This document shows positions 1 through 64,000 of a stretch of DNA of 64,000 nucleotides, one piece after another. The position numbers and the translations under genes were made by a program. Every line of letters starts with the position of its first letter. Within the stretch, counting starts at the first letter, position 1. Origin of the DNA: Rhizobium sp. BT04 (GTDB lineage Bacteria; Pseudomonadota; Alphaproteobacteria; Rhizobiales; Rhizobiaceae); contig NZ_CP125650.1 in NCBI RefSeq assembly GCF_030053135.1, positions 310,001 through 374,000 on the forward strand, given 5' to 3'. The notes under the pieces were generated by a model that did no database searches, was not told where the DNA came from, and was given only the letters and a program-made list of their open reading frames with translations.

Positions 1-1
1 A

Positions 2-610
2 CAGGAGGCTGGCAACGCGATCGCCGATGTGCTCCTCGGCAAGGCCGAGCCCTCGGGCCGACTGGCACAGACCTTCCCCGTGCGCTGGGCTGACAACCCC
101 ACACATACTGAGGATGACGCGGTCTATCCAGGTAAGGACGGCCATGTGCGATATGACGAAGGTGTGTTCGTCGGTTATCGGCACTACGACCGCCACGGCA
201 TTAAGCCGCTGTTCCCGTTCGGTCATGGTCTCGGTTATTCAAGCTTTGCGATGTCGGACCTGACGGTAGGGCTACCAGACGCTGCCGGCGCGGTGACAGT
301 GACACTGGAATTGACCAACATCAGCGAGCGGCCAGGTTCGGCAGTGGTGCAAATCTATGTCGGCGATGTTGAAGCATCTATACCCAGACCGGTTAAAGAG
401 CTGAAAGCCTTCTCGAAAATTGCCCTGGAACCCGGTGAGAAACGAAGGTTGCGTTTCATACTTGACGCCCGAACATTTGCCTTCTTCGACACGACCGAGC
501 GGCGTTGGCGGATAGAGGCGGGGGAATTTGCAGTGATGGCTGGGTTCTCGGCCACCGACATCCGTTTGAGTTTAACTGTCACGCAAAAGGGCGCTGTCTT
601 GGCGCTCTGA
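2..610 (+). CDS. GH3 family beta-glucosidase, C-terminal part (5' end outside window)
   Basis: The reading frame is already open at base 2 and begins with QEAGNAIADVLLG, the typical sequence of the second glycoside hydrolase family 3 domain. It continues through PSGRLAQTFP and a YPFGHGLGYS-like block (FPFGHGLGYS). The last about 115 residues form a fibronectin type III-like C-terminal domain (VTLELTNISERPGSAVVQIYVGD). The catalytic N-terminal domain lies upstream of the window. The family removes terminal beta-linked glucose or xylose from plant-type oligosaccharides. No signal peptide can be judged. The gene ends cleanly at TGA and is followed by IS debris. Substrate is not predictable from this part. 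Confidence 0.9.
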   Translation, partial: QEAGNAIADVLLGKAEPSGRLAQTFPVRWADNPTHTEDDAVYPGKDGHVRYDEGVFVGYRHYDRHGIKPLFPFGHGLGYSSFAMSDLTVGLPDAAGAVTVTLELTNISERPGSAVVQIYVGDVEASIPRPVKELKAFSKIALEPGEKRRLRFILDARTFAFFDTTERRWRIEAGEFAVMAGFSATDIRLSLTVTQKGAVLAL

Positions 611-834
611 ATGGGCCGCAAATCAATGACCACATTGGGCAGTGGTCGAGTTCCAACGTATGCAGTTTTGGCGGTGAAGCTGGGTGAGTTGAGTGAGAGA
701 ATGCCTCAAAACCGGTACTTGGTTAATGGCATGGCGAAACACCGCCTGCGCCTCCAAAAACAGGCAATGTTTTCTGAACGATCGTAAGCGCGATTTTCCC
801 CGCACCTTCTGCAATTGAGTGAGCTTTGGCATGA

Positions 835-860
835 GGTGTCCACCAAAATAGGTGGACACC
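835..860. repeat. Perfect inverted repeat GGTGTCCACC / GGTGGACACC
   Basis: Two 10-bp arms (835-844 and 851-860) are exact reverse complements around a 6-bp AAAATA loop. The repeat lies 34 bp downstream, on the minus strand, of a decayed IS3-type transposase stop. It may be an insertion-sequence end, or the junction of two ends; no T-run follows it, so it is not an obvious terminator. Confidence 0.6.
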
Positions 861-893
861 AAGGGATGGAAGAAGTGACCTGCCACTGAATTT

Positions 894-975
894 TCATCCG
901 GCGGCGATTAGATGTGGAGCCTCGGCCGGGGTCTGGTATCCGAGCGATGAGTGCGGCCGGAAATGGTTGTACAAC
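894..975 (-). pseudogene. IS3-family transposase, C-terminal scrap
   Basis: On the minus strand one frame reads LYNHFRPHSSLGYQTPAEAP followed by HLIAAG and a stop at 894. The RPHSSLGY(Q/R)TPAE motif is the diagnostic C-terminus of IS3-family (DDE) transposases. Nothing of the D, D, E catalytic core survives upstream. Only the tail is left, so it is inactive. A second copy of the same tail and flank is at 33683-33730. The rest of 611-1374 shows no coding signal. Confidence 0.7.
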
Positions 976-1422
976 ACGACGACAGAACACCCACGGGACC
1001 GAGGTTCGCGAGCTTTTGTATCCGTGGCATCCCTGGTCCGGGCAACCCGTTCACGTGCATGAGGCGGTGTCCAAAGGGAAGCATATTTCCGCTGCAGCCT
1101 TTCTGGTTCTTCTTCTGGTCGACTTCTTGAGGTCCCATCGTGGATGTTCGACCGATCAATGAGTGGTTGTTGGCGCAGCCTGGCGGTTCCGCACGTCGAT
1201 CTCGCAAGCCTGCATTCTTTGGCAAGATTGCTGAAGGACGCTGATGCCTCATCGCAATCTTCGGTAATGGGCGCAGCACTTTGGTCGACTCAGCCTATTC
1301 AACGCCATGGTGAGGCAGCTAAATGCTGACTTCCAAGAGAACCTTGAGCCTGCCCATCGATGCAAAATAGCTAATAGCGCGGCAATCAGGATGAGACGCT
1401 TGCGACAATCTGGATGAGATTC

Positions 1423-3926
<2,504 letters not shown>

Positions 3927-3989
3927 TCACTCCGTCACACCCCGGCGCGAGTCTCATCCTGATTGACGCTGAATCTCATCGAGATCGCC

Positions 3990-5515
3990 GCTACGCATAA
4001 AAGAGCCAGCCTGCCCGTCTAACCAATGCGAGCAGAACTCTCGGGACATTGTCACCCAACTTGTAGAGGGCCATCTTCGGCGTCAAGGCGCAGACCTCAA
4101 CCGCTTCCGAGCAGAGAACTACGTCGGGTGCTGGACATATTTGTGAAGAACCCAACACGGCACAATACTTTTATCATCACGGAATGGGCGCGGCAGTCGG
4201 CCAGCAGCCAGGCGCCTGTAAAATCCAAGTGTCGAGCCGACAGGGCCTTGAAGGCATGCCTGAAACCAGGATGAGGGAACATATCGCCGGATTGGGCCGA
4301 GTTGAAGAACGTTGTGGGCAAGAATCTGTGCCCTCACCTCATCAGTCCAATTCCGCCGCCGCCGCCGACAGGTGATCTTTGAGCTCATTTGGGGATCGTT
4401 AGCGTTCAGCTTCGGTAGGCGGACGTGCATTTTTGCGATGGTGGAAGTTGTCGGCAGGTGGGCAACACGTGAAATATGGTTCTTCACTGAAATCGAGGGC
4501 ATCAGACACGTCCCGCGCTCGCCGCGACAGAGCGTCCGACGAGACCTCGAACCATCTTCCGCGAACACTTCATAGCACTGCCTGCAACGTGCTTCGTGTA
4601 GACTGCAATCTTCAGTACATCGTTAAGCGAGGTCGTGTCTGAACAACACCGTAGGCATGCCGGATCCTCCGTATTCGAGATGGAATAGAGCGCCTCAGGA
4701 ATGGTCCCATTTCATCCCGAGGAGGAGAAGTGAAATTGCCATAGTGGCGTGGCGGCGTTTGTTCGCGAGGCTCATGCTACGTGAGTGTCGAGAAGATTGC
4801 GACGGATTTAAGTTTCGATCGCCGTGGTTTACCGGAATGCACCTTCCGCTATTTCGCCGCCGAGACGTTGGTCGAGTTCCTCGTGCTGGCCGTTGCGGCA
4901 ACTTGGCGATTCACGCCGCCACCGCGCGCCTATCGCTGCGGCAGCACAGCCGGCTTCGACGCATCTTCATTCAGACAAGGCGATGGCAAAAATCATCGTC
5001 ACGCCCGCGCGCGCTGGCCCTGTCGAGATTGCGGCCTTCCTGATGAAAGGCGACGTCGATCCGCTGGACGCCAAGAAGTGACCTTCGTCTTGTCGACCCC
5101 CCCTGCGGGAATAGAGCCAATCAAGCGTGCGGCGCGCCAGTGGGAGGACGGCACTTGGCGCGAGAACGTGCCGTTGCGGCAAGTGGAACATCCGTGTCGA
5201 TTCTCGCGTCAGCGATTTTGAGCTTGCTCGGGCTTCCGGCGAGATTGAAATTGGGAATTTGAATGCCTTCACTGCAAACACACCGGATCTTCATTTTACG
5301 TGGCGCAACTTTCCTCAAACGAACCCGCACCCGTGCGGTATTTGGCCACATCCTCGCCGAGGCCGGAGCCGGAATAACCGGGTCCGAGCTTCACTCTCAT
5401 CACATCAAGGGTGCCTGCCACGAGCAAACGCCTTATAATTGGCGCGAAGCCAAACCGCGTCGGTGACAGGGCACTCACAGTAATGGGCAGGGTGCGGCTG
5501 TGGGCCGGCAATTGC
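3990..5515. other. Gene-poor stretch with transposon debris
   Basis: No convincing intact gene is seen over about 1.5 kb. On the minus strand near 4300-4376 one frame reads CRRRRRNWTDEVRAQIL, which resembles the N-terminus of IS66-family OrfA (RRRRWSDEEKARIV type) and then breaks off. A plus-strand frame at 4983-5081 (MAKIIVTPARAGPVEIAAFL) has no recognisable family. The rest looks like decayed sequence without ribosome-binding sites or conserved motifs. Confidence 0.45.
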
Positions 5516-6540
5516 TTATTTTGACGCGTCGCTTTTGTTGGCATGCGCCTGAATTTGCGTGCATCGCTCGATCAGGTGCTCGAACGGCTCGGAATCGCCG
5601 AGCAGCAGGCCGTCGTCGACCATGCGCGCGTAATCCTCGCCGAGCGCACGCAGACCTTCTCCGGATGGCGTCAGAACCAGATTGCCGTTGACGGCTGCGG
5701 CGTAGTCGATGGGCGAGCGGTCGGCCGCCTTTTCCGCAAAAAACATGGATTTGTGTTTCGCCACGGCATTGGCGAGTTGCCGATCCGCGGATGCTTTGTC
5801 GGCGAAACCAGCATCGTCCAGCCGGACGACATCATGCCAGTGGCGGGCAAAACGATCGCCGCGAAGGCGCTCCTGCAGGCAGAAGACATGGATGGCGGTC
5901 GCTTTCTCCCACAACGTCCGCTCCGCGTGCATGACGCGGGGACTCGCTTTCGGAAATTCGACACCATCAACCTGGCCCGACGCGTCACAGTCGACGGATA
6001 CTGGCCGGCTCGCCGGTCGACCGCGCTCCGAATTCGAGCATGACGCTCGGGGCGACATAGCCGGATCCGCTGCTCACCGCTTCATAGTCGAGGTAGAGCG
6101 TATCGTCCTCGAGGCGGATTGCCGCCGGAAGAGATTGAACGCGCAACGCGCCATAACCGGCTCCACCGAGCCCGCCACCCAGACCGGAAGCCGCTTTCGC
6201 ACCTCGCTGGTCCAGTGTTTCTCCTCGCTGCGGGTTTTCGGCAGTGCTTCGTCATTGTCGCCAACCAAGTCCGGCGCCAGGGCGCGGATATCGTAGGTCA
6301 GGTCGACATCCTCGGAGAACCTTTTGATGACACCGTAGGCTTTCGAAAGCGAGGTGCCGCCCTTGAAGACGAGATGCTCACCGAGCTTGGACGAAAAGAG
6401 CGTCTGCAGCGTCCAGACGACCCAGACATCCTTTTCGAGGAGATGAATGGGCCGTCCGGTGCGGTCGGCCGCCACCGCCAAGGCTTCGCGTCGGTTATCC
6501 TTTGACAAGGTCAGAAACAGATCAGCGATGCGCAGCCTTT
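5516..6540 (-). pseudogene. AbiEii-type nucleotidyltransferase toxin, frameshifted
   Basis: The N-terminal part has the hallmarks of the AbiEii/AbiGii toxin family: LVFKGGTSLSKAYGVIKRFSEDVDL, with GG-T-S and D-V-D nucleotidyltransferase residues. The frame then stops at 6074, but a second frame carries LPAAIRLEDDTLYLDYEAV and SVMLEFGARSTGEPA. The first frame resumes with SVDCDASGQVD...RTLWEKATAIH and a full C-terminus ending at 5516. Two frame changes (near 6150 and 6000) therefore break one gene. The likely start overlaps the end of the abiEi gene, near 6510-6540. Sequencing error is possible but two shifts plus a broken partner favour decay. Confidence 0.8.
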
Positions 6541-7088
6541 CCTACGCTTCTTGCAAGCCAGGTCGGAAACTGCGGAGCCGCCGCCACCAGCTCGCCGAAC
6601 GCGTCTGGCGGCAGCTTTCGCTTGATCCGCGACAGTGCTTCATCGGCCCTTTCCGGCCCAAGCCATGCAAGTGCGCGGACCGCCACGCCAGCAGGTCGAT
6701 CGGCCAAGGCCAATTGCCAGCGCGGCACGTGCTTGAGCTCGACCGTCTGCTGTCCAAGGGTCATCGTCCGGCTACGGCCGGATGTCAGGTAGACGGAGCG
6801 GACCGGGACCTGGGAGGTCAGGCCCAGGGCATTTGCCGCGGCGGCGCCATCGAGACGATGACCTCACCGCGCTGCTGCGCCACCGCCTCTACGGCCTGTT
6901 CGACCGTCGGCGGCCGACTGCCAAAGCGACTTTTGACGGGCCGCATATAGATACCACGGCCCGCCCGGACGAGCTCGCCACGCTCGGCCAGGCGCGACAG
7001 AGCCTGATCCAGGGCGGCTCGATTTCCGAGATGCAAAAAACTCTTTGCCGAAAGCGCGGTCCTTCCGGCAGTCGTTCAGCATGTCCCA
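6522..7088 (-). pseudogene. AbiEi-type antitoxin, frameshifted
   Basis: Separate minus-strand frames together give the AbiEi/DUF6088-like antitoxin: KEFF, HLGNRAALDQALSRLAERG (winged helix), GRGIYMRPVKSRFG, then ANALGLTSQVPVRSVYLTSG and TMTLGQQTVELKHVPRWQLA. The frame changes near 7036 and again near 6850, where TCGATGGCGCC appears one base short of the expected S-D-G-A coding. The stop at 6522 lies inside the start region of the downstream toxin gene, the usual bicistronic order. In the intact family it represses the operon and neutralises the toxin. Confidence 0.75.
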
Positions 7089-7234
7089 TGATTTGCTATG
7101 TCAGCTTTTGCATGGCATTTCTCTTGTCAGAATTATATGCAAGTTTCTGACAGTTTGCAATGAGAGGGGAAGACGGCGAGCCCGGACGGTGCTGACCAAT
7201 TTTTATCGGTCAGTGACCCGCTGTCTCTTCACAA

Positions 7235-7444
7235 TCACGATTCATCTATCAGGCCGTCAAACACTTCCACCATCGCATCGCTGATGGCCTTGCCTAGCGC
7301 GGCTGCAGCGTTTGCAAGCGCCTCGTCGTCCATATCGCGAGCGGCCATCGCAAAAGCAGTTCCCTCGGACGTTACGATTTCCCGCGCCCGCTCAATTGCC
7401 CAAAGGCCGAAGTCGCTGCGGCTGCTGATTTCCACGGTTTCCAT
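7235..7444 (-). CDS. Small acidic hypothetical protein
   Basis: 69 residues, beginning METVEISSRSDFGLWAIERA and ending in DGLIDES. ATG at 7444 is preceded by a good GGGGA ribosome-binding site at proper distance, and codon use resembles the neighbouring T3SS genes. It is Ala- and acid-rich with predicted helix and no membrane segment. It is divergent from the large T3SS-associated gene at 7768. I do not recognise a family. A small chaperone is one possibility but nothing shows it. Confidence 0.5.
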   Translation of the reverse strand: METVEISSRSDFGLWAIERAREIVTSEGTAFAMAARDMDDEALANAAAALGKAISDAMVEVFDGLIDES

Positions 7445-7767
7445 GTTGTCCCCTGATTTGTTCGAGAGGACGGCTTATACCGATTTGCCGGACAATGCAG
7501 TCTGAAAACCGAGCCCGAGGACCGACTTTGATCTGTCTCGTGAGCGCATTCCCTACGGTAGCGTGCTCTATTGCGCCGCACCTTGGCGACTGCGGTGTCA
7601 CCAGCATTTGTACTGCGGTATAATTTGGAAGCGCTATGTGGGGGTCAATGGTTCAATTTTGCCGCTCCGATAGCACCCATTTGTCATATCACTGAAAAAC
7701 TTCTGACCTAACGAGGCTTTCCGGGCCTCCGTTCAGGGTGCGGCCGTCGATCAGGAGTGACGAAATC
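7445..7767. promoter_or_regulatory. Divergent intergenic region at the left edge of the T3SS island
   Basis: About 320 bp separate two divergent genes, so promoters for both are expected here. I found no clear tts box and no correctly spaced -24/-12 pair; TGGTTC-N-TTGCC near 7650 has one base too few between GG and GC. Confidence 0.35.
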
Positions 7768-10377
7768 ATGTTGGAACGTGTTGGCAGCGGATCGAAAGAG
7801 GTCGAAACCCTGGTCGTGGACCTCGACCAGAAAGACGTGACTGGCCGTTCTGCATCGACAAAAACCATCGACGCCGGCGAAATACGCAAGATCGCGCCGA
7901 GCGGCAACGGGCAGGCACTCGACATCTCCGCTGCGCGGGGCTTCGTCGGGTTTACCCAGAGCAAAAGCGGCGCCACCGCGATCCTGGTCGATGCAAAGGT
8001 GAGCACGCCCGAAACCGACCCGGGCAACGATCTCAAGATCGACCTGGACGGTTTGAAAAAGGTTGCCGCTTCCGAATTCGGCAGCACCGTTCCCAACAAC
8101 ATCACCCACCTGTTCAACCCGACCATCCAGGCGATGGCCAAGCAGTTTTACGGGGGAGACAGCCCCGCGGTGCGCGATCAGTTCAAGGCCGACGTCAAGG
8201 CGCTTCTCGGTCCGCTGCTCGACAAGGTAGGCGCCGGAGAGGTCAGTCAGGCTGATCTTGGCGGCCTTCTGGAGCGCCTGACCTCGCGTCTGAGCGCTCC
8301 CGGCGGCAAGGAAGTCTGGGGTTACCGCCACGCGGTACAGACCGCGCTCGAAGGGCTCGTCATGGGCGCCAGCCTGGTCTCGAAGCTCCCGGCCAATGCC
8401 GAGTGGGACAAGAGCGTCTCGCCGCTACCCTCCAGCAATCTCGCCAGCTATTCGTTCAACGACGTCATGGCGGCAATCATGATCGGCACCGGGCTGGCCG
8501 GCAAGGGCATTGCGGCCAACGGCTCAGATCGCGGGCGCTTCTTCGCCGGCAGCGGCGGTGACGCCTGGATCGCCGAGCGTATGTTCGCCACCACGGACAA
8601 TGGCTGGAGCAAGACCGTCCAAAATCTCGATCTGCCCTATATCGACAGCGACTATCTGACATCGAGCCTCAAGAAGATGGACCTTGTCATGTCGGGCTCG
8701 GATGCCATCGAGCCGGTCGTGGAGCGCCCGATCGACGAGAACGACATCCTGGAAAGCAAGGTGCTGCGCGGCTACGCTCCGTCGACCGCCTATGAGCCGA
8801 CGCTGAAGAAGCTCGACGAACTCAAATACGGCATTCTCGGCGACGCCGTGAAGGACGTGAACCGGAATTTCGTCGCGCCCGACAACATGGACCACCTCGA
8901 CCAGCTGACGCCGGAACAGAAGGCGACGGTGCTCTACGATCTCATCGAGATCAAACAGCAGTTCAATGGCTATATGAACCAGTATGGCGACAGCGTGCCC
9001 GATGGCGAGCGCGTCGGCAAGGACCTCGATGCGCGGATCGAAAAGCTGACGGCCGATCCGGCGACGCAGCAGCATCTCTCGGATATCTTCGCGAGCGGCA
9101 TGAAGGAATATCTGCAAAGCCCGGAGAATTCCGATCTGCTCACCAACATCGAAGACGCCTATCTGATCGATATCGGCGGCGGCAAGGCGATCGACCGGGC
9201 GCTGAGCGCCGGCAAGAGCTTCGAAGATGCCCTGAAGGATTATTATTCCGAACTCAACACGCTCGTCGATCTCCTGCCCCAGGATTATATCGACGCGCAT
9301 CTCGACGCCGCGAACGTCACCTTCTCGAACATCGTCAAGGAACATTATATCGGCGACGGCCAGGGTGTCGATCTCGAGCCGCTGCTGTCGGGTCCGGATG
9401 ACACATTTGTGCCCGGCGCAACGAATGACGCCATCAGCCAGTTGGCAAACACCTTCGCCGAGGATTTCATCAGCAAAAACGGCCCGGCAGATGGCGGCGA
9501 GACGCTGAAGCAGAACCTGGCGCAGGATATAGCGCGCGACGTCGACGGCGTTCTGCGCATGGTGCGCGGCGGTATGAAGCTCGACGACGCGCTTGCCTCC
9601 TTCAAGGATTCGCTCGACCTGCCGCGCCAGACCCGTACACCTGCCGGCATCGATGCCGAAGTGTACAAGGCCGGTCTGATGCACGCCGTGCAGATGCTGA
9701 CGATGTCGAGCGTGCTGGTGGCGCACGGCCTCGGTGTCGGCGGCAAGTGGACGCCGGCCGATATCGCCGCTGCGGTCGGCTCGGCGACACAGATCGTCGG
9801 CATGACGATGGAGGGGCTCGGCAAGAACCTCGACGTTGCCGGCAAACCGTTCAGCGCCTTCGGCAATCAGCCTGGCAGCTGGGGCAAGGGGATCTCGATG
9901 AACTTCTCGCCGAAGACGATGGAAGCGGCAGGCAAGATCCTCGGCGCGGCCGGCGGCCTCGCCATGGCCGGCCTCGGCTTCTATTCGGCGTCGCGGTCGA
10001 TGAAGGCCGGCGACCGCGCCAAGGGCGCGCTCGAAATAATCGGCGGCATTGCCGGTACCGGCAACGCGCTGATCGGTTTCTCCGAGGCGATGCTTTATCT
10101 GACCAATGCCATGTCCCGTGCCTTTTCCGGACTCGGAACGGTGGCGCCGGAAGTCGTGACCATCTTCAGCAGCGCCGCCAAAACCGGCCTTGCCGCGGCC
10201 GGACTGGTCACCGGCCTCGTTGCCTCGGCCGTCGGGCTGGCGCTTGGTCTGTGGGATATGGCCAATGGCGTGAAGAAGCTCGACAAAATGGAAAAGCAGC
10301 TGAACGAGAAGCTTGAACGCTACACCGGCGAGTCCGTGCATCTCGAATTTGGGCCAGACCCGTCATTCATCTGGTAG
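7768..10377 (+). CDS. Large T3SS-associated protein A (putative translocator/effector, HrpK-like)
   Basis: 869 residues from the ATG at 7768, chosen because AGGAG lies 11 bases upstream; an in-frame GTG at 7738 has no such site. Low-complexity charged N-terminus, Ala/Gly/Asp-rich body, no N-terminal export signal. The C-terminal about 200 residues hold several hydrophobic stretches (LAMAGLGFYSAS, LAAAGLVTGLVASAVGLALG) followed by an amphipathic tail, the layout of T3SS translocators such as HrpK. Residues about 88-310 are nearly identical to a segment of the next gene. Position beside the secretion operon suggests a secreted substrate. The HrpK assignment is an inference from layout and context. 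Confidence 0.8.
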   Translation: MLERVGSGSKEVETLVVDLDQKDVTGRSASTKTIDAGEIRKIAPSGNGQALDISAARGFVGFTQSKSGATAILVDAKVSTPETDPGNDLKIDLDGLKKVAASEFGSTVPNNITHLFNPTIQAMAKQFYGGDSPAVRDQFKADVKALLGPLLDKVGAGEVSQADLGGLLERLTSRLSAPGGKEVWGYRHAVQTALEGLVMGASLVSKLPANAEWDKSVSPLPSSNLASYSFNDVMAAIMIGTGLAGKGIAANGSDRGRFFAGSGGDAWIAERMFATTDNGWSKTVQNLDLPYIDSDYLTSSLKKMDLVMSGSDAIEPVVERPIDENDILESKVLRGYAPSTAYEPTLKKLDELKYGILGDAVKDVNRNFVAPDNMDHLDQLTPEQKATVLYDLIEIKQQFNGYMNQYGDSVPDGERVGKDLDARIEKLTADPATQQHLSDIFASGMKEYLQSPENSDLLTNIEDAYLIDIGGGKAIDRALSAGKSFEDALKDYYSELNTLVDLLPQDYIDAHLDAANVTFSNIVKEHYIGDGQGVDLEPLLSGPDDTFVPGATNDAISQLANTFAEDFISKNGPADGGETLKQNLAQDIARDVDGVLRMVRGGMKLDDALASFKDSLDLPRQTRTPAGIDAEVYKAGLMHAVQMLTMSSVLVAHGLGVGGKWTPADIAAAVGSATQIVGMTMEGLGKNLDVAGKPFSAFGNQPGSWGKGISMNFSPKTMEAAGKILGAAGGLAMAGLGFYSASRSMKAGDRAKGALEIIGGIAGTGNALIGFSEAMLYLTNAMSRAFSGLGTVAPEVVTIFSSAAKTGLAAAGLVTGLVASAVGLALGLWDMANGVKKLDKMEKQLNEKLERYTGESVHLEFGPDPSFIW
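8029..8698 (+). repeat. Direct repeat, copy 1, of a 670-bp coding cassette
   Basis: Aligns to 11669-12338 with a constant offset of 3640 and no gaps. By eye about 50 of 670 bases differ (roughly 93% identity), clustered near 8240-8330. It encodes the shared central domain of the two large T3SS-associated proteins. Confidence 0.95.
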
Positions 10378-10597
10378 AGGCAGAGGGGCGGCAACGATGA
10401 CCGCCACAGCCTGGGAAATACCCTGCGACCCCTCGGTAAAAATGTGATTTTTGATCTCCAGGCGCGAGGCCGCTGCATTTTATGCAACCGCGATGTCCGA
10501 TCGGGCTTGAATTATCACGCAAAGGTCGATCTTATGCCTAACGTAAGGTAAACGACGTCATCCGCGAAAAGCGGAAAAAGAAAATCAAAGGGAACGC

Positions 10598-13441
10598 ATG
10601 TCATCGATCGCACCAGCATCTTCGGATATCGATACGGTTTCATTTCTCCGGCTAAACGCCAATTCCGATCCAAAGTCCGAAAATTCCACGAGCCAGGGCA
10701 AAACCACGAGCACCACGGTCAAGAAGGCATCGCCTTTTGCCTCTGACGGGACCACGACGGCAGCCCTGACGATTTTCTCCTCTATATCGGCGCAGACGAG
10801 CAGTCCGAAGTTCGTTTCGCTGGCCGCCACGTCGAATGGCACGTCCCGCCCTACCGCGCCGATCCAGCCGGTCATCGATCTCCTGTTCAATTCCGATTTC
10901 ATGAGCGAGATCAATCAGGGCTTCATGGAAGGGCTGAAGGACAAGGACAAATCCTTCGAGAGCATCGACGTCGTCAAAAACCCTCACAATTACACTGCCG
11001 AGCAGAAACTGATCATGTATCTCGATCTGCTTCAGACCAAGGCGACCTTCGGCCAATACAAGGACAGCCTCGGCGACAACCAGCGCGGCATCTACAACGA
11101 CCAGGAGATCCTGAAGGATCTCGACAAGTCGATCGCCATCCTGGGCTCGGACCCCGACGTCAACTCGCTGATGACGGAGAAGGCGCTGAAGGCCTTCAAG
11201 CTGATCTTCTCCGGTTATCGCGTGGCGCCGGCCGATACGAACAAGGACGCTTCCGAGATCATCAACGACACGATAACGCGTGACGAGAAGATGAAGGACC
11301 TGCGTACGAAGGTCGAGGATGCCTTTGAGCGCGACATCGTCAATGGCGGCCTGCTGAATGACGGTCTCAAATCCGGCAAGGACGTCACCACCATTCTCAA
11401 GGAATATAATGCCGCCCTCGGCTTCTATTCCATGGTGCTTCCCGACGATTTCGTAAAGCAGCGCTCGGCGATTGCCGACAAGACCTATGCCGAATTCTTC
11501 GACAAGAACGTGCTGCCGACGATCTCCGATCCGACGACGGCGCTCGATGGCCTGATCCGCATGGGACTGGCCGGCAACAAGACCGAGCGGGAACTGAAGG
11601 GGCTCGGCTCCATCCTGCCGGTTGTGGATTTCGACCAGTCGCTCGGGCTCGGCGGGAGCCTGTTCCCCGATCTCAAGATCGACCTCGACGGTTTGAAAAA
11701 GGTTGCCGCTTCCGAATTCGGCAGCACCGTTCCCAACAATATCACCCACCTGTTCAACCCGACCATCCAGGCGATGGCCAACCAGTTTTACGGGTCAGAC
11801 AGCCCCGAGGTGCGCGATCAGTTCAAGGCCGACGTCAAGGCGCTTCTCGGTCCGCTGCTCGACAAGGTAGGCGCCGGAGAAATCGGCATCGGCGATCTCG
11901 CCGGCAATCTGGAGCGCCTGACGTCGCGCCTGAGCGCACCCGGCGGCAAGGAGGTCTTGGGCTACCGCCATGCGGTGCAGACCGCGCTGGAAGGGCTCGT
12001 CATGGGCGCCAGCCTGGTCTCGAAGTTGCCGGCCAATGCCGAGTGGGACAAGAGCGTCTCGCCGCTGCCCTCCAGCAATCTCGCCAGCTATTCGTTCAAC
12101 GACGTCATGGCGGCAATCATGATCGGCACCGGGCTGGCCGGCAAGGGCATTGCCGCCAACGGCTCAGACGGCGGGCGCTTCTTCGCCGGCAGCGGGGGCG
12201 ACGCCTGGATCGCCGAGCGCATGTTCGCCACCAAGGACAATGGCTGGAGCAAGACCATCCAAAGTCTCGATCTGCCCTATATCGACAGCGAATATCTGAC
12301 ATCGAGCCTCAAGGACATGGGACTTTCCATGTCAGGCCTGATGAAGACGCTGATGCCCGGCACGGATGTGATCGATCCAATCATCGTCGACGGCAAGACC
12401 GCCGAAGAGGCGATCAAGAGGATCATCGCCCCGAGCCTCGACGCGCTGGCGGAAACCCTGTTCAAGGGCAATGCCGATGCCATGGCGCAATACAAGACCA
12501 ATTTCACGACGATCTTCACCGCGCTTTGGGCGACGATGCGACCGGGCGGCAGCGTCGAAACGATCAAGGCCGACCTTGCCAAGCTGATCGACAAGACCGC
12601 GACGGCGGCGCCGGCAGGGGTCGATCCTGTCAAATACAAGGCGGCGCTCTCTTCCGGCGTGATGTCGGTGCTTACCGCATCCCGCTCCATCTATGCCGGC
12701 CTCAACATGACGAGCCCGACCTGGGACAGCATCGGCATCGTGGTTCTGCACGCCCTTGGCGCTCTCGCGCACATGGGCAGTGCGCTCGGCTCGGCGATCA
12801 AAGCCTCGAATTTTTCGCTGCTGGATGGGATCAGTTCACTCGTCGGCGTTTCCGACGAGCTGGCGCGGGCGCAGCGCAGCGTGCTCTCCGCCTTTTTCAA
12901 GAATACCGGGACGACGGTTGGCGCCGTTGCCGGCGTCGCTTGGCTGCCGGTGGAATATTACCAGTTCCTGCAGGGGCTCACCAGTGGCAAGGGCGATCCG
13001 GTCGATCTCATCTTCATGGGTATCGGAACCGCGGCGGACACGGTCGGCGCGATCGAGGGCATCGCAGGCGTTGCCAATATGCTGGTGAATTCCACCTTCC
13101 TCGGGCGCACGGGCGCAACGGTAGCGCTCGTCTCCGGCGGCTTCTCGCTCGCCTTCGCGATCGCCGGCGCGGTGTCCTGGGCGGCCTGGGCGGGCTTTGC
13201 CATCTACCAGAGCATCAAGCAGGAAAAAGCCTTCCACAAGCAGACCGACATGATGAACGACATGCTTAAGCGCACTGTCAACGACACGGTCGGCATCTAC
13301 GCCAAAACAGGTCAGCGCGTCGGCGCCAAGGGCGGCGTCGCCCCCGCGCCCCGCGACCCGGAACAGCGCGAGCTGACCCCTGAGAACTGGGACGCGATCA
13401 TCGCCGATATCGAGAAGCGCCGCGGTACGGCGGTGGGCTGA
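10598..13441 (+). CDS. Large T3SS-associated protein B (putative translocator/effector, HrpK-like)
   Basis: 947 residues, ATG at 10598 preceded by AAAGGGA. The N-terminus is Ser/Thr-rich (MSSIAPASSDIDTVSFLRLN), as in many T3SS substrates. The central part, about residues 358-580, repeats the cassette of the upstream paralogue. The C-terminal third contains hydrophobic segments (VNSTFLGRTGATVALVSGGF, LAFAIAGAVSWAAWAGFAIY) and then a charged, possibly coiled tail. The N-terminal 350 residues are unlike protein A. No signal peptide. It sits between protein A and the apparatus operon. Likely a secreted pore-forming or effector protein; this is inference, and I cannot confirm a family without a profile search. 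Confidence 0.8.
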   Translation: MSSIAPASSDIDTVSFLRLNANSDPKSENSTSQGKTTSTTVKKASPFASDGTTTAALTIFSSISAQTSSPKFVSLAATSNGTSRPTAPIQPVIDLLFNSDFMSEINQGFMEGLKDKDKSFESIDVVKNPHNYTAEQKLIMYLDLLQTKATFGQYKDSLGDNQRGIYNDQEILKDLDKSIAILGSDPDVNSLMTEKALKAFKLIFSGYRVAPADTNKDASEIINDTITRDEKMKDLRTKVEDAFERDIVNGGLLNDGLKSGKDVTTILKEYNAALGFYSMVLPDDFVKQRSAIADKTYAEFFDKNVLPTISDPTTALDGLIRMGLAGNKTERELKGLGSILPVVDFDQSLGLGGSLFPDLKIDLDGLKKVAASEFGSTVPNNITHLFNPTIQAMANQFYGSDSPEVRDQFKADVKALLGPLLDKVGAGEIGIGDLAGNLERLTSRLSAPGGKEVLGYRHAVQTALEGLVMGASLVSKLPANAEWDKSVSPLPSSNLASYSFNDVMAAIMIGTGLAGKGIAANGSDGGRFFAGSGGDAWIAERMFATKDNGWSKTIQSLDLPYIDSEYLTSSLKDMGLSMSGLMKTLMPGTDVIDPIIVDGKTAEEAIKRIIAPSLDALAETLFKGNADAMAQYKTNFTTIFTALWATMRPGGSVETIKADLAKLIDKTATAAPAGVDPVKYKAALSSGVMSVLTASRSIYAGLNMTSPTWDSIGIVVLHALGALAHMGSALGSAIKASNFSLLDGISSLVGVSDELARAQRSVLSAFFKNTGTTVGAVAGVAWLPVEYYQFLQGLTSGKGDPVDLIFMGIGTAADTVGAIEGIAGVANMLVNSTFLGRTGATVALVSGGFSLAFAIAGAVSWAAWAGFAIYQSIKQEKAFHKQTDMMNDMLKRTVNDTVGIYAKTGQRVGAKGGVAPAPRDPEQRELTPENWDAIIADIEKRRGTAVG
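11669..12338 (+). repeat. Direct repeat, copy 2, of the 670-bp coding cassette
   Basis: Second copy of 8029-8698, same frame and no indels. Sequence to either side diverges abruptly to unrelated coding sequence, so the boundaries look like those of a recombined or gene-converted block. Confidence 0.95.
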
Positions 13442-13477
13442 TCCGGGACGCTTTCGCAACACCAAATATCTGGGTAC

Positions 13478-13516
13478 TCACAGGCCCGGTTGGCGTAGAG
13501 GCGGTCGGGCCTGTGA
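13478..13516 (+). terminator. Hairpin terminator after large protein B
   Basis: TCACAGGCCCG (13478-13488) pairs perfectly with CGGGCCTGTGA (13506-13516) around a 17-base loop, followed by ATATTTG. It lies 37 bp beyond the stop codon. The U-run is short, so termination may be weak. The rest of the 303-bp gap to 13744 is AT-rich and probably holds the promoter of the apparatus operon. Confidence 0.65.
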
Positions 13517-13744
13517 ATATTTGATAGCAATAAATTTAAGTATGAATTTCATGCGCAATCTGGATATCTGCTGCGCTTTATGGATAAAAACGTTCAATTT
13601 TAATATAAAGGTCGAGAAAGTTGTCAAAGCGATTGTAATTTCCGAAAATTAACCATCGGTTAAGTTTAAACAATTGACCGGCCGTTTTTTTATCCATATC
13701 AAATCATGCATTCATTTTGATAACTCCTTGATGGAAGTGCTCAT

Positions 13745-14002
13745 ATGGCCGTAGATGCAGTGAATTCCGACCTGAACCTGGCGCCTGCAAACCCTGTCTC
13801 GGTGGAGCTGACGACTGATAAGACAGATTCCAAGGACACCACCGGCAGCACGACGAAAAAGGTCGATCCGAACAGCGAGAGCGAGATACTCTCCGCTGCC
13901 GTGGACGCGTTTCTGCCAGGCATGATTTCCAACACCCTGATGCTGAACAATTCGCTTTTCAATTTCGCCAAGGAGGCGATCGACGAAGGCAGCGACGAGT
14001 AG
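13745..14002 (+). CDS. Small T3SS-cluster protein (candidate needle/pilus subunit or early substrate)
   Basis: 85 residues, ATG at 13745 after GGAAG. The first half is Thr/Asp/Lys-rich and probably disordered. The second half (EILSAAVDAFLPGMISNTLM then NNSLFNFAKEAIDEG) is helical and moderately hydrophobic. It is the first gene of the forward apparatus operon, 50 bp before the NolB-like gene. Size and composition suit a small secreted needle, pilus or rod component, but I recognise no specific family. Confidence 0.6.
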   Translation: MAVDAVNSDLNLAPANPVSVELTTDKTDSKDTTGSTTKKVDPNSESEILSAAVDAFLPGMISNTLMLNNSLFNFAKEAIDEGSDE

Positions 14003-14052
14003 CGTTCCCGTTCATCGTTTGCAGTTGACGTGTACCGAGTTGAGGAATTGCA

Positions 14053-14529
14053 ATGAGCGGAGAAGAACTTACCGGCCGCGCCTTTACGCCGCCCGTTGAT
14101 GGCGTATCGACAGGCAATGTGCTGAAGACCTCGGAGATCGTGGCGGAGCGGATCGGGCTGCAGCCGGCGGATTTCGCCGGCCTTCGGCCAACCGAACTCA
14201 CCTCCATTCCCAACATCCAGGGCCGCAAGATCGCGCCTGAGTCCGACGCCGTCCCGCCCTCCTATTCACCGGAAGGCAATACCAGGCCCTCCAGCATTCT
14301 CGACCGGCTGTCGGCATTCTTCATGCCGGTGGCCGGGAACGGCCAGCCGGAGACGCCGCTGGTGCGATTTGCCGCGGACAAGGATCACAGCGGCCCGAAG
14401 ATCGAAGACATCACGACATCGATCGACCGGCTGGAGAAATCACAGCAATTCGCGACCGGCACGACGCTGCTGTCGTCACTCACCCAGTCGGTGATGTCGT
14501 CGTCCAAACGGCTGACGCAGGGCCAGTGA
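14053..14529 (+). CDS. nolB: NolB-like protein, probable inner-rod component (SctI position)
   Basis: 158 residues, ATG at 14053 with GAGGAA upstream. It occupies the nolB place of the conserved rhizobial order nolB-rhcJ-nolU-nolV-rhcN and has the usual NolB length of about 160. The C-terminus, ATGTTLLSSLTQSVMSSSKR then LTQGQ, resembles the amphipathic C-terminal helix of SctI inner-rod proteins. The middle is Pro-rich and unstructured. The stop overlaps the GTG start of rhcJ (GTGA). Assignment rests mainly on position, length and this tail. Confidence 0.6.
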   Translation: MSGEELTGRAFTPPVDGVSTGNVLKTSEIVAERIGLQPADFAGLRPTELTSIPNIQGRKIAPESDAVPPSYSPEGNTRPSSILDRLSAFFMPVAGNGQPETPLVRFAADKDHSGPKIEDITTSIDRLEKSQQFATGTTLLSSLTQSVMSSSKRLTQGQ

Positions 14530-15356
14530 ATATCATGATCACATCGGCCCTTGCGAGATCACCGATCACTTCGCCCGCGCGCAAAGTCCTTCCGAAGGCC
14601 GCCATGCTCGCCCTCTGCCTGTTCCTCGCCGCCTGCAGCCAGGACGTGCTGACGGGACTCGATCAGCGCGATGCGCTGGATGCTCAGGTCCTGCTCGAAC
14701 GCGCCGGCATCTCCGTCACCATGAGGAGCGAAAAGGGCGGGACCTATGCGATCGCCGCTGAATCAGCCGATCATGCCCGGGCGATCGAGTTGCTGGCGGG
14801 CGCCGGTCTGCCGCGTCAGTCGTTCGGAAATGTCGCCGAACTCTTTCCCGGCAACGGCTTCCTTGTGACGCCTTACGAACAAAAAGCCCGGATGAGCTAC
14901 GCCATCGAGCAGCAGCTTGCCGAAACGCTTTCGGGGCTTGACGGCGTGGCGACGGCGCGCGTCCATGTGGTGCTGCCGGAGGAAAACGGCCGCGGGCTCA
15001 TCAAGGAAAAGGCGAGGGCGGCGGCCGTGTTGCAATATCGCCCCGGCGCCAATCTCAACGAGATCGACATGAAAAGCCGGTCCGTTCTGGTCAACAGCAT
15101 CCGTGATCTCTCTTACGAAGATGTCTCGGTGGTGGTCAGCCCCTGGTCGGAGGTCGGCGCGCCGGCGGCCCCGCCGGCAACGGCAGCATCGGCCCCGGCG
15201 GCAACCGTGACGCCGGCACCCGCCGCAGCGCCATTCTCGATGGTGCAAAGCGCTCTCTCGGCTTTCAAGGCCCCCAATCTGGCCGTGATCGGCGCAATTA
15301 TCCTCGCCATCGGGGCATGCCTGCTGCTGCTGTTGCCGCAGCGGAAGGAGCGCTGA
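14526..15356 (+). CDS. rhcJ: T3SS inner-membrane ring lipoprotein SctJ (RhcJ/NolT)
   Basis: 276 residues. A basic start and hydrophobic stretch end in the lipobox LAAC (FLAACSQDVLTGLDQRDA), so it is a lipoprotein. Two ring-building motifs follow: AQVLLERAGISV and the YscJ/FliF signature TPYEQKARMSYAIEQQLAET with VATARVHVVLPEE. A Pro/Ala-rich linker leads to one C-terminal membrane helix (LAVIGAIILAIGACLLLLLP) and a basic tail. It forms the inner ring with SctD. GTG start overlaps the upstream stop, and the gene is tightly coupled within the operon. Confidence 0.95.
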   Translation: MNIMITSALARSPITSPARKVLPKAAMLALCLFLAACSQDVLTGLDQRDALDAQVLLERAGISVTMRSEKGGTYAIAAESADHARAIELLAGAGLPRQSFGNVAELFPGNGFLVTPYEQKARMSYAIEQQLAETLSGLDGVATARVHVVLPEENGRGLIKEKARAAAVLQYRPGANLNEIDMKSRSVLVNSIRDLSYEDVSVVVSPWSEVGAPAAPPATAASAPAATVTPAPAAAPFSMVQSALSAFKAPNLAVIGAIILAIGACLLLLLPQRKER

Positions 15357-15358
15357 GC

Positions 15359-15988
15359 ATGCGCACGCCGCGTTCGGACGGCGAGGCGATCTCGGATGCG
15401 GCGAGGATCCGCAGGGCAGCGCTGCTTTCCGCGGATATGCTGACGGCCGCCCGATGGGATGGGACCGCGCCGCTCCTTGCCGATGGGTCTACCCTGTCGC
15501 GGCGGCTGCACCGGCGGCTTTTCACGGAGATCGCAGAAGCCCATGGCGACCCCGCCACATTTGCCGACGGCGCCCGCCGCCTGATTTCCATGGACGCGGA
15601 CGGACTCGCAAAGGCCGCGTTCCGGGCGGGCTTCGCCTATCATCTCGCAGCCTTCTGCCCCGCGGTCGATCGCCCGACCCTTGCGAGGCTCAGGGCCGCC
15701 TACGGCGAGGAAGCGGTCGCATTCGCCCTCGGCCACATCAATCTTTCCACGGCAACGCCGCCGCTTGATCTGTTGAGCGAGCAGGCAAGGCATGTCGTCG
15801 AGGCCGATGGCTGGTCGATGCTGACGCTTCTGGCAGACGAATATCGGATCTCTGCGGCATGGCGGTGGGCGGGCTGGCGCGACATGGCCGAAAACGGCTC
15901 GGCTTCCCTGTTGAAGAGCCCGGCGCTCGTTCTGGCGACGGCCGCCGTCGACGAGGTCGCCTCCACACAGGAAGGCGCCGGACGATGA
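15359..15988 (+). CDS. nolU: NolU / SctK-like cytoplasmic T3SS component
   Basis: 209 residues from ATG 15359, chosen because GGAAGGAG lies 10 bases upstream and the start follows the rhcJ stop by 2 bases. No membrane segments; Ala- and Arg-rich, helical, consistent with the NolU/SctK accessory protein of the sorting platform (family about 210 aa). It sits between rhcJ and the stator gene as in other rhizobial clusters. The stop overlaps the next start as ATGA. Identification is by position, length and composition rather than a strong motif. Confidence 0.8.
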   Translation: MRTPRSDGEAISDAARIRRAALLSADMLTAARWDGTAPLLADGSTLSRRLHRRLFTEIAEAHGDPATFADGARRLISMDADGLAKAAFRAGFAYHLAAFCPAVDRPTLARLRAAYGEEAVAFALGHINLSTATPPLDLLSEQARHVVEADGWSMLTLLADEYRISAAWRWAGWRDMAENGSASLLKSPALVLATAAVDEVASTQEGAGR

Positions 15989-16548
15989 GCTCGGGATTTG
16001 CACGCCACGACCGCATCATTCCGGCGGAAAACTTCGGCCAGATCAGGGAGGCGGCGCAAATTCTGGCGGCTGCCCGCCAGGACGCCGCCCAATCCCAGGC
16101 CACACTTGCAGCCGCCAGCGAGCAGGCCGCCCAAAACGGCTATCGCGACGGGTTCGAACAGGGCGTTCGTGATGCCGCCGCACGGCTTGCCGCCTCGCTC
16201 GGAAAAGCCGAACAGGAGATTGCCAATCTCGACAGCTGGGTCGAGGCGGTGGTTCTGAAATCGGTCGGATTGATCCTCGGATCGATGGAGGCCGACGAAC
16301 GCACCAGGCGATTGGTCCGCCACGCCATATCCCAGACCGCAGAGGCCCAGGAGATCGCCCTCCATGTCGCCCCCGAGGATGCCGCCATGATCGCCCAGGC
16401 AATTGCGGATATCGATCATCGCATCACTATCGAAACGGATCCGCTGATGTCTGCCGGCGAGATCGTCCTGGAGACATCGGCGGGACGAAGCCAGATCGGC
16501 TTGAAAGACCAGCTCGCCACCGTGATCGAGGCCCTCGTCCATGGCTGA
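15985..16548 (+). CDS. nolV: T3SS ATPase stator SctL (NolV/RhcL)
   Basis: 187 residues from the ATG at 15985 in an ATGA overlap with nolU. An Ala/Gln-rich N-terminal coiled region (AAQILAAARQDAAQSQATLA) leads to GYRDGFEQGVRDAA, the FliH/SctL signature, and then the conserved C-terminal domain (VEAVVLKSVGLILG then LHVAPEDAAMI). SctL binds and regulates the ATPase SctN, whose gene overlaps its 3' end by 8 bases. Length matches NolV (about 200 aa). Confidence 0.92.
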   Translation: MSSGFARHDRIIPAENFGQIREAAQILAAARQDAAQSQATLAAASEQAAQNGYRDGFEQGVRDAAARLAASLGKAEQEIANLDSWVEAVVLKSVGLILGSMEADERTRRLVRHAISQTAEAQEIALHVAPEDAAMIAQAIADIDHRITIETDPLMSAGEIVLETSAGRSQIGLKDQLATVIEALVHG

Positions 16549-17860
16549 CGCATTGCTTCGCATGGAGCGGACGCTCGAACAGACGGACGTGCGACGGCAG
16601 AGCGGCCGCGTGACGAGTGTTTCGGGCCTGCTGGTGCGGGCGCTCATCCCCTCGGTTCGGATCGGCGAGCTCTGCGAACTGCATGAGCCGGGCAGGGGCC
16701 GCATCGGCCTCGCCGATGTCGTCGGTATCGACGGCGAGACGGCACTTCTCTCGCTTCACGGCGAAACCCGCGGCATCTCCCAGCGCACGGAAATCGTCCC
16801 GACCGGCCGGGAGCCGGCGATCTCTGTCGGCAACTTCCTGCTCGGCGCGATCGTCGATGCGCACGGCAACGTCCTGCGTCCCTCCGCCAATCCGGCCGGC
16901 GAGGACGCGCGTTTCCTGCAGCCGCTCTACGGCCAGCCGGTCAACCCCTTGTCGCGCCGTCCCATCCGCCAGCCGTTCACCTCGGGAATTGCCGCCCTGG
17001 ACGGATTGCTGACCTGCGGGCAGGGCCAGCGCATCGGTATTTTCGGCGCGCCTGGCGCCGGCAAGTCGACGCTGGTGTCCCAGATCGTCGCCAACAACAA
17101 GGCCGATGTGATCGTCTGCGCCCTGGTGGGCGAACGCGGACGCGAGGTCGGCGAATTCGTTGCCGGCAACATGCCGGAAGGCGTCCCCTCGAATGTGACG
17201 CTGGTTGTCGCCACATCCGACCGCCCGGCGCTGGAGCGGTTCAAGGCGGTGATGACGGCAACGGCGATCGCCGAATATTTTCGCGAGCAGGGAAAACACG
17301 TGCTGCTCGTCATCGACAGCGTCACCCGCATGGCCCGCGCCTTGCGCGAAGTGGGGCTTGCCGCCGGCGAACCGCCGGTGCGGCGCGGCTTTCCGCCTTC
17401 CGTATTCGCCGTCCTGCCGCAAATCTTCGAGCGTGCCGGCAACAGCGCAAACGGCATGATGACGGCTTTCTATACGGTGCTCGTCGAAGGCGAAGAGCAA
17501 GACGATCCGATTGCCGAAGAAACCAGATCGCTGCTGGACGGCCATATCGTGCTCTCCGACAAGATTGCCAAGGCAGGCAATTTTCCGGCGATCGATGTGC
17601 TGGCCAGCCGAAGCCGGACGATGAGCGCAGTGGTGAGCGAGAGCCATCGCCAGGCAGCCGACAGGCTGCGCGCCCTGCTTGCCCTCTATGACGAGGTGGA
17701 ACTGCTGATCCGCGTCGGCGAATATCGCCAGGGGCGCGACGCAGCCGTCGACGAGGCCGTCGCCAAACACGGGCTCATCCAGCGCTTCCTGTTTGACGGC
17801 CAGGGCAAGCCGCAGCCGTTCGGCGCGATCGTCGAAGCGCTCGAGGAGCTTGTCCGATGA
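16541..17860 (+). CDS. rhcN: T3SS ATPase SctN (RhcN)
   Basis: 439 residues, the standard length. Walker A is GAPGAGKST at about residue 169, Walker B lies in VLLVIDSVTRMARALREVG, and the FliI/SctN signature PPVRRGFPPSVFAVLPQIFE is present. The hexameric enzyme strips chaperones from substrates and unfolds them at the base of the apparatus. All catalytic motifs look intact. It overlaps nolV by 8 bases and rhcQ by an ATGA. Confidence 0.97.
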   Translation: MADALLRMERTLEQTDVRRQSGRVTSVSGLLVRALIPSVRIGELCELHEPGRGRIGLADVVGIDGETALLSLHGETRGISQRTEIVPTGREPAISVGNFLLGAIVDAHGNVLRPSANPAGEDARFLQPLYGQPVNPLSRRPIRQPFTSGIAALDGLLTCGQGQRIGIFGAPGAGKSTLVSQIVANNKADVIVCALVGERGREVGEFVAGNMPEGVPSNVTLVVATSDRPALERFKAVMTATAIAEYFREQGKHVLLVIDSVTRMARALREVGLAAGEPPVRRGFPPSVFAVLPQIFERAGNSANGMMTAFYTVLVEGEEQDDPIAEETRSLLDGHIVLSDKIAKAGNFPAIDVLASRSRTMSAVVSESHRQAADRLRALLALYDEVELLIRVGEYRQGRDAAVDEAVAKHGLIQRFLFDGQGKPQPFGAIVEALEELVR

Positions 17861-18876
17861 ATATCGCCGCGCCCGCATGGCCCCGCTCATCGATGGCCGG
17901 GAGCTTCTTTTCCCGTTCCGGCACGACGATGCGCGCCGCCTGGCAAATTCCGGTCCGGGAGCAGACGCTTTCCGTTCGCCCGCTGTCCCCCGATATCGCA
18001 GCCGCGCGGATTGCCGATCCAGTCGGCATTCTCTGCCGCGTCGGCGAACGGGAGCAGACGCTGATTGCGTCGGCCGGCGCATTGTGGTTGCTGGCCGAAA
18101 GGCTTGAACCGCTGCTCCTCTGGGAAAAACTGTCACCGCATGAAAAGGCGGCGGTGGTGGAACATCAGTTCGCCGAGGCCTTCGAGGCAATCGAGAACAA
18201 GATCGGCATCGGCCTTTCGCTGCTGGAGATCGGCGCGCAGCCGGAGCCGGATTTTAGCGGCAATTTCGGCTTCGAAATCGGCTGGAGCGGCATGAGCCTG
18301 CCCTTGAGCGGCCGTTTCGATGAAACCTTCCTTGCCGGCCTCGTCGGCTGGGCAAGCCGCCTACCGCGCCGCACGCTCAATGCCCTGACGACGGCGGTCA
18401 ACATCCGGCGCGGTTATGCCGTGCTGTCGGTCGGTCAGATCAAATCCCTGCGATTGGGGGACGGCATCGTCATCGATGGGGGGGCACCGGAGACCGTGGT
18501 CGCGATCACGGGTGAACGTTACCTTGCAACCTGCATGCGCTCGGACAAAGGCGCGGTCCTCACCGAGCCGCTCCTGTCGACGCCAACCGGACCAATGAGG
18601 CATTTCATGACGAATGACACCGTCGATCAGGAATTGCAGGGCGAGCCGCGTCCGTCGCCTGTCGACAGCATCCCGATCAAGCTGGTCTTCGATGCCGGAC
18701 GGCTGGAGTTGCCGCTGCGCACACTCGAGACGATCGGCGAGGGCTATGTGTTCAACCTCGACAGGCCATTGTCGGACGCCGTCGATATCATCGCCCAGGG
18801 CCGCATTATCGGACGGGGCGAAATCATTTCCGTGGATGGGTTGAGCGCCGTTCGCGTCACGGCGCTGCACGACTGA
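17857..18876 (+). CDS. rhcQ: T3SS cytoplasmic ring protein SctQ (RhcQ)
   Basis: 339 residues, of normal length. The N-terminal half is divergent. The C-terminal about 75 residues, with IPIKLVFDAGRLELPLRTLE and GRIIGRGEIISVDGLSAVRV, form the SpoA/FliM-FliN domain found in all SctQ proteins. SctQ builds the sorting platform with SctK and SctL below the inner ring. It starts in an ATGA overlap with rhcN and ends one base into rhcR (TGATG). No SctP-like gene stands between rhcN and rhcQ. Confidence 0.93.
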   Translation: MNIAAPAWPRSSMAGSFFSRSGTTMRAAWQIPVREQTLSVRPLSPDIAAARIADPVGILCRVGEREQTLIASAGALWLLAERLEPLLLWEKLSPHEKAAVVEHQFAEAFEAIENKIGIGLSLLEIGAQPEPDFSGNFGFEIGWSGMSLPLSGRFDETFLAGLVGWASRLPRRTLNALTTAVNIRRGYAVLSVGQIKSLRLGDGIVIDGGAPETVVAITGERYLATCMRSDKGAVLTEPLLSTPTGPMRHFMTNDTVDQELQGEPRPSPVDSIPIKLVFDAGRLELPLRTLETIGEGYVFNLDRPLSDAVDIIAQGRIIGRGEIISVDGLSAVRVTALHD

Positions 18877-19529
18877 TGGAACAGAGCTTTCCTCTTGCCC
18901 AGAGCCTCGCGGCAATGGCGGCGATCTCGATGCTGCCGGTCATTGCCGTGATCGCAACCTCCTTCACCAAGATTTCAGTCGTCCTGCTGATCGTGCGCAA
19001 TGCGATCGGCATCCAGCAGACGCCGCCGAATCTCCTGGTCTTTGCGATTGCCATCGTGCTCTCGGCCTTCGTGATGAACCCGGTGCTGCAAAACAGCTGG
19101 CAATTGCTGCTCGCCCATAGCGGCGATTTCGGCACGGTCAGTGGCATGGCGGACGGCATGATCAAAGTGGCAGCGCCGCTGAAGGATTTCATGCTGAAAT
19201 TTTCCGACGCCGAGGTGCGCGACTTTTTCGTGCAGGCGTCGCAGAAGATCTGGGCAAACGCGCCGGCAACCCCCATTGCCTCCGACGATATCACCGTGCT
19301 GACGCCGAGCTTCCTCGTTTCGGAACTGACGCGGGCCTTTGAAATCGGATTTCTGATCTATCTGCCCTTCCTGATGATCGACTTCGCCGTCTCCGCCATT
19401 CTGGTGGCGCTCGGCATGCAGATGATGTCCCCGACCGTGGTGTCGACACCGCTGAAGCTGCTGCTGTTCGTCTCGATCGACGGCTGGCGGCGATTGCTGG
19501 AAGGTCTGGTGCTGTCCTATGCGCAGTGA
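18876..19529 (+). CDS. rhcR: T3SS export-gate protein SctR (RhcR)
   Basis: 217 residues, standard for the FliP/SctR family. Four hydrophobic segments are visible, with the signature TSFTKISVVLLIVRNAIGIQ near the N-terminus, FLVSELTRAFEIGFLIYLPF in the middle, and the C-terminal MMSPTVVSTPLKLLLF block. It forms the export-gate core with SctS and SctT. Intact by all visible criteria. Confidence 0.97.
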   Translation: MEQSFPLAQSLAAMAAISMLPVIAVIATSFTKISVVLLIVRNAIGIQQTPPNLLVFAIAIVLSAFVMNPVLQNSWQLLLAHSGDFGTVSGMADGMIKVAAPLKDFMLKFSDAEVRDFFVQASQKIWANAPATPIASDDITVLTPSFLVSELTRAFEIGFLIYLPFLMIDFAVSAILVALGMQMMSPTVVSTPLKLLLFVSIDGWRRLLEGLVLSYAQ

Positions 19530-19594
19530 GCATCGCGCCTTGACGAAAGCCCCGGTTCGAGCGCCTGCCGCGCCCACGCGAAAGGCCTGCCGTC

Positions 19595-19864
19595 ATGGGT
19601 GAAGACCAGGTCGCAGCCGAAATCGGCATGTCCGTCATGGCGACCTTCGCCTTGGCCGGCCCCATTCTAGGCCTGGCCGCGCTTCTCGGGCTGATCATCG
19701 CCATTTTCCAGGCGGCAACGCAAATCCAGGAGCAGACCATCGCGCAGATCGTCAAGATTTTCGTGATCTCCATCACCCTGCTGCTGTTCGGCCGGGTGCT
19801 GGCAACGCCGCTGATCGAACATTCCGTTCATATCCTGAACGACTTCCCGACCATGGTTCAGTGA
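19595..19864 (+). CDS. rhcS: T3SS export-gate protein SctS (RhcS)
   Basis: 89 residues with two membrane helices (MATFALAGPILGLAALLGLI and IFVISITLLLFGRVLATPLI) joined by the conserved loop FQAATQIQEQTI, matching FliQ/SctS. It follows rhcR after 65 bases, the largest gap in the operon. ATG at 19595 gives the usual N-terminus. Confidence 0.96.
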   Translation: MGEDQVAAEIGMSVMATFALAGPILGLAALLGLIIAIFQAATQIQEQTIAQIVKIFVISITLLLFGRVLATPLIEHSVHILNDFPTMVQ

Positions 19865-19874
19865 GGCGGGGCGG

Positions 19875-20684
19875 ATGGGGCCGGATCATCTTCCGATCGT
19901 CGGCATCGAGGTCGCGGCACCGGCCGCGGCGATGCTCGGCGCCGCCCGCGCGCTCGGGATCCTGCTGATCTTCCCGATCTTCTCGCTGTTCAGCATCGTC
20001 GGCATTCTGCGTTTCGGCCTGGCAATCGGCCTTTCGGCGCCCTCCGTCGCCTTCGCCTATTCGGTGCTGGCTCTCGGAGATACGTCCTGGTTCGATCTGG
20101 CCGCCCTTTCGATGAAGGAACTTTGCTTCGGGGCGCTTATCGGCATGGGGCTCGGCATTCCCTTTTGGGCGGCCCAGGCGGCGGGTGATATGACCGATGT
20201 CTATCGCGGCGCCAATGCCGCCAATCTCTTCGACCAGATCAACGCGCTGGAAACCGCGCCGCTCGGTTCGCTGATGATGTCGATCGCCCTGGTGCTTTTC
20301 GTCAGCGCCGGCGGCATCATCGATCTGGTCGCGATTTTCTACAAGTCGTTCGAGTTCTGGCCGCTCTTCAAGCTCATGCCCGCCATGCCCGACGATCCGC
20401 TCGACATGATCCTCGGTGTATTCGGCCGGCTGTTCAAAGCGGCCGGATTGCTTGCCGCCCCGTTCATGATCGTCACCTGCGCGCTCGAATTGTCGCTGGC
20501 CTTCGTTGGCCGCTCGTCGAAACAATTCCCGCTGAACGATAGCCTGCCGGCCATCAAGAACTTCGCGGTCGTGGTCATTCTCGTCATCTACACGGCCTTT
20601 ATCTCCAGCTATTTCCACGATCTCTGGATCGACGGATTCAACGAGGTGAAAGCCATGCTGGAGGTGACCCATGGCCAAAAATGA
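19875..20684 (+). CDS. rhcT: T3SS export-gate protein SctT (RhcT)
   Basis: 269 residues, FliR/SctT family, with about six hydrophobic segments. Conserved features include LCFGALIGMGLGIPFWAAQA AGD and an ISSYFHDLWIDGF C-terminus. It caps the export gate with SctR and SctS. It starts 11 bases after rhcS and overlaps rhcU by 14 bases, so translation is coupled. Confidence 0.96.
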   Translation: MGPDHLPIVGIEVAAPAAAMLGAARALGILLIFPIFSLFSIVGILRFGLAIGLSAPSVAFAYSVLALGDTSWFDLAALSMKELCFGALIGMGLGIPFWAAQAAGDMTDVYRGANAANLFDQINALETAPLGSLMMSIALVLFVSAGGIIDLVAIFYKSFEFWPLFKLMPAMPDDPLDMILGVFGRLFKAAGLLAAPFMIVTCALELSLAFVGRSSKQFPLNDSLPAIKNFAVVVILVIYTAFISSYFHDLWIDGFNEVKAMLEVTHGQK

Positions 20685-21468
20685 CGATACCGAGGAAAAA
20701 CCCCTGCCGCCGAGCCGGGTGAAGCTCGATCGGCTCCGGCGCGAGGGCCAGGTTCCCCGCTCGAAGGAAATCCCGGTTGCGATCTCCGTCCTTGCCATCG
20801 CCGTCTACGTCACCTGGGGCTTGCCTGCTATCCTCGAGGATTTCACCCGCAGTTTCGATAGCGGCCTGCAGTCCGCCGGACGGGCCGACCTCTCCGACGC
20901 CGTCACTGTCGGCTTGAGCGAAACCGGCGTGGCGCTGCTCGATCTCATCTGGCTGCCGCTTGCCACGGGTCTTGCCGCGACCATCCTGGTGTCGATCCTC
21001 GACGGGCAGGGGTTTCCCGTATCGTTCAAACATATGAGCTTCGATTTCACCCGGCTCAATCCGTTCGAGGGCATCAAGAGGCTTTTTTCGCTCGCGAGCA
21101 TCGCCGAGTTCGTCAAGGGGCTCGTCAAGTTTGTCCTGCTCGCCACCGCCGGCGGCGGTGCGATCCTCTATTTCCTCAACAGCATCTTCTGGTCGCCTCT
21201 TTGCGGAGAAGCATGCACGCTCTCCGCGACAGCCCATCTCCTCGGCTCGATCCTCGTCATTGCCGCCGGCATCATGGTGGCCGCGGCGTTTTTCGATATC
21301 CGCATTTCGCGCGCGTTGTTCAGGCACGAACACCGCATGACCAAGACCGAGGCGCGGCGCGAATACAAGGATACCCAGGGCGACCCGAAGCTGAAATCGG
21401 CGCGCCGGCAAATCGGCGCGGAAATGCGCAGCAGCCCGCCGCGCAGGCAAGGACCAGGCCGGCAATGA
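20671..21468 (+). CDS. rhcU: T3SS export-switch protein SctU (RhcU), C-terminally truncated
   Basis: 265 residues against the usual 345-360. The membrane part is complete: opening PPSRVKLDRLRREGQVPRSK, four hydrophobic segments, then FRHEHRMTKTEARREYKDTQ and GDPKLKSARRQIGAEMR, which is the linker just before the cytoplasmic domain. The protein then ends in SSPPRRQGPGRQ and a stop. The autocleaving NPTH motif and the whole cytoplasmic domain that switches substrates are absent. No frame in the 60 bp before the convergent pectate lyase gene supplies them, so this is a deletion, not a simple frameshift. The machine may be locked in one substrate mode or non-functional. Confidence 0.92.
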   Translation: MAKNDDTEEKPLPPSRVKLDRLRREGQVPRSKEIPVAISVLAIAVYVTWGLPAILEDFTRSFDSGLQSAGRADLSDAVTVGLSETGVALLDLIWLPLATGLAATILVSILDGQGFPVSFKHMSFDFTRLNPFEGIKRLFSLASIAEFVKGLVKFVLLATAGGGAILYFLNSIFWSPLCGEACTLSATAHLLGSILVIAAGIMVAAAFFDIRISRALFRHEHRMTKTEARREYKDTQGDPKLKSARRQIGAEMRSSPPRRQGPGRQ

Positions 21469-21528
21469 AAAGCGGGAGCCTAAGCCGCCCGCTTGATCTT
21501 CGCTTTGCGGTTCCGGTGGTCGGGCGTC

Positions 21529-22452
21529 TCAGACGCCCGATTGGTTGTCACCTACACGCGTCCAGTTCTTCACATCGTCCAGCGTGATATCGGAGAGGAA
21601 CGTCACGCTGGCAAGTGAGCTGTCGGTGCGGAAGACGTTGCTGCCGTGGGAGAACGCCCCGCCGTCGATGGTGACGTCGGCGTCGATCTGCTTGCCGCCG
21701 TTGGTGCGCACGAGCGTGGTAAAGCCGTCAGCGACGAAATCCTTCAGATAGAACCTCGTGTCGGCATTGATCTGGAAGATCTTGTCGGTCGCGCCCTTGG
21801 CGGAGCCACCGACAATAGTGACGTCGCCGGCGCTTTTTACCGTCAGCGCATCCTCGCCGACATTCTGCCAATTGACGTTTTCGAGCGTCGCGCCGCCATA
21901 GACGTGGATTCCGTCGGCGCCATTCTCGCCGAGATTGACATTCTTGAGCGTCGCGCCGTTCTTGAGAATGAACAGCGGCGATTGGGTTTCGGACTGGCCG
22001 CCATCGCCGAGCTTGGACGAGGCCGTATAGGTCGCGCCCTTGCCGTCGAACACGCCGCCATCCACGACGATCGGCTCGTTGACGACGATGACGCTGCCCT
22101 CTTTCGAGAGGTCGGGTTTTTCCGTCGTGGTCTGCAAAGTCGTGGCCTGTTTCTCGTCGGATGGATCCACCTTCTTGGAGTGGGATTGCCAGTTGATGTG
22201 CTTGCGCAGCAGATCCTTGGGGTCGGAATCCATGCCGTTTTCCGACGTTTCCCGCGACTTCGGCACATAGGAGGTCAGCGTCGGCGGGTTGCCGGAGAAA
22301 TCTTCGAAGGGCGAGACCTTGCGGGTTCGGATGGCGGTGAAATCCGTGTCGGCCCTATTGCTGCCGCCAAGGCAATCGGACTCAAGGTCGAAACGGGAGG
22401 TTCTGTCGAAGTCTATGGGCCTTTGTCCATCTACGCCACACATTGCATTCAT
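21529..22452 (-). CDS. HrpW-like pectate lyase (PL3), probable T3SS-secreted protein
   Basis: 307 residues. An N-terminal polar, disordered region of about 110 residues without a Sec signal is followed by a polysaccharide lyase family 3 domain: VFDGKGATYTASSKLGDGGQ, PLFILKNGATLKNVNLGENG, ADGIHVYG, VGEDALTVKS and FRTDSSLASV, all recognisable PL3 blocks. HrpW harpins of plant pathogens have the same plan. Last gene of the reverse T3SS operon, 33 bp after sctV. Expected to act on plant pectin outside the bacterium. A second ATG at 22443 is also possible. Confidence 0.9.
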   Translation of the reverse strand: MNAMCGVDGQRPIDFDRTSRFDLESDCLGGSNRADTDFTAIRTRKVSPFEDFSGNPPTLTSYVPKSRETSENGMDSDPKDLLRKHINWQSHSKKVDPSDEKQATTLQTTTEKPDLSKEGSVIVVNEPIVVDGGVFDGKGATYTASSKLGDGGQSETQSPLFILKNGATLKNVNLGENGADGIHVYGGATLENVNWQNVGEDALTVKSAGDVTIVGGSAKGATDKIFQINADTRFYLKDFVADGFTTLVRTNGGKQIDADVTIDGGAFSHGSNVFRTDSSLASVTFLSDITLDDVKNWTRVGDNQSGV

Positions 22453-22485
22453 CCCCAGTTGGTCTCGTCTACTTCACTTGCTCTA

Positions 22486-24417
22486 TCAGCCCGGCCTTTG
22501 TTTGGAGCCGGCAGCGTTCCGGATTTGCCCGATCTCTCCGATGGTTTCGATCGTTATATCCCTGTCGATCTCCTCCGCCGCCAGCACCGGAATGCGGCAG
22601 TTGTGGTGGATCATCAGCGTCTGGGTGAGCAGGCGCCACTCGCCCGGCACGATGATGATGGGATCGTATCCCCGCTCGTTGGCGTCCTCGAGAGCCTGCC
22701 TGGCTTTCTCGGCCAGCAGGCGCAGCCTTTCGGCTATCTCGATCTTCTCGGTCGCTCCAGCGGCGTCATAGGAGCGGATGAAGTGGTCCCATTCGGCGGG
22801 AAGCACCAGCGCCGGCAGCAATCCGCGCCGGTCGAGAAGCCCGAAGGCGATCTGCTTGACCAGCGCGGCGCGCGCCATTTCGGCCAGGGCATCCGGCGCG
22901 TGATCGGTGCCGGCGTGCAGCATCACTTCCAGCAGTCCGCGCGGCTGGGAAAGCGTCACGCCGGAATCCAGCAGGCGTCTGACGACCGCGACCGTCAGCA
23001 TCAGCGGCACCTGGGTGGCGACGTCGATCGCCAGTTTGCCGAGACGCGGTTCGAGGCTGCCCAGCCATTGTGCCGCGTCGTCGACGCTGAACAGGGCGCC
23101 GATATGGCGGCGGACGATGCGCACGATGTCGTCGGCAATCTGTTCGGCCGTCCGTTCGGGACCGCAGCTGACGAGACCGGCGGGCACGTTTTCGACCTGA
23201 AGGTGGATCAGATCCTCGGCCATGCGGGGATCGGCGTTGAACGTCGGCACCGTCACGGAGACGCCGACGGCGCGCGCCGCCATGCGGATCCGCCCGTCCA
23301 GCATTTCGCCGAGTCGCATCGCCTCAAGCCGCGCCAGCGTTTCCACCGCGACGGTGGCGATGACGGGATCGCCATATTTCGTCCTGTCGAGCGGATAGGA
23401 ATTGGCGCTTTCCACGGCATTTGCCGATCCGGCCGCGGCTGGGCCGGCGCGCCGGCGATGCACCATGAAGGCAAGGCCCGCCAGACACAGGCCGATCGCG
23501 CCGAGCACGCCTGTGGGAAATCCCGGCACGAAGCCCGCGCAGATCGTCAGCGCCGCCGCAATCGCCAATGCACGGGGCTCCCGGAAGAGTTCGCGGCCGA
23601 TATCGCTGCCGAGACTGCCGTTGCCGTCATCGGACACGCGGGTCACGACGATACCGGCCGAGACTGCCATCAGAATGGACGGAATCTGCGACACCAGACC
23701 GTCGCCGATCGACAGCAGCGTATAGAGATGGGCGGCCTCGGCGAAGCTCAGGCCCTTCTGGAAGATACCGATCGCCAGGCCGCCGATGAGATTGACGGCG
23801 ACGATCACCAATCCTGCGACCGCATCGCCCTTGACGAAGCGCATCGCGCCGTCCATCGCCCCGAAGAACTGGCTCTCCTGTTCGAGGCGCGACCGGCGCT
23901 TCTGCGCGGCTTCCGTGGTGATATGGCCGTTACGCAGGTCGCTGTCGATGGCGAGCTGCTTGCCGGGCATGGCGTCGAGCGTGAAACGCGCGCCGACCTC
24001 GGCGATGCGCTCGGCGCCCTTCGTCACCACGATGAACTGCACCAGCGCCACGATCAGGAAAATGATCAGCCCGACGACGACATTTCCCGCAACGACGAAA
24101 TCGCCGAAGGCCATGATGATCTCGCCGGCATCGGCGTCCGCCAGCACGAGCCGGGTCGAGGAAATCGTCAAGGCCAGGCGGAACAGCGTGCCGATCAGAA
24201 TGACCGCGGGAAAGGTCGAGATTTCAAGCACGCTCTTCAGATAGGTCGTGGTGATCAGCACCACGAAAGCGAAGGAGAGATTGAAAGCGATCAGCACGTC
24301 CAGAACGATTGTCGGAAGCGGCAGCACCAGCATCGTCACGACGGAGGCGAAAAACACCGCAAGCAGCATATCGGTGCGTTGCGCAAGCATGGCGATGGCG
24401 GATGACCTTACCTTCAT
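22486..24417 (-). CDS. rhcV: T3SS export-gate protein SctV (RhcV)
   Basis: 643 residues, slightly short of the usual 680-700. The first about 320 residues carry eight hydrophobic segments and the FHIPEP signature region (LIGTLFRLALTISSTRLVLA, FTLDAMPGKQLAIDSDLRNG). The C-terminal cytoplasmic domain, which forms the nonameric docking ring, is complete. It starts 24 bp after sctD and is followed by the pectate lyase gene. No damage is seen, in contrast to its partner SctU. Confidence 0.96.
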   Translation of the reverse strand: MKVRSSAIAMLAQRTDMLLAVFFASVVTMLVLPLPTIVLDVLIAFNLSFAFVVLITTTYLKSVLEISTFPAVILIGTLFRLALTISSTRLVLADADAGEIIMAFGDFVVAGNVVVGLIIFLIVALVQFIVVTKGAERIAEVGARFTLDAMPGKQLAIDSDLRNGHITTEAAQKRRSRLEQESQFFGAMDGAMRFVKGDAVAGLVIVAVNLIGGLAIGIFQKGLSFAEAAHLYTLLSIGDGLVSQIPSILMAVSAGIVVTRVSDDGNGSLGSDIGRELFREPRALAIAAALTICAGFVPGFPTGVLGAIGLCLAGLAFMVHRRRAGPAAAGSANAVESANSYPLDRTKYGDPVIATVAVETLARLEAMRLGEMLDGRIRMAARAVGVSVTVPTFNADPRMAEDLIHLQVENVPAGLVSCGPERTAEQIADDIVRIVRRHIGALFSVDDAAQWLGSLEPRLGKLAIDVATQVPLMLTVAVVRRLLDSGVTLSQPRGLLEVMLHAGTDHAPDALAEMARAALVKQIAFGLLDRRGLLPALVLPAEWDHFIRSYDAAGATEKIEIAERLRLLAEKARQALEDANERGYDPIIIVPGEWRLLTQTLMIHHNCRIPVLAAEEIDRDITIETIGEIGQIRNAAGSKQRPG

Positions 24418-24440
24418 GATCCGGCTTCCGACGCCATCGC

Positions 24441-25409
24441 CTATTCTTGTTCGCTGCTGGAAATTTCGGCGAGCTTCGGCTCGGCACTGCCGGCGGGGGC
24501 GAAATTGACCGTATCGTCCTCACTGTCGCGGGAAACGGTCATCTGGTCTTTGCCGATCTCCTTGATCCGCCAGCCGCTCGAAACGACATCGCCTTCCTCG
24601 TAGCGGCGGCCGTCGGAGCCGATGATGAATCTGACGGGCGTATAGCCGGCGGCGGCGACGAAGCCGTCGAGACCGGAAGAGAGGGCGGTGAGATCGACGA
24701 TGGAAACGGAACCGCGCCGGCTCATCGAGGCGATGATGCTGCGCAGCTTGGCCTTGTCGGGCAGGCAGAGAGGGCGCGATCCTTCGCCGATGCGAATCTC
24801 GTCGGCGGTGGCGACGATGCTCAGATCTTGGGGAAGCTGAGCCATACGAATGACCTGGCGGATTTCGGCAGCAATTGCCGCCGATGACGGCGCCGGTTCC
24901 GGCGCGGCGGAAACCCTGACGAGCGGGGCTTCGTGAGCCGGCGCATCGCTGTTGTAAAGCCCGGCCAGCAAAAGCAACGCCGCCAGCCCGAGAAGGCCGG
25001 CAGCCGCAATCCGGCGTGGCGCGAACCGCACGCGCCCGGCGCCGAGACCTTCGAGTTCGCAGGCCGTGCCGTCGAAGGAGATGGTCTGCCTCTTCGTAAG
25101 GGTCATCGTCCGATCGCGTGGGATGGAACGACCGTTGATCACGACGTCATCCCGCAGCGCGGTCAACGACACCGTGTCGGAGCCGCGGGAGCGCTGCAAA
25201 CTGATGGTAAAGGCGGGTTCTGGTTTGGCGCCGAGGATGATCAGGTCGCAATCGGCGCTGCCGCCGACCACCTGCCGCTCCGCCGTCAGCGGCAGATTGG
25301 AGCTGCGCCCGGCACGCGTGATGCGCAAGACCGGTCCGCCGCTGCCTGACGCAGCGTTGCCGGCGTTACCTCTGAATGTCGGCGAAGAGGAATCTAGATC
25401 CATAACCAT
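24441..25409 (-). CDS. sctD: T3SS inner-ring protein SctD-like
   Basis: 322 residues. An N-terminal FHA-like cytoplasmic domain (ERQVVGGSADCDLIILG, VINGRSIPRDRTMTLTKRQT) is followed by a basic patch, one membrane helix near residues 133-152 (IAAAGLLGLAALLLLAGLYN), and a periplasmic part with BON-like repeats (VRFIIGSDGRRYEEGDVV). This is the YscD/HrpQ/SctD plan. It forms the outer part of the inner-membrane ring with SctJ. It lies between the 52-aa needle-like gene and sctV. The periplasmic part is shorter than in YscD. Confidence 0.88.
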   Translation of the reverse strand: MVMDLDSSSPTFRGNAGNAASGSGGPVLRITRAGRSSNLPLTAERQVVGGSADCDLIILGAKPEPAFTISLQRSRGSDTVSLTALRDDVVINGRSIPRDRTMTLTKRQTISFDGTACELEGLGAGRVRFAPRRIAAAGLLGLAALLLLAGLYNSDAPAHEAPLVRVSAAPEPAPSSAAIAAEIRQVIRMAQLPQDLSIVATADEIRIGEGSRPLCLPDKAKLRSIIASMSRRGSVSIVDLTALSSGLDGFVAAAGYTPVRFIIGSDGRRYEEGDVVSSGWRIKEIGKDQMTVSRDSEDDTVNFAPAGSAEPKLAEISSSEQE

Positions 25410-25462
25410 CTTGTTCCCGAACCGTCCGTCGAGCGGCTTTTATTGTCTTCGAGAGCGGGGAA

Positions 25463-25486
25463 GCGAGACGGGCGAACCCGTCTCGC
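25463..25486 (-). terminator. Strong hairpin between needle-like gene and sctD
   Basis: GCGAGACGGG and CCCGTCTCGC form a perfect 10-bp stem around a 4-base loop (TTCG on the transcribed minus strand), 12 bases after the 52-aa gene stop. There is no U-run. It suits an attenuator or mRNA-stabilising element that keeps the small gene more highly expressed than sctD-sctV downstream. Confidence 0.7.
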
Positions 25487-25497
25487 CATTGTTTCAA

Positions 25498-25656
25498 TCA
25501 GCCTGGGCCGATCTTCTTGATGGCGTTTGCGACGCCGTTGATCTTGGTGATTTCGGTTGCAACCTTCAGGCTCTGCTCGGTCGCTTCGTTCTGGGCCGAC
25601 TTGAAGGCGGAAATCGCCGAGCCGATGCCCGCATCAAGTGTCGAAGTACTAGCCAT
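25498..25656 (-). CDS. 52-aa needle/pilin-like protein of the reverse T3SS operon
   Basis: 52 residues beginning MASTSTLDAGIGSAISAFKS and ending in KKIGPG. ATG at 25656 follows AAGGAG at eight bases, a strong site. The sequence is Ala/Thr/Lys-rich, wholly helical in character, without a signal peptide or cysteine. Small helical needle or pilin subunits such as SctF and NopA share this size and composition. First gene of the operon with sctD and sctV, with a hairpin right after it. A needle-subunit role is inferred; no specific family was recognised. Confidence 0.72.
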   Translation of the reverse strand: MASTSTLDAGIGSAISAFKSAQNEATEQSLKVATEITKINGVANAIKKIGPG

Positions 25657-25909
25657 GTCTTGAACTCCTTGCATGGTTTTGGCGGCCAGAGCCTTGCAGA
25701 ATTCAAGATCGAATTCAATAGCTTATGTTAAAAAGTTATTAATTCGCGATATGTACAACAAATGCGCGAAATGGATATCCGTCCTGTTCCCAGCGGACCG
25801 ATGATCTGCAACAGTAGATCAGATAATTATTAATAGATTGGATTTCGCAGCCCTGCCTTCATTCGTTCATTAGTTGTCGGGCGATATCCGGATCGTGAGG
25901 TAAACTCAG
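25657..25909. promoter_or_regulatory. AT-rich divergent promoter region of T3SS operons
   Basis: About 250 bp between the reverse operon (needle-like, sctD, sctV) and rhcC1. It is clearly AT-richer than the flanking genes, with runs such as TTAAAAAGTTATTAATT and ATAATTATTAATAG. No tts box or -24/-12 element was recognised. Confidence 0.55.
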
Positions 25910-26458
25910 ATGTTTGCGCGTTTTGTTTACATGGCCGCTATCGGACTGCTGGCCTCCTTTCCTCCACCGGCCGGCGCCAGCGAGCGGGAGGTGCGCCTGG
26001 ATGTCGTCTCCCTGCCGCTTGGCGATGTCGTCCAGACGCTGTCCTTCATGTCCGGCATCCCGGTCACGACAGTCGGGACGCTGAGCGGCAAGGTCGAGCA
26101 CTGGTCCGTCCGGGAAAGCGGAGCCAAGGCCTTTGTCAAGCTTGGCGATGCCAGCAATCTCTTCGTCGCCTATGACGGCAGCCGCATCATCATCGCGCCG
26201 AAGCAGGAGGTCTCCACCGTTGTCCTCGATCGCGGCGGCCGCAGCTGGAAGACCGAGCAAAACGCCATTCGCGCGCTGTTCCCGCTGCTGCCGGACGATG
26301 CGCTGCGTGAAGATCCCGCCAGCGGCTTGGTGCTGGTGCGCGGGCCCGCCGTCTTCACCAAGGCCGTCGAAGACGTGCTGAGCCGGCAGCAAGCCGACAG
26401 CATCAAGGTCATCAAGGGCGGCCAGCTGGAAATCCTGACGACGAACAACGGTGCCTGA
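25910..26458 (+). CDS. rhcC1: T3SS secretin N-terminal half RhcC1
   Basis: 182 residues. It has a cleavable signal peptide (MFARFVYMAAIGLLASFPPP, cleavage near AGAS). Next come N0-type (VRLDVVSLPLGDVVQTLSFM SG) and N1-type (AIRALFPLLPDDALREDP then GLVLVRGP) periplasmic domains, ending with no secretin beta-barrel. In rhizobial T3SS the outer-membrane secretin is split into RhcC1 and RhcC2, and this is the C1 half. No C2 half is present in the window. Divergent from the needle-like gene, followed 10 bp on by the SctO-like gene. Confidence 0.9.
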   Translation: MFARFVYMAAIGLLASFPPPAGASEREVRLDVVSLPLGDVVQTLSFMSGIPVTTVGTLSGKVEHWSVRESGAKAFVKLGDASNLFVAYDGSRIIIAPKQEVSTVVLDRGGRSWKTEQNAIRALFPLLPDDALREDPASGLVLVRGPAVFTKAVEDVLSRQQADSIKVIKGGQLEILTTNNGA

Positions 26459-26467
26459 GCGGCTGAT

Positions 26468-26881
26468 ATGAAGGCGTTGAAATCTCTCAGGCAGTTGCTG
26501 CAGATCCGCAGCCTGCGGGCGGACAATCTTTCCCGCAGCCTCTCCGAGGCGCGGGCGGATGCCGAAAGCGCGCGGGAGCGGGAAACGAAAGCCTCCGAAG
26601 CGCTCGACATCGCGGCAAGCCGGGCCGCCGGCAATCCTGTCGTCGACGTATTGCGCAAGAGTGGTGTCATCGCCGCCGCCGAGCTTCAGGACGCGCTGAT
26701 GCGACAATCCGTATTGCGCAGCCATGAAGCCGATGCCGGCCTATCGCTTGCGCAACACAAAGCCGCCCGGCGCGCCGCGCAAGAGCGGGCAGAACACGTC
26801 GCCGCCGATTTTTCGCGAGCACAGAAGGCGGTATTGCGCGTCGAATTTTCGCTTGAAGCAGCGGAGAAAATCGACCGGTAG
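26468..26881 (+). CDS. SctO-like coiled-coil T3SS protein
   Basis: 137 residues with heptad-rich helices throughout (LRADNLSRSLSEARADAESA, AARRAAQERAEHVAADFSRA) broken in the middle by GNPVVDVLRKSG. Size and two-helix coiled-coil layout match the FliJ/YscO/SctO stalk that links the ATPase SctN to SctV. Starts 10 bp after rhcC1 and so is co-transcribed. It is convergent with the XRE regulator with 4 bp between stops. Assignment by architecture and context. Confidence 0.72.
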   Translation: MKALKSLRQLLQIRSLRADNLSRSLSEARADAESARERETKASEALDIAASRAAGNPVVDVLRKSGVIAAAELQDALMRQSVLRSHEADAGLSLAQHKAARRAAQERAEHVAADFSRAQKAVLRVEFSLEAAEKIDR

Positions 26882-26885
26882 GGAG

Positions 26886-27383
26886 CTAAGAACCAGCAGA
26901 TGAACCAACCGGCTTCTGTTCTTCCATCTCTTCATCGACAATCGAGCTGACGAGGGCAACGACCCGGCTGCGCACACGCGGAGAAAGGAGCAAAACGTCG
27001 TCTATCAGACGCCGTCCCTCCGCCGTGGAAATGTAGGCAATCTTCTCATCGATCTCTGTTATGATTTGCTGGCCCTGAGTGGTTTCGGGATCTGGAAGAC
27101 CTTCGAAAAACCTCGAAACAGGGATCTTGAGGCAATTGGCAAGCTCGTAGAGCATCGAAGCGCTGACGCGGTTCTTACCGCTTTCATATTTTTGTACCTG
27201 CTGCAAACTGACCCCGATGCCGGCGCCGAGATCCCCTAGGGATACATTCGACTGCATTCGGCGGATACGGATTTGCTGTCCGACATGCCGATCAACTGGA
27301 TGCACCAACTCGCGCGCTACATTCGACTGTTCGGCTTGCGCAGGCCTCGAAGTCCGGACCTGTGCTGCTGCATAGCGCTTCAT
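26886..27383 (-). CDS. XRE-family (Cro/CI type) transcriptional regulator
   Basis: 165 residues from the ATG at 27383; longer starts would run through sequence without protein-like character. The helix-turn-helix is VGQQIRIRRMQSNVSLGDLG AGIGVSLQQVQKYESGKNRV, followed by SMLYELANCLKIPVSRFFEG, the rhizobial PraR/PhrR type of XRE protein. The C-terminal about 80 residues form an acidic region. It closes the T3SS island and could control it, but no operator is evident. It may be a local alternative to TtsI, which is absent here. Confidence 0.88.
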   Translation of the reverse strand: MKRYAAAQVRTSRPAQAEQSNVARELVHPVDRHVGQQIRIRRMQSNVSLGDLGAGIGVSLQQVQKYESGKNRVSASMLYELANCLKIPVSRFFEGLPDPETTQGQQIITEIDEKIAYISTAEGRRLIDDVLLLSPRVRSRVVALVSSIVDEEMEEQKPVGSSAGS

Positions 27384-27734
27384 GGTGGACACCCCGATGG
27401 AGAGTTTCACGCGGTGCGCCCCCGCTGAAAACTCGCTAAACCCACTGATCGGGGAGTTGGAAACCGTACACGACGGTCCTGTGGCCTTTAGTTCCGAGGA
27501 ACCTGGACATACGCCACAGGCTCCTCGACCGAAGGTCAAGGAGTGTGATGCCGTTACGGCCGGCATCAACCACGTGTAGGGGTTTCCACACCCCAGGGCA
27601 GCGCGTACTGCCCTATCGAAAAAGATAGCGGGAATCCGCCCGCTGCGCAACCGAATTCTTTACAAGATTCAATAGCTTCGCTTTACGCTCGGACACTTGC
27701 CTCAAAAGCGAGAGGTCACGCTTCGGGCGGTAAA
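27384..27734. other. Non-coding region upstream of the XRE gene
   Basis: About 350 bp with several short GC-rich inverted segments but no convincing gene. It probably holds the XRE promoter and marks the right edge of the T3SS island. Confidence 0.4.
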
Positions 27735-28226
27735 GTGGTCAGAAAACCAAAGGAGGTGCGATCAGCGGAACGCCCATTGCGAGGATTGTCTGCCCACTCT
27801 CCCGGAAGAGATGACGATGACACCTGGGAGAGCGCGGACGTCGTGGCGATCGAGGAGACGGACGATACCGTCACCGTACTTCTCTGGCATCTGAAATACT
27901 CGCAGGCAGTAATGGGGCGCCGGGCGGACGATCTTTACCTCGTTTGCGGTCAAGCACAGAAGGGGGTGAAGGGGACATGGAGCTTGAAGAACCTCATCAA
28001 CCACCTGACCGTGAGAGAAACATCACATCTTAAGGGCCGGGCCCGTTTCATTCGAGGCAGCCTGAATGACTTGGCCACGCTTCGAAAGGCTGCCCGACGC
28101 AAGTTCATCGAGTACCGGATCGGGATTGTACAGCCGGGTCTTAACGGTGAAAACATACCCGCAGAACATCTTGCGCTTCTGGGAGCGACTGCCACTTCAT
28201 ACTGTCTGTCACCGGGTGTCCCCTAA
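27735..28226 (+). pseudogene. C-terminal remnant of a large helicase-like protein
   Basis: The readable part has WESADVVAIEETDDTVTVLL, WHLKYSQAVMGRRADDLYLV CGQA, RIGIVQPGLN and EHLALLGAT. These are the usual C-terminal blocks (ESADVVAI, H-C-KYS, DDLYEVCGQA, IVQPGLS, LLGAT) of a family of big DEAD/DEAH-helicase-type phage or plasmid proteins. The N-terminal helicase domains are missing and the final residues are altered after LGAT, so both ends are broken. Likely debris of an integrated element. The exact 5' limit is unknown. Confidence 0.6.
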
Positions 28227-28480
28227 TGACTGTCGCGAACCGCACCGATCCAGCTTAGCTGCCGGCCACCGTCTCCAGCGGCGCTACTTTCCATGACGGC
28301 AGGGCCGCCGCGAACTGTCACGGCCTTCTTGGGGCTTTCGATATCGAAATTGACGTTGTAGCGGTTCCACTCTGTAACAGCGGCAGAGCCGCCGACAAAA
28401 TCAGGGGTAGGAATGCTCGATGTCCTGCCGATTGTTGCGGCGGGTGCATAGCTGCAGTGCAACATAGACGCTGGCTTCAT
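28223..28480 (-). CDS. Hypothetical protein, doubtful
   Basis: 85 residues, 79 if read from the inner MLHCSYAPAATIGRTSSIPT start. The run GGSAAVTEWNRYNVNFDIES looks protein-like but no family is recognised and no clear ribosome-binding site precedes it. It overlaps the end of the helicase remnant by four bases on the opposite strand. It may be part of a decayed gene. Confidence 0.25.
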   Translation of the reverse strand: MKPASMLHCSYAPAATIGRTSSIPTPDFVGGSAAVTEWNRYNVNFDIESPKKAVTVRGGPAVMESSAAGDGGRQLSWIGAVRDSH

Positions 28481-28504
28481 GGCGCTGGCCCGAGTATTGC
28501 TATT

Positions 28505-28665
28505 TTCATCGAAGCGATGCTTCCTCCCGCAACGCTTCGAAGTTTAGACGGCCCACTCCTCCTCCCAAAGGGACGTCTGTGGGAACAGCGGCACTCCTCC
28601 TCCCAGGTCGCCGTTCGGTTCTTTTAGGAAAGCCTGCCGCACCTCCTCCCGCGGCAGGCTTTTCT
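28505..28665 (+). ncRNA. Alpha-r14-type small RNA with anti-Shine-Dalgarno loops (NfeR1-like)
   Basis: Four successive hairpins display anti-Shine-Dalgarno loops. The loops hold CTTCCTCCC (28520-28528, stem TCGAAGCG/CGCTTCGA), ACTCCTCCTCCC (28555-28566, stem AGACG/CGTCT), ACTCCTCCTCCC again (28593-28604), and ACCTCCTCCC (28641-28650). The last has a perfect 10-bp stem AGCCTGCCGC/GCGGCAGGCT followed by TTTCTATTT, a Rho-independent terminator. The alpha-r14 family of rhizobial trans-acting sRNAs, including NfeR1 of Sinorhizobium, is defined by such CCUCCUCCC loops in three hairpins. The 5' end is estimated; the first hairpin may lie outside the mature RNA. Confidence 0.8.
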
Positions 28666-28783
28666 ATTTCGGGGCGATGGGCCGTCAGAGCCCGAGATCA
28701 AGTTGGGACTGGGGTCGTGCATTGCCGATCGGAGGTCGTCAGCGTTGAAAGCGTGACGCCGAGCAGCCGCACTGGCCGCTTGA

Positions 28784-29356
28784 ATGGATAGACAGTCGCC
28801 AATCGACGGGGCATCGTTCGATGGTGTGCTCGAAGATCTTGGCTGGTTCGGCAAACGGTTCACGCCGGACATGCGCGCCGATGTGCTGCTGTTTCGAGCG
28901 GGAGACCGGCGGCTGGTTGCCGTGGATCCCAAATGGATCCCGCTTCGGCTAACGTTGCGTTTTTATAAGATCGACAGGACGCGTGTGGCAAGCAACCAAG
29001 TTTTCCTATCTCCAGCGCCGGCTGCGGGCGAGGGCCCGGTCGCGTCTTTGAAGGCCATGATGTTCGGCTGCGTCAAGAGCGCGGCCATGGTCTATGACGA
29101 TCAACCCATCGTCGACCATTTCCGGCGGATCGACGCCGAGAGGATCATGGGCGCGAAATTTCGCTCTGCGCAAGTAAGGCACGAACCGTCGAGACGGCAG
29201 TTCCTAATGAGCTCATCGAAAGGTCATATCATGCTGAAATACAAGCTCTACGTACTCGTGGTAAAAGCCGACGGGAATCTCGCGATCCTCGCCGCGCTTG
29301 CCATGGTTCTTACCGCGATATGGCGCGGCGTTTTACCCATAGGAAGTTTCTACTGA
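28784..29356 (+). CDS. DUF4334 (GXWXG) domain protein, probably degraded at both ends
   Basis: 190 residues. The core GWFGKRFTPDMRADVLLFR, VAVDPKWIPLRLTLRF, LKAMMFGCVKSAAMVYDDQP IVDHFRRID matches the DUF4334 family (W-GKRF, LLF, DP--IPLR, RG--SAAM-YD--PI-DHFR-ID). The N-terminal GXWXG half is short and the C-terminus after about residue 130 is unlike the family, ending instead in a hydrophobic stretch (ILAALAMVLTAIW). I suspect a frameshift or recombination scar. Function of the family is unknown to me. Confidence 0.6.
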   Translation: MDRQSPIDGASFDGVLEDLGWFGKRFTPDMRADVLLFRAGDRRLVAVDPKWIPLRLTLRFYKIDRTRVASNQVFLSPAPAAGEGPVASLKAMMFGCVKSAAMVYDDQPIVDHFRRIDAERIMGAKFRSAQVRHEPSRRQFLMSSSKGHIMLKYKLYVLVVKADGNLAILAALAMVLTAIWRGVLPIGSFY

Positions 29357-29425
29357 AAGACTGGAGGTGCAGGATCATTCCTGCACCCTCCTCACATATC
29401 ACCACGTTCGCAGTACGCGTGTCAC

Positions 29426-30175
29426 CTATCTCTCACGCGCAACAGCGGAAACGACAAGGTCTGTCATTTGAGAGTTACCCGGAGCGCCCCACCAGTCGCA
29501 GAGGGACAGGTAGGAGAAGTCGCTCACACTGTCACCGTAGCCGATCACTGGGCGACCTGGATGCTCCGTCCGAAGCTTTTTGAGCAGAAATTGTGAGGCC
29601 ACCCGTTTTGAGATCGCAGGCGGAACTAGCGCAAGGTTATTGCCGTTGTGGTGTCGAACCCAACCCCGTTTTTCTCGAATGATCGGCACAATCTCTTCAA
29701 GGCGTGAGCCGTCTCCGTCAATCTCTTTGAAGACAACATATGTCGCGAGATCAGCTTCCATCACCGACCAGCACCGGATGTGGACGCCAAGTTCCCTCGC
29801 CTTGGTCCTGCCCTCATCGAGGAGCTTATCGAAAAAGCCGGCAAGCGGCCGGAGCTCCCTTGCGACGACCTCATGCCATTCGGCGTCAGGCTTGCCGTCC
29901 TTTTTGAGGATGACGGCACCGTTCGATACGATTGAGTAGCTTTCAAACGCGATCGTAACGCGCGAAAGAGCCTCAGAGCCGCGCGCCGTAACCGGGATGG
30001 CCTCCGTGGAGACGAGCAGCCACTCGACAAAGGCAGCTTGAATCTTCGTCATATAGGAGTTGCTTCCATTAATGGATTTGGACGCCAATACCAGATCGGC
30101 TTCCGCAATCTCCGGTATCTTTTTCTTGGTTTGAAACAAGGTGTCGTCGAGGTCCACCAGAGCAATGGGCTTCAT
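29426..30175 (-). CDS. HAD-family phosphatase of a Ter-type biosynthetic module
   Basis: 249 residues. Motif I is LVDLDDTLFQ (DxDxT), motif II ARGSEALSRV, and the C-terminal motif IV is VIGYGDSVSDFSYLSLCDWW. A Cof-like cap lies between them. This is a HAD hydrolase of the small-molecule phosphatase type. It follows, on the same strand, the StiP/PRTase_1 and PRTase_2-TRSP genes. That trio recurs in tellurite-resistance (Ter) associated operons, where it is proposed to make a nucleoside-like metabolite. Substrate unknown. Confidence 0.85.
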   Translation of the reverse strand: MKPIALVDLDDTLFQTKKKIPEIAEADLVLASKSINGSNSYMTKIQAAFVEWLLVSTEAIPVTARGSEALSRVTIAFESYSIVSNGAVILKKDGKPDAEWHEVVARELRPLAGFFDKLLDEGRTKARELGVHIRCWSVMEADLATYVVFKEIDGDGSRLEEIVPIIREKRGWVRHHNGNNLALVPPAISKRVASQFLLKKLRTEHPGRPVIGYGDSVSDFSYLSLCDWWGAPGNSQMTDLVVSAVARER

Positions 30176-30333
30176 ATGCGTACTCCAAAATGCGACTGGT
30201 TAAATATCTGATCGATTGCCAGATGTGAGCTTTCGCGGATTCTCCATTGGCAATGAATTTTACGATACGGAATTTGTCACATCTCAGTTTCCTTGACCTG
30301 CGCGCCGAGCTCGTAAGTAGACATACGTGGAGA

Positions 30334-31434
30334 TTAGGAGACGTGCCGGATCAGCGTGACGGCGCGGTAGGGGGCGATCTTTCTAGGGGAGACGACATAC
30401 GGGACGCCTTTGTTGTCGATCAGGTACATGAGGGCCGCGAGTTCTGGATCGGTTGGCGACGAGACGTACACCTTTTCCGGCACACGTCGCAGGATGGCTC
30501 TGGTCGCCTCCGCAATGCCCGGCTTTACTCGGTTGATGTTCGTTACGGCGTCCTCCCCCATCACCCAGGCGACGGCAGCGGCGGCGGCATCGCGATGCGC
30601 CCGGCGGGTCTCGATACTCCAGACGCTCGGGATTTCGGTTGCAATCACAGTGGAGACATCATTCCACATACCATCCACGAATGATCGGGAAATATCGTGT
30701 TCCGCGAGATTATCCCACTGGACGCAGGCGTGGAAGTCACCGGGACCGACGAGGGCAGCGTTGAGGATCGAGCGGCTGATAAGCCCGGATACGGTGCATC
30801 CTAGCATTCCGGAGGGAATAAGCCAGTCGTCGCCCGATGCGGCGAGCCATGCGCAGCCGCAGGGGTCGGCCAATACAACTAGCCGCGCAGGCCGGTCTGA
30901 GTAGTCCTTGAAGCTCTTTTCGAGTTGGTTCGCAATTGCTCCTTTGCCCGTCCAGCTATCTACGAAGACGATGCTCTCGACAGGACGCCTGGCAAGAATG
31001 TGGCGCATAGCCTCGTCGTCAACGCCCTTGTCGCGAATGATCGACAACCCGTAGTGTCCGACGTCCCGGCCGAGTAAGGCGATGGCCCTCTTGAGAAGGA
31101 TGCCGAAGGGCACGCCGGCGCGGACCAAACTGACAAGGGTAATAGGACCCTCGACCGACTGCACGATCGCGAGGGCGAGGCGTGCCGTCTCGGCGCCCAT
31201 GCGCGGGCCACCAGTGGCCATGGCCTTAGCAAACAGCTCCATGTATTCGCGGGTCGGGGCCATCTCGGCGGAAATCATTTCCGAGTAATGCCGCCGCCCG
31301 GATTGGATGGCCTCTTCCCTCGTGGCCGTGTCAGTAGGCTGAATATCCACTCTCTTGAGAAGGAGCGTCACGTCGTATTCGGCGTAGGAGCCTAGTGTGG
31401 CAGGGGAGGCGATGCTGTCATAGGTATCCCCCAT
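30334..31434 (-). CDS. StiP / PRTase_1 family protein
   Basis: 366 residues, full length. GSYAEYDVTLLLKRVDIQPT at the start, LVSLVRAGVPFGILLKRAIA, and VFVDSWTGKGAI (a PRPP-loop-like segment) match the family now called cysteine protease StiP and earlier PRTase_1. It is conserved beside TRSP-domain phosphoribosyltransferases in Ter-linked operons. Whether it is a protease or a phosphoribosyltransferase cannot be settled here. The gene is 158 bp upstream of the HAD gene and 115 bp downstream of the PRTase_2 gene. Confidence 0.85.
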   Translation of the reverse strand: MGDTYDSIASPATLGSYAEYDVTLLLKRVDIQPTDTATREEAIQSGRRHYSEMISAEMAPTREYMELFAKAMATGGPRMGAETARLALAIVQSVEGPITLVSLVRAGVPFGILLKRAIALLGRDVGHYGLSIIRDKGVDDEAMRHILARRPVESIVFVDSWTGKGAIANQLEKSFKDYSDRPARLVVLADPCGCAWLAASGDDWLIPSGMLGCTVSGLISRSILNAALVGPGDFHACVQWDNLAEHDISRSFVDGMWNDVSTVIATEIPSVWSIETRRAHRDAAAAAVAWVMGEDAVTNINRVKPGIAEATRAILRRVPEKVYVSSPTDPELAALMYLIDNKGVPYVVSPRKIAPYRAVTLIRHVS

Positions 31435-31548
31435 GGGAGTGATGTCCTTAGGTAACGCGACAGCAGTGTTGTGTCGCTGTGGACTGGCGGAAATGTCCGA
31501 TCGAGTGAGCCGATTTCGAAGCGGCAGACCGCATGGCCTAAGGCGGCT

Positions 31549-32682
31549 TCATTCACCTTCTACGTCTGAAAGGACAATGGGATCGCCCAGTGCGGACATC
31601 AGGCTGGCACAGACATTTTCCGGGCCTGTCTCCGAGCAGAGTATAATTTTCGAGTACAGCGCTGGATCGACGTTGTAGAGGTAATGTGGAACCGTTCCGC
31701 CGTAGTTGTCGGAGAACGAAAGTACTGAACCGATCGCGTGGCCTTTCGACAGGGGAGAACGCGTCACGGATGAATAGAAAACCTCAGCGCCCTCCTTTTC
31801 CAAGCGCTCCGCAAGCAGGAAGGGCTGCCACACGTGTTCGCCCGTTCCGAGTACGAGGGTAATCCCGTCATCGGCAGCGTTTGCATTGAGACCCTGCAAG
31901 TGATCGACGACGCCGAGACGCGCCCAGTCTCGAGCGACGTCGGGACAGACCTCGGGCCGCTTAGGACGGTCACAGGAAGGGACCTGCGGAGTAGCTGCCG
32001 TGAAATCCCCACGCGGAGTCCAACTGTACCGTCCGGAAACGATAGTAGCCTCACTGACTGTTCCCGTGATCTCCGCGCGGGCAGCGCCTTCTGACCAGTC
32101 GGTAAGCGTAAGTAGGACTGTGTGCTTCAGCTTCAAACGAATTTTTGCAGGAAGGGCAGCGAAGATGTTGGCAAATGTCTTACCTGTCGAAGCCTCATCG
32201 TCAACGAGTACCAAGCCGGTCGCACCATGAACCAAGTCGCGGAGCCTTGCCTCGCATGGTTCGTGCAGGAGGTGCCGCGGGGCATGGCTATGCTCTTCCT
32301 CAAATTCGCACAGCAGCGGCAGTTTAAGATCATGGCGAGTGGAGCAGATATATATTGCATCGCCGCGACCAGTGAGTTCGCGGAACCGCCGATGGACACC
32401 CGCACCAAGGCCAATGCCCGCTTCGGCTATTCCGATGAACAAAACCGGACCAGGAATATCGGCAGGAATCTGACGTGCAAGGAGGTCGAATGCATTTCCC
32501 ATGACCGAAGGGCGGATCGGCAGGAATCGACCAAGAACCTTGGAAACAAACAGAAACGAGCGGTTCGGGTTGATTCGCTGCCCGAAGCCGAACATCTCGA
32601 TGGGGGGTACAAGGCTTCGATCCACGTGAACCGAGATAGTGCCGTCGGCGAGTTGCGCAGAGTATGTTGAAGGATTCACCAT
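31549..32682 (-). CDS. Phosphoribosyltransferase with C-terminal TRSP domain
   Basis: 377 residues. The PRPP-binding loop is TGLVLVDDEASTGKTFANIF. Near the C-terminus VFYSSVTRSPLSKGHAIGSV contains the TRSP motif that names the domain following PRTase_2. HDLKLPLLCEFEEEHSHAP is another conserved block. This is the first gene of the minus-strand trio with StiP/PRTase_1 and HAD. The ATP-grasp, HpcH/HpaI-aldolase and TerD partners usual in such operons are not in the window, so the module is incomplete locally. Confidence 0.88.
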   Translation of the reverse strand: MVNPSTYSAQLADGTISVHVDRSLVPPIEMFGFGQRINPNRSFLFVSKVLGRFLPIRPSVMGNAFDLLARQIPADIPGPVLFIGIAEAGIGLGAGVHRRFRELTGRGDAIYICSTRHDLKLPLLCEFEEEHSHAPRHLLHEPCEARLRDLVHGATGLVLVDDEASTGKTFANIFAALPAKIRLKLKHTVLLTLTDWSEGAARAEITGTVSEATIVSGRYSWTPRGDFTAATPQVPSCDRPKRPEVCPDVARDWARLGVVDHLQGLNANAADDGITLVLGTGEHVWQPFLLAERLEKEGAEVFYSSVTRSPLSKGHAIGSVLSFSDNYGGTVPHYLYNVDPALYSKIILCSETGPENVCASLMSALGDPIVLSDVEGE

Positions 32683-33682
32683 TGCCAGCTTTCGAAAGTA
32701 CGGACGTTTACCGTGGAAAAAATCCGTGCCATATGTTTCCGTGACGCCGCACGCTCATGGCGTCTCGTTGACGAGCAGGGTAGCACTTACCTCTCGAGGC
32801 TCAGAGTGCATCCGCGCCACGATATCGCAGGAGAATTCGCCGGCCCTTGGCGCGAAGGCCAGCACGGCCGAGCGCCTCCCTGGTTTCAGCTTCGTTGGGG
32901 CTAAATCCCGATCTGAGGCCTTCCTGCCCCGTCGATGCGGCTCGTGACCCATCTCCGACAAAGCGACTGGGGCGATAGAAATAGAGTTTACGTCAGTTCA
33001 TCCTCGCTCTCTGCGGTGAATCAGTAGCATGAAGTGAAGCAAGGGACGTGCCACTCGGACATGCAGCACGAATGGGAGCTGAATAGGCACCAGAACTCGA
33101 ATATTGCATTCCAGGTCTCACGCGGCAGATGTCCAGATTGCCGGGAAATTTCGTATTGCATCCATAACGGCTTTGGGCGACGGATTGCGGGACCTGCCAT
33201 GGCAAGCGCGTGCGGTCGCGAAACCTCAGATGGCGGCGAAGCGCTGCAGTTAAGAGAGATGCTGGAGCGTATATTCGCCTAAACGCTGCTGACGTGGCGG
33301 TTGGGCCTTTGAACGGTGGACGAGATCAGCCGGGAAAAAAGGCGTAGCTTCATTGAAATCGGCAGGGTGTACCCCGCCCACTACCGGGGATCAGAGCAGG
33401 CCAGCCTTGGCCCCAACCTGCGATGATAGCAGGTGCCTGGGGCACCTCCAGCACGTCGAGGGTTCTGCATCTTCGTGTCAGCCAATAGCCGACAGTTCGC
33501 ACCACGTTTGTATTCGCTTTGTCTGCTTTACGACAGACTTAAGTCTTGATGCCTGCACTCAGCCGTCGTTGTTCAGTCCCGGCATTTTCATGGAGCGGAT
33601 CGAGGGTGAAACGTTCAGGCTGCGAAGTCTATGTCTTGCAGACGAACTCGTAGTGTGAGGCCCTTGAGGGTCTTGAGCCTGC
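32683..33682. other. 1-kb region with no recognisable gene
   Basis: Only short frames with no family resemblance and no good ribosome-binding sites. The first 100 bases should contain the promoter for the TRSP operon on the minus strand. The rest appears to be non-coding or decayed sequence leading into IS debris. Confidence 0.4.
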
Positions 33683-33730
33683 GTGACCTGCCACTGAACT
33701 TTCATCCAGCGGCGATTAGAGCCTCGGCGG
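33683..33730 (-). pseudogene. Second IS3-family transposase tail and IS end
   Basis: Positions 33683-33720 match 875-912 at 36 of 38 bases, covering the end of an IS3-type transposase frame (ALIAAG then stop at 33702) and its flanking IS end. Upstream coding sequence is lost. Confidence 0.65.
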
Positions 33731-33934
33731 TTTTGAATACGCCAAGTGGCGCGGTGTGAGCAACCGGCAACGCGGATCGTGTCCCAGCACCTGGTGTAGC
33801 TGACGGTAGGGAGTAAAGCCGAGCGCCCGCGCGCTTCTCGTTGCGCTGTAGCGGGTGATCGGCTTTGCGGGCGGCCATCAGTGTTTTCCGCTAGGGTCGG
33901 GTTGTTCAAGACCAACCTGACGGAAAGATCACCG

Positions 33935-35088
33935 ATGACCAATGACATGATGAACGTGCGTTCGCTTGTTGAGAAGAGTGCCGATGCAGATTTGTTGCGT
34001 GAGATGATTGGCTTTGCCGCCGAGCGGCTGATGGAGTTGGAGGTCGGCTCGGCCACGGGTGCTGACTTCGGTGTGAAGAACCCCATGCGGCTCACTCAAC
34101 GCAATGGCTACCGTGACCGCGATTGGGAGACGCGGGCTGGCACCGTCGAGCTTCGCATTCCGAAGCTGCGCAAAGGCAGCTACTTTCCGAGCTTCCTTGA
34201 ACCGCGCCGCATGGCAGAGAAAGCTCTGACGGCCGTTATCCAGGAAGCGTATATCCAGGGAATCTCGACTCGTTCTGTCGACGACCTGTGGTGGATGCGA
34301 CCTATCTCAAGGTCCGGCGTGGCGGCCGCATCGTCTCAGTCGCCGTCATTATCGCGGTCGGCGTCAATAACGACGGTCGGCGCGAGGTCCTGGGTATGGA
34401 AGTTGGCACCTCGGAGGCCGAACCGATCTGGACGGAATTCCTGCGCAGGCTAACGCGCCGCGGTCTACGCGGGGTGAAGTTGGTTGTCTCTGATGCACAT
34501 GAGGGCATCAAGGCCGCCGTTTCCAAGGTTCTCAATGCCACTTGGCAAAGGTGCCGGGTTCACTTCATGAGGAACGTGCTCGCGCATGCTGGAAAGAGCG
34601 GCAGGCGGGTCGTATCCGCCTTCATCGCGACGGCCTTTGCCCAGGAGACCCCGGAGGCAGCAAGCGCACAATGGCGCAGTGTCGCCGATCAAATCAGGCC
34701 GAAAGTGCCGAAGCTTGCCACCATCATGGACGACGCTGAAGAGGACGTGCTCGCCTACATGACCTTCCCCAAAGAGCACCGGGCAAAGCTGCACTCGACG
34801 AATCCAATTGAGCGTCTCAACGGCGAAATCAAGCGACGCACCGAGGTCGTCGGCATCTTTCCGAACGACGAAGCCATCGTCCGTCTCGTCGGTGCATTGC
34901 TGCTCGAACAGAATGATGAATGGGCCGTTCAACGCGCCAGGTATATGACGCTTGAGACCATGGCCCAAATGAGCGATGATCCCCAAATCAGCCTGCCCCG
35001 CTGTGATGTCGGGTCAGGAAACGAGCGGGACAGCAGGCTAATACACTGCCCGAATTGCCCCGTGTGGACGGCAAGCGTCAAGCCTTGA
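33935..35088 (+). pseudogene. IS256-family transposase with internal deletion
   Basis: The N-terminal part ([20 protein letters not shown] and [20 protein letters not shown]) runs to ISTRSVDDL. It then jumps directly and out of frame into [19 protein letters not shown], followed by a complete C-terminal part with RCRVHFMRNVLAHAGKSGRR and HSTNPIERLNGEIKRRTEVV. In intact members about 40-50 residues lie between SVDDL and the first catalytic Asp (DATY). A deletion near 34287 has removed these and shifted the frame. The element is therefore inactive. Confidence 0.88.
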
Positions 35089-35679
35089 TGCCAAATTCAA
35101 ACGGATATGAGTGGGGCTTCGCAGCTGCGGCGAGGTCTCGATAGGGTCCGACAGTAAGCCCGAATGAGTGGGCACAATGGGACTGAAAGTGGGATCACTT
35201 GGTGAGCCCGTTGTTCCCGCGCGGAGTTCCCGCCGCTATTCTCGCAAATGTCGGACAGCCGCCGCCCTTTGTCGCATTTGTCGAGATCACGACAATCGGT
35301 TTGTCCCGCTCTGCTCTACGCACCCGTCAAGCCACGGAGTGGTGCCTGCTTCGCAGCTTTGAATTTGAGAGCGAGCGGGCTACGGCTCCGTCATTGCTGG
35401 GGGTCCGATAGGGAAAGCCTGTTCGAGATGCGTGCTTCTCTATCGTCGCACAGGGCGTTTTCAGCATCTTGGGCCCTCTCACCGGTCTGAACAACTGTTT
35501 CAGCTTGATCATTTGAGGTTTTCGCAACCGAACGTGCTTGCCGTGGCTGGTCGGCAAGCCGTCGCTCGAACGATCATGGAATGCGATACTAAGTTTTCCG
35601 GAATCTGGATTCCAACTGGAATGCAGGAATACGATCGGTAGTAGCGTTTTTAGCTCGCATTTTACGCTGCATTTTCGAG
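35089..35679. other. Upstream region of melA
   Basis: About 590 bp without a convincing gene. It contains one NifA-type site (35279-35294) and runs into the -24/-12 element. A frame open from 35538 continues into melA but has no protein-like sequence before 35856. Confidence 0.45.
35279..35294 (+). promoter_or_regulatory. Candidate NifA upstream activator site
   Basis: TGT-CGAGATCACG-ACA fits the NifA consensus TGT-N10-ACA exactly. It lies about 385 bp before the melA -24 element, farther than the usual 80-200 bp, so DNA looping over that distance would be required. A chance match cannot be excluded. A near match, TGT-N10-TCA, starts at 35496. Confidence 0.35.
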
Positions 35680-35694
35680 TGGCACGTCGCTTGC
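35680..35694 (+). promoter_or_regulatory. Sigma-54 (-24/-12) promoter of melA
   Basis: TGGCACG-TCGC-TTGC matches the RpoN consensus TGGCACG-N4-TTGC with exactly ten bases between GG and GC. Transcription would begin near 35706, 150 bp before the ATG at 35856. R. etli melA is reported to depend on NifA and RpoN, which agrees. Confidence 0.88.
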
Positions 35695-35855
35695 TTCATT
35701 TCTCGTGCCGCCGATTCACCGAAACTCAGAAAGAGCCAACGCAAGCTCTATGGTGGTGCGAATTGCCCACTGCTCCCGCGCCCAGACGGCGCGGAACCGG
35801 CCTAAAAGCGGCATTAATCTTGGCGAAGGACAATTCAAATCCAAGGGAGAGTAAG

Positions 35856-37367
35856 ATGAGCATCACACGCAGACATGTCATCGTTCAGGGTGGCGTCATT
35901 GCAGCAGGCCTGCTCGCCAGCGGCCTACCGGGGACAAAAGCCTTCGCGCAGATACCGTCAATCCCTTGGCGGCGCTCACTGCAGGGCTTGGCCTGGAACG
36001 ACCCGATCATCGAGACCTATCGCGACGCAGTGCGCCTTCTCAACGCCCTTCCCGCCAGCGACAAATTCAACTGGGTCAACCTCTCGAAAATTCACGGCAG
36101 CGGTGACGTCGTCAAATACTGCCCGCATGGCAACTGGTATTTCCTGCCGTGGCACAGGGCCTATACGGCTATGTACGAGCGCATCGTTCGGCACGTGACC
36201 AAGAACAACGATTTCGCTATGCCGTTCTGGGACTGGACCGACAATCCGTACCTGCCCGAAGTGTTCACAATGCAAAAGACGCCCGACGGCAAGGACAATC
36301 CACTTTATGTTTCGTCGCGCACCTGGCCAATCACGCAGCCGATGCCGGACAATATAGTTGGGCCACAGGTTCTCAACACCATCCTAACGGCGAAGCCATA
36401 CGAGGTCTTCGGCACCACCCGCCCCGAGGGACAGAACTCACTCGATCCTTCCTGGGTCACCACCAGCAGCGGCACGCAGGGGGCGCTGGAATACACACCG
36501 CACAATCAGGTGCACAACAATATCGGTGGCTGGATGCCGGAAATGTCGTCGCCCCGCGATCCGATCTTCTTCATGCATCATTGCAACATCGACCGCATCT
36601 GGGCGACCTGGAATTTGCGCAACGCCAACAGCACGGATCGACTCTGGGCCGACATGCCGTTCACCGACAATTTCTACGATGTCGACGGCAACTTCTGGTC
36701 CCCGAAGGTCTCTGACCTTTATGTTCCAGAGGAACTCGGATACAATTATGGTTTCCGGACCTACTTCAAGGTCGCGGCGGCGAGCGCCAAAACGCTGGCC
36801 CTGAACGATAAACTCACGTCCGTGATCGCGGCGACGGCGACCGATGCTGCAATCGCCGGCGTGACGACCACCTCCACGGACAACAGCAAGGCGGCAACGG
36901 AAAACGTGCCGCTTTCGCTGCCGATCAAGATCCCGGCGGGCGCATTGCAGGAGATCGTCCGCCAACCGCCTCTGCCATCCGGCATGGATACAATGGATTT
37001 CGGCGCGGCACAGGAGCAGGCGGCCTCCGCTCCTCGTGTGCTGGCATTCCTGCGCGATGTCGAGATCACCAGTGCCAGCACGACCAGCGTTCGGGTGTTT
37101 CTCGGCAAGAACGACCTTAAGGCCGATACGCCCGTCACCGATCCCCATTACGTCGGTTCTTTCGCCGTTCTCGGTCATGACGGCGACCATCATCGCAAAC
37201 CATCCTTCGTCCTCGATCTGACGGACGCGATCCAGCGGGTTTACGGCGGAAGGGGGCAGACGGATGGCGAGGCCATCGACCTGCAGCTCATTCCTGTCGG
37301 ATCGGGAGCGGGCAAACCCGGCGCCGTAGAGCCCGCAAAGCTAGAAATAGCCATAGTGTCCGCCTAA
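35856..37367 (+). CDS. melA: Tyrosinase MelA
   Basis: 503 residues from ATG 35856. A twin-arginine-like leader (SITRRHVIVQGGVIAAGLLA) is present. CuA ligands are H80, H91 and H100 (HGNWYFLPWHRAY). CuB ligands are H216 and H220 (HNQVHNNIGG) plus H241/H242 in DPIFFMHHCNIDRIW. A beta-rich C-terminal domain follows (VEITSASTTSVRVFLGKNDL). The enzyme oxidises monophenols and diphenols, giving melanin. A longer frame from 35538 would give 609 residues, the length I recall as published for R. etli MelA. That start lies upstream of the sigma-54 promoter, so it cannot be read from this transcript; the GGGAG site before 35856 supports the shorter form. Confidence 0.95.
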   Translation: MSITRRHVIVQGGVIAAGLLASGLPGTKAFAQIPSIPWRRSLQGLAWNDPIIETYRDAVRLLNALPASDKFNWVNLSKIHGSGDVVKYCPHGNWYFLPWHRAYTAMYERIVRHVTKNNDFAMPFWDWTDNPYLPEVFTMQKTPDGKDNPLYVSSRTWPITQPMPDNIVGPQVLNTILTAKPYEVFGTTRPEGQNSLDPSWVTTSSGTQGALEYTPHNQVHNNIGGWMPEMSSPRDPIFFMHHCNIDRIWATWNLRNANSTDRLWADMPFTDNFYDVDGNFWSPKVSDLYVPEELGYNYGFRTYFKVAAASAKTLALNDKLTSVIAATATDAAIAGVTTTSTDNSKAATENVPLSLPIKIPAGALQEIVRQPPLPSGMDTMDFGAAQEQAASAPRVLAFLRDVEITSASTTSVRVFLGKNDLKADTPVTDPHYVGSFAVLGHDGDHHRKPSFVLDLTDAIQRVYGGRGQTDGEAIDLQLIPVGSGAGKPGAVEPAKLEIAIVSA

Positions 37368-37398
37368 CATCCGGACTGGCTGGGTTGTGGAGACATCG

Positions 37399-37854
37399 AT
37401 GCGCTATCATCGTTGGGTGCTTATCGCTATTCGTGCGGCGGCATTATCGATGCTGCGCATCGTCAGCCCGGTTCAAGCTAACGAGAGCGACATGCGGGCA
37501 ACGACCAGTAAGCCCGCGACGATAACCATATCGAGCAGAGCAGTCCACTCATCGGTTGATACCAGTGCGCGGGTCGTCCTTACTGTCACTGGTTATGAAC
37601 CGTCGACTTCAGGACCAGTGACGACGGTCGTTTCGCTTGACTGCGGCAGTAACGTTCGCGAAATTGGTAGGTTTGGTATTTTTCCGAACAAGGCGTTTTC
37701 GGTATTGGACGGGGCAAAGCCTCAACGATTTGGGTTTCCCTTGCCCGATGACCCGTCTTGCCGTCAGCCACAGACCGTCATTATCCGGCTGGAGCCTCAA
37801 ACAGGCGGCGGTTCGGGCGCCAGCATCACTATCAGCGACGCTAGCATTGAATAG
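37399..37854 (+). CDS. Small secreted protein following melA
   Basis: 151 residues from ATG 37399 (GGAG eight bases upstream). Signal peptide MRYHRWVLIAIRAAALSMLR with cleavage near VQA-NE. The mature part is beta-rich with two cysteines (SLDCGS, DPSCRQ) and blocks TARVVLTVTGYEPSTSGP-like and VIIRLEPQTGGGSGASITIS. It begins 32 bp after melA with no terminator between, so it is probably co-transcribed. It faintly resembles the beta-sandwich C-terminal domain of MelA. A copper-chaperone or caddie role is possible but not shown. Confidence 0.6.
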   Translation: MRYHRWVLIAIRAAALSMLRIVSPVQANESDMRATTSKPATITISSRAVHSSVDTSARVVLTVTGYEPSTSGPVTTVVSLDCGSNVREIGRFGIFPNKAFSVLDGAKPQRFGFPLPDDPSCRQPQTVIIRLEPQTGGGSGASITISDASIE

Positions 37855-38253
37855 ATTGGCAGTCGGGGCTGATTTGCCGCTAGCTCCAGAACCTTGGCGG
37901 CAATGAAAGTCCGCCGGATAAAATAGAGGGTTTTGATAGGTTGTTGTGACAAAGGTCCAACGCGCAGCGCCTATCGTGGTCAACAGTTTACAGTCTTGCC
38001 GCTGCATTCGGCGACTGATGGTCGTCTGCAAGCAGGCAAAGGTTTTTGGCCGACCCGAGACTAGGCTCAAGATAAAGTCGCTCTTAAAGGCATTGAACCA
38101 ACGACGCGTTCCTAGATCAGTAAAGTGACTCTTCAACCACTTCAGATGCTTGCGCGGAGTCTGTCCGAAAGCTGCATTGACTTCGCACGCGGTCCAAAAC
38201 CGATTCAGACTGCGCGTTCAATTCAAAACTGAAGATTAGACGTGTGCTTTTAA
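37855..38253. other. Intergenic region before the M28-like peptidase gene
   Basis: About 400 bp of lower-GC sequence with no gene or strong terminator recognised. No TGT-N10-ACA site was found in it. Confidence 0.4.
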
Positions 38254-38269
38254 TGGCACTGGATTTGCA
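38254..38269 (+). promoter_or_regulatory. Sigma-54 (-24/-12) promoter of the M28-like peptidase gene
   Basis: TGGCAC-TGGAT-TTGCA agrees with the RpoN consensus, with ten bases between GG and GC. The predicted start of transcription near 38281 is 56 bp before the TTG start codon at 38337. Confidence 0.75.
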
Positions 38270-38336
38270 AGGACACGGGCGGCGTGCGGCCATAGGTATC
38301 GCTTCCATTCGTGATAGAGAGGCGCGGAGGTTAGTC

Positions 38337-39866
38337 TTGAAACGAAGAGATTTTTCGACTGTTGGGCTCACTGCTCTTCTCGCCGGGATCGTATTCCCGG
38401 CTTTTCCCAGCACCGGATTCAGTGAGCAGCGAAAGCCGTCCATCCCCGCACTCCCTGATCAGCGGAAACTTTGGAGTTGGATCAAAAGGCTCAACAGTTT
38501 CGGCCCCCGATTGACCGGCAGCCCGGCGCAAGCACGGGCAATCGATTATCTTGCTGGTGAGTTGAGAGGGATGGGCCTTGAGGTGAAGCGCGATCAACTC
38601 ACGATGCGCCGGTGGATGCCACGAACCACCGCGTTCAAACTGTCAAATGGTGAAGTAATTGAGGTAGCGGCGCCGTTCCCGTATTCCGGGCTTACACCTC
38701 CCGGCGGTATCTCGGGTAAGATGGTTCTTTTCAACGGTCGGGTTCAGGCGTTTGAGAAAGCCCGCAGCAAAATTGCGGTGGTGACGGTAAAGCGTCGGGA
38801 TCTGGCGGCATTCCTCGAACTGGTGACCAATCGACGCGGCAGCCTGCCGGAAGGCATAGACTTTCCCAAAGCCGTAACCACGCCGCTTATCACCGGTTTG
38901 CTTGGCGTACCGATCGACAAGGCGCGTGAAGCAGGGGTTTTAGCCGTCGTTTGCATTTTCGAAGGCGTCTCGGAAGTGCAGTTGAAGGGGCAGGTGCTGC
39001 CATTCACCACACCGTATTGGGGCTTACCTGCAATATGGGTGGCGCAATCTGAAGGAGAGCGGATCAAAGCCGCGAGCAAGCACGGTTTGAGCGGTCGCCT
39101 GACCTTGGATGGCACGTTGGAAGACGTTGCGACCGATACGATTTATGCGGTTTTGCCGGGCTGCAACCTGCTTGAGACAATCATCATCAACACCCACACC
39201 GATGGACCTAATGCGTGCGAAGAGAACGGCGGTGCTGGGGTACTCGCTCTGGCGCATTATTTCTCCTCGCTACCGAAATCTGCCCGCAACCGGAGCCTCG
39301 TCTTCGTACTCGTCACGGGTCATTTCCAGCTTCCCCAGTTCGGCCGCCACGGGAATCAGGCGACGGCGACCTGGCTCGAAATGCATCCAGAATTGTGGGA
39401 CGGCAAACCCGGCCATGCTAAAGCCGTTGCAGGAGCTACGATTGAGCATCTTGGATGTACCGAGTGGCGAGATGACTTTGCAAAAGGGCACCCCGCGCCC
39501 ACCGGGAAGCCGGAACTCGATTTGATCTATACCAGTAATAAGTCGATGAGTGACGTGTACATCGCTGCCGCACGCGGGCGCAAAAAGGTACGCGCGCTGA
39601 TAGTCGCCCCAGCGGCGGCGCAGGTGATGTTGGGCGAAGGACAGCCATTATACGCATCAGGAATTCCGACGATATCAAGCTGTCCGATACCGGACTATCT
39701 TTGCCAGGTCTTGCCGGGCGGAGGCTTGGACCGGCTCGACCCTGATTACGCCTTTCAGCAAGTCGAAACCTTTGCCCGCACGGTCGACTTGCTCGACAGG
39801 ATGCCGCGTGGTGAGATCGGAATCGTTCCGTTTAACCTGTCCACTGTTATCGGTGATCTGCTGTAA
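38337..39866 (+). CDS. Tat-exported M28-like metallopeptidase
   Basis: 509 residues from a TTG start at 38337, chosen because GGAGG stands six bases upstream and the product then begins MKRRDFSTVGLTALLAGIVF, a twin-arginine leader. A longer ATG frame would start inside the sigma-54 promoter. NTHTDGPNACEENGGAGVLA carries the paired zinc ligands (H-x-D and EE) of the M28 aminopeptidase-type fold, preceded by a PA-like insert. Later SCPIPDYL may hold another metal ligand region. Presumed to act in the periplasm on peptides or amide bonds. It shares promoter type with melA. Confidence 0.8.
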   Translation: MKRRDFSTVGLTALLAGIVFPAFPSTGFSEQRKPSIPALPDQRKLWSWIKRLNSFGPRLTGSPAQARAIDYLAGELRGMGLEVKRDQLTMRRWMPRTTAFKLSNGEVIEVAAPFPYSGLTPPGGISGKMVLFNGRVQAFEKARSKIAVVTVKRRDLAAFLELVTNRRGSLPEGIDFPKAVTTPLITGLLGVPIDKAREAGVLAVVCIFEGVSEVQLKGQVLPFTTPYWGLPAIWVAQSEGERIKAASKHGLSGRLTLDGTLEDVATDTIYAVLPGCNLLETIIINTHTDGPNACEENGGAGVLALAHYFSSLPKSARNRSLVFVLVTGHFQLPQFGRHGNQATATWLEMHPELWDGKPGHAKAVAGATIEHLGCTEWRDDFAKGHPAPTGKPELDLIYTSNKSMSDVYIAAARGRKKVRALIVAPAAAQVMLGEGQPLYASGIPTISSCPIPDYLCQVLPGGGLDRLDPDYAFQQVETFARTVDLLDRMPRGEIGIVPFNLSTVIGDLL

Positions 39867-39949
39867 ACCTGACCAACACTAACGCCAGCGAAAATGGCGG
39901 TGTCACGCGGTCGGCACTTTAACTGGCGCCGAGGATCATCTGGCTGTTC

Positions 39950-40182
39950 ACGATAGTGCCGGGTCATAGCCGTCCCATCTGGGCACGCTTCGTCATGCAT
40001 CAGATGACCGGCCTGCGTTTCCACATCGCGGCCTTCGAGGCTCTCGGCGGCGCTCCGCGGGAGTGCTTTGCGACCGGATGAAGACTGCCGTCATCGGTGA
40101 GCGTCAGACAGAAGGCATCGTCTATAACCGTGCCACCACCAGCCTTAGCCCCAACCAAAGCCACGCGGACGGCCGCTGAAAC
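39950..40182 (+). pseudogene. IS21-family IstA fragment
   Basis: One frame reads IWARFVMHQMTGLRFHIAAF EALGGAPREC and the next frame continues DRMKTAVIGERQTEGIVYNR. Together they match the IstA block AFEALGGVPREILYDRMKTAV. A base change or indel near 40078 breaks the frame, and nothing remains on either side. It is a different IstA subgroup from the intact one at 2313-3872. Confidence 0.75.
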
Positions 40183-40355
40183 ATCCTAGTTGGTGGGATC
40201 CCACACCGCAGGCGAATCCATCACCTCCTGTCCTCCGATAGTCTCCAACGAGCTGGGAGAAACTGCTGATCCAGGCTGAATGAAGACTTTGTGTGGCTTT
40301 CCCTGGCGACGAGCTTGCTGCCCCCTCTCCCGGCGTAGCTGGCTGACCCAGTGCT

Positions 40356-40371
40356 TGGCATAGACATTGCA
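40356..40371 (+). promoter_or_regulatory. Sigma-54 (-24/-12) promoter of the DUF3141 gene
   Basis: TGGCAT-AGACA-TTGCA, with ten bases between GG and GC, differs from consensus only at one weakly conserved base. It is 157 bp before the ATG at 40528. No clear NifA site was found upstream. Confidence 0.7.
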
Positions 40372-40527
40372 GGGGATGAATGCGGCGGTAACTCGTTGGG
40401 GTCGGAAGTCGTCAAACTGCTTTCCTAGGCGTCGGCATTGCCTACCGAGCACCTCGCCAGACGGAAGCACGATCGATCTGGCACGTATGTATGCGTACGG
40501 GATCATAACCATAGAGGAGTTGAAACG

Positions 40528-42919
40528 ATGGCGGATATTCTTACATCTCTAAACCCGCTCCGGTGGATTGAAGCGCCATCCACGGAACTGGACAGCCAAG
40601 TGACCCAAAGTCTATTCCCGATGTTCCAACGCTTGGCGGCAGCGGGCGCTGAAACCGCTAAAATTCTGCAGGTTGCCTTATTGCGCCGCGTGCAAGTCAT
40701 GTGCGACACCCACTCTACCCGCCAGGGAAAGCTCTTTACTGAGGCCGAACGTCTTGCCGAGAGTCTACGCGAGGTGCACGGCAATGGGAATTTGGGCCAC
40801 GCTTGGGCGGAATACCTGCGCGACGCTAGTGAGCGCGCCATATTGTGCATGGATCTTCTCCGACAGCGCGGCGACATCTTCCTCGAACATGAAGCGGCAG
40901 GCTGTCCGCCGGTTTTCTTCTGCGACTACGAGACAGTTATGGATGGAAACGATCTGCCCTTGAAATCCAATTACGTGTTACTTCGAATGATCCCGCCCCA
41001 AGGTGTTAACGTCGATGACACGAAGCGCCCCTTCATAATCATTTGCCCGCGCGCCGGACATAGTCCCGGCGTCGGTGGCCACAAAGAAGACAGCCAGGTC
41101 GGCGTGGCGTTCCGGGAAGGTCACCCGGTTTATTTGGTGTCCTTCCGCCGAGAGCCAGAGGGGGGGGCAGTATCTCTCTAATGTCACGTATGCGGAAGCG
41201 GCCTTTGTTCGTGAGGTCATGCGCCTGCATCCGCTTGCCCGCCTTCCAGTCGTAGTCGGCAACTGCCAAGCTGGCTGGGCTACCCTTCTGATGGTTGCGA
41301 CAAATCTCGACTTAGCTGGCCCGATCATCCTCAACGGATCGCCGGTGACACCTACCTCGGGAAATATCGGCGAAAATACCCTCCGCTACATGGCGGGCCT
41401 CTTCGGGGGAGCTTGGATAACCATGTTTTTGTCAGATCTGGGCGGAGGCATCTTCGACGGCGCCCATCTCGTACAGAATTTCGAAACGCTCAATCCCGAG
41501 CGCCAGTTATTCATGAAGTATGTCGAACTGTTCCGAGATGTGGATGCGGCGAGCGAAGCCTTCCTTAAGGCTGAGAAGTGGTGGGGCGGCTTCTGCCTGA
41601 TGCGGGGAGACGAGATCCGCTGGATAGTTGAGCACCTCTTTGTTGGTAATCGACTGGCGCACAACAAGGCGTATGGGGAGCCGGACCGGCGGCATTTCGA
41701 CCTTAAGAAGATCAGGGCGCCTATTATCATATTTGCCAGTCATGGCGACAATGTAACGCCGCCGCAGCAGGCGCTGAATTGGATCCCCGAAATCTATGAC
41801 AACGAGGAGGAAATCCGCCTTCTCGGCCAGCACATTATTTATATGGTACACAACGACGTCGGTCACCTCGGTACATTCGTTTCCTCGAGAGTAATCAACA
41901 AAGAATACAATGAGGTTGCAAGCACGCTCGAGGCAATTGAGGCGTTGTTGCCTGGCCTTTACGAGATGCGCATCACGGACATTCAAGAAGATGCTGGACA
42001 CAAGAGCTATAGTGTTGAACTGATCGAGCGCACCTTCGAGAATATCCGTGAGTTTAACGACGGCCATGACGATGGAGGTCCCTTCGCTGCCGTCGCCCGC
42101 GTCTCTGAACTGCAAGCGCAGATCTATCACACAGTTGCCCGCCCCTTTGTGCAGGCCGCGGTCACAGACATCTCAGCAGACGCCAGCCGAATGTTCCATC
42201 CAAAGCGGCTGGAGCGATCGCTGCTGTCTTCTCAGAATCCGATCATGGTTGGCTATAAGTCAATTTCAGAGCAGGTACGGAACTCCCGGGCGAACGCAGC
42301 AGCGGAAAATCCTTTCCTGGCTGCGGAAGCGCTCTATTTCAAGGCTGTCGAACAGGCGATCGTGGTCATGCGCGACTGGCGCGACATGGGTTATGAGCTC
42401 GCGTTTCACATGATCTGGAACAACCCCTGGCAGCGATATTTTGACAATCCCCACGAAGCATACCGCAAAGGGACGACACTTGACGATATGAGATGGCAGC
42501 CGGACATCGCCAATGCGCTCAGGAGGATCGCGATCGGCGGACTCGCCGATGCCATCATCCGTATGGTCGTACTCCTGGTGAGCGATCGTGGCGGGATCCG
42601 ACGCGACCGCCTGGCGCGCTGGTCACGGGTGCTGACCGAGGACGAGCCCTTCCGCTCACTAAGCGCTGATCATTTGGCCGAAATCACTCGCGTGCAGACG
42701 GCTATCGTCACCTTTGAGCCGGAGCAAGCAATCGAGACGCTGCCGCTGTTGCTAACGGAACCGAGGCAACGGCAACTCGCTTATGCAGCCGCTTGCTATA
42801 TCCCGGGCTCCAGGGCGGAGATGTCATCGAGTACTGTTGCCATGCTACAGCGCTTCGCGGACGTGCTTGGCCAGCCATCGATCGTCGATGTGATTGAGGA
42901 TCCGCTGGCAGTGACATAG
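40528..42919 (+). pseudogene. DUF3141 / PHA-synthase-like protein, split by a G-tract frameshift
   Basis: ATG 40528 follows GAGGAG. The first frame (218 aa) has FIIICPRAGHSPGVGGHKED then HPVYLVSFRREPEGG and stops at 41181. The next frame continues YLSNVTYAEAAFVREVMRLH PLARLPVVVGNCQAGWATLL, with the alpha/beta-hydrolase nucleophile elbow in GNCQAGW, and runs to 42919. Removing one G from the 8-G run at 41160-41167 restores a single protein of about 797 residues, the usual DUF3141 length. Members are related to polyhydroxyalkanoate synthases. The frameshift may be decay, slippage or a sequencing artefact. Confidence 0.85.
41160..41167 (+). other. Homopolymeric G8 tract at the frameshift point
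   Basis: Eight consecutive G residues lie at the exact point where the two DUF3141 frames must join. A change to seven restores the full-length protein. Such tracts are prone to slipped-strand mispairing and to base-calling error. Confidence 0.8.
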
Positions 42920-43142
42920 TTTGTTCGTAGAGTAGCGTCTCGATCTCACCGAATCACATAATTATTGGTTTTCGCTCGTTGGTCACGGAGGCGCTTGAAA
43001 CAATTCCATCGCAAATCCAGCCAGGACCGCAGATCGGAAAATTGCCATTGGACATCCGTCCTTTACAACGCAACGATGCCGTAATCCGGTTCAGTGATCG
43101 GGCCGGCAGAGGGCGGATTGAAACTGTGGAGGAAGGCTCTCG

Positions 43143-43636
43143 TCATAGGGCTGGCGCTCGCTGCAAATCATCGTGATCGAACGCACTGGCCATACGGTTG
43201 ATCTCGGCTGACCGCGCACCGACCGCCTTGGCGGTCTCGCGCCACCTTGCGGTGTCGCGACTTCCTTAATGATCGCGCGAGCCTCGGCGAGCGTTAGGGC
43301 GTAGAGCCCTGCAGGTTCTTCCAGCAGGTCAAGGGAGCAGGTGCCTTCATCAAGATCAATGTTTGTCGTCAGCGCGCGCGCCTTGACATCCGTAGGCACT
43401 GGATTGAGGTCATAGGCAGGGGACAACGACCAGCTGGCTTTATTGAGCCACAGAAAGCCGTGATTTTTCTCCCCAGCTCAGAGCTAGAGCGGGCTGCAGC
43501 GAGAAGCGGCCCGGGTCCTCGAGCCAGGCACGATCATACTCAAACACGATTGTTTCGGCACCACGGGCGCGATTGCTCCGGGCCAGATGGGACGTGTGCG
43601 GCCGTGAAGGTCGAGATGAACTTCGAAATCAGCCAT
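43143..43636 (-). pseudogene. hipA: HipA-type kinase toxin, internally deleted
   Basis: The start MADFEVHLDLHGRTRPIW is followed in another frame by GAETIVFEYDRAWLEDPGRF SLQPALALS, typical of a HipA N-terminus. Near 43470 the sequence jumps to KNHGFLWLNKASWSLSPAYD LNPVP and ARALTTNIDLDEGT, the HipA C-terminal part, and the end (WRETAKAVGARSAEINRMAS AFDHDD) is again frame-shifted. About 250 residues holding the kinase active site are missing, so it is non-functional. The start overlaps the hipB stop. Confidence 0.85.
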
Positions 43637-43959
43637 CGCGTGACGATCCCGGTGATCGCCTTGGGTGAGCGTGCTTGGGCAACTCTGCATTGGCCAGAGA
43701 CTGGCCGACGCTGTCGTCACCGATGTCGGCGACTTGGCTCAGCCCATCTAGCAGGCCGAGTGCCTGGAGGACGCCTGCATAGATGCCGATGCTGACATTG
43801 GTGTCGCCGGCCTCGATCTTTTGAAGCGTTGAGCGTGAGGTGAAGGCACGTTCGGCTACTACCGCCATAGGCAGGCGGCGACGTCGACGTGGATGTCTGC
43901 GCCCAGTTTGCGCAACGCGCGCCGCACCCGGAGGGTTGTGAGGTGTCGGAATTTGTCAC
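43629..43959 (-). pseudogene. hipB: HipB-type antitoxin, frameshifted
   Basis: Frames join as TNSDTSQ, LRVRRALRKLGADIHV, then MAVVAERAFTSRSTLQKIEA GDTNVSIGIYAGVLQALGLL, which is a complete XRE helix-turn-helix of HipB type. Two frame changes near the N-terminus (about 43925 and 43865) interrupt it. If translation starts at the internal ATG at 43868 the second helix region still survives. It precedes hipA with a short overlap. Confidence 0.8.
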
Positions 43960-44002
43960 CTTCGCACTACAGATTGCACTAGATATGTAGCACGAAGGTT
44001 AC
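43955..44002. promoter_or_regulatory. Inverted-repeat operator of the hipBA remnant
   Basis: GTCACCTTCGCACTAC (43955-43970) is matched at 14 of 16 positions by the reverse complement of GTAGCACGAAGGTTAC (43987-44002), with a 16-bp spacer. The left arm covers the hipB start region. It is the expected autoregulatory operator of a HipB protein. Confidence 0.65.
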
Positions 44003-44460
44003 AATTTTTCAAGAGAGATGGTCAGAGAGAAAAGTGGTTAGAATGGGAATTGCGGATAGCGCAAGTACGAGCCAGGCTGGCAGGCGAAGAAAGATGGCGG
44101 ATCTTGAGGCGCTCAAGATCGATGCCGCCTCCGGACCGGAGGCGCGATCGGAACCACTATCGTCTGCTGATGCGGCTTTTGCCGATTGCCAAGCTGCACC
44201 CGGCCGTTAGTCGAACGGGTGCTCCTGGAAGATGCGGTGGTGTCGGTGACCGTGGACACCTCGTCGATCAGGGTCGCAACGTGGCTGGTTTTGAGAAATC
44301 GGCGGGCGGACATTGTCGGCCATCAGGACACCAATTGAACTAGGCCATTTGGACTAGAATTTCCACTTATGGCGCGCCAACCGATCGGTTCCTCATGGAT
44401 CGGGAAGCCGACCTCTACACAGCGGGCTCAATCCTCGAGAATAGTTGCTAATGACCGCTC
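44003..44460. other. Region between the hip remnant and the GntR gene
   Basis: About 450 bp with short frames only. A phrase near 44094 (MADLEALKIDAASGPEARSE) is not assignable. No functional element recognised before the GntR operator. Confidence 0.35.
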
Positions 44461-44475
44461 ATCAGACAATCTGAT
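44461..44475. promoter_or_regulatory. GntR-type operator upstream of its own gene
   Basis: ATCAGA-CAA-TCTGAT is a perfect palindrome with 6-bp arms and a 3-bp centre, 68 bp before the GntR start. It is the most symmetrical of a set of sites sharing CAGA-TTG-TCTG. Confidence 0.75.
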
Positions 44476-44542
44476 TGAAAGTTCCCCGCGAAGCAGCCAT
44501 ATATTTAGCTCAAATTCATTAGTGCTACGTAGGACATTGATC

Positions 44543-45223
44543 ATGGTAGATGTGGAGCTGCAGGTCGCTCGGCAAAATGCCTCTCTTCGAGTGCAAGTCG
44601 AAGAAAGGCTCAGACAGGCTATTGCGACGGGCAAGTTCAAGCCGGGGCAAAGGCTCGTCGAGCGCGAGCTTTGCGAAATGATCGGCGTGGGTCGCACGTC
44701 CGTCCGTGAAGCGCTTCGGCAGCTTGAGGCAGAGGGATTGATCACAAGCTTCCCCCACAAGGGTCCAGTTGTCAGTATCATAACCTATGAGGAGGCCGCT
44801 CAGCTCTACACCGTCCGCGCGCTGCTCGAGGGGTTTGCTGGTCAGCAGTTCGCCGAAAATGGAACGGCGGAAGATATTGCCACTTTGCAAGATGCCGTTA
44901 GAGAATTCGAAGCGTCGGCGGAAAGCGGCGTGGGACACAGGCTCATCGCTGCCAAAAACGCCTTCTATGACTGCTTGATGGATGGCAGCAAAAACGTCTT
45001 CGTCAGGCAAATGCTAACATCGCTGCACAACCGGATCAATCTTCTGCGCATGACTTCGATGACACAACCGGGGCGCCTCAAACATAGCATTGCAGAAATC
45101 AAAGAGATTGCCGAAGCGATCCAAAATCGCAACGGACCCAGGGCTGCGGCCGCTTGTAAGCACCACATTGATATGGCTGCGAAAGTCGCACTCGAGTACC
45201 TGCGCAACAACACCTCAGGCTGA
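44543..45223 (+). CDS. GntR family regulator, FadR subfamily
   Basis: 226 residues from ATG 44543. The N-terminal winged helix is LRVQVEERLRQAIATGKFKP GQRLVERELCEMIGVGRTSV REALRQLEAEGLI, the GntR signature. The C-terminal about 140 residues form the all-helical FCD ligand domain with the metal-binding histidines suggested in HHIDMAAKVALEYL and SLHNRINLLR. FadR-type proteins usually repress catabolic operons and release DNA on binding an acid substrate. It starts the dehydrogenase-teu cluster and is the likely reader of the TCAGA-N3-TCTGA sites. Confidence 0.92.
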   Translation: MVDVELQVARQNASLRVQVEERLRQAIATGKFKPGQRLVERELCEMIGVGRTSVREALRQLEAEGLITSFPHKGPVVSIITYEEAAQLYTVRALLEGFAGQQFAENGTAEDIATLQDAVREFEASAESGVGHRLIAAKNAFYDCLMDGSKNVFVRQMLTSLHNRINLLRMTSMTQPGRLKHSIAEIKEIAEAIQNRNGPRAAAACKHHIDMAAKVALEYLRNNTSG

Positions 45224-45247
45224 TGCCATAAGATTTTCCGAAAATTG

Positions 45248-45258
45248 ACAGATTGTCT
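45248..45258. promoter_or_regulatory. CAGA-TTG-TCTG operator after the GntR gene
   Basis: Within TTGACAGATTGTCTGAT and preceded by TTTTCCGA, the same arrangement as at 45451-45468. It overlaps a TTGACA -35-like hexamer. It lies 24 bp after the GntR stop, 290 bp before the dehydrogenase start. Confidence 0.65.
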
Positions 45259-45450
45259 GATGCTGGAGGTGGCCGGGTGTAATTAAATCCTTCAGGCACG
45301 GTGCTTTTGACAACGCAACAACCTCTCTGGTGTCCATCGGACGATAAGATGGGTGCTGCTTGCACGTCATTTTAAGTGAGGTGATTGAAGAAGCGACGGC
45401 AAAATTGGCGTCGTAGCGAGGGCGCGCCGGCCCAAGCATGAATTTTCCGA

Positions 45451-45479
45451 TTGACAGATTGTCTGATAGGTCGTTAACT
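45451..45479 (+). promoter_or_regulatory. Operator-promoter of the dehydrogenase gene
   Basis: TTGACA (45451-45456), 17-bp spacer and TTAACT (45474-45479) make a sigma-70-like promoter. The palindrome CAGATTGTCTG (45455-45465) overlaps the -35 hexamer, which implies repression when the regulator is bound. Confidence 0.75.
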
Positions 45480-45535
45480 ACTCCTCACTAACGGAGGTAG
45501 CTGATTGTGCTTGCCTCACATTCGGGAGCGGGACG

Positions 45536-46420
45536 TTGTCACCACGAAAAAATCTGCGCGTCGCCTTTATTGGTCTCGGCGCAATGGGCGGGCCGATGGC
45601 ACAACATCTGTTGTCGGCTCAATTCGAAGTCACTGGCTTTGATCTATCGGCCGAGGCTAGGGAAAGGTTCGCGGCCGTCGGCGGCGTTCCGGCAGAGACG
45701 GTAGCGGAAGCATTCAATGGGGCCGATGTTGCGGTTACCATGCTTCCCAACGGCAAGGTTGTTCAAGACGCGCTCTTCAAGGATGGGGCCTGGCAATCCC
45801 TGAGTGCTGACGCGCTTGTCATCGACATGAGCTCATCGGCGCCCAATGATACTCGTGAGCTCGCAGAGCGCTTGCATCAGAAGGGCTTGCGGCTGGTCGA
45901 TGCTCCCGTGTCAGGCGGAGTGAAGCGAGCCGTCGAAGGCTCTCTTACTATCATGGCAGGCGGTGCTTCTGACGATATCGATCAAGCTGATCCCATCCTG
46001 TGCGCCATGGGCGGCCAGATTTTTAGGACAGGCCCGATCGGCTCAGGGCACGCCATGAAAGCCATCAACAATTTCGTATCGGGAGCCGGGGTTCTGGCAG
46101 CTATCGAAGGCGTTCTTCTTGGCCGAACGTTTGGTCTCGATCCTAGAACGATCGTCGATATTCTCAACTCGTCGTCTGGCAAGAACAACGCAACAGAAGT
46201 GAAGATGAAGCAGTTCATCCTCTCGGAGACTTTTGGCTCTGGTTTTGCTTTGGGGCTTATGGCGAAAGACATTAGGATTGCAGCGGACTTGTCGAAGGCG
46301 CTCAATCTCCAGCTGCCGACATTGGCCGGTACCGCTGATGCCTGGGATGCTGCTCGGCATGCTTTAGGCCCCGATGTCGACCATACGAAAATTGCGCAGT
46401 TCGTGAAAGATCAGGCCTGA
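45536..46420 (+). CDS. NAD(P)-dependent beta-hydroxyacid dehydrogenase
   Basis: 294 residues; TTG start at 45536 with GGGAG upstream. N-terminal Rossmann loop FIGLGAMGGPMAQHLL (GxGxMGxPM), substrate-binding DAPVSGGVKRAVEGSLTIMA, and catalytic Lys in GHAMKAINNFVSGAG are all present, as in 3-hydroxyisobutyrate and tartronate-semialdehyde reductases. It oxidises a beta-hydroxy acid or reduces the semialdehyde. The semialdehyde would suit the aldehyde dehydrogenase at the end of the cluster. Exact substrate unknown. Confidence 0.93.
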   Translation: MSPRKNLRVAFIGLGAMGGPMAQHLLSAQFEVTGFDLSAEARERFAAVGGVPAETVAEAFNGADVAVTMLPNGKVVQDALFKDGAWQSLSADALVIDMSSSAPNDTRELAERLHQKGLRLVDAPVSGGVKRAVEGSLTIMAGGASDDIDQADPILCAMGGQIFRTGPIGSGHAMKAINNFVSGAGVLAAIEGVLLGRTFGLDPRTIVDILNSSSGKNNATEVKMKQFILSETFGSGFALGLMAKDIRIAADLSKALNLQLPTLAGTADAWDAARHALGPDVDHTKIAQFVKDQA

Positions 46421-46453
46421 CCGCGAAAAACTACGCCAAACTGACAGTTGAAA

Positions 46454-46475
46454 ATTGTCTGATAATCTGTCAAAT
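46454..46475. promoter_or_regulatory. Variant operator before the decarboxylase-like gene
   Basis: ATTGTCTGAT followed by AATCTGTCAAAT holds both half-sites (TGTCTGAT and the inverse of TTGACAGATT) but back-to-back rather than at the usual spacing. It is about 22 bp before the start codon at 46498, so it would sit at or after the transcription start. Confidence 0.6.
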
Positions 46476-46497
46476 ATGATGAAGGGAGCGAAACCCA

Positions 46498-46926
46498 ATG
46501 GCCACTTTGGACAGGAAAGATAAGGGGTCTAAGGCCGGCGAGCGAACAGCTCCATCGGAGCAGTTCAAGCGCGGACTTGCTACTCGTCGGCAGGTGATGG
46601 GGGACGCTTACGTTGATGCGGCCCTCGGAAAGGCGACCGACTTCACCTGGCCGATGCAGGAACTCGTCACCGAGTATTGTTGGGACAATATCTGGAACCG
46701 ACCTGGCCTCGACCGTCGCGCTCGATCGATCCTCAACCTTGGAATGATAGCGGTTTTAAACCGACCGCACGAGCTCAGAGGCCACATCCGCGGCGCCATC
46801 AACAACGGTGTTACGAAACAGGAGATCCAGGAGATCTTCCTTCAGGTGGCTATCTACGTTGGTGTGCCAGCAGGCATCGACAGTTTCAGGCATGCCCAGG
46901 AAGTATTCACCGAAATGGGCATTTGA
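46498..46926 (+). CDS. Carboxymuconolactone decarboxylase family protein
   Basis: 142 residues, ATG 46498 after GAAGGGAG. The sequence FKRGLATRRQVMGDAYVDAA then LVTEYCWDNIWNRPGLDRRA RSILNLGMIAVLNRPHELRG HIRGAINNGVTKQEIQEIFL matches the PcaC (4-carboxymuconolactone decarboxylase) type rather than the AhpD peroxidase type, lacking the CxxC motif. It probably acts on a ring-derived or lactone intermediate. It lies in the teu cluster with dehydrogenase and hydrolase genes. Confidence 0.9.
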   Translation: MATLDRKDKGSKAGERTAPSEQFKRGLATRRQVMGDAYVDAALGKATDFTWPMQELVTEYCWDNIWNRPGLDRRARSILNLGMIAVLNRPHELRGHIRGAINNGVTKQEIQEIFLQVAIYVGVPAGIDSFRHAQEVFTEMGI

Positions 46927-47003
46927 GAATGTGCTGTCCCGTGAGGGGGCATGTACAACATGCGCGGAGTTCTCAGCGCTTATCAACAAGGGAGGAGCCT
47001 AAA

Positions 47004-47387
47004 ATGGCGATAGATCTCAAGAAATTCATAGAATTCGTGCGGGAGGATTTCGAGTTCAAGCGCGAAACTCGTTATCTTAACGGTATATTAAAATGCGATT
47101 TCCCTACCCGCAGTGTAGCGCTTCATTTCGAGGACGGTACGTTGCTAAAGGTGGAAGAGGCCGAATACGACGACGACAAGTGCACTATCGTCATACGCGG
47201 GACCGGTTCACAGTGGGAGGCGCTGCTTCAGCACAAACCCTTGCCGTTTTATCAGTGCTTGCAGTCATCAAACATCAAGCATGGCCTCTACCTTAGCAGT
47301 AACAACGAAACCTTCGCGTATCTGCCTGCTCTCAACCGCATGACCACCCTGATGCGCAATGCCCGTTCTGAAGGAGCAGCAGCATGA
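47004..47387 (+). CDS. Small SCP2-like hypothetical protein
   Basis: 127 residues from ATG 47004, preceded by GGGAGGAG. The middle (VALHFEDGTLLKVEEAEYDD) and the acidic, alternating pattern recall sterol-carrier-protein-like small folds, but no firm family is recognised. It ends in an ATGA overlap with the alpha/beta hydrolase, so the two are made together. A lipid- or ligand-binding helper in the pathway is possible. Confidence 0.75.
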   Translation: MAIDLKKFIEFVREDFEFKRETRYLNGILKCDFPTRSVALHFEDGTLLKVEEAEYDDDKCTIVIRGTGSQWEALLQHKPLPFYQCLQSSNIKHGLYLSSNNETFAYLPALNRMTTLMRNARSEGAAA

Positions 47388-48280
47388 CCAAGTTTGACCC
47401 CATTATCGGCCGTTATCTCTATCTCACCGTAGAAGGTATCGAGTACCGCGTCTATTACGAAGAAGCGGGCCAGGGGATTCCGCTTCTCGTCGGTCATACG
47501 GCAGGGTCCGACGGTCGCCAATACCGTCATATGCTTTGCGATTCCGACGTGACGAAAAATTTTCGCGTCATCGCGTTCGATCTGCCGTATCACGGCAAGT
47601 CCCTTCCCCCCTACGGCGTTCGCTGGTGGGAGAAGGAATACAACATGACCAAGAAGTTCATGATGGACTTCCAGCTCGAACTCTCAAAAGCGCTCGACCT
47701 AGACCGCCCCGTTTATTTGGGCAGCTCCATGGGCGGCCATCTCGCGATCGACCTGGCATCGAACTATCCGGACAACTTCCGCGCCACGATCTCGGTCGAA
47801 GGTGCGTTGCGCTCGGCGGCGGAGTACGTCGACGTCGGTATGGCTGGCATCCGCAGGGAGTTCGACAATCCAAACGTCAATCGCACCTCCATCGGTGCGG
47901 CGATGATGCTGAATATCTCACCGTACTCGCCAGAAGCGAATGTCCGTGAAATCCAGTGGGAATACAGCTGCGGTGGACCGGGAATCTTCGCGGGTGATCT
48001 TTATTACTACTACTACGACCACGATGTGTCGCCAGAAGAAGCCAGCAAAATCGATACGTCGAAATGTATGCTATACTTCCTCACGGGCGAATACGATCCA
48101 AACACGTCCCCGGCCGATACCAAGATTGCTGCAGACCTGGTCAAAGGCTCCAAGTTTTGGACAATGGAAAAGCTCGGACATTTTCCCGTTACTGAGGACT
48201 ATAGCGAGTTCCGGAAGTATCTGTTGCCGATTCTTGAGGAGATCCAACAGTCATCAGCAGCCCGGTCTAAGGTTGCCTGA
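47384..48280 (+). CDS. Alpha/beta hydrolase
   Basis: 298 residues. GIPLLVGHTAGSDGRQYRHM is the oxyanion-hole region, FRVIAFDLPYHGKSLPPYGV the conserved strand-loop, and PVYLGSSMGGHLAIDLAS the nucleophile elbow with Ser in GSSMGG. FLTGEYDPNTSP and KLGHFPVTEDYSEF supply the acid and the catalytic His. All triad residues appear intact. It may open a lactone or cleave an ester next to the decarboxylase-like enzyme. ATGA overlap with the preceding gene. Confidence 0.92.
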   Translation: MTKFDPIIGRYLYLTVEGIEYRVYYEEAGQGIPLLVGHTAGSDGRQYRHMLCDSDVTKNFRVIAFDLPYHGKSLPPYGVRWWEKEYNMTKKFMMDFQLELSKALDLDRPVYLGSSMGGHLAIDLASNYPDNFRATISVEGALRSAAEYVDVGMAGIRREFDNPNVNRTSIGAAMMLNISPYSPEANVREIQWEYSCGGPGIFAGDLYYYYYDHDVSPEEASKIDTSKCMLYFLTGEYDPNTSPADTKIAADLVKGSKFWTMEKLGHFPVTEDYSEFRKYLLPILEEIQQSSAARSKVA

Positions 48281-48305
48281 TCCTTTTCTCGGGAGGAGAA
48301 CTTCA

Positions 48306-49472
48306 ATGAGGTGCATTCTGAATGTCACACTTGGGGCGCTGATCTCGGTTAGCGCCCTGGCGACAACCGCTTACGCGGATGGTGTCGATCAGCTACCGGC
48401 TACAGAAAAGAAGATCTATGAAACTGTAGATCCGCAGATTCCATTGGGGGCGAGCGCCTACAAAGACTTCAAGCCCAAAAAGGGTCCTCCGTGGAAGATC
48501 GGCTATGCAAGCAGCTACGCTGGCAACACCTGGCGAGCCGCAGCTCTCGATGCGGTCATGAGCGATCTTTTACCGCGATCAAAGGCTGCGGGCCTGGTGT
48601 CTGATGTCGTGGTCACCCAGTCGGATCTTAAAGACGCCGTTCAGATCCAGCAGATGCGTCAAATGGTGGACGAAGGCGTCGATGCAATCATCATCTGCTG
48701 CTCGAACGTCACGGCTCTTAATCAGACGATCGAATATGCCTACAAAGCCGGTGTGCCGGTGTTCTCATTTTCGGGCTACGTGACGTCGCCATACGCCATC
48801 AATGGCGCGGCCAATCACGCGCAGGGCGGTGCCGAGATGGCGACGTGGCTGGCGGAAAAAATAGGAAAGAAGGGCAATATCCTTCTCGTTTCTGGTATTC
48901 CCGGTTTCGCTTCTTCGGACAGCTTTGACAAAGCGGCTAAGGAAGCACTTGCTAAGTACCCCGACATAAAGATCGTCGGTGAAGTTGCAGGGAAGTGGAC
49001 CGACCAGGTGGCCCAGGTCGAAGTTCAGAAGTTTCTTGCGACGAACCCGACGAAGATTGATGGGATCCTCACGCAGGGGGCCCAAGAGAACGGCGTTCTC
49101 AACGCAATGCTGCAGTCAGGTCGAGACATGATCCCGATTACTCTCGGGGGGGAAGCTTCCGCCGCGTGCTACTGGCGCAAGAACCCCGAGTTTGTGGACA
49201 GGAGTTTCCATATTTGGCCGCCGCGTCGCGAGATGCAACAGATGTGGGAGATCATGCTCCGCACATTGGAGGGACAAGGCCCTAAGGTTCAGTCCTTCCT
49301 TCGACCCGTCTTGCCTTACACCATCGATGAAGTCCGCGCGGCGATACCAGAAGATTGCGACTTGAACTCGACAGACTTCGTGGAGCCCAAGGCGGACGGG
49401 TGGTTTCCTGCTGCGATTGCTGCAGACTACTTCGAACGCCCGGCTGATCCCTGGAAGCCTGTGTCGAAGTGA
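48306..49472 (+). CDS. teuB: Sugar-type ABC transporter substrate-binding protein (TeuB-like)
   Basis: 388 residues from ATG 48306, with GGGAGGAG upstream and a signal peptide (MRCILNVTLGALISVSALAT then AYADG). The mature protein is a periplasmic binding protein of the ribose/LacI type (KIGYASSYAGNTWRAAALDA, VDAIIICCSNVTALNQTIEY, IDGILTQGAQENGVLNA). The order binding protein, ATPase, permease, permease equals the teuB-A-C1-C2 operon of R. tropici, which takes up compounds from bean root exudate. The symbol rests on that likeness in order and type. Confidence 0.88.
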   Translation: MRCILNVTLGALISVSALATTAYADGVDQLPATEKKIYETVDPQIPLGASAYKDFKPKKGPPWKIGYASSYAGNTWRAAALDAVMSDLLPRSKAAGLVSDVVVTQSDLKDAVQIQQMRQMVDEGVDAIIICCSNVTALNQTIEYAYKAGVPVFSFSGYVTSPYAINGAANHAQGGAEMATWLAEKIGKKGNILLVSGIPGFASSDSFDKAAKEALAKYPDIKIVGEVAGKWTDQVAQVEVQKFLATNPTKIDGILTQGAQENGVLNAMLQSGRDMIPITLGGEASAACYWRKNPEFVDRSFHIWPPRREMQQMWEIMLRTLEGQGPKVQSFLRPVLPYTIDEVRAAIPEDCDLNSTDFVEPKADGWFPAAIAADYFERPADPWKPVSK

Positions 49473-49563
49473 AACTGTTCTGCCCGGTGGGTCTTGCCAC
49501 CGGACAGAAGTTTCTCTTGTGGGAGGACCGCCTCGCGCGGCCGTTGGGATTAGAGGATCTCCG

Positions 49564-51117
49564 ATGCAAAACCAAACTACGATCAAGTTGATCAATGTTG
49601 CCAAGTCTTTCGGCGAGACTAAGGCCTTAAAGAAGTGTGATTTTGAAGCCCGGGCCGGAGAAGTGCACGCCATCGTCGGAGAGAATGGAAGTGGCAAAAG
49701 CACGATGGCGAAGATCATGTCTGGAGTGTTGCACCCAGATTCCGGGAGCGTTTCGGTCCTTGGAGAAGAGATTTCGACTCCGACTGACGCCAAGCGCATC
49801 GGGCTGACAACGATCTTCCAGGAAGTGCTGGTGGCCGACGAGGCCAGTGTATTGGAAAACCTGTATGTCGGGCGCGACGGCATCTTCCGCTCGCAGGGCG
49901 GCAGTGGTCGGCGTACCGAGGCTGAGGAGATCCTGAAACGCCTCGTCGGCAAGCCCGTGGATCTCGATCAGAACGTTGGGGCATTGCCTCTGAGCGTCAA
50001 GCAATGGATAGTTATTGCGCGAGCGGTCTTGCGCAGGCCGAAGGTCCTCATCCTCGATGAATCGTCTGCGGCATTAGACCTCGATTCCACGATCCGCCTC
50101 CACGAGGAAATTGATCGTCTCCGTAGGGAAGGTGCGACCGTGCTGATCGTAACGCATCGGATCGCTGAACTTGTCCGCATCGCCGATCGAGCCACGATCC
50201 TTCGCGACGGCGTCACCATTGGTACGCTCGAGAAGCATGAAATAACTGAAGAGAACCTGCTTTCAATGATGACGCCCGCGGACCGAAACGCAAGCGACGC
50301 GAAGGCGTACGAATCAAAGCAAGTAGGCGCCGCCGCGCCGGCCGTGGTAGCGGTAAGAGACCTCGTTACTCACAGCGCGGCAGCGCCCTTCGATTTCGAT
50401 CTACCGAAAGGAGCGATCATCGGTGTTGCAGGACTCGACGGGCAGGGGCAGGACGCTTTCGTACGCGCCGTTGCGGGTATCATCCAGCCTTTTGGTGGTA
50501 ATGTCCAAGTCTGGTCATCCAGCACCGAGAGAATGAAAAAGGTCGCATCGCTCGAAGACGCTACCAAAGCAGGAATCTCGTATATTTCCGGCGACCGCAA
50601 GCGTGAAGGTATCTTCCCTCAGCAGAGCATCTTCGAAAATCTTGCCATCGGCGTCTATCGCAAGAACCTCGGTCCTCTTGGTATAATCAATAAGGCCGGC
50701 CTCAAACCCATGTTCAAACGCGAGGTGGATCGGCTCCGGATTAAGATTGGAAGTCCGGCGAACAAGATCACCTCACTGTCGGGCGGAAATCAGCAAAAAG
50801 TTTTGATCGGCCGTGCCTTTGCAAACGAACCGTCCGTCATCGTCCTTAACGATCCCGCTCGCGGTGTCGACCTCGGAACGAAGCGCGATCTCTACCGCGA
50901 ACTGCGCCTGTTCACGGAGAAGGGTGGCAGCGTGATTTATCTATCAAGCGAAATTGAAGAGTTCATCGGCTTTGCGGACCGCGTCGACGTCTTCTTTGCT
51001 GGAAGGCTTTTCCGGTCGCTAGCAGGCGAGGACATAGCGGAAGAGCCAATCTTGGCCGCAATGTTTGGAAAATCGCCAAACGCCTCCATCGAGTTCGATC
51101 TGGAAAGGACTGCATGA
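49564..51117 (+). CDS. teuA: Sugar-type ABC transporter ATPase with two nucleotide-binding domains (TeuA-like)
   Basis: 517 residues, RbsA/MglA type. First domain: Walker A GENGSGKST, signature LPLSVKQWIVIARAV (degenerate ABC signature), Walker B VLILDESSAALD. Second domain: degenerate P-loop VAGLDGQGQDAFVRA, signature LSGGNQQKVLIGRAFA and Walker B VIVLNDPARGVDLGTK. This asymmetric pair is normal for the family. It powers import with the two permeases that follow; its stop overlaps the first permease start (ATGA). Confidence 0.93.
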   Translation: MQNQTTIKLINVAKSFGETKALKKCDFEARAGEVHAIVGENGSGKSTMAKIMSGVLHPDSGSVSVLGEEISTPTDAKRIGLTTIFQEVLVADEASVLENLYVGRDGIFRSQGGSGRRTEAEEILKRLVGKPVDLDQNVGALPLSVKQWIVIARAVLRRPKVLILDESSAALDLDSTIRLHEEIDRLRREGATVLIVTHRIAELVRIADRATILRDGVTIGTLEKHEITEENLLSMMTPADRNASDAKAYESKQVGAAAPAVVAVRDLVTHSAAAPFDFDLPKGAIIGVAGLDGQGQDAFVRAVAGIIQPFGGNVQVWSSSTERMKKVASLEDATKAGISYISGDRKREGIFPQQSIFENLAIGVYRKNLGPLGIINKAGLKPMFKREVDRLRIKIGSPANKITSLSGGNQQKVLIGRAFANEPSVIVLNDPARGVDLGTKRDLYRELRLFTEKGGSVIYLSSEIEEFIGFADRVDVFFAGRLFRSLAGEDIAEEPILAAMFGKSPNASIEFDLERTA

Positions 51118-52088
51118 TGTCTGGAATCGCATTCCGTCAAATCACCCAGGACCGTTCCCTCTTCGTGCCGGCCGGCCTATTCATTGTCCTTTTGGTCGCC
51201 GTTGCCCTACGCGGACACGGGCTATTCACGAACAACGGCCTCGCAGGTGCAATCCTTGTCGCCACGCCCTTGATTCTAACGGCGCTTGCCCTCACTCCCA
51301 TTGTCATGGCGGGTCGTGGAGCAGTGGACCTTTCAGTTGGCCCCTTGATGGGGTTCATCAACGTTACCCTTATTACCTGGCTTGTGGGTAACGGAATTAC
51401 CAACCCTATCGCAGTGATAGTATGGGCAGTCGGCCTGGGAGCGGCATTCCAGCTACTCCAGGCGCTGGTTATCATTTATGTGCGTGTCGCTCCGATAATC
51501 GTTACGCTGTCGGGTTTTCTTGTCCTCTCCGGGTTGAACCTGATGGTGATGTCCCGACCGGGTGGAGTCGCGCCCGACTGGATGCTTAGCTGGGGGGCGG
51601 GGACCGACATCATGTCACCTGTTTTGCTGTTGCTGGTTGCAGCGTATGCATTATGGCTCCTTCTCAGGGGGACTATGTTTTACCGCAACCTTCGCATGAC
51701 GGGTGCGGATGAGCGCATGGCGTATACGAGCGGCGTTCGAGTGGACGCAGTCCGCATCATCGCCCACGTTGTTGGTGGAGCATTCGCTGGACTTGCCGCC
51801 CTCAGCTACACGGCGCTGATCTCCTCTGGTGATCCGACGCAGGGCAGCACCTACACCCTTCAGGCTGTTACGGCCCTGGTTCTCGGAGGTGCGAGCCTCT
51901 CCGGTGGTCGTGGTGGAGCACTTGGATCTACGCTTGGCGCGATCAACATGTTCCTCATCTCCTATCTCCTCTCCACCTTCAACTTCGGCACGGTTTCGGG
52001 GTTCGTTACCCAGATGGCATTCGGCTTAATCCTCGTCGGATCACTTCTCGTGAACGTCTTTGTCATCAGTCGCCGCGCGGTTGTGTAA
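51114..52088 (+). CDS. teuC1: Sugar-type ABC transporter permease 1 (TeuC1-like)
   Basis: 324 residues with about nine hydrophobic segments. AGRGAVDLSVGPLMGFINVT is the BPD_transp_2 (RbsC) signature, and a LVLGGASLSGGRGGALGSTL block near the C-terminus marks the coupling region. ATGA overlap with teuA. It forms a heterodimer with the following permease. Confidence 0.92.
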   Translation: MMSGIAFRQITQDRSLFVPAGLFIVLLVAVALRGHGLFTNNGLAGAILVATPLILTALALTPIVMAGRGAVDLSVGPLMGFINVTLITWLVGNGITNPIAVIVWAVGLGAAFQLLQALVIIYVRVAPIIVTLSGFLVLSGLNLMVMSRPGGVAPDWMLSWGAGTDIMSPVLLLLVAAYALWLLLRGTMFYRNLRMTGADERMAYTSGVRVDAVRIIAHVVGGAFAGLAALSYTALISSGDPTQGSTYTLQAVTALVLGGASLSGGRGGALGSTLGAINMFLISYLLSTFNFGTVSGFVTQMAFGLILVGSLLVNVFVISRRAVV

Positions 52089-52099
52089 GGAGCAAGATA

Positions 52100-53119
52100 A
52101 TGGTCGCGACAGTTATGAATTCCGAAATCAAATCGGCTCAGAAGTCTAACCCGCTCAAGGCTCATCGGAGCATCGTCATTGGCTTTGTTCTTCTGGCCTC
52201 TCTCTTAGCACTCGGTGCATTGCTGGTCCCCGGCTTCGTATCATCCCAAAACGCGCGTTCAATCCTTCTTCTCGCAGCGTTTCTGGGGCTTGCCTCCATT
52301 GGCCAGACCCTGTGCGCTCTGGTCGGTGCGCTCGATCTTTCGATACCATATATTATTGGAGGCGCGAACATCCTCCTTCCCAGCCTTATGGTCGCAGGTA
52401 TTCCCGCTCCCCTCGCGATGCTGGTTGTCATGCTCCTCGGTGCGCTTGTCGGGGCCGCCAATGGCGCCCTGAGCTTCCGTCTCCAAGGGCAAGCGCTGAT
52501 CATGTCGCTCGGAGTTGGCTTCGCGGCCGTCGGTGCGGTCCAGATCTACACCTCACTCGGCTCGGCGTTTGGTGGTACAGTGTTTGCTCCGGTACCCGAA
52601 TGGCTGAGGAACATTTCGGCGTTCAACGGAAAGTTTTTCGGCCTGTCGCTGCCTCCGGTCATCGTGATCTGGGCTATCGTCGCCATCGCGCTTGGATGGT
52701 TCATGTACAACACCTGGTTTGGCCGCAGCATTTACGCCGTCGGCGGAAGCCGGACGGCGGCCGCCCGCCTCGGAATCTCCGAATTCAAGGTCTGGACCGT
52801 CATCCATAGCGTCAGCGGTGCCATGTCTGCAATCACGGGCATGCTGCTACTAGGGTTTTCCGGTGGTGGCTTCGTCGGCGTGGGCGACCCTTATCTTTTC
52901 ACCACCGTAGCAGCGGTGGTGATTGGAGGGACGTCGCTTCTTGGTGGGGCGGGCGGCTATGGCGCGACAGTGCTCGGTGTTCTTGTCCTGACTGTACTGA
53001 CCTCGCTTCTAGTTGGCCTCGGACTGAACTTTCCGGCGCAGCAGGCTGTCGTCGGTCTGCTCATCGTTCCGATGGTCGCGATATACGCACGGTCACCACA
53101 CATTCGAAATCAGATATGA
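52100..53119 (+). CDS. teuC2: Sugar-type ABC transporter permease 2 (TeuC2-like)
   Basis: 339 residues, RbsC-type, with about nine hydrophobic segments, SIGQTLCALVGALDLSIPYI near the N-terminus and VVIGGTSLLGGAGGYGATVL near the C-terminus. It starts 11 bp after permease 1 and completes the importer. The next gene, an aldehyde dehydrogenase, follows after 23 bp. Confidence 0.92.
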   Translation: MVATVMNSEIKSAQKSNPLKAHRSIVIGFVLLASLLALGALLVPGFVSSQNARSILLLAAFLGLASIGQTLCALVGALDLSIPYIIGGANILLPSLMVAGIPAPLAMLVVMLLGALVGAANGALSFRLQGQALIMSLGVGFAAVGAVQIYTSLGSAFGGTVFAPVPEWLRNISAFNGKFFGLSLPPVIVIWAIVAIALGWFMYNTWFGRSIYAVGGSRTAAARLGISEFKVWTVIHSVSGAMSAITGMLLLGFSGGGFVGVGDPYLFTTVAAVVIGGTSLLGGAGGYGATVLGVLVLTVLTSLLVGLGLNFPAQQAVVGLLIVPMVAIYARSPHIRNQI

Positions 53120-53142
53120 TCAATGCATAGAAAGGAAGATCC

Positions 53143-54630
53143 ATGGCAATCTCCAGCACCCTGCTAGGCCGTTTAAAGGACCAGACTCTCGTTCGCGAGC
53201 AGATGCTGGTTGGAGGAAAGTGGTCGAGCGAAGGGGTAAACGGCACACGCATCAACGTGCTAAACCCCTCCACGATGGACGTCCTTGCCTCTTTGCCTAG
53301 CGCTGGCCTTGCTGAAGTGCGAGCCTCTATCGATGCTGCAAAGGCTGCACAGAAGAAGTGGGCTAAGGTTTCGGCGAAGGAACGCTCGCTGATCATGCGG
53401 AAGTTCTACGAAGAGGTGGTAGCTAACGCTGAAGACCTGGCCGTAATTCTGACATCGGAAATGGGCAAGCCACTGGCGGAAGCGCGTGGCGAGATTGCTT
53501 ACGGCGCTTCCTACATCGAATGGTTCGGTGAGGAAGCCAAGCGTGTCTATGGTGACACCATTCCAGGTCACCAGGCCGACAAGCGACTGCTTGTCATCAA
53601 GCAGCCGGTTGGCGTTGTGGCCGCCATCGCTCCTTGGAACTTTCCGTCGGCGATGGTGTGCCGCAAGATCGCGCCGGCGCTCGCGTCCGGCTGCGCGATC
53701 GTATTCAAGCCTGCTGCCGAGACTCCGTTATCGGCGCTTGCATTGGCGATCCTCGCGGAGCGTGCCGGAATACCCGATGGCTTGTTCAGCGTCCTCCCGA
53801 CGGATAATGCAAGAATGTTTGGCGAGGAGGTCTGCTCCAACCCGGTCGTCAAGAAACTGACCTTCACCGGTTCGACCGAAGTTGGCCGTATCTTGATGGC
53901 GCAAGGCGCCCAGAAGATCATGAAGCTGAGCCTGGAACTCGGCGGCAATGCGCCGTTTATCGTTTTCGACGATGCAGATCTCGACCAGGCGGTCGAGGGG
54001 GCTATGCTTTCTAAGTTTCGTAACGCGGGTCAAACCTGCGTGTGCGCGAACCGTATTTACGTACAGAGCGGGATCCATGACAGGTTCGTCGAGAAGCTGG
54101 CAATGCGCGTGAGTGCCTTGCAGGTTCTTGACGGGTTTGAGAGCGGGGCGACGATCGGCCCGTTGATCAACGATGAAGCGGTAGCAAAGCTCTATGGTCA
54201 TATCGATGACGCTGTGACCAAGGGTGCGACTGTCGTGGTTGGTGGTGACCGCGATGCTCGCGGAGGCACGTTCGTCCAACCAACGCTTCTCTCGGGTGCC
54301 ACAAAGGATATGAAGGTTGCGCGTGAGGAAACCTTCGCGCCTCTGGCTCCGGTGTTCAAGTTCGATACTGTCGAGGAAGTCATCGAACTCGCGAACGATA
54401 CGGAATTCGGCTTGGCAGCCTACTTTTTCGCCAACGACCTCAGGAACGTTTGGAAGGTCACAGAGGCGCTGGAATACGGCATGGTTGGCGTGAACACGGG
54501 TCTGATTTCCACCGAATTAGCGCCATTCGGCGGCGTCAAGCAATCCGGCTTCGGCCGAGAGGGCTCAAAGTACGGAATGGATGACTTCTTATCCATGAAA
54601 TACGTCTGCATGGGCGGGATCGGCGCATAG
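53143..54630 (+). CDS. NAD(P)-dependent aldehyde dehydrogenase (succinate-semialdehyde type)
   Basis: 495 residues, ATG 53143 after AAAGGAAG. Conserved blocks are VAAIAPWNFPSAMVCRKIAP, FTGSTEVGRIL, the catalytic Glu in LELGGNAPFIVFDDADLD and the catalytic Cys in NAGQTCVCANRIYV. This is closest to the GabD-like group. It probably oxidises the semialdehyde formed earlier in the pathway. It is the last gene of the cluster; no terminator was identified after it. Confidence 0.95.
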   Translation: MAISSTLLGRLKDQTLVREQMLVGGKWSSEGVNGTRINVLNPSTMDVLASLPSAGLAEVRASIDAAKAAQKKWAKVSAKERSLIMRKFYEEVVANAEDLAVILTSEMGKPLAEARGEIAYGASYIEWFGEEAKRVYGDTIPGHQADKRLLVIKQPVGVVAAIAPWNFPSAMVCRKIAPALASGCAIVFKPAAETPLSALALAILAERAGIPDGLFSVLPTDNARMFGEEVCSNPVVKKLTFTGSTEVGRILMAQGAQKIMKLSLELGGNAPFIVFDDADLDQAVEGAMLSKFRNAGQTCVCANRIYVQSGIHDRFVEKLAMRVSALQVLDGFESGATIGPLINDEAVAKLYGHIDDAVTKGATVVVGGDRDARGGTFVQPTLLSGATKDMKVAREETFAPLAPVFKFDTVEEVIELANDTEFGLAAYFFANDLRNVWKVTEALEYGMVGVNTGLISTELAPFGGVKQSGFGREGSKYGMDDFLSMKYVCMGGIGA

Positions 54631-55142
54631 CGATCGCCCAAGGGTCGCTCGCCGACTGAACTTAAAGGGGGAGAGGTCTGTTGAATAGAGGCAGGACAGC
54701 AACATCCTCTCCGCCGGTTGCGAGGTCTCAAAAGGCTGGACTTTTCTAGAGGTTTCGCGGGAGCTGTCCTACGGATCTTCCCTTCCGACCCCTTCTGGGG
54801 CCGGCCTTGCAGACGAGATTTCTGCCTGTCTTTTCGATTGTCGATCCTTCCGCCAATGCCCTACAAGGTAAGTCTTTCCCAGATAGCTTGTAGCCTTCGA
54901 AGAGGTAACACGACATGAACGAGCTGTTGCACCGTGGCGTTGTCGTTTCAACGTATCGGAGTCCTGAGCAGGAGCATGATCACCACCCGATCGATGCACG
55001 CGTTCGTCCTGAAATCGATCAGGCCGACGATGCTGCACGTGCCAGCGTGGAGGGTCAAGCGAAAGCCATTCGCGTCAACCAGCGACGCGTCAAGGTGTAG
55101 TTGTCGGCGGCCGCACCCTCAGTGTCGGTTTGACGTAGCCGC
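54631..55142. other. Non-coding or decayed region after the aldehyde dehydrogenase gene
   Basis: About 510 bp with no assignable gene. A short plus-strand frame at 54915-55100 (MNELLHRGVVVSTYRSPEQE) follows AAGAGG but has no recognised family. It leads into the group II intron remnant. Confidence 0.4.
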
Positions 55143-56149
55143 CGATCTTCGCCGGCGCCAGGCCTTTATGGTAGATCCGGATGCGTCCGGGTCATCCAGA
55201 CGTCAAACGCGTAATGCAGGAAGAGATTCGATAGGATCGGGCTGACCACGCCCCCTTGCGGGGTACCACGCATCCGCTCAATGACTTCTCCGTTCTTTTC
55301 CATAGGCGCGGTCAACCATCTTTCGATGTAGAGCAGAGCCCAGTTGCATTTAACGTCTTTTCTGACCGTCTTCAGCAAGAGATCATGCGGAAGATTGTCG
55401 AACAGCTTTGATGTCGGATTCCGGATCAATCATCTGCTTGACCACCATCTGCGCGATCCGATCACTGACCGCCGGTTCCAGATCTTGTAGAGATTTCTCG
55501 CAAGGTCTTTGTCAAACATCTCCAGGGTCTCACCGTCCACCCGGCTGCACCACGGTTGGCTTTGACCGCTTTGTAAGCTTCGTACACTTGCCGCTTCTCA
55601 ATCCGAAACGGCTTGTCTGTCGTACCTATCGAAGTCATCCTGTTTCCAGTTGTTCCAAACAATACGACCACCTGATCCGATCCCTTTGCTCCGGCCCCAT
55701 TACAGGGCCCTCAACGCTCATACGGATCGGTCCGCCCCAGTCTCCTGCATCGGTACTCTCGCCTTACGGTTTCTCCGCTTGGGCTTCTCCCTTGGCATCA
55801 GGAGCCTGGTTCCTGCAGTTCCGGGTGAAAGCCTGTGTCCAACTCACGCCCCCTCTACGCCGGTCGCCGCCCGCCCAATCATCAGGCACCCGGCGGACTT
55901 GTCCCAGGATGACGAAACAGTCCTGGTTTCGACGACGCTTATATTCATAACGGCGCGTCTTCGGAGGGTTCACTTTCGTTCGTCTTCGGACACGCACCTG
56001 CTCGGATCTCGTCCGAACTTTTCATCCGGCGCTCACCACCACGGCTCTTTACCGCAGCAGCTCGGACTGGTTTGAGACCCGCTCCTGAAAGCCGATCCCG
56101 GAGGGCCATCCTCCATCATTCACGCAGCTTCACGTTACGGGGTTAGCTC
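55143..56149 (-). mobile_element. Group II intron remnant inserted in an IS630 transposase gene
   Basis: On the minus strand a GTGTG start (GTGYG consensus), near 56149, directly follows transposase coding sequence. About 450 bp of structured non-coding sequence follows, including GAGCGCCGGATGAAAAGTTC and CGTAAGGCGAGAGTACCGAT stretches typical of intron ribozyme regions. Fragments of the intron-encoded reverse transcriptase come next. Domains V and VI at the 3' side were not recognised. RmInt1 of Sinorhizobium likewise resides in an IS630-type element. Confidence 0.7.
55166..55671 (-). pseudogene. Group II intron reverse transcriptase/maturase, deleted and frameshifted
   Basis: FRIEKRQVYEAYKAVKANRG AAG continues in another frame as VDGETLEMFDKDLARNLYKI WNRR. 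After DPES the sequence jumps into KLFDNLPHDLLLKTVRKDVK CNWALLYIERWLTAPMEKNG and MRGTPQGGVVSPILSNLFLH YAFDVWM. The central part of the reverse transcriptase is deleted. The protein ends at THPDLP, before the catalytic YADD box, the maturase and any endonuclease domain. Splicing help and mobility are lost. Confidence 0.85.
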
Positions 56150-56637
56150 ACACTGAACTCCTTCCGTGCCTCTGCAGCACACTTTCGTCGATGAAGATCA
56201 GTTTCTCCGGATCGAGGTCCAATTGACCATCGAACCAGGCGCGCCGGCGCTTCAGGACGTCCGGTCGGTCCTGCTCCAGTGCGTGTGCGGTCTTTTTTAA
56301 AGGTCCACCCACGGCTTCGAAGCCAAGCGCCAAGTGCGCTGCGGCTGATCTTCACCTGCCGCTCGACGGACAAGCGCTCAACCATCTCATCGAGCGTCAC
56401 ATCCCTACGCTCGTTGATCAACGCGACAACGAATTCCTCGTGTGCATCCACTGCCGAAGGTCGTCTCCAGCCCTGTGGCCGAGCAGTCAGCTCACCCTCT
56501 TTCGCTCTTGCAATCCAGCGGATCGCCGTCGAAATCCCAACTCCGAAACGAGCCGCAGCCTGTCGAGCCGACATGCCCGCCGCAGACGCTTTCAAAACCC
56601 GTATTCGAAGATCATCGCTCAGGGCCTGTCCCATCAT
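56143..56637 (-). pseudogene. IS630-family transposase, 5' part, cut by the intron
   Basis: The first frame gives MMGQALSDDLRIRVLKASAA GMSARQAAARFGVGISTAIR WI, the helix-turn-helix start of IS630 OrfA. A second frame from about 56333 holds LDLDPEKLIFIDESVLQRHG RSSV, the first catalytic Asp region of OrfB, as expected for the frameshifted two-frame organisation of these elements. Coding stops where the group II intron begins. The remainder of the transposase was not found beyond the intron. Confidence 0.85.
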
Positions 56638-57032
56638 CCACCTCTTCTCTGTGGAGTTGAATCAGCTTCGATGGACGCCGTCACATCACAATCGATTCAT
56701 CGATCGCAGGACTTGCTCTAGGTCGCTCGTGGCGGGGCGAAACTCGGTTGCTGAAAACGATGATGCTCTTCGAACGGCGCCAAATAAAATTTTGCCGGCT
56801 GCATCCTCCTTGTAAGCGCGGACGATCCATTGGACGCCTGACTATCCTTAAAACGTCGTCTTTTTGCATTCGAGACGGGCAGGAAAGGCTTCATTAACCA
56901 ACGCAACCAATAGGTATTCTCAGCTATGTCACAGACCCACAAGATTGATCTGCCGTTCGAATGAATGAAACGGCAATTGGAAGATTTGAGTAGACAAGTC
57001 GATCGTCCACCTCACCTAAAAGGTTTGCCTTT
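56638..57032. other. Intergenic region upstream of chemoreceptor gene
   Basis: About 395 bp with no gene recognised. It should contain the promoter of the downstream chemoreceptor. AGGTTT six bases before the ATG is a weak ribosome-binding site. Confidence 0.4.
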
Positions 57033-59042
57033 ATGCCCAAGTCCATTAGACTCGCTTTATCTTTGATATTTGTTCTGCTCTCTCTTCTCGCGGCGGGCCA
57101 GGGCATCGTGAGTATCGTCAAGCTGCTGTCCATTAGGAGCAATATATCCGAAGTTGCCAGCAACTGGCTGCCATCGATCGATGTGATAAATCGGATCAAT
57201 ACGATCACCGGGGACTACCGCATCCTGCAGTTCAGGCTGGTGACAAACTCATCAGATTCGACGAGCCTTGCGCATAATATCACCACCTTCCGCCAGAAGA
57301 TGGAGGATCTCGCGAATGCCCGTGGTGAATATGAGCCGATGGTGACATCCGGCGAGGAGCGTCAGGCCTATGACGCGTTCTCCGCTTTGTGGACGCAATA
57401 TCAGGAGGATGGCGAGCGGATTGTTAAACTAATGCAGGCAGGCAAGAAGGATGAAGCATTTGCTCTTCTAACGAGTGACGCCACGACGAAACTGTATAAT
57501 GATAGCGGAGCGCTCCTTGACCAGGATGTCGCAGTTAACAAGCGTGGTGGAGTCGCGGCCGTCGGAAACACGATGGGCGCCGTTTCATCGACGGTTTTGG
57601 TCACCATTCTTGCCATGGCGCTGGCAACTACGACGGGCATTATAGCCCTGCTTTACTGCATCCGGAAGATTACCGATCCGATCTCGCGGTTGACTACCAC
57701 GATGGGCGTACTGGCAGATGGTAATCTCGACACTGAGGTTCCTTTCGCAATGCGCGCCGACGAAATCGGCAAGATGTCGAGAGCCGTTGAGGTATTCAAG
57801 CAAAACAGCATCAAGGCCCGCGATCTGAACGCGCAGGAGGCCGCGTTGCAGGCCAAGAGCGCCGACTTGCAGTCGAGCATTGCCGAGGTGGTGTCAGCCG
57901 CCGTAGCCGGTGACTTCACCCATCGCATCACCAAGAAATACGGCGATGCGGCTCTCGACCGTTTTGCAGGAAGCGTCAACGAGCTGGTCACCTCTGTTGA
58001 CCGGGGCATCGCCGAAACTCGCCGAGTTATCTCAGCGCTTGCCGATGGGGATCTGACGGAAAACATGTGCGGCGAGTTTCAGGGAGCCTTTGGTGAACTG
58101 AAGAGTAATGTCAACGCCACCATGGCAGCCCTTCGATCCGTATTAGGCGAGGTTCGCTCCGCCGTCGACACGATCAACGGCGGAGCCGGCGAGATGCGCA
58201 TCGCCTCAGGCGACCTTTCAAAGCGCACGGAACAGCAAGCCGCGGCCCTGGAGGAGACCTCTTCGGCGCTTGAGGAAATCACGGTGGCGGTAAAAAGCTC
58301 GACAGAAAGAGCCACGGAAGCCAGCCATATGGTCGATGAGGCACGCAGAAGCACCGAGCAGTCGAGCGCGGTTGTCAAAGACGCGGTCGCCGCCATGGGC
58401 CGCATCGAGCAGGCCTCGGATGAAATCGGCCAGATCATTAACGTCATTGACGAGATCGCCTTCCAGACCAATCTTTTGGCCCTTAACGCCGGCGTCGAGG
58501 CGGCGCGTGCGGGTGACGCTGGAAAGGGTTTCGCCGTTGTGGCTCAGGAGGTGCGTGAACTGGCACAGCGCTCCGCCACTGCCGCCAAGGATATCAAGGC
58601 GCTGATCAACCGGTCCGGCGACGAGGTCAAAACTGGGGTCAGGCTGGTAACGGCCACAGGCGATGCCCTTGGTCTAATCCGAGGCCACGTGATCAAGGTG
58701 AACGAGCACGTTCATACGATCTCGACGGCGGCACGAGAGCAATCGACCGGGCTGGCGGAAGTCAGCACTGCGGTCAACCAGATGGATCAGACGACCCAGC
58801 AGAATGCGGCGATGGTGGAAGAATCGACGGCGGCCACCAACCGGTTGGCGGATGAGGCTTCCAATCTGGCGCGGCTTATTGCGCGCTTCAGGCTCGACGG
58901 TTCGACTGTTGTACGGCGTGTTGCCCACCAGAACGGTAAGCCGGCCGCCTCGCCAGCGCGTGCCCTCTCCCAGAAGCTTGCCGGCGCCTTCGGCGGACGT
59001 ACTACAGCCGCTGTCGCGACTAAGGAATGGGAAGAGTTTTAA
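57033..59042 (+). CDS. Methyl-accepting chemotaxis protein
   Basis: 669 residues. The first membrane helix is near residues 7-27, a helical-bundle periplasmic domain runs to about 180, the second helix is at about 186-208, and two HAMP regions follow. The signalling tip [51 protein letters not shown] is fully conserved. It ends KEWEEF, fitting the W-x-x-F pentapeptide that tethers CheR/CheB. The ligand is unknown; plasmid location next to an exudate-uptake cluster suggests a root compound. Confidence 0.96.
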
Positions 59043-59105
59043 TGAATCATGTCATAATTCACCGCAGGATATTATCGGTTTCCATCTGGCAGCCAGCAGT
59101 TCTGC

Positions 59106-59366
59106 ATGAAGACGACGTTGATCCCGGAAATCCGGGGGTTAGCAGAGGCGACGCCGCTGCCCCTAACGCATGTTCTCGGTTCAGGGATCTGCCGGTTCTG
59201 TCATTCCGGTGATAGAGCTTGCTGCCGAGATAACCAATCCCATCGGTCTAGCCACAGCGCCATTGTCGTCGTTGAGGTAGCAGATGGTATCATCGGCCCG
59301 GTCGTCGATCAGGTCTCTGGCATTCTATCGATCAACGGCGATCGGATCCAACCGGTTCGGACTTAG
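59106..59366 (+). pseudogene. cheW remnant
   Basis: One frame ends SAIVVVEVADGIIGPVVDQV SGILSINGDRIQPVRT, which is the strand region of CheW (VIVVEVGDRIIGLVVDAVSD IL). The preceding part IPVIELAAEITNPIGLATAP is in a neighbouring frame and matches the CheW VPVIDLR segment. Upstream residues (ATPLPLTHVLG) are only weakly alike. The N-terminal domain and the C-terminal strands are missing. It follows the chemoreceptor by 60 bp, as an adaptor gene would. Confidence 0.65.
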
Positions 59367-59563
59367 GCGCGACTTCGACCCAACCTTCAGCTACGGAATC
59401 ACTCCGCTTGAACAAGGGATGGAATGCTTCCTTAGTTTTGAGCAAAGGTTTGGCACCAATCAGGACGCATCGCAGCTGCCTAGCAGACTTTTGCTTTTTC
59501 ACCTTCCGCGACTGTCTTCCTTCAAGACGCGGAGTATTAACGAAATTCAACGAGAGTTCGAAG

Positions 59564-59749
59564 ATGTCCAAAGTTATCGCAATCAATTTCGGGCAACAGG
59601 CTAAGACAGATACCCACTTAGAAAGCCACGAAGATGCACAGTCGCAGCGCCTGGAGCAAGAGCGGCTGCAAATGATCCAAATCACCAATCACCTTGAAGC
59701 ACTGTACGCTCGGCTGCTGACCGTCTGTGGCGACAGACCGAAAAATTAA
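59564..59749 (+). CDS. Small hypothetical protein
   Basis: 61 residues from ATG 59564, beginning MSKVIAINFGQQAKTDTHLE and ending CGDRPKN. Polar, with a Gln/Glu-rich predicted helix (SQRLEQERLQMIQITNHLEA). The upstream CGAGAG is only a fair ribosome-binding site. I recognise no family. It could be an adaptor-like or regulatory peptide beside chemotaxis debris, but nothing shows it. Confidence 0.4.
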   Translation: MSKVIAINFGQQAKTDTHLESHEDAQSQRLEQERLQMIQITNHLEALYARLLTVCGDRPKN

Positions 59750-59819
59750 GGGCGCAGCGATGGTATAGCCCGGTGGAGCGCTGCGAACCACAGCGCCATC
59801 GCGAAGGGCTATTTCCGGG

Positions 59820-60854
59820 TCAGCTTTCGGGCGGAGAGGCCTGCGAAGCACACATAGATCGCCTATGCGGCAGAACATCGCTCATATGCACTGTTTTAGA
59901 TGGCAGTTCGCCGTAACGTCTCTTGTACTCTGCAGCAAAACGGCCGAGGTGTGTGAAGCCCCACTTAAGCGCTATTTCCGAAACGCTGATTTTAGCGCCG
60001 TTTTGCAGCAGTTCCTGTCGAGCTGCGCACATACGCAAGTCTCGGAGGTGCATTGTGGGGCTGGTATTACGAAATTGTCGGAAGCCGTGCTGCAAAGTCC
60101 GCACGCTGACCTTGGCCGCAGCGGCGATATCGTTAAGGGAAATGGGTTGAGCCATATGCTCTTCCATAAACTCCATTGCCCGTTTCACGTGGCGAGGCGT
60201 GGGAGACGGAGACGGACGACGAAGTTCATCGGTATAGCGATGCATACAGCTTTCGATCAAAAGGTACTCTATCGCGTCGAGGAGCGAGCTATAGGCCGAC
60301 GGGCATTGTCGCAGAGCCCCCCCGGCACTGAGGCCGCGATGGGCAGACAGGGCTAGTTCTCGCATGAGCGTTCCCGCGCTCGATGCAAGATCAAGGGTCG
60401 GCTGAATTTGCAGATTTCCGCTGATCGTCCGATCGAGCATGCGAGAAAGCTTGTCACGCAAGGATTGCGTATCGATCGTCAATGACAGTTGAGATCTTAT
60501 GCCATCTTGTCGGGCATTCAGCGGAGCATTTGCAACATGCGGCGACTCTACCTGTTGCCCAGACCAATGAAAGACTGCATTCCCGGACGCCGGCAGGAAG
60601 ACCGTTACGACGTCAACTGGGGAATCTATCATGACCGAGAACGCCCCTTCATGATGGGCATCCGCAACGCCAAAACCATCAAGGGAAATTCGACTGCAGC
60701 GAGAGTTAAGCGATCTACTGTCGTGTTGAGCAAGGTCAGAGGACGCCAGGGGCGATGATATCAAAGGCAAAAGACGTTCGGGATCGGAGCCCTCGATAAA
60801 GTTGTCTTTCACTAAGGTCCCTTCATCGGGCTTGCTGAACAAACTTTCGGTCAT
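59820..60854 (-). CDS. AraC family transcriptional regulator
   Basis: 344 residues. The C-terminal two helix-turn-helix domain is clear: RHVKRAMEFMEEHMAQPISL NDIAAAAKVSVRTLQHGFRQ F and ISVSEIALKWGFTHLGRFAA EYKRRYGELPS. The N-terminal about 200 residues form an AraC-binding-like sensing domain of the type seen in AndR/FeaR-like regulators of aromatic catabolism. No target is obvious next to it. No TCAGA-type operator lies at its start. Confidence 0.92.
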   Translation of the reverse strand: MTESLFSKPDEGTLVKDNFIEGSDPERLLPLISSPLASSDLAQHDSRSLNSRCSRISLDGFGVADAHHEGAFSVMIDSPVDVVTVFLPASGNAVFHWSGQQVESPHVANAPLNARQDGIRSQLSLTIDTQSLRDKLSRMLDRTISGNLQIQPTLDLASSAGTLMRELALSAHRGLSAGGALRQCPSAYSSLLDAIEYLLIESCMHRYTDELRRPSPSPTPRHVKRAMEFMEEHMAQPISLNDIAAAAKVSVRTLQHGFRQFRNTSPTMHLRDLRMCAARQELLQNGAKISVSEIALKWGFTHLGRFAAEYKRRYGELPSKTVHMSDVLPHRRSMCASQASPPES

Positions 60855-61144
60855 CCAATATAAACCTATCTATGAACACCAACTCGCACATGCCGGGACT
60901 AGTTTTCCAAACCTTCAAAGCTCGAGACCGGATGGCGTGCGAGCGATTTTGATCGCGTACATGACCGATTCGGACCTTTGTGGAGGCCGGTTGAATCTCT
61001 CATTCCCTAGGCTTTCGTCATGGCGGATCATCACCAGCACCGACATCCACGTTCTCCCGCTCGAGATGGCCTCCTAGTTTTTCAGCGCTGCAGTTGGGAA
61101 GCCTCTAATGATGCGATGACTGGCTTCCACAAGCCTCGAACAGA

Positions 61145-61173
61145 TTGACAGATTGTCTGATATACGTTAATGC
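61145..61173 (+). promoter_or_regulatory. Orphan TTGACAGATTGTCTGAT operator-promoter
   Basis: TTGACA at 61145-61150 overlaps the palindrome CAGATTGTCTG at 61149-61159, with a TTAATG-like -10 about 17 bases on. This is the same arrangement as upstream of the dehydrogenase gene 16 kb away. No gene begins within 500 bp downstream. Confidence 0.65.
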
Positions 61174-61274
61174 TATTCCTGATCAAAGGCAAGGCAGCAT
61201 CAGGGAAATCTGCCACGGTTCTAGTGGAGTTCCCGCACGGCAAATCAATCTAAAGATGCCTCCCAAGGCGAGGG

Positions 61275-61306
61275 GTGACGGGCTGCTTTCGATCGCAGCC
61301 CGTCAC
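61275..61306. terminator. Perfect 12-bp hairpin
   Basis: GTGACGGGCTGC pairs with GCAGCCCGTCAC around an 8-base loop. No T-run follows on either strand, so it is a stable RNA structure or weak terminator. It lies about 125 bp after the orphan promoter start. Confidence 0.55.
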
Positions 61307-61896
61307 GGGAAGGGTGGGAGTGCTATGAGTGGGAGAGAACCTACGCCAACCGACCTTGGAGGCCGTTGAGTCGACACGGAGAAAAATGATTGTGCTGTAG
61401 GATGGCCCCACGATTTCGCCACACGCTGGTCCTCTTAACCTGCGCATCAGCATACTTCGGTTATGACGTATAAGAGAGGCACGCTCCAGGCTCAACACTC
61501 GGAGACGCAAAGACGTCGACGAGTTCTTTTGGCCTACTAAGCGAGGCGGTCGCGGCAAATATCAATGCGTAAGCCGCGCCTCGTCGCATTGAGTTGACTT
61601 TGCGCTCTTCTTAGCGGGTACGGACTCCGGGCGTCTGATTGGGCAAAAGAAGAGCTTAAGGACGAAACCTGATGATGGTCAAACAGCTTGTGCTGCCATA
61701 GGCGTGCTGTTGTCTGTGCCGCGCGAACGCGAAAAGCGCGATCAAATCGGAACGTGGCGGCGAGAGAAGACTAACAGGAAAGACCACATCAAACTCAACC
61801 GGGTGTCGGAATACCGATGCTTACGGCATTGCGTGCATGAGGCCTCAAAATGACGCCGGTCTCGACATGTGTCCGCCGAAAATCGCAAAAAAGGAA

Positions 61897-61925
61897 TTGA
61901 CAGATTGTCGGACAAAAATTTTACT
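61897..61925 (+). promoter_or_regulatory. Operator-promoter of the SDR gene
   Basis: TTGACA (61897-61902), 17-bp spacer and TTTACT (61920-61925). The operator reads CAGATTGTCGG (61901-61911), one base from the CAGATTGTCTG palindrome. Transcription should start near 61932, 51 bases before the leader peptide start. Confidence 0.7.
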
Positions 61926-61982
61926 ATATCGCCCGCGCATTGCTTGTTCGCGGGAGACGCAGCGACGGACCGGGAGTTATAA

Positions 61983-62053
61983 GTGCTAAACTTGGCCAAA
62001 AATGCACAAATTGTCGACCTTCTTAATCTGCCGGAAGCGGCGACCGGCGCGTG
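61983..62053 (+). CDS. Leader peptide overlapping the SDR start
   Basis: A GTG at 61983, preceded by GGGAG, opens a 23-codon frame (MLNLAKNAQIVDLLNLPEAA TGA). Its TGA overlaps the GTG start of the SDR gene as GTGA at 62051-62054. The SDR start itself lacks a strong ribosome-binding site, so coupled translation is plausible. The peptide could instead be the remnant of the SDR N-terminus. Confidence 0.45.
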
Positions 62054-62800
62054 ATACAAGCGTCTCTGACTCACAAGGCGTGTCATACTCCATCGACCGA
62101 GGTACTGGTTGAACGTGACAGTGACGCCAACATTTCTCCTGGGGAAAAAGTCTGTGTCTTGATAGGCGCGTCAAATCCTGTTGGTCTTTGTTTGGCGCGC
62201 TCATTTATAGAAAAAGGCTATCGGGTCGCCGTAGGCGACGCCAATCCCGCCGACTTCGCCTCCCTGGCTGAAGGCCAGGGAAACAATTTTTTACCGGTCA
62301 AAGTCAACCCGAACAGAGACGTTTACGTCAACTCAATGGCTGACCAGGTGTATTTGCGCTGGAGACGGGTCGACGTTCTGGTGAACATAGTTTTCCGCAG
62401 AAATGAAACAACCCAAACTGTAACGGGATCGCTATCCAGCGCGAATCTGGGGCTTGATGCCGTATCCAATCTAATCAGAGTTACAGGTGCCTTTAGCTCT
62501 CGACTTCAGGGCGCGGAGCTTGCCGTAGTGGACGTCGCATGGTTCGAAGAGACGACCTCGCTGGAAGCAGAAGCCGTCCTTCAAGCGGCGTTGCGCACTA
62601 CTACCTCCGCAATTGCTAGGCAATATTTCGGTTCCGGGCTGAGGATAAATGCTGTACACGCCAGCGATGTGAACTCTACGTCTTCAAGCGAAAATGACGT
62701 GCTTCGAACAGTGATCCACGCCGTGCAATTCCTGGCGAATTCGGAACTGTCCGGAAAGCTGACAGGGAACGTGCTGGAGATCGATCCTCGGTGCAGATAG
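62051..62800 (+). CDS. Degenerate short-chain dehydrogenase/reductase-like protein
   Basis: 249 residues with the SDR fold order: VCVLIGASNPVGLCLARSFI EKG (changed TGxxxGxG cofactor loop), DVLVNIVFRRNE, and the helix LRTTTSAIARQYFGSGLRIN AVH. Near SLEAEAVLQAALR the catalytic Y-x-x-x-K pair expected in SDRs is missing, and the usual Ser is unclear. It is likely inactive as an oxidoreductase or has another role. The gene has the CAGA-TTG-TCTG operator of the teu cluster and may bind its ligand rather than reduce it. Confidence 0.7.
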   Translation: MIQASLTHKACHTPSTEVLVERDSDANISPGEKVCVLIGASNPVGLCLARSFIEKGYRVAVGDANPADFASLAEGQGNNFLPVKVNPNRDVYVNSMADQVYLRWRRVDVLVNIVFRRNETTQTVTGSLSSANLGLDAVSNLIRVTGAFSSRLQGAELAVVDVAWFEETTSLEAEAVLQAALRTTTSAIARQYFGSGLRINAVHASDVNSTSSSENDVLRTVIHAVQFLANSELSGKLTGNVLEIDPRCR

Positions 62801-63011
62801 ATCCACTCCCACGTTCTGATCCGGCAAATCTGCAGGTATTAACCTTCCGTTAAGTTTCTCGAAAGACGCAATGGGTAAGAGGTCAAATCCTAACAACACG
62901 TAAAAAAGTTTCGATTGTTTTAGTGAAACTCTTATCCATGTTCGTTCAGGCTCAAACATTACTATTCCAAAAGCGAGGCCCCAGCACCGTTTGAGCCCTT
63001 TGGAGGTAAGT
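62801..63011. promoter_or_regulatory. Promoter region of the second chemoreceptor
   Basis: AT-rich 210 bp with GTTAAGTTTCTCGAAAG-like sequence; a GGAGG site at 63002-63006 sets the chemoreceptor start. Confidence 0.4.
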
Positions 63012-64000
63012 ATGTTCGTCGATCGCCTGTTATCCACCTTTACCATAAGAGCAAAGGTGTTATTGGTACTTGTACCCTTGATCCTGATATTGGCGGCAGT
63101 TGGTGGGGTCGGCTTAAAAGCAACTGGCTTGCTTCAGTCTCGTCTTCGGCTTTCAAATGAGGTTCTTCAGACCTTGAGCGGGTTTCGAAGTGTCGCGGAA
63201 AGCATGAACCGCTTTTTGGCGCAAAGCTCAACGGAGTACCGAGATGAGGCGCTGACAAGTTTAAACGGGCAGAGCGCAACCATGCAGTCGCTCCAGGAAG
63301 CGGCGGCAGGTAGCGGGAGCGAAACTGGTGCGCTCGAAAACAGTGTATCGGCAATGTCCGTTATCTCGGGCAGCATCGGCCGCATGTGGTCTTTGCATAA
63401 TGACGAGGAATCCGTTCGCAGCGACATTGTTTCCAACTTGTCGAAGATCAAGGAGGTCGGAGGCGCCCTTAAATTGGCTGCGGTTGATGTGCGCTCACAA
63501 GTACGCAATCAGGAGAACTCCGGGAAAACCATGCTCCGGGAGGCTACCCGCTCACTCGATACGGCATCAGTTATGCAACACATGGCGGAAGACTTGGTGA
63601 GCTTGCCGGACGGAGCGAAGCAGCCTCCGACTGTCGCCCAGCAAGGGCTTGTGATCAAAAAGTCGCTAAAAACAGTTAAGCGGGTAGTCTCGACTGCTGA
63701 CGAGCAGGCCGTTACTAAAATTGAGAGGACTATCGCCAAGCTAATCGCCAACCCCGAATTTGTCGACCCTTCCACACGGCTTGCCGGCTCTGACCTACAG
63801 AGCTTTGCGACGAACCTGCGAGTGGATGCGATCCAGCACATGATTGAAGGAACAAATGCGATCCGGGCGTTGGATAAAGCGTTGACGGATTCCGAAATGC
63901 TTGTTGCGACGGCGACAACGATCGGCCAGGACGCCGATTCGATCGAAATCGAAATCAATAACCTGTTCCGTACAGCCAACGCAGAGAATCAGCAGCGCCT
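63012..64000 (+). CDS. Methyl-accepting chemotaxis protein, N-terminal part (runs off window)
   Basis: The frame from ATG 63012 (GGAGG at 63002) stays open for 329 codons to the window edge. A membrane helix (VLLVLVPLILILAAVGGVGL) is near residues 17-36. A long, fully helical periplasmic region follows (LGLKATGLLQSRLRLSNEVL type, then SVSAMSVISGSIGRMWSL), too long for a simple four-helix bundle and reminiscent of helical bimodular sensors. The cytoplasmic part is outside. The receptor class is inferred from this layout and the neighbouring chemoreceptor. Confidence 0.75.
   Translation, partial: MFVDRLLSTFTIRAKVLLVLVPLILILAAVGGVGLKATGLLQSRLRLSNEVLQTLSGFRSVAESMNRFLAQSSTEYRDEALTSLNGQSATMQSLQEAAAGSGSETGALENSVSAMSVISGSIGRMWSLHNDEESVRSDIVSNLSKIKEVGGALKLAAVDVRSQVRNQENSGKTMLREATRSLDTASVMQHMAEDLVSLPDGAKQPPTVAQQGLVIKKSLKTVKRVVSTADEQAVTKIERTIAKLIANPEFVDPSTRLAGSDLQSFATNLRVDAIQHMIEGTNAIRALDKALTDSEMLVATATTIGQDADSIEIEINNLFRTANAENQQR

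Follow-up and report, generated by a model that had tools for sequence, protein, structure and literature searches.

Within a 64,000-nucleotide stretch of Rhizobium sp. BT04 (contig NZ_CP125650.1, positions 310,001 to 374,000; hereafter the window), the palindrome CAGA-TTG-TCTG recurs beside catabolic genes and overlaps TTGACA promoter boxes, raising the question of whether these genes form one regulon and which protein acts at the shared site. The teu genes, which an earlier note on this DNA had placed in the window, are described in passages of PMC3557214, citing Rosenblueth 1998, as inducible by exudates of bean and Macroptilium and as needed for nodulation competitiveness. According to part of PMC8581550, ABC genes reported to be bean-exudate-induced in R. 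tropici go up in R. phaseoli Ch24-10. The accessible portions of PMC3557214, PMC4125696 and PMC8416774 describe neither a regulator nor an operator for teu, and no regulator was found in the portions of the literature searched, a set without the 1998 Rosenblueth original. Two R. etli network papers (PMC11387232 and PMC9611204) make no mention of teu in their main texts, and the six GntR passages located in the former deal with other genes than those treated here. We present evidence that the palindrome is very probably the operator through which GntR1 and GntR2 would repress a catabolic regulon, with relief by a bean-exudate compound, and that the regulon island was contiguous before it was rearranged.

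Genomic distribution of the palindromic site

The exact core, CAGATTGTCTG, occurs 12 times in the 6.99-Mb genome, and 10 of the 12 copies lie within 93 kb of the 423-kb replicon C4 (C4:307434-400397; binomial probability 1e-17, for a segment picked after the sites were seen). Window copies stand at 44463 (-), 45249 (+), 45455 (+) and 61149 (+), ATCAGACAATCTGAT is present at 44461-44475, and TTGACA starts at 45245, 45451, 61145 and 61897, the last in a one-change site whose core, CAGATTGTCGG, is at 61901. All the sites named in the earlier note were found, including its "rearranged version" near 46454, which is TTGAAAATTGTCTGATAATCTGTCAA at 46448-46473, and the pattern is larger than had been claimed. 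Its description as far above chance holds for the exact and extended forms of the site, which are decisive against chance, but not for the loose form, which is weak: cores with up to 2 mismatches number 26 in the window versus 15.7 +- 4.2 in shuffled sequence, and 26 was reached in 1 of 100 shuffles. Because the loose core is just mildly above chance, it was replaced by an extended 17-mer, TTGACAGATTGTCTGAT, found 16 times in the genome at up to 3 mismatches (15 on C4) and 12 times at up to 2 mismatches, all on C4, where 0.02 would be expected, with 0.32 expected elsewhere. With gene starts set by homology, all of these 12 are intergenic, and the two core matches on C6 and the match on C1 fall within long open reading frames; the genome-wide scan thus does not show the motif frequently outside promoters, an outcome that had been named in advance as counting against a regulatory site.

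Gene content and arrangement of the island

The gene for GntR1, a GntR/FCD-type regulator of 226 residues (gntR1, 44543..45223, +), is preceded by a site, as had been proposed: an operator sequence on the minus strand at 44461..44477 (ATCAGACAATCTGATTG on the plus strand), 65 bp ahead of the ATG, is probably an autoregulatory site. A perfect 17-mer 21 bp past the gntR1 stop (45245..45261, +) has a weak right half and no -10 box and is perhaps an auxiliary operator. Another perfect 17-mer, with its TTGACA -35 box (45451..45467, +), precedes a 3-hydroxyisobutyrate dehydrogenase-like reductase (HIBDH; 45536..46420, +) that scores under curated cut-offs; across seven lineages the identity of this site is 1.00 versus 0.44 for its flank. 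The "rearranged" site, TTGAAAATTGTCTGATAATCTGTCAA (46448..46473, +), forms a near-complete long dyad before CMD1 (46498..46926, +), a carboxymuconolactone decarboxylase-family protein that matches the PcaC model at 144.3 bits (cut-off 155.7), and sites with up to 3 mismatches precede CMD1 in five of the six relatives having both blocks, the exception being GR64. The block continues, all on the plus strand, with a conserved hypothetical protein of 127 residues (47004..47387), an alpha/beta hydrolase (ABH1; 47384..48280), a sugar-type ABC transporter comprising a substrate-binding protein, an ATPase and two permeases (48306..53119), and finally a succinate-semialdehyde dehydrogenase-like protein (53143..54630; gabDb in CIAT 652).

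The identification of this 44-54 kb cluster as teu proved wrong. The teuB, teuA, teuC1 and teuC2 genes of the CIAT 652 annotation match C4:400512-405199 at 100% identity, with teuC2 as two overlapping pieces, a position 26 kb beyond the window, and CIAT 652 names the ABC genes of the window cluster rbsBb, rbsAb, rbsCb1 and rbsCb2. The teuBAC1C2 genes known from R. tropici and R. etli have their own perfect site here, and the window cluster is a distinct ABC and catabolic operon. Homologues of teu in all six relatives carry the site at no more than 1 mismatch, such that the same site stands before orthologous genes in diverged genomes. The proposal of a single regulon is thus supported, in a wider form that includes two GntR paralogues and ten more sites outside the window.

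At 57-63 kb the picture is mixed. The methyl-accepting chemotaxis gene mcpG (57033..59042, +) has no site at up to 3 mismatches in front of it, and no site was found facing the AraC-family gene (59820..60854, -), the site at 61145 being 290 bp upstream on the other strand. The SDR-family gene (62051..62800, +) belongs with the regulon, as suggested earlier, by virtue of its own site, TTGACAGATTGTCGGAC (61897..61913, +), which is followed at a spacer of 17 by a -10 box, TTTACT, matching at 4 of 6 positions; downstream lie a second chemotaxis gene and an orphan substrate-binding protein (C4:375710-376909). The perfect 17-mer at 61145..61161 (+) had been called an orphan promoter. Apart from a 74-residue frame that opens at a TTG within the site, no plus-strand frame longer than 50 residues lies between it and the SDR gene; BLAST and tBLASTx comparison with relatives gave no match beyond the operator, Rfam gave none at the gathering threshold, and a coding or RNA-family role was dropped. 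A strong GC hairpin lacking a T run (61275..61306, +), about 110 bp past the site, is a possible stop for a short transcript. Because exact sites before the SDR homologues of R. giardinii and Rhizobium sp. R711 adjoin gntR1 remnants, the 61-kb site is most likely a relic of a lost gntR-HIBDH junction rather than the promoter of a separate live gene. No convincing GntR remnants adjoin the window's own copy, nor were convincing GntR protein remnants seen next to the site at 307.4 kb.

Two blocks that lie 33.5 kb apart here are less than 4 kb apart in all six other lineages, which supports the idea that one catabolic island was split. The material between the halves does include the chemotaxis, AraC and insertion-sequence remains described earlier, but consists largely of other blocks of the same regulon.

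Form and conservation of the site

Across 62 sites the best dyad spans about 27 bp. The palindrome first noticed ranks second: a dyad is present, but the true one is longer and has another centre. For this count antiparallel matches up to 15 bp apart were merged, and a site inside mcp genes and those more than 3 mismatches from the 17-mer (44461, C4:307432 and similar) were left out. The dyad reaches columns unused in site selection, the right half matching at 5.7 of 10 positions versus 2.9 in shuffled sequence (maximum of 500 shuffles, 5.0), and the right half is poor (0-5 of 10) at nine of 14 R. etli sites. As would be expected of a repressor site, copies face either way and overlap -35 boxes. 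Since the left half is a perfect TTGACA box at many copies, the 17-mer could itself be the promoter of a specialised sigma factor and no operator, but this is most improbable: -10 boxes at the 17-mer sites are poor, several sites point away from their gene (44461, 46448 and C4:380189), and the conserved block is a dyad extending beyond the -35 region. Among ten sites tested, eight match the -10 box at 3-4 of 6 positions and two (45245 and C4:383914) at 1-2 of 6, so not every copy should be called a promoter.

In seven lineages the sites before teuB, ADH2 and HIBDH are 93-100% identical and their flanks 36-49%, and all seven retain the variant TTGACTGATTGTCTG ahead of ADH2. Such retention of sites, and of a promoter-specific variant, amid decayed flanks makes it very unlikely that the sites are remnants of promoters that were duplicated along with paralogous operons and share no control today, even though the operons are indeed paralogous (GntR1/2, CMD1/2 and several substrate-binding proteins) and two sites, at 307.4 kb and 61.1 kb, appear to be relics.

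The candidate regulators and their relatives

GntR2 (C4:383191-383880) lies outside the window and is 73% identical to GntR1. By sequence, both have the GntR winged helix-turn-helix and FCD-type C-terminal domain of the FadR/FCD class, and they match FCD-type GntR models (phnR_burk 11-211, PdhR 15-223) and PDB chains over nearly their full length, the closest chain being 7xp0 (E 4e-21). A palindromic site lies near the regulator's own gene. Sites flank gntR1 on both sides in its own genome, CIAT899, GR64, pAtA74a and G470, and stand downstream only in HAMBI105 and G444; the upstream site has the exact core in four of six relatives (CIAT899, GR64, pAtA74a and G470) and is absent from the other two. 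Nearly all site-bearing relatives share the recognition helix GVGRTS[VI]REALRQLEAEG.

The site (at most 1 mismatch) and GntR (E<=1e-60) co-occur in the same 33 of 148 genomes of the genus, a figure inflated because the two travel on one plasmid. In a protein search of 394 family genomes, GntR proteins above 47% identity occur outside the genus only in G444, G470 and G235, all three with an exact site nearby, and none of 22 loci with GntR at 43-47% identity has a site with fewer than 5 mismatches up to 900 bp from the gene centre; a more distant GntR (L096, 42%) has a 3-mismatch site nearby, and in L160, L185 and L193 the exact site lies in another part of the stretch, more than 900 bp from gntR. 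The 17-mer by itself retrieved 116 stretches; of the 80 that were examined, 45 code for a GntR at least 50% identical, 23 for other regulon proteins and 12 for neither. An exact-site search of named genomes recovered members of one and the same GntR clade from Bosea, Bradyrhizobium, Stappia and Burkholderia. The GntRs of site-bearing loci form one tree group (support 98/90), in a tree that drew a long-branch warning, whose site-bearing rows from the exact-site search were selected by site, and in which L136, L160, L185 and L193 were labelled by hand as having the motif (a 3-mismatch site, or an exact one in another part of the stretch) and L096 as having none despite its 3-mismatch match.

These comparisons support the earlier proposal that GntR is the likely regulator of the site. 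A different regulator, for example a TetR-type protein like CymR, might instead own it, as the 11-mer CAGACAATCTG is shared with the cumate operator to which CymR binds, as seen in the cmtO primer in PMC3694467; this is unlikely, since the cumate operator dyad (AAACAGAC..GTCTGTTT) has another centre and other arms, the protein family differs, and GntR is the sole regulator seen in every site-bearing island inspected in full. No homologue of the window's AraC protein turned up at E<=1e-20 in the stretches from Shinella, HAMBI105, pAtA74a, CIAT899, G470, G444, G058 and G235. Literature matches to the motif letters, among those listed and as far as their titles go, are mostly unrelated medical or molecular ones, with three on, or maybe on, cumate switches.

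From the sites, conserved footprints, co-occurrence and synteny we infer binding, repression and an inducer. GntR1 and GntR2, both encoded by the symbiotic plasmid of an R. etli/phaseoli-type bean Rhizobium, would bind as dimers to the dyad of about 27 bp, the left half of which can also serve as a -35 box, and block RNA polymerase at about ten catabolic promoters. Besides gntR1 itself, their regulon would take in teuBAC1C2 and other uptake systems, two CMD proteins, a GH3 glycosidase, dehydrogenases of the SDR, alcohol and aldehyde types, hydrolases of the MBL and alpha/beta types, and an FMN monooxygenase together with a flavin reductase and a riboflavin gene. The block would be lifted when the FCD domain binds a compound from bean exudate or an intermediate derived from one. 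Rearrangement of the once contiguous island would have taken place in the R. etli plasmid lineage, with the common operator holding its pieces together. No bean tie was seen for the Bosea, Bradyrhizobium, Stappia and other site-bearing islands, so the inducer need not be bean-specific. The island of Burkholderia sp. IMCC1007, a strain that parts of PMC10293998 describe as using fusaric acid as a carbon source, has GntR, CMD, ABH, LLM and ribAB homologues; fusaric acid may point to the substrate, as one lead only.

A candidate regulator, operator and gene list can now be named for teu, a cited nodulation-competitiveness trait, and make the inducer and pathway directly testable. More tentatively, and with somewhat less than even confidence, we suggest that a portable regulator-operator catabolic module, borne on plasmids and islands across Alphaproteobacteria and a Burkholderia, was turned by common-bean rhizobia into their response to bean exudate. 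Through one long operator, a pair of sister GntR repressors would tie together a glycosidase, several uptake systems, hydrolases and a flavin monooxygenase pathway that comes with a flavin supply of its own, and the operator would outlive its genes, fossil sites recording the break-up of the island.

GntR does not reach the cut-off of any of the 25 listed NCBIfam models. The best match is PhnR_burk (TIGR03338; 116.8 bits for GntR1 and 127.3 for GntR2), yet its cut-off of 271.5 is not reached, and no phosphonate gene was noticed in the annotated islands. FadR/FCD-type GntR repressors combine a winged helix-turn-helix with an FCD-type domain, bind an odd-length dyad over the promoter and have neighbouring catabolic targets, and the operator core TTGTCTGATAA resembles the pattern TnGTnnnACnA. 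GntR1 and GntR2 are like E. coli FadR, PdhR and McbR in architecture, in an odd-length dyad over the promoter and in neighbouring catabolic genes; they differ in their long dyad of about 27 bp, in being two paralogues and in serving, as predicted here, about ten promoters.

A candidate operator concentrated on one replicon

The genome comprises 6.99 Mb in seven contigs, and C4 is a replicon of 422,655 bp, whose positions 310001-374000 make up the window; positions given here are those of C4 unless assigned to the window. The six sites of a CAGA-TTG-TCTG palindrome reported in an earlier note were all found in the window, at positions correct to within a few bases. Their core, CAGATTGTCTG, occurs in 12 exact copies genome-wide, 10 of which lie within 307434-400397. 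The extended 17-mer, TTGACAGATTGTCTGAT, has 16 genomic matches at up to three mismatches, 15 on C4 (307813 to 410950) and one on C1, and at up to two mismatches 12 of 12 are on C4, where 0.02 are expected (0.32 elsewhere). A reversed control pattern gave one match in the exact core search and three in the 17-mer search. When gene starts were set by homology, all 12 sites with at most two mismatches were intergenic; the core matches on C6, the C1 match and 410934 fall inside open reading frames.

These candidate operators precede a GH3 beta-glucosidase gene (site 307813, gene 308166), gntR1 (354461), the catabolic genes CMD1 (356457, three mismatches) and SDR (371897), and the MBL1-ADH1-MBL2-gntR2 genes (380189). 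Two lie in the gntR1-HIBDH gap (355245 and 355451), one in the gntR2-ABH2 gap (383914) and one at an orphan position (371145). The remainder stand in front of the divergent SDR3 and flavin reductase-CMD2-LLM monooxygenase-SBP3-aminotransferase-GFA operons (390480 and 390511), FMN reductase-ribAB (396062, three mismatches), ADH2 (399313), a phosphoglycerate-mutase-like gene (400302) and the bean-exudate uptake operon teuBAC1C2-ADH3, whose site (400383) is perfect. The sister GntR/FCD-type regulators GntR1 (window 44543-45223) and GntR2 (383191-383880) are 73% identical. Because the set without GH3 spans 354.4-406.3 kb, the window holds only its first part.

Several features of the member genes were also observed. 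The paired gntR1-HIBDH sites, 206 bp apart (window 45245-45467), occur in R. etli-type plasmids; six relatives having both blocks carry a single site each. The FMN reductase and riboflavin gene ribAB (396104-397919) fit the FMN-dependent LLM monooxygenase, and a Burkholderia IMCC1007 island also has ribAB homologues. Two rbsB1-like substrate-binding proteins (375710-376909 and 392869-394038), which have no adjoining ATPase or permease genes, may share the transporter at 49-53 kb of the window; a further ABC set with its own site adjoins the SBP3 gene in CIAT899, and another, likewise with its own site, lies downstream of GFA in genome G058. Homologues of the SDR (window 62051-62800) occur in R. 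giardinii, R711 and GR64 (64-66%); judged by eye only, the protein seemingly lacks the usual YxxxK motif.

Dyad structure and conservation of the site

Across 62 sites from ten sources (this genome and nine others), a dyad centred on the T of TCTGA fits best; the centre proposed earlier, that of CAGA-TTG-TCTG, ranks second. Pairing is at least 0.5 out to 10 bp on each side, bar one position, and reaches columns unused in site selection. The right half agrees with AATCTGTCAA at a mean of 5.7 of 10 positions, against 2.9 for shuffled words (0 of 500 shuffles as high), a signal that could be owed in part to -10 boxes, which start inside this half; among the genome's own sites agreement ranges from 0 to 10 of 10, with 9 of 14 at five or less. 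A site described as a rearranged version is indeed present, at window 46448, and is in fact a nearly complete long dyad.

Footprints were compared in seven lineages: this genome, CIAT899, GR64, pAtA74a, HAMBI105, G470 and G444. Identity in the site columns was 0.94 for teuB, 0.93 for ADH2 and 1.00 for HIBDH, against 0.49, 0.36 and 0.44 in the rest of the upstream regions and 0.74, 0.51 and 0.61 in the best other 17-column windows. The ADH2-specific variant TTGACTGATTGTCTG is kept in 7/7 lineages. The GH3 site is identical in R634 (L169) and R. sophorae (L200), which is weak evidence because the flanks in these two are also very alike.

Coupling of the site to one GntR clade

Within the genus, the 17-mer (at most one mismatch) occurs in 33 of 148 genomes and the GntR (E<=1e-60) in the same 33, a co-occurrence inflated because both reside on a shared plasmid. 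The same 17-mer search found 11 of 394 family genomes, four in the genus and seven outside; three of the seven (G444, G470 and G235) encode a GntR that is 62-86% identical; each of the other four has a single one-mismatch site and no GntR above 41%. A protein search (E<=1e-50) found the GntR in 29 of the 394: the four genus members, the same three outsiders, and 22 at 43-47%, around which no site under five mismatches lay within 900 bp of the gene centre. One of five more distant GntRs (31-42%) from the extra-genus comparison had a three-mismatch site. The recognition helix GVGRTS[VI]REALRQLEAEG is found in nearly all site-bearing GntRs (L180 is one residue off) and distant GntRs mostly have GVSRTSLREALRELQ, in a comparison that left out L214.

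A search of the named genome collection with the 17-mer only yielded 116 stretches, and among the 80 listed, 45 hold a GntR at least 50% identical, 23 hold other regulon proteins (at least 45% identity) and 12 hold neither. Nine of these 12 carry the names of groups outside Proteobacteria, one comes from a bacterium without a stated group, and the last two come from Mesorhizobium or Hyphomicrobiales MAGs. The 68 positives include many near-copies from R. etli-type plasmids; others, whose GntRs are 54-64% identical, come from Bosea, Bradyrhizobium, Afipia, Tardiphaga, Stappia, Acuticoccus, Henriciella and one Burkholderia. A tree of 53 GntRs, four of whose site labels were assigned by hand, places all 26 site-bearing proteins on one side of a single branch (support 98/90). 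The second GntR copy of G470 (L097, G470:C3:50492-51160) has one TGA inside the matched frame.

The site set, dyad, footprints, coupling to one GntR clade and synteny are observed steps of a mechanism in which GntR1 and GntR2 would bind the site and repress through its overlap with the -35 box, an exudate-derived ligand would release repression, and the two paralogues would divide the labour. GntR may, alternatively, activate rather than repress.

A probably split island, its likely relics and the bean-exudate genes

In six of six relatives (CIAT899, GR64, pAtA74a, HAMBI105, G470 and G444), 0.3-3.7 kb separates the gntR1-gabD block from ADH2 and teu; here the distance is 33.5 kb, in agreement with the split catabolic island proposed in the earlier note. 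In G444, the MBL1-ribAB, gntR1-gabD and ADH2-teu blocks share one stretch of ~36 kb. A further scar stands upstream of GH3: a 119-bp relic of a gntR1 upstream region (307384-307501; L029:17384-17501), which shares 79-81% identity with that region in CIAT899 and GR64 and at which no gntR gene was found. In front of the SDR homologue of R. giardinii, the exact site sits in a 145-bp remnant that is 70% identical to that organism's own intact gntR1-HIBDH junction and is preceded by a gntR1-end piece; R711 has retained the site together with 14 residues similar to the end of GntR1 (E 0.03). At 61 kb the window has the operator alone, and the supposed orphan promoter there is probably a relic of this same kind.

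In CFN42 an IS66 element lies between the orphan site and the SDR's own site. A strong hairpin stands 3' of the orphan site (window 61275-61306; fold z -2.8 for 61178-61310), and a short RNA after this site is possible. Among IS remnants, window 55996-56114 (minus strand) matches an Rfam group II intron (RF01999, 114 bits), and an ORF at 56143-56637 (minus strand) resembles an IS630 transposase piece; the p42d annotation has the IS630 element ISRel6 before the same MCP gene as the window's.

The gntR region (window 44161-47400) is matched at 99% or more by 35 PLSDB plasmid records, nearly all from bean, including p42d of R. etli CFN42 (99.7%) and pB of CIAT 652 (100%). A GntR at least 80% identical is on 53 plasmid records, with Phaseolus the host or source for 43 (one of which, IE4771, is labelled bv. 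mimosae); the remaining ten comprise five Agrobacterium or Shinella records and five Rhizobium records with no host plant named. Bean symbionts are not the module's only carriers, since islands occur in Bosea, Bradyrhizobium and others. A review passage (PMC3682122) speaks against a strong role of teu: it describes such single mutants as normally without clear phenotypes. In CIAT899, the region that holds GntR and a teuB homologue (92%) belongs to pRtrCIAT899a, the plasmid to which a passage in PMC3557214, citing Rosenblueth 1998, assigns the teu genes, with induction by bean and Macroptilium exudates and a requirement in nodulation competitiveness. PMC4125696 places teu genes on the symbiotic plasmids of CFN42 and CIAT652 and did not find them in mimosae strain Mim1, and PMC8581550 reports that ABC transporter genes described as bean-exudate-induced in R. 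tropici are raised in expression when R. phaseoli Ch24-10 is exposed to bean exudate.
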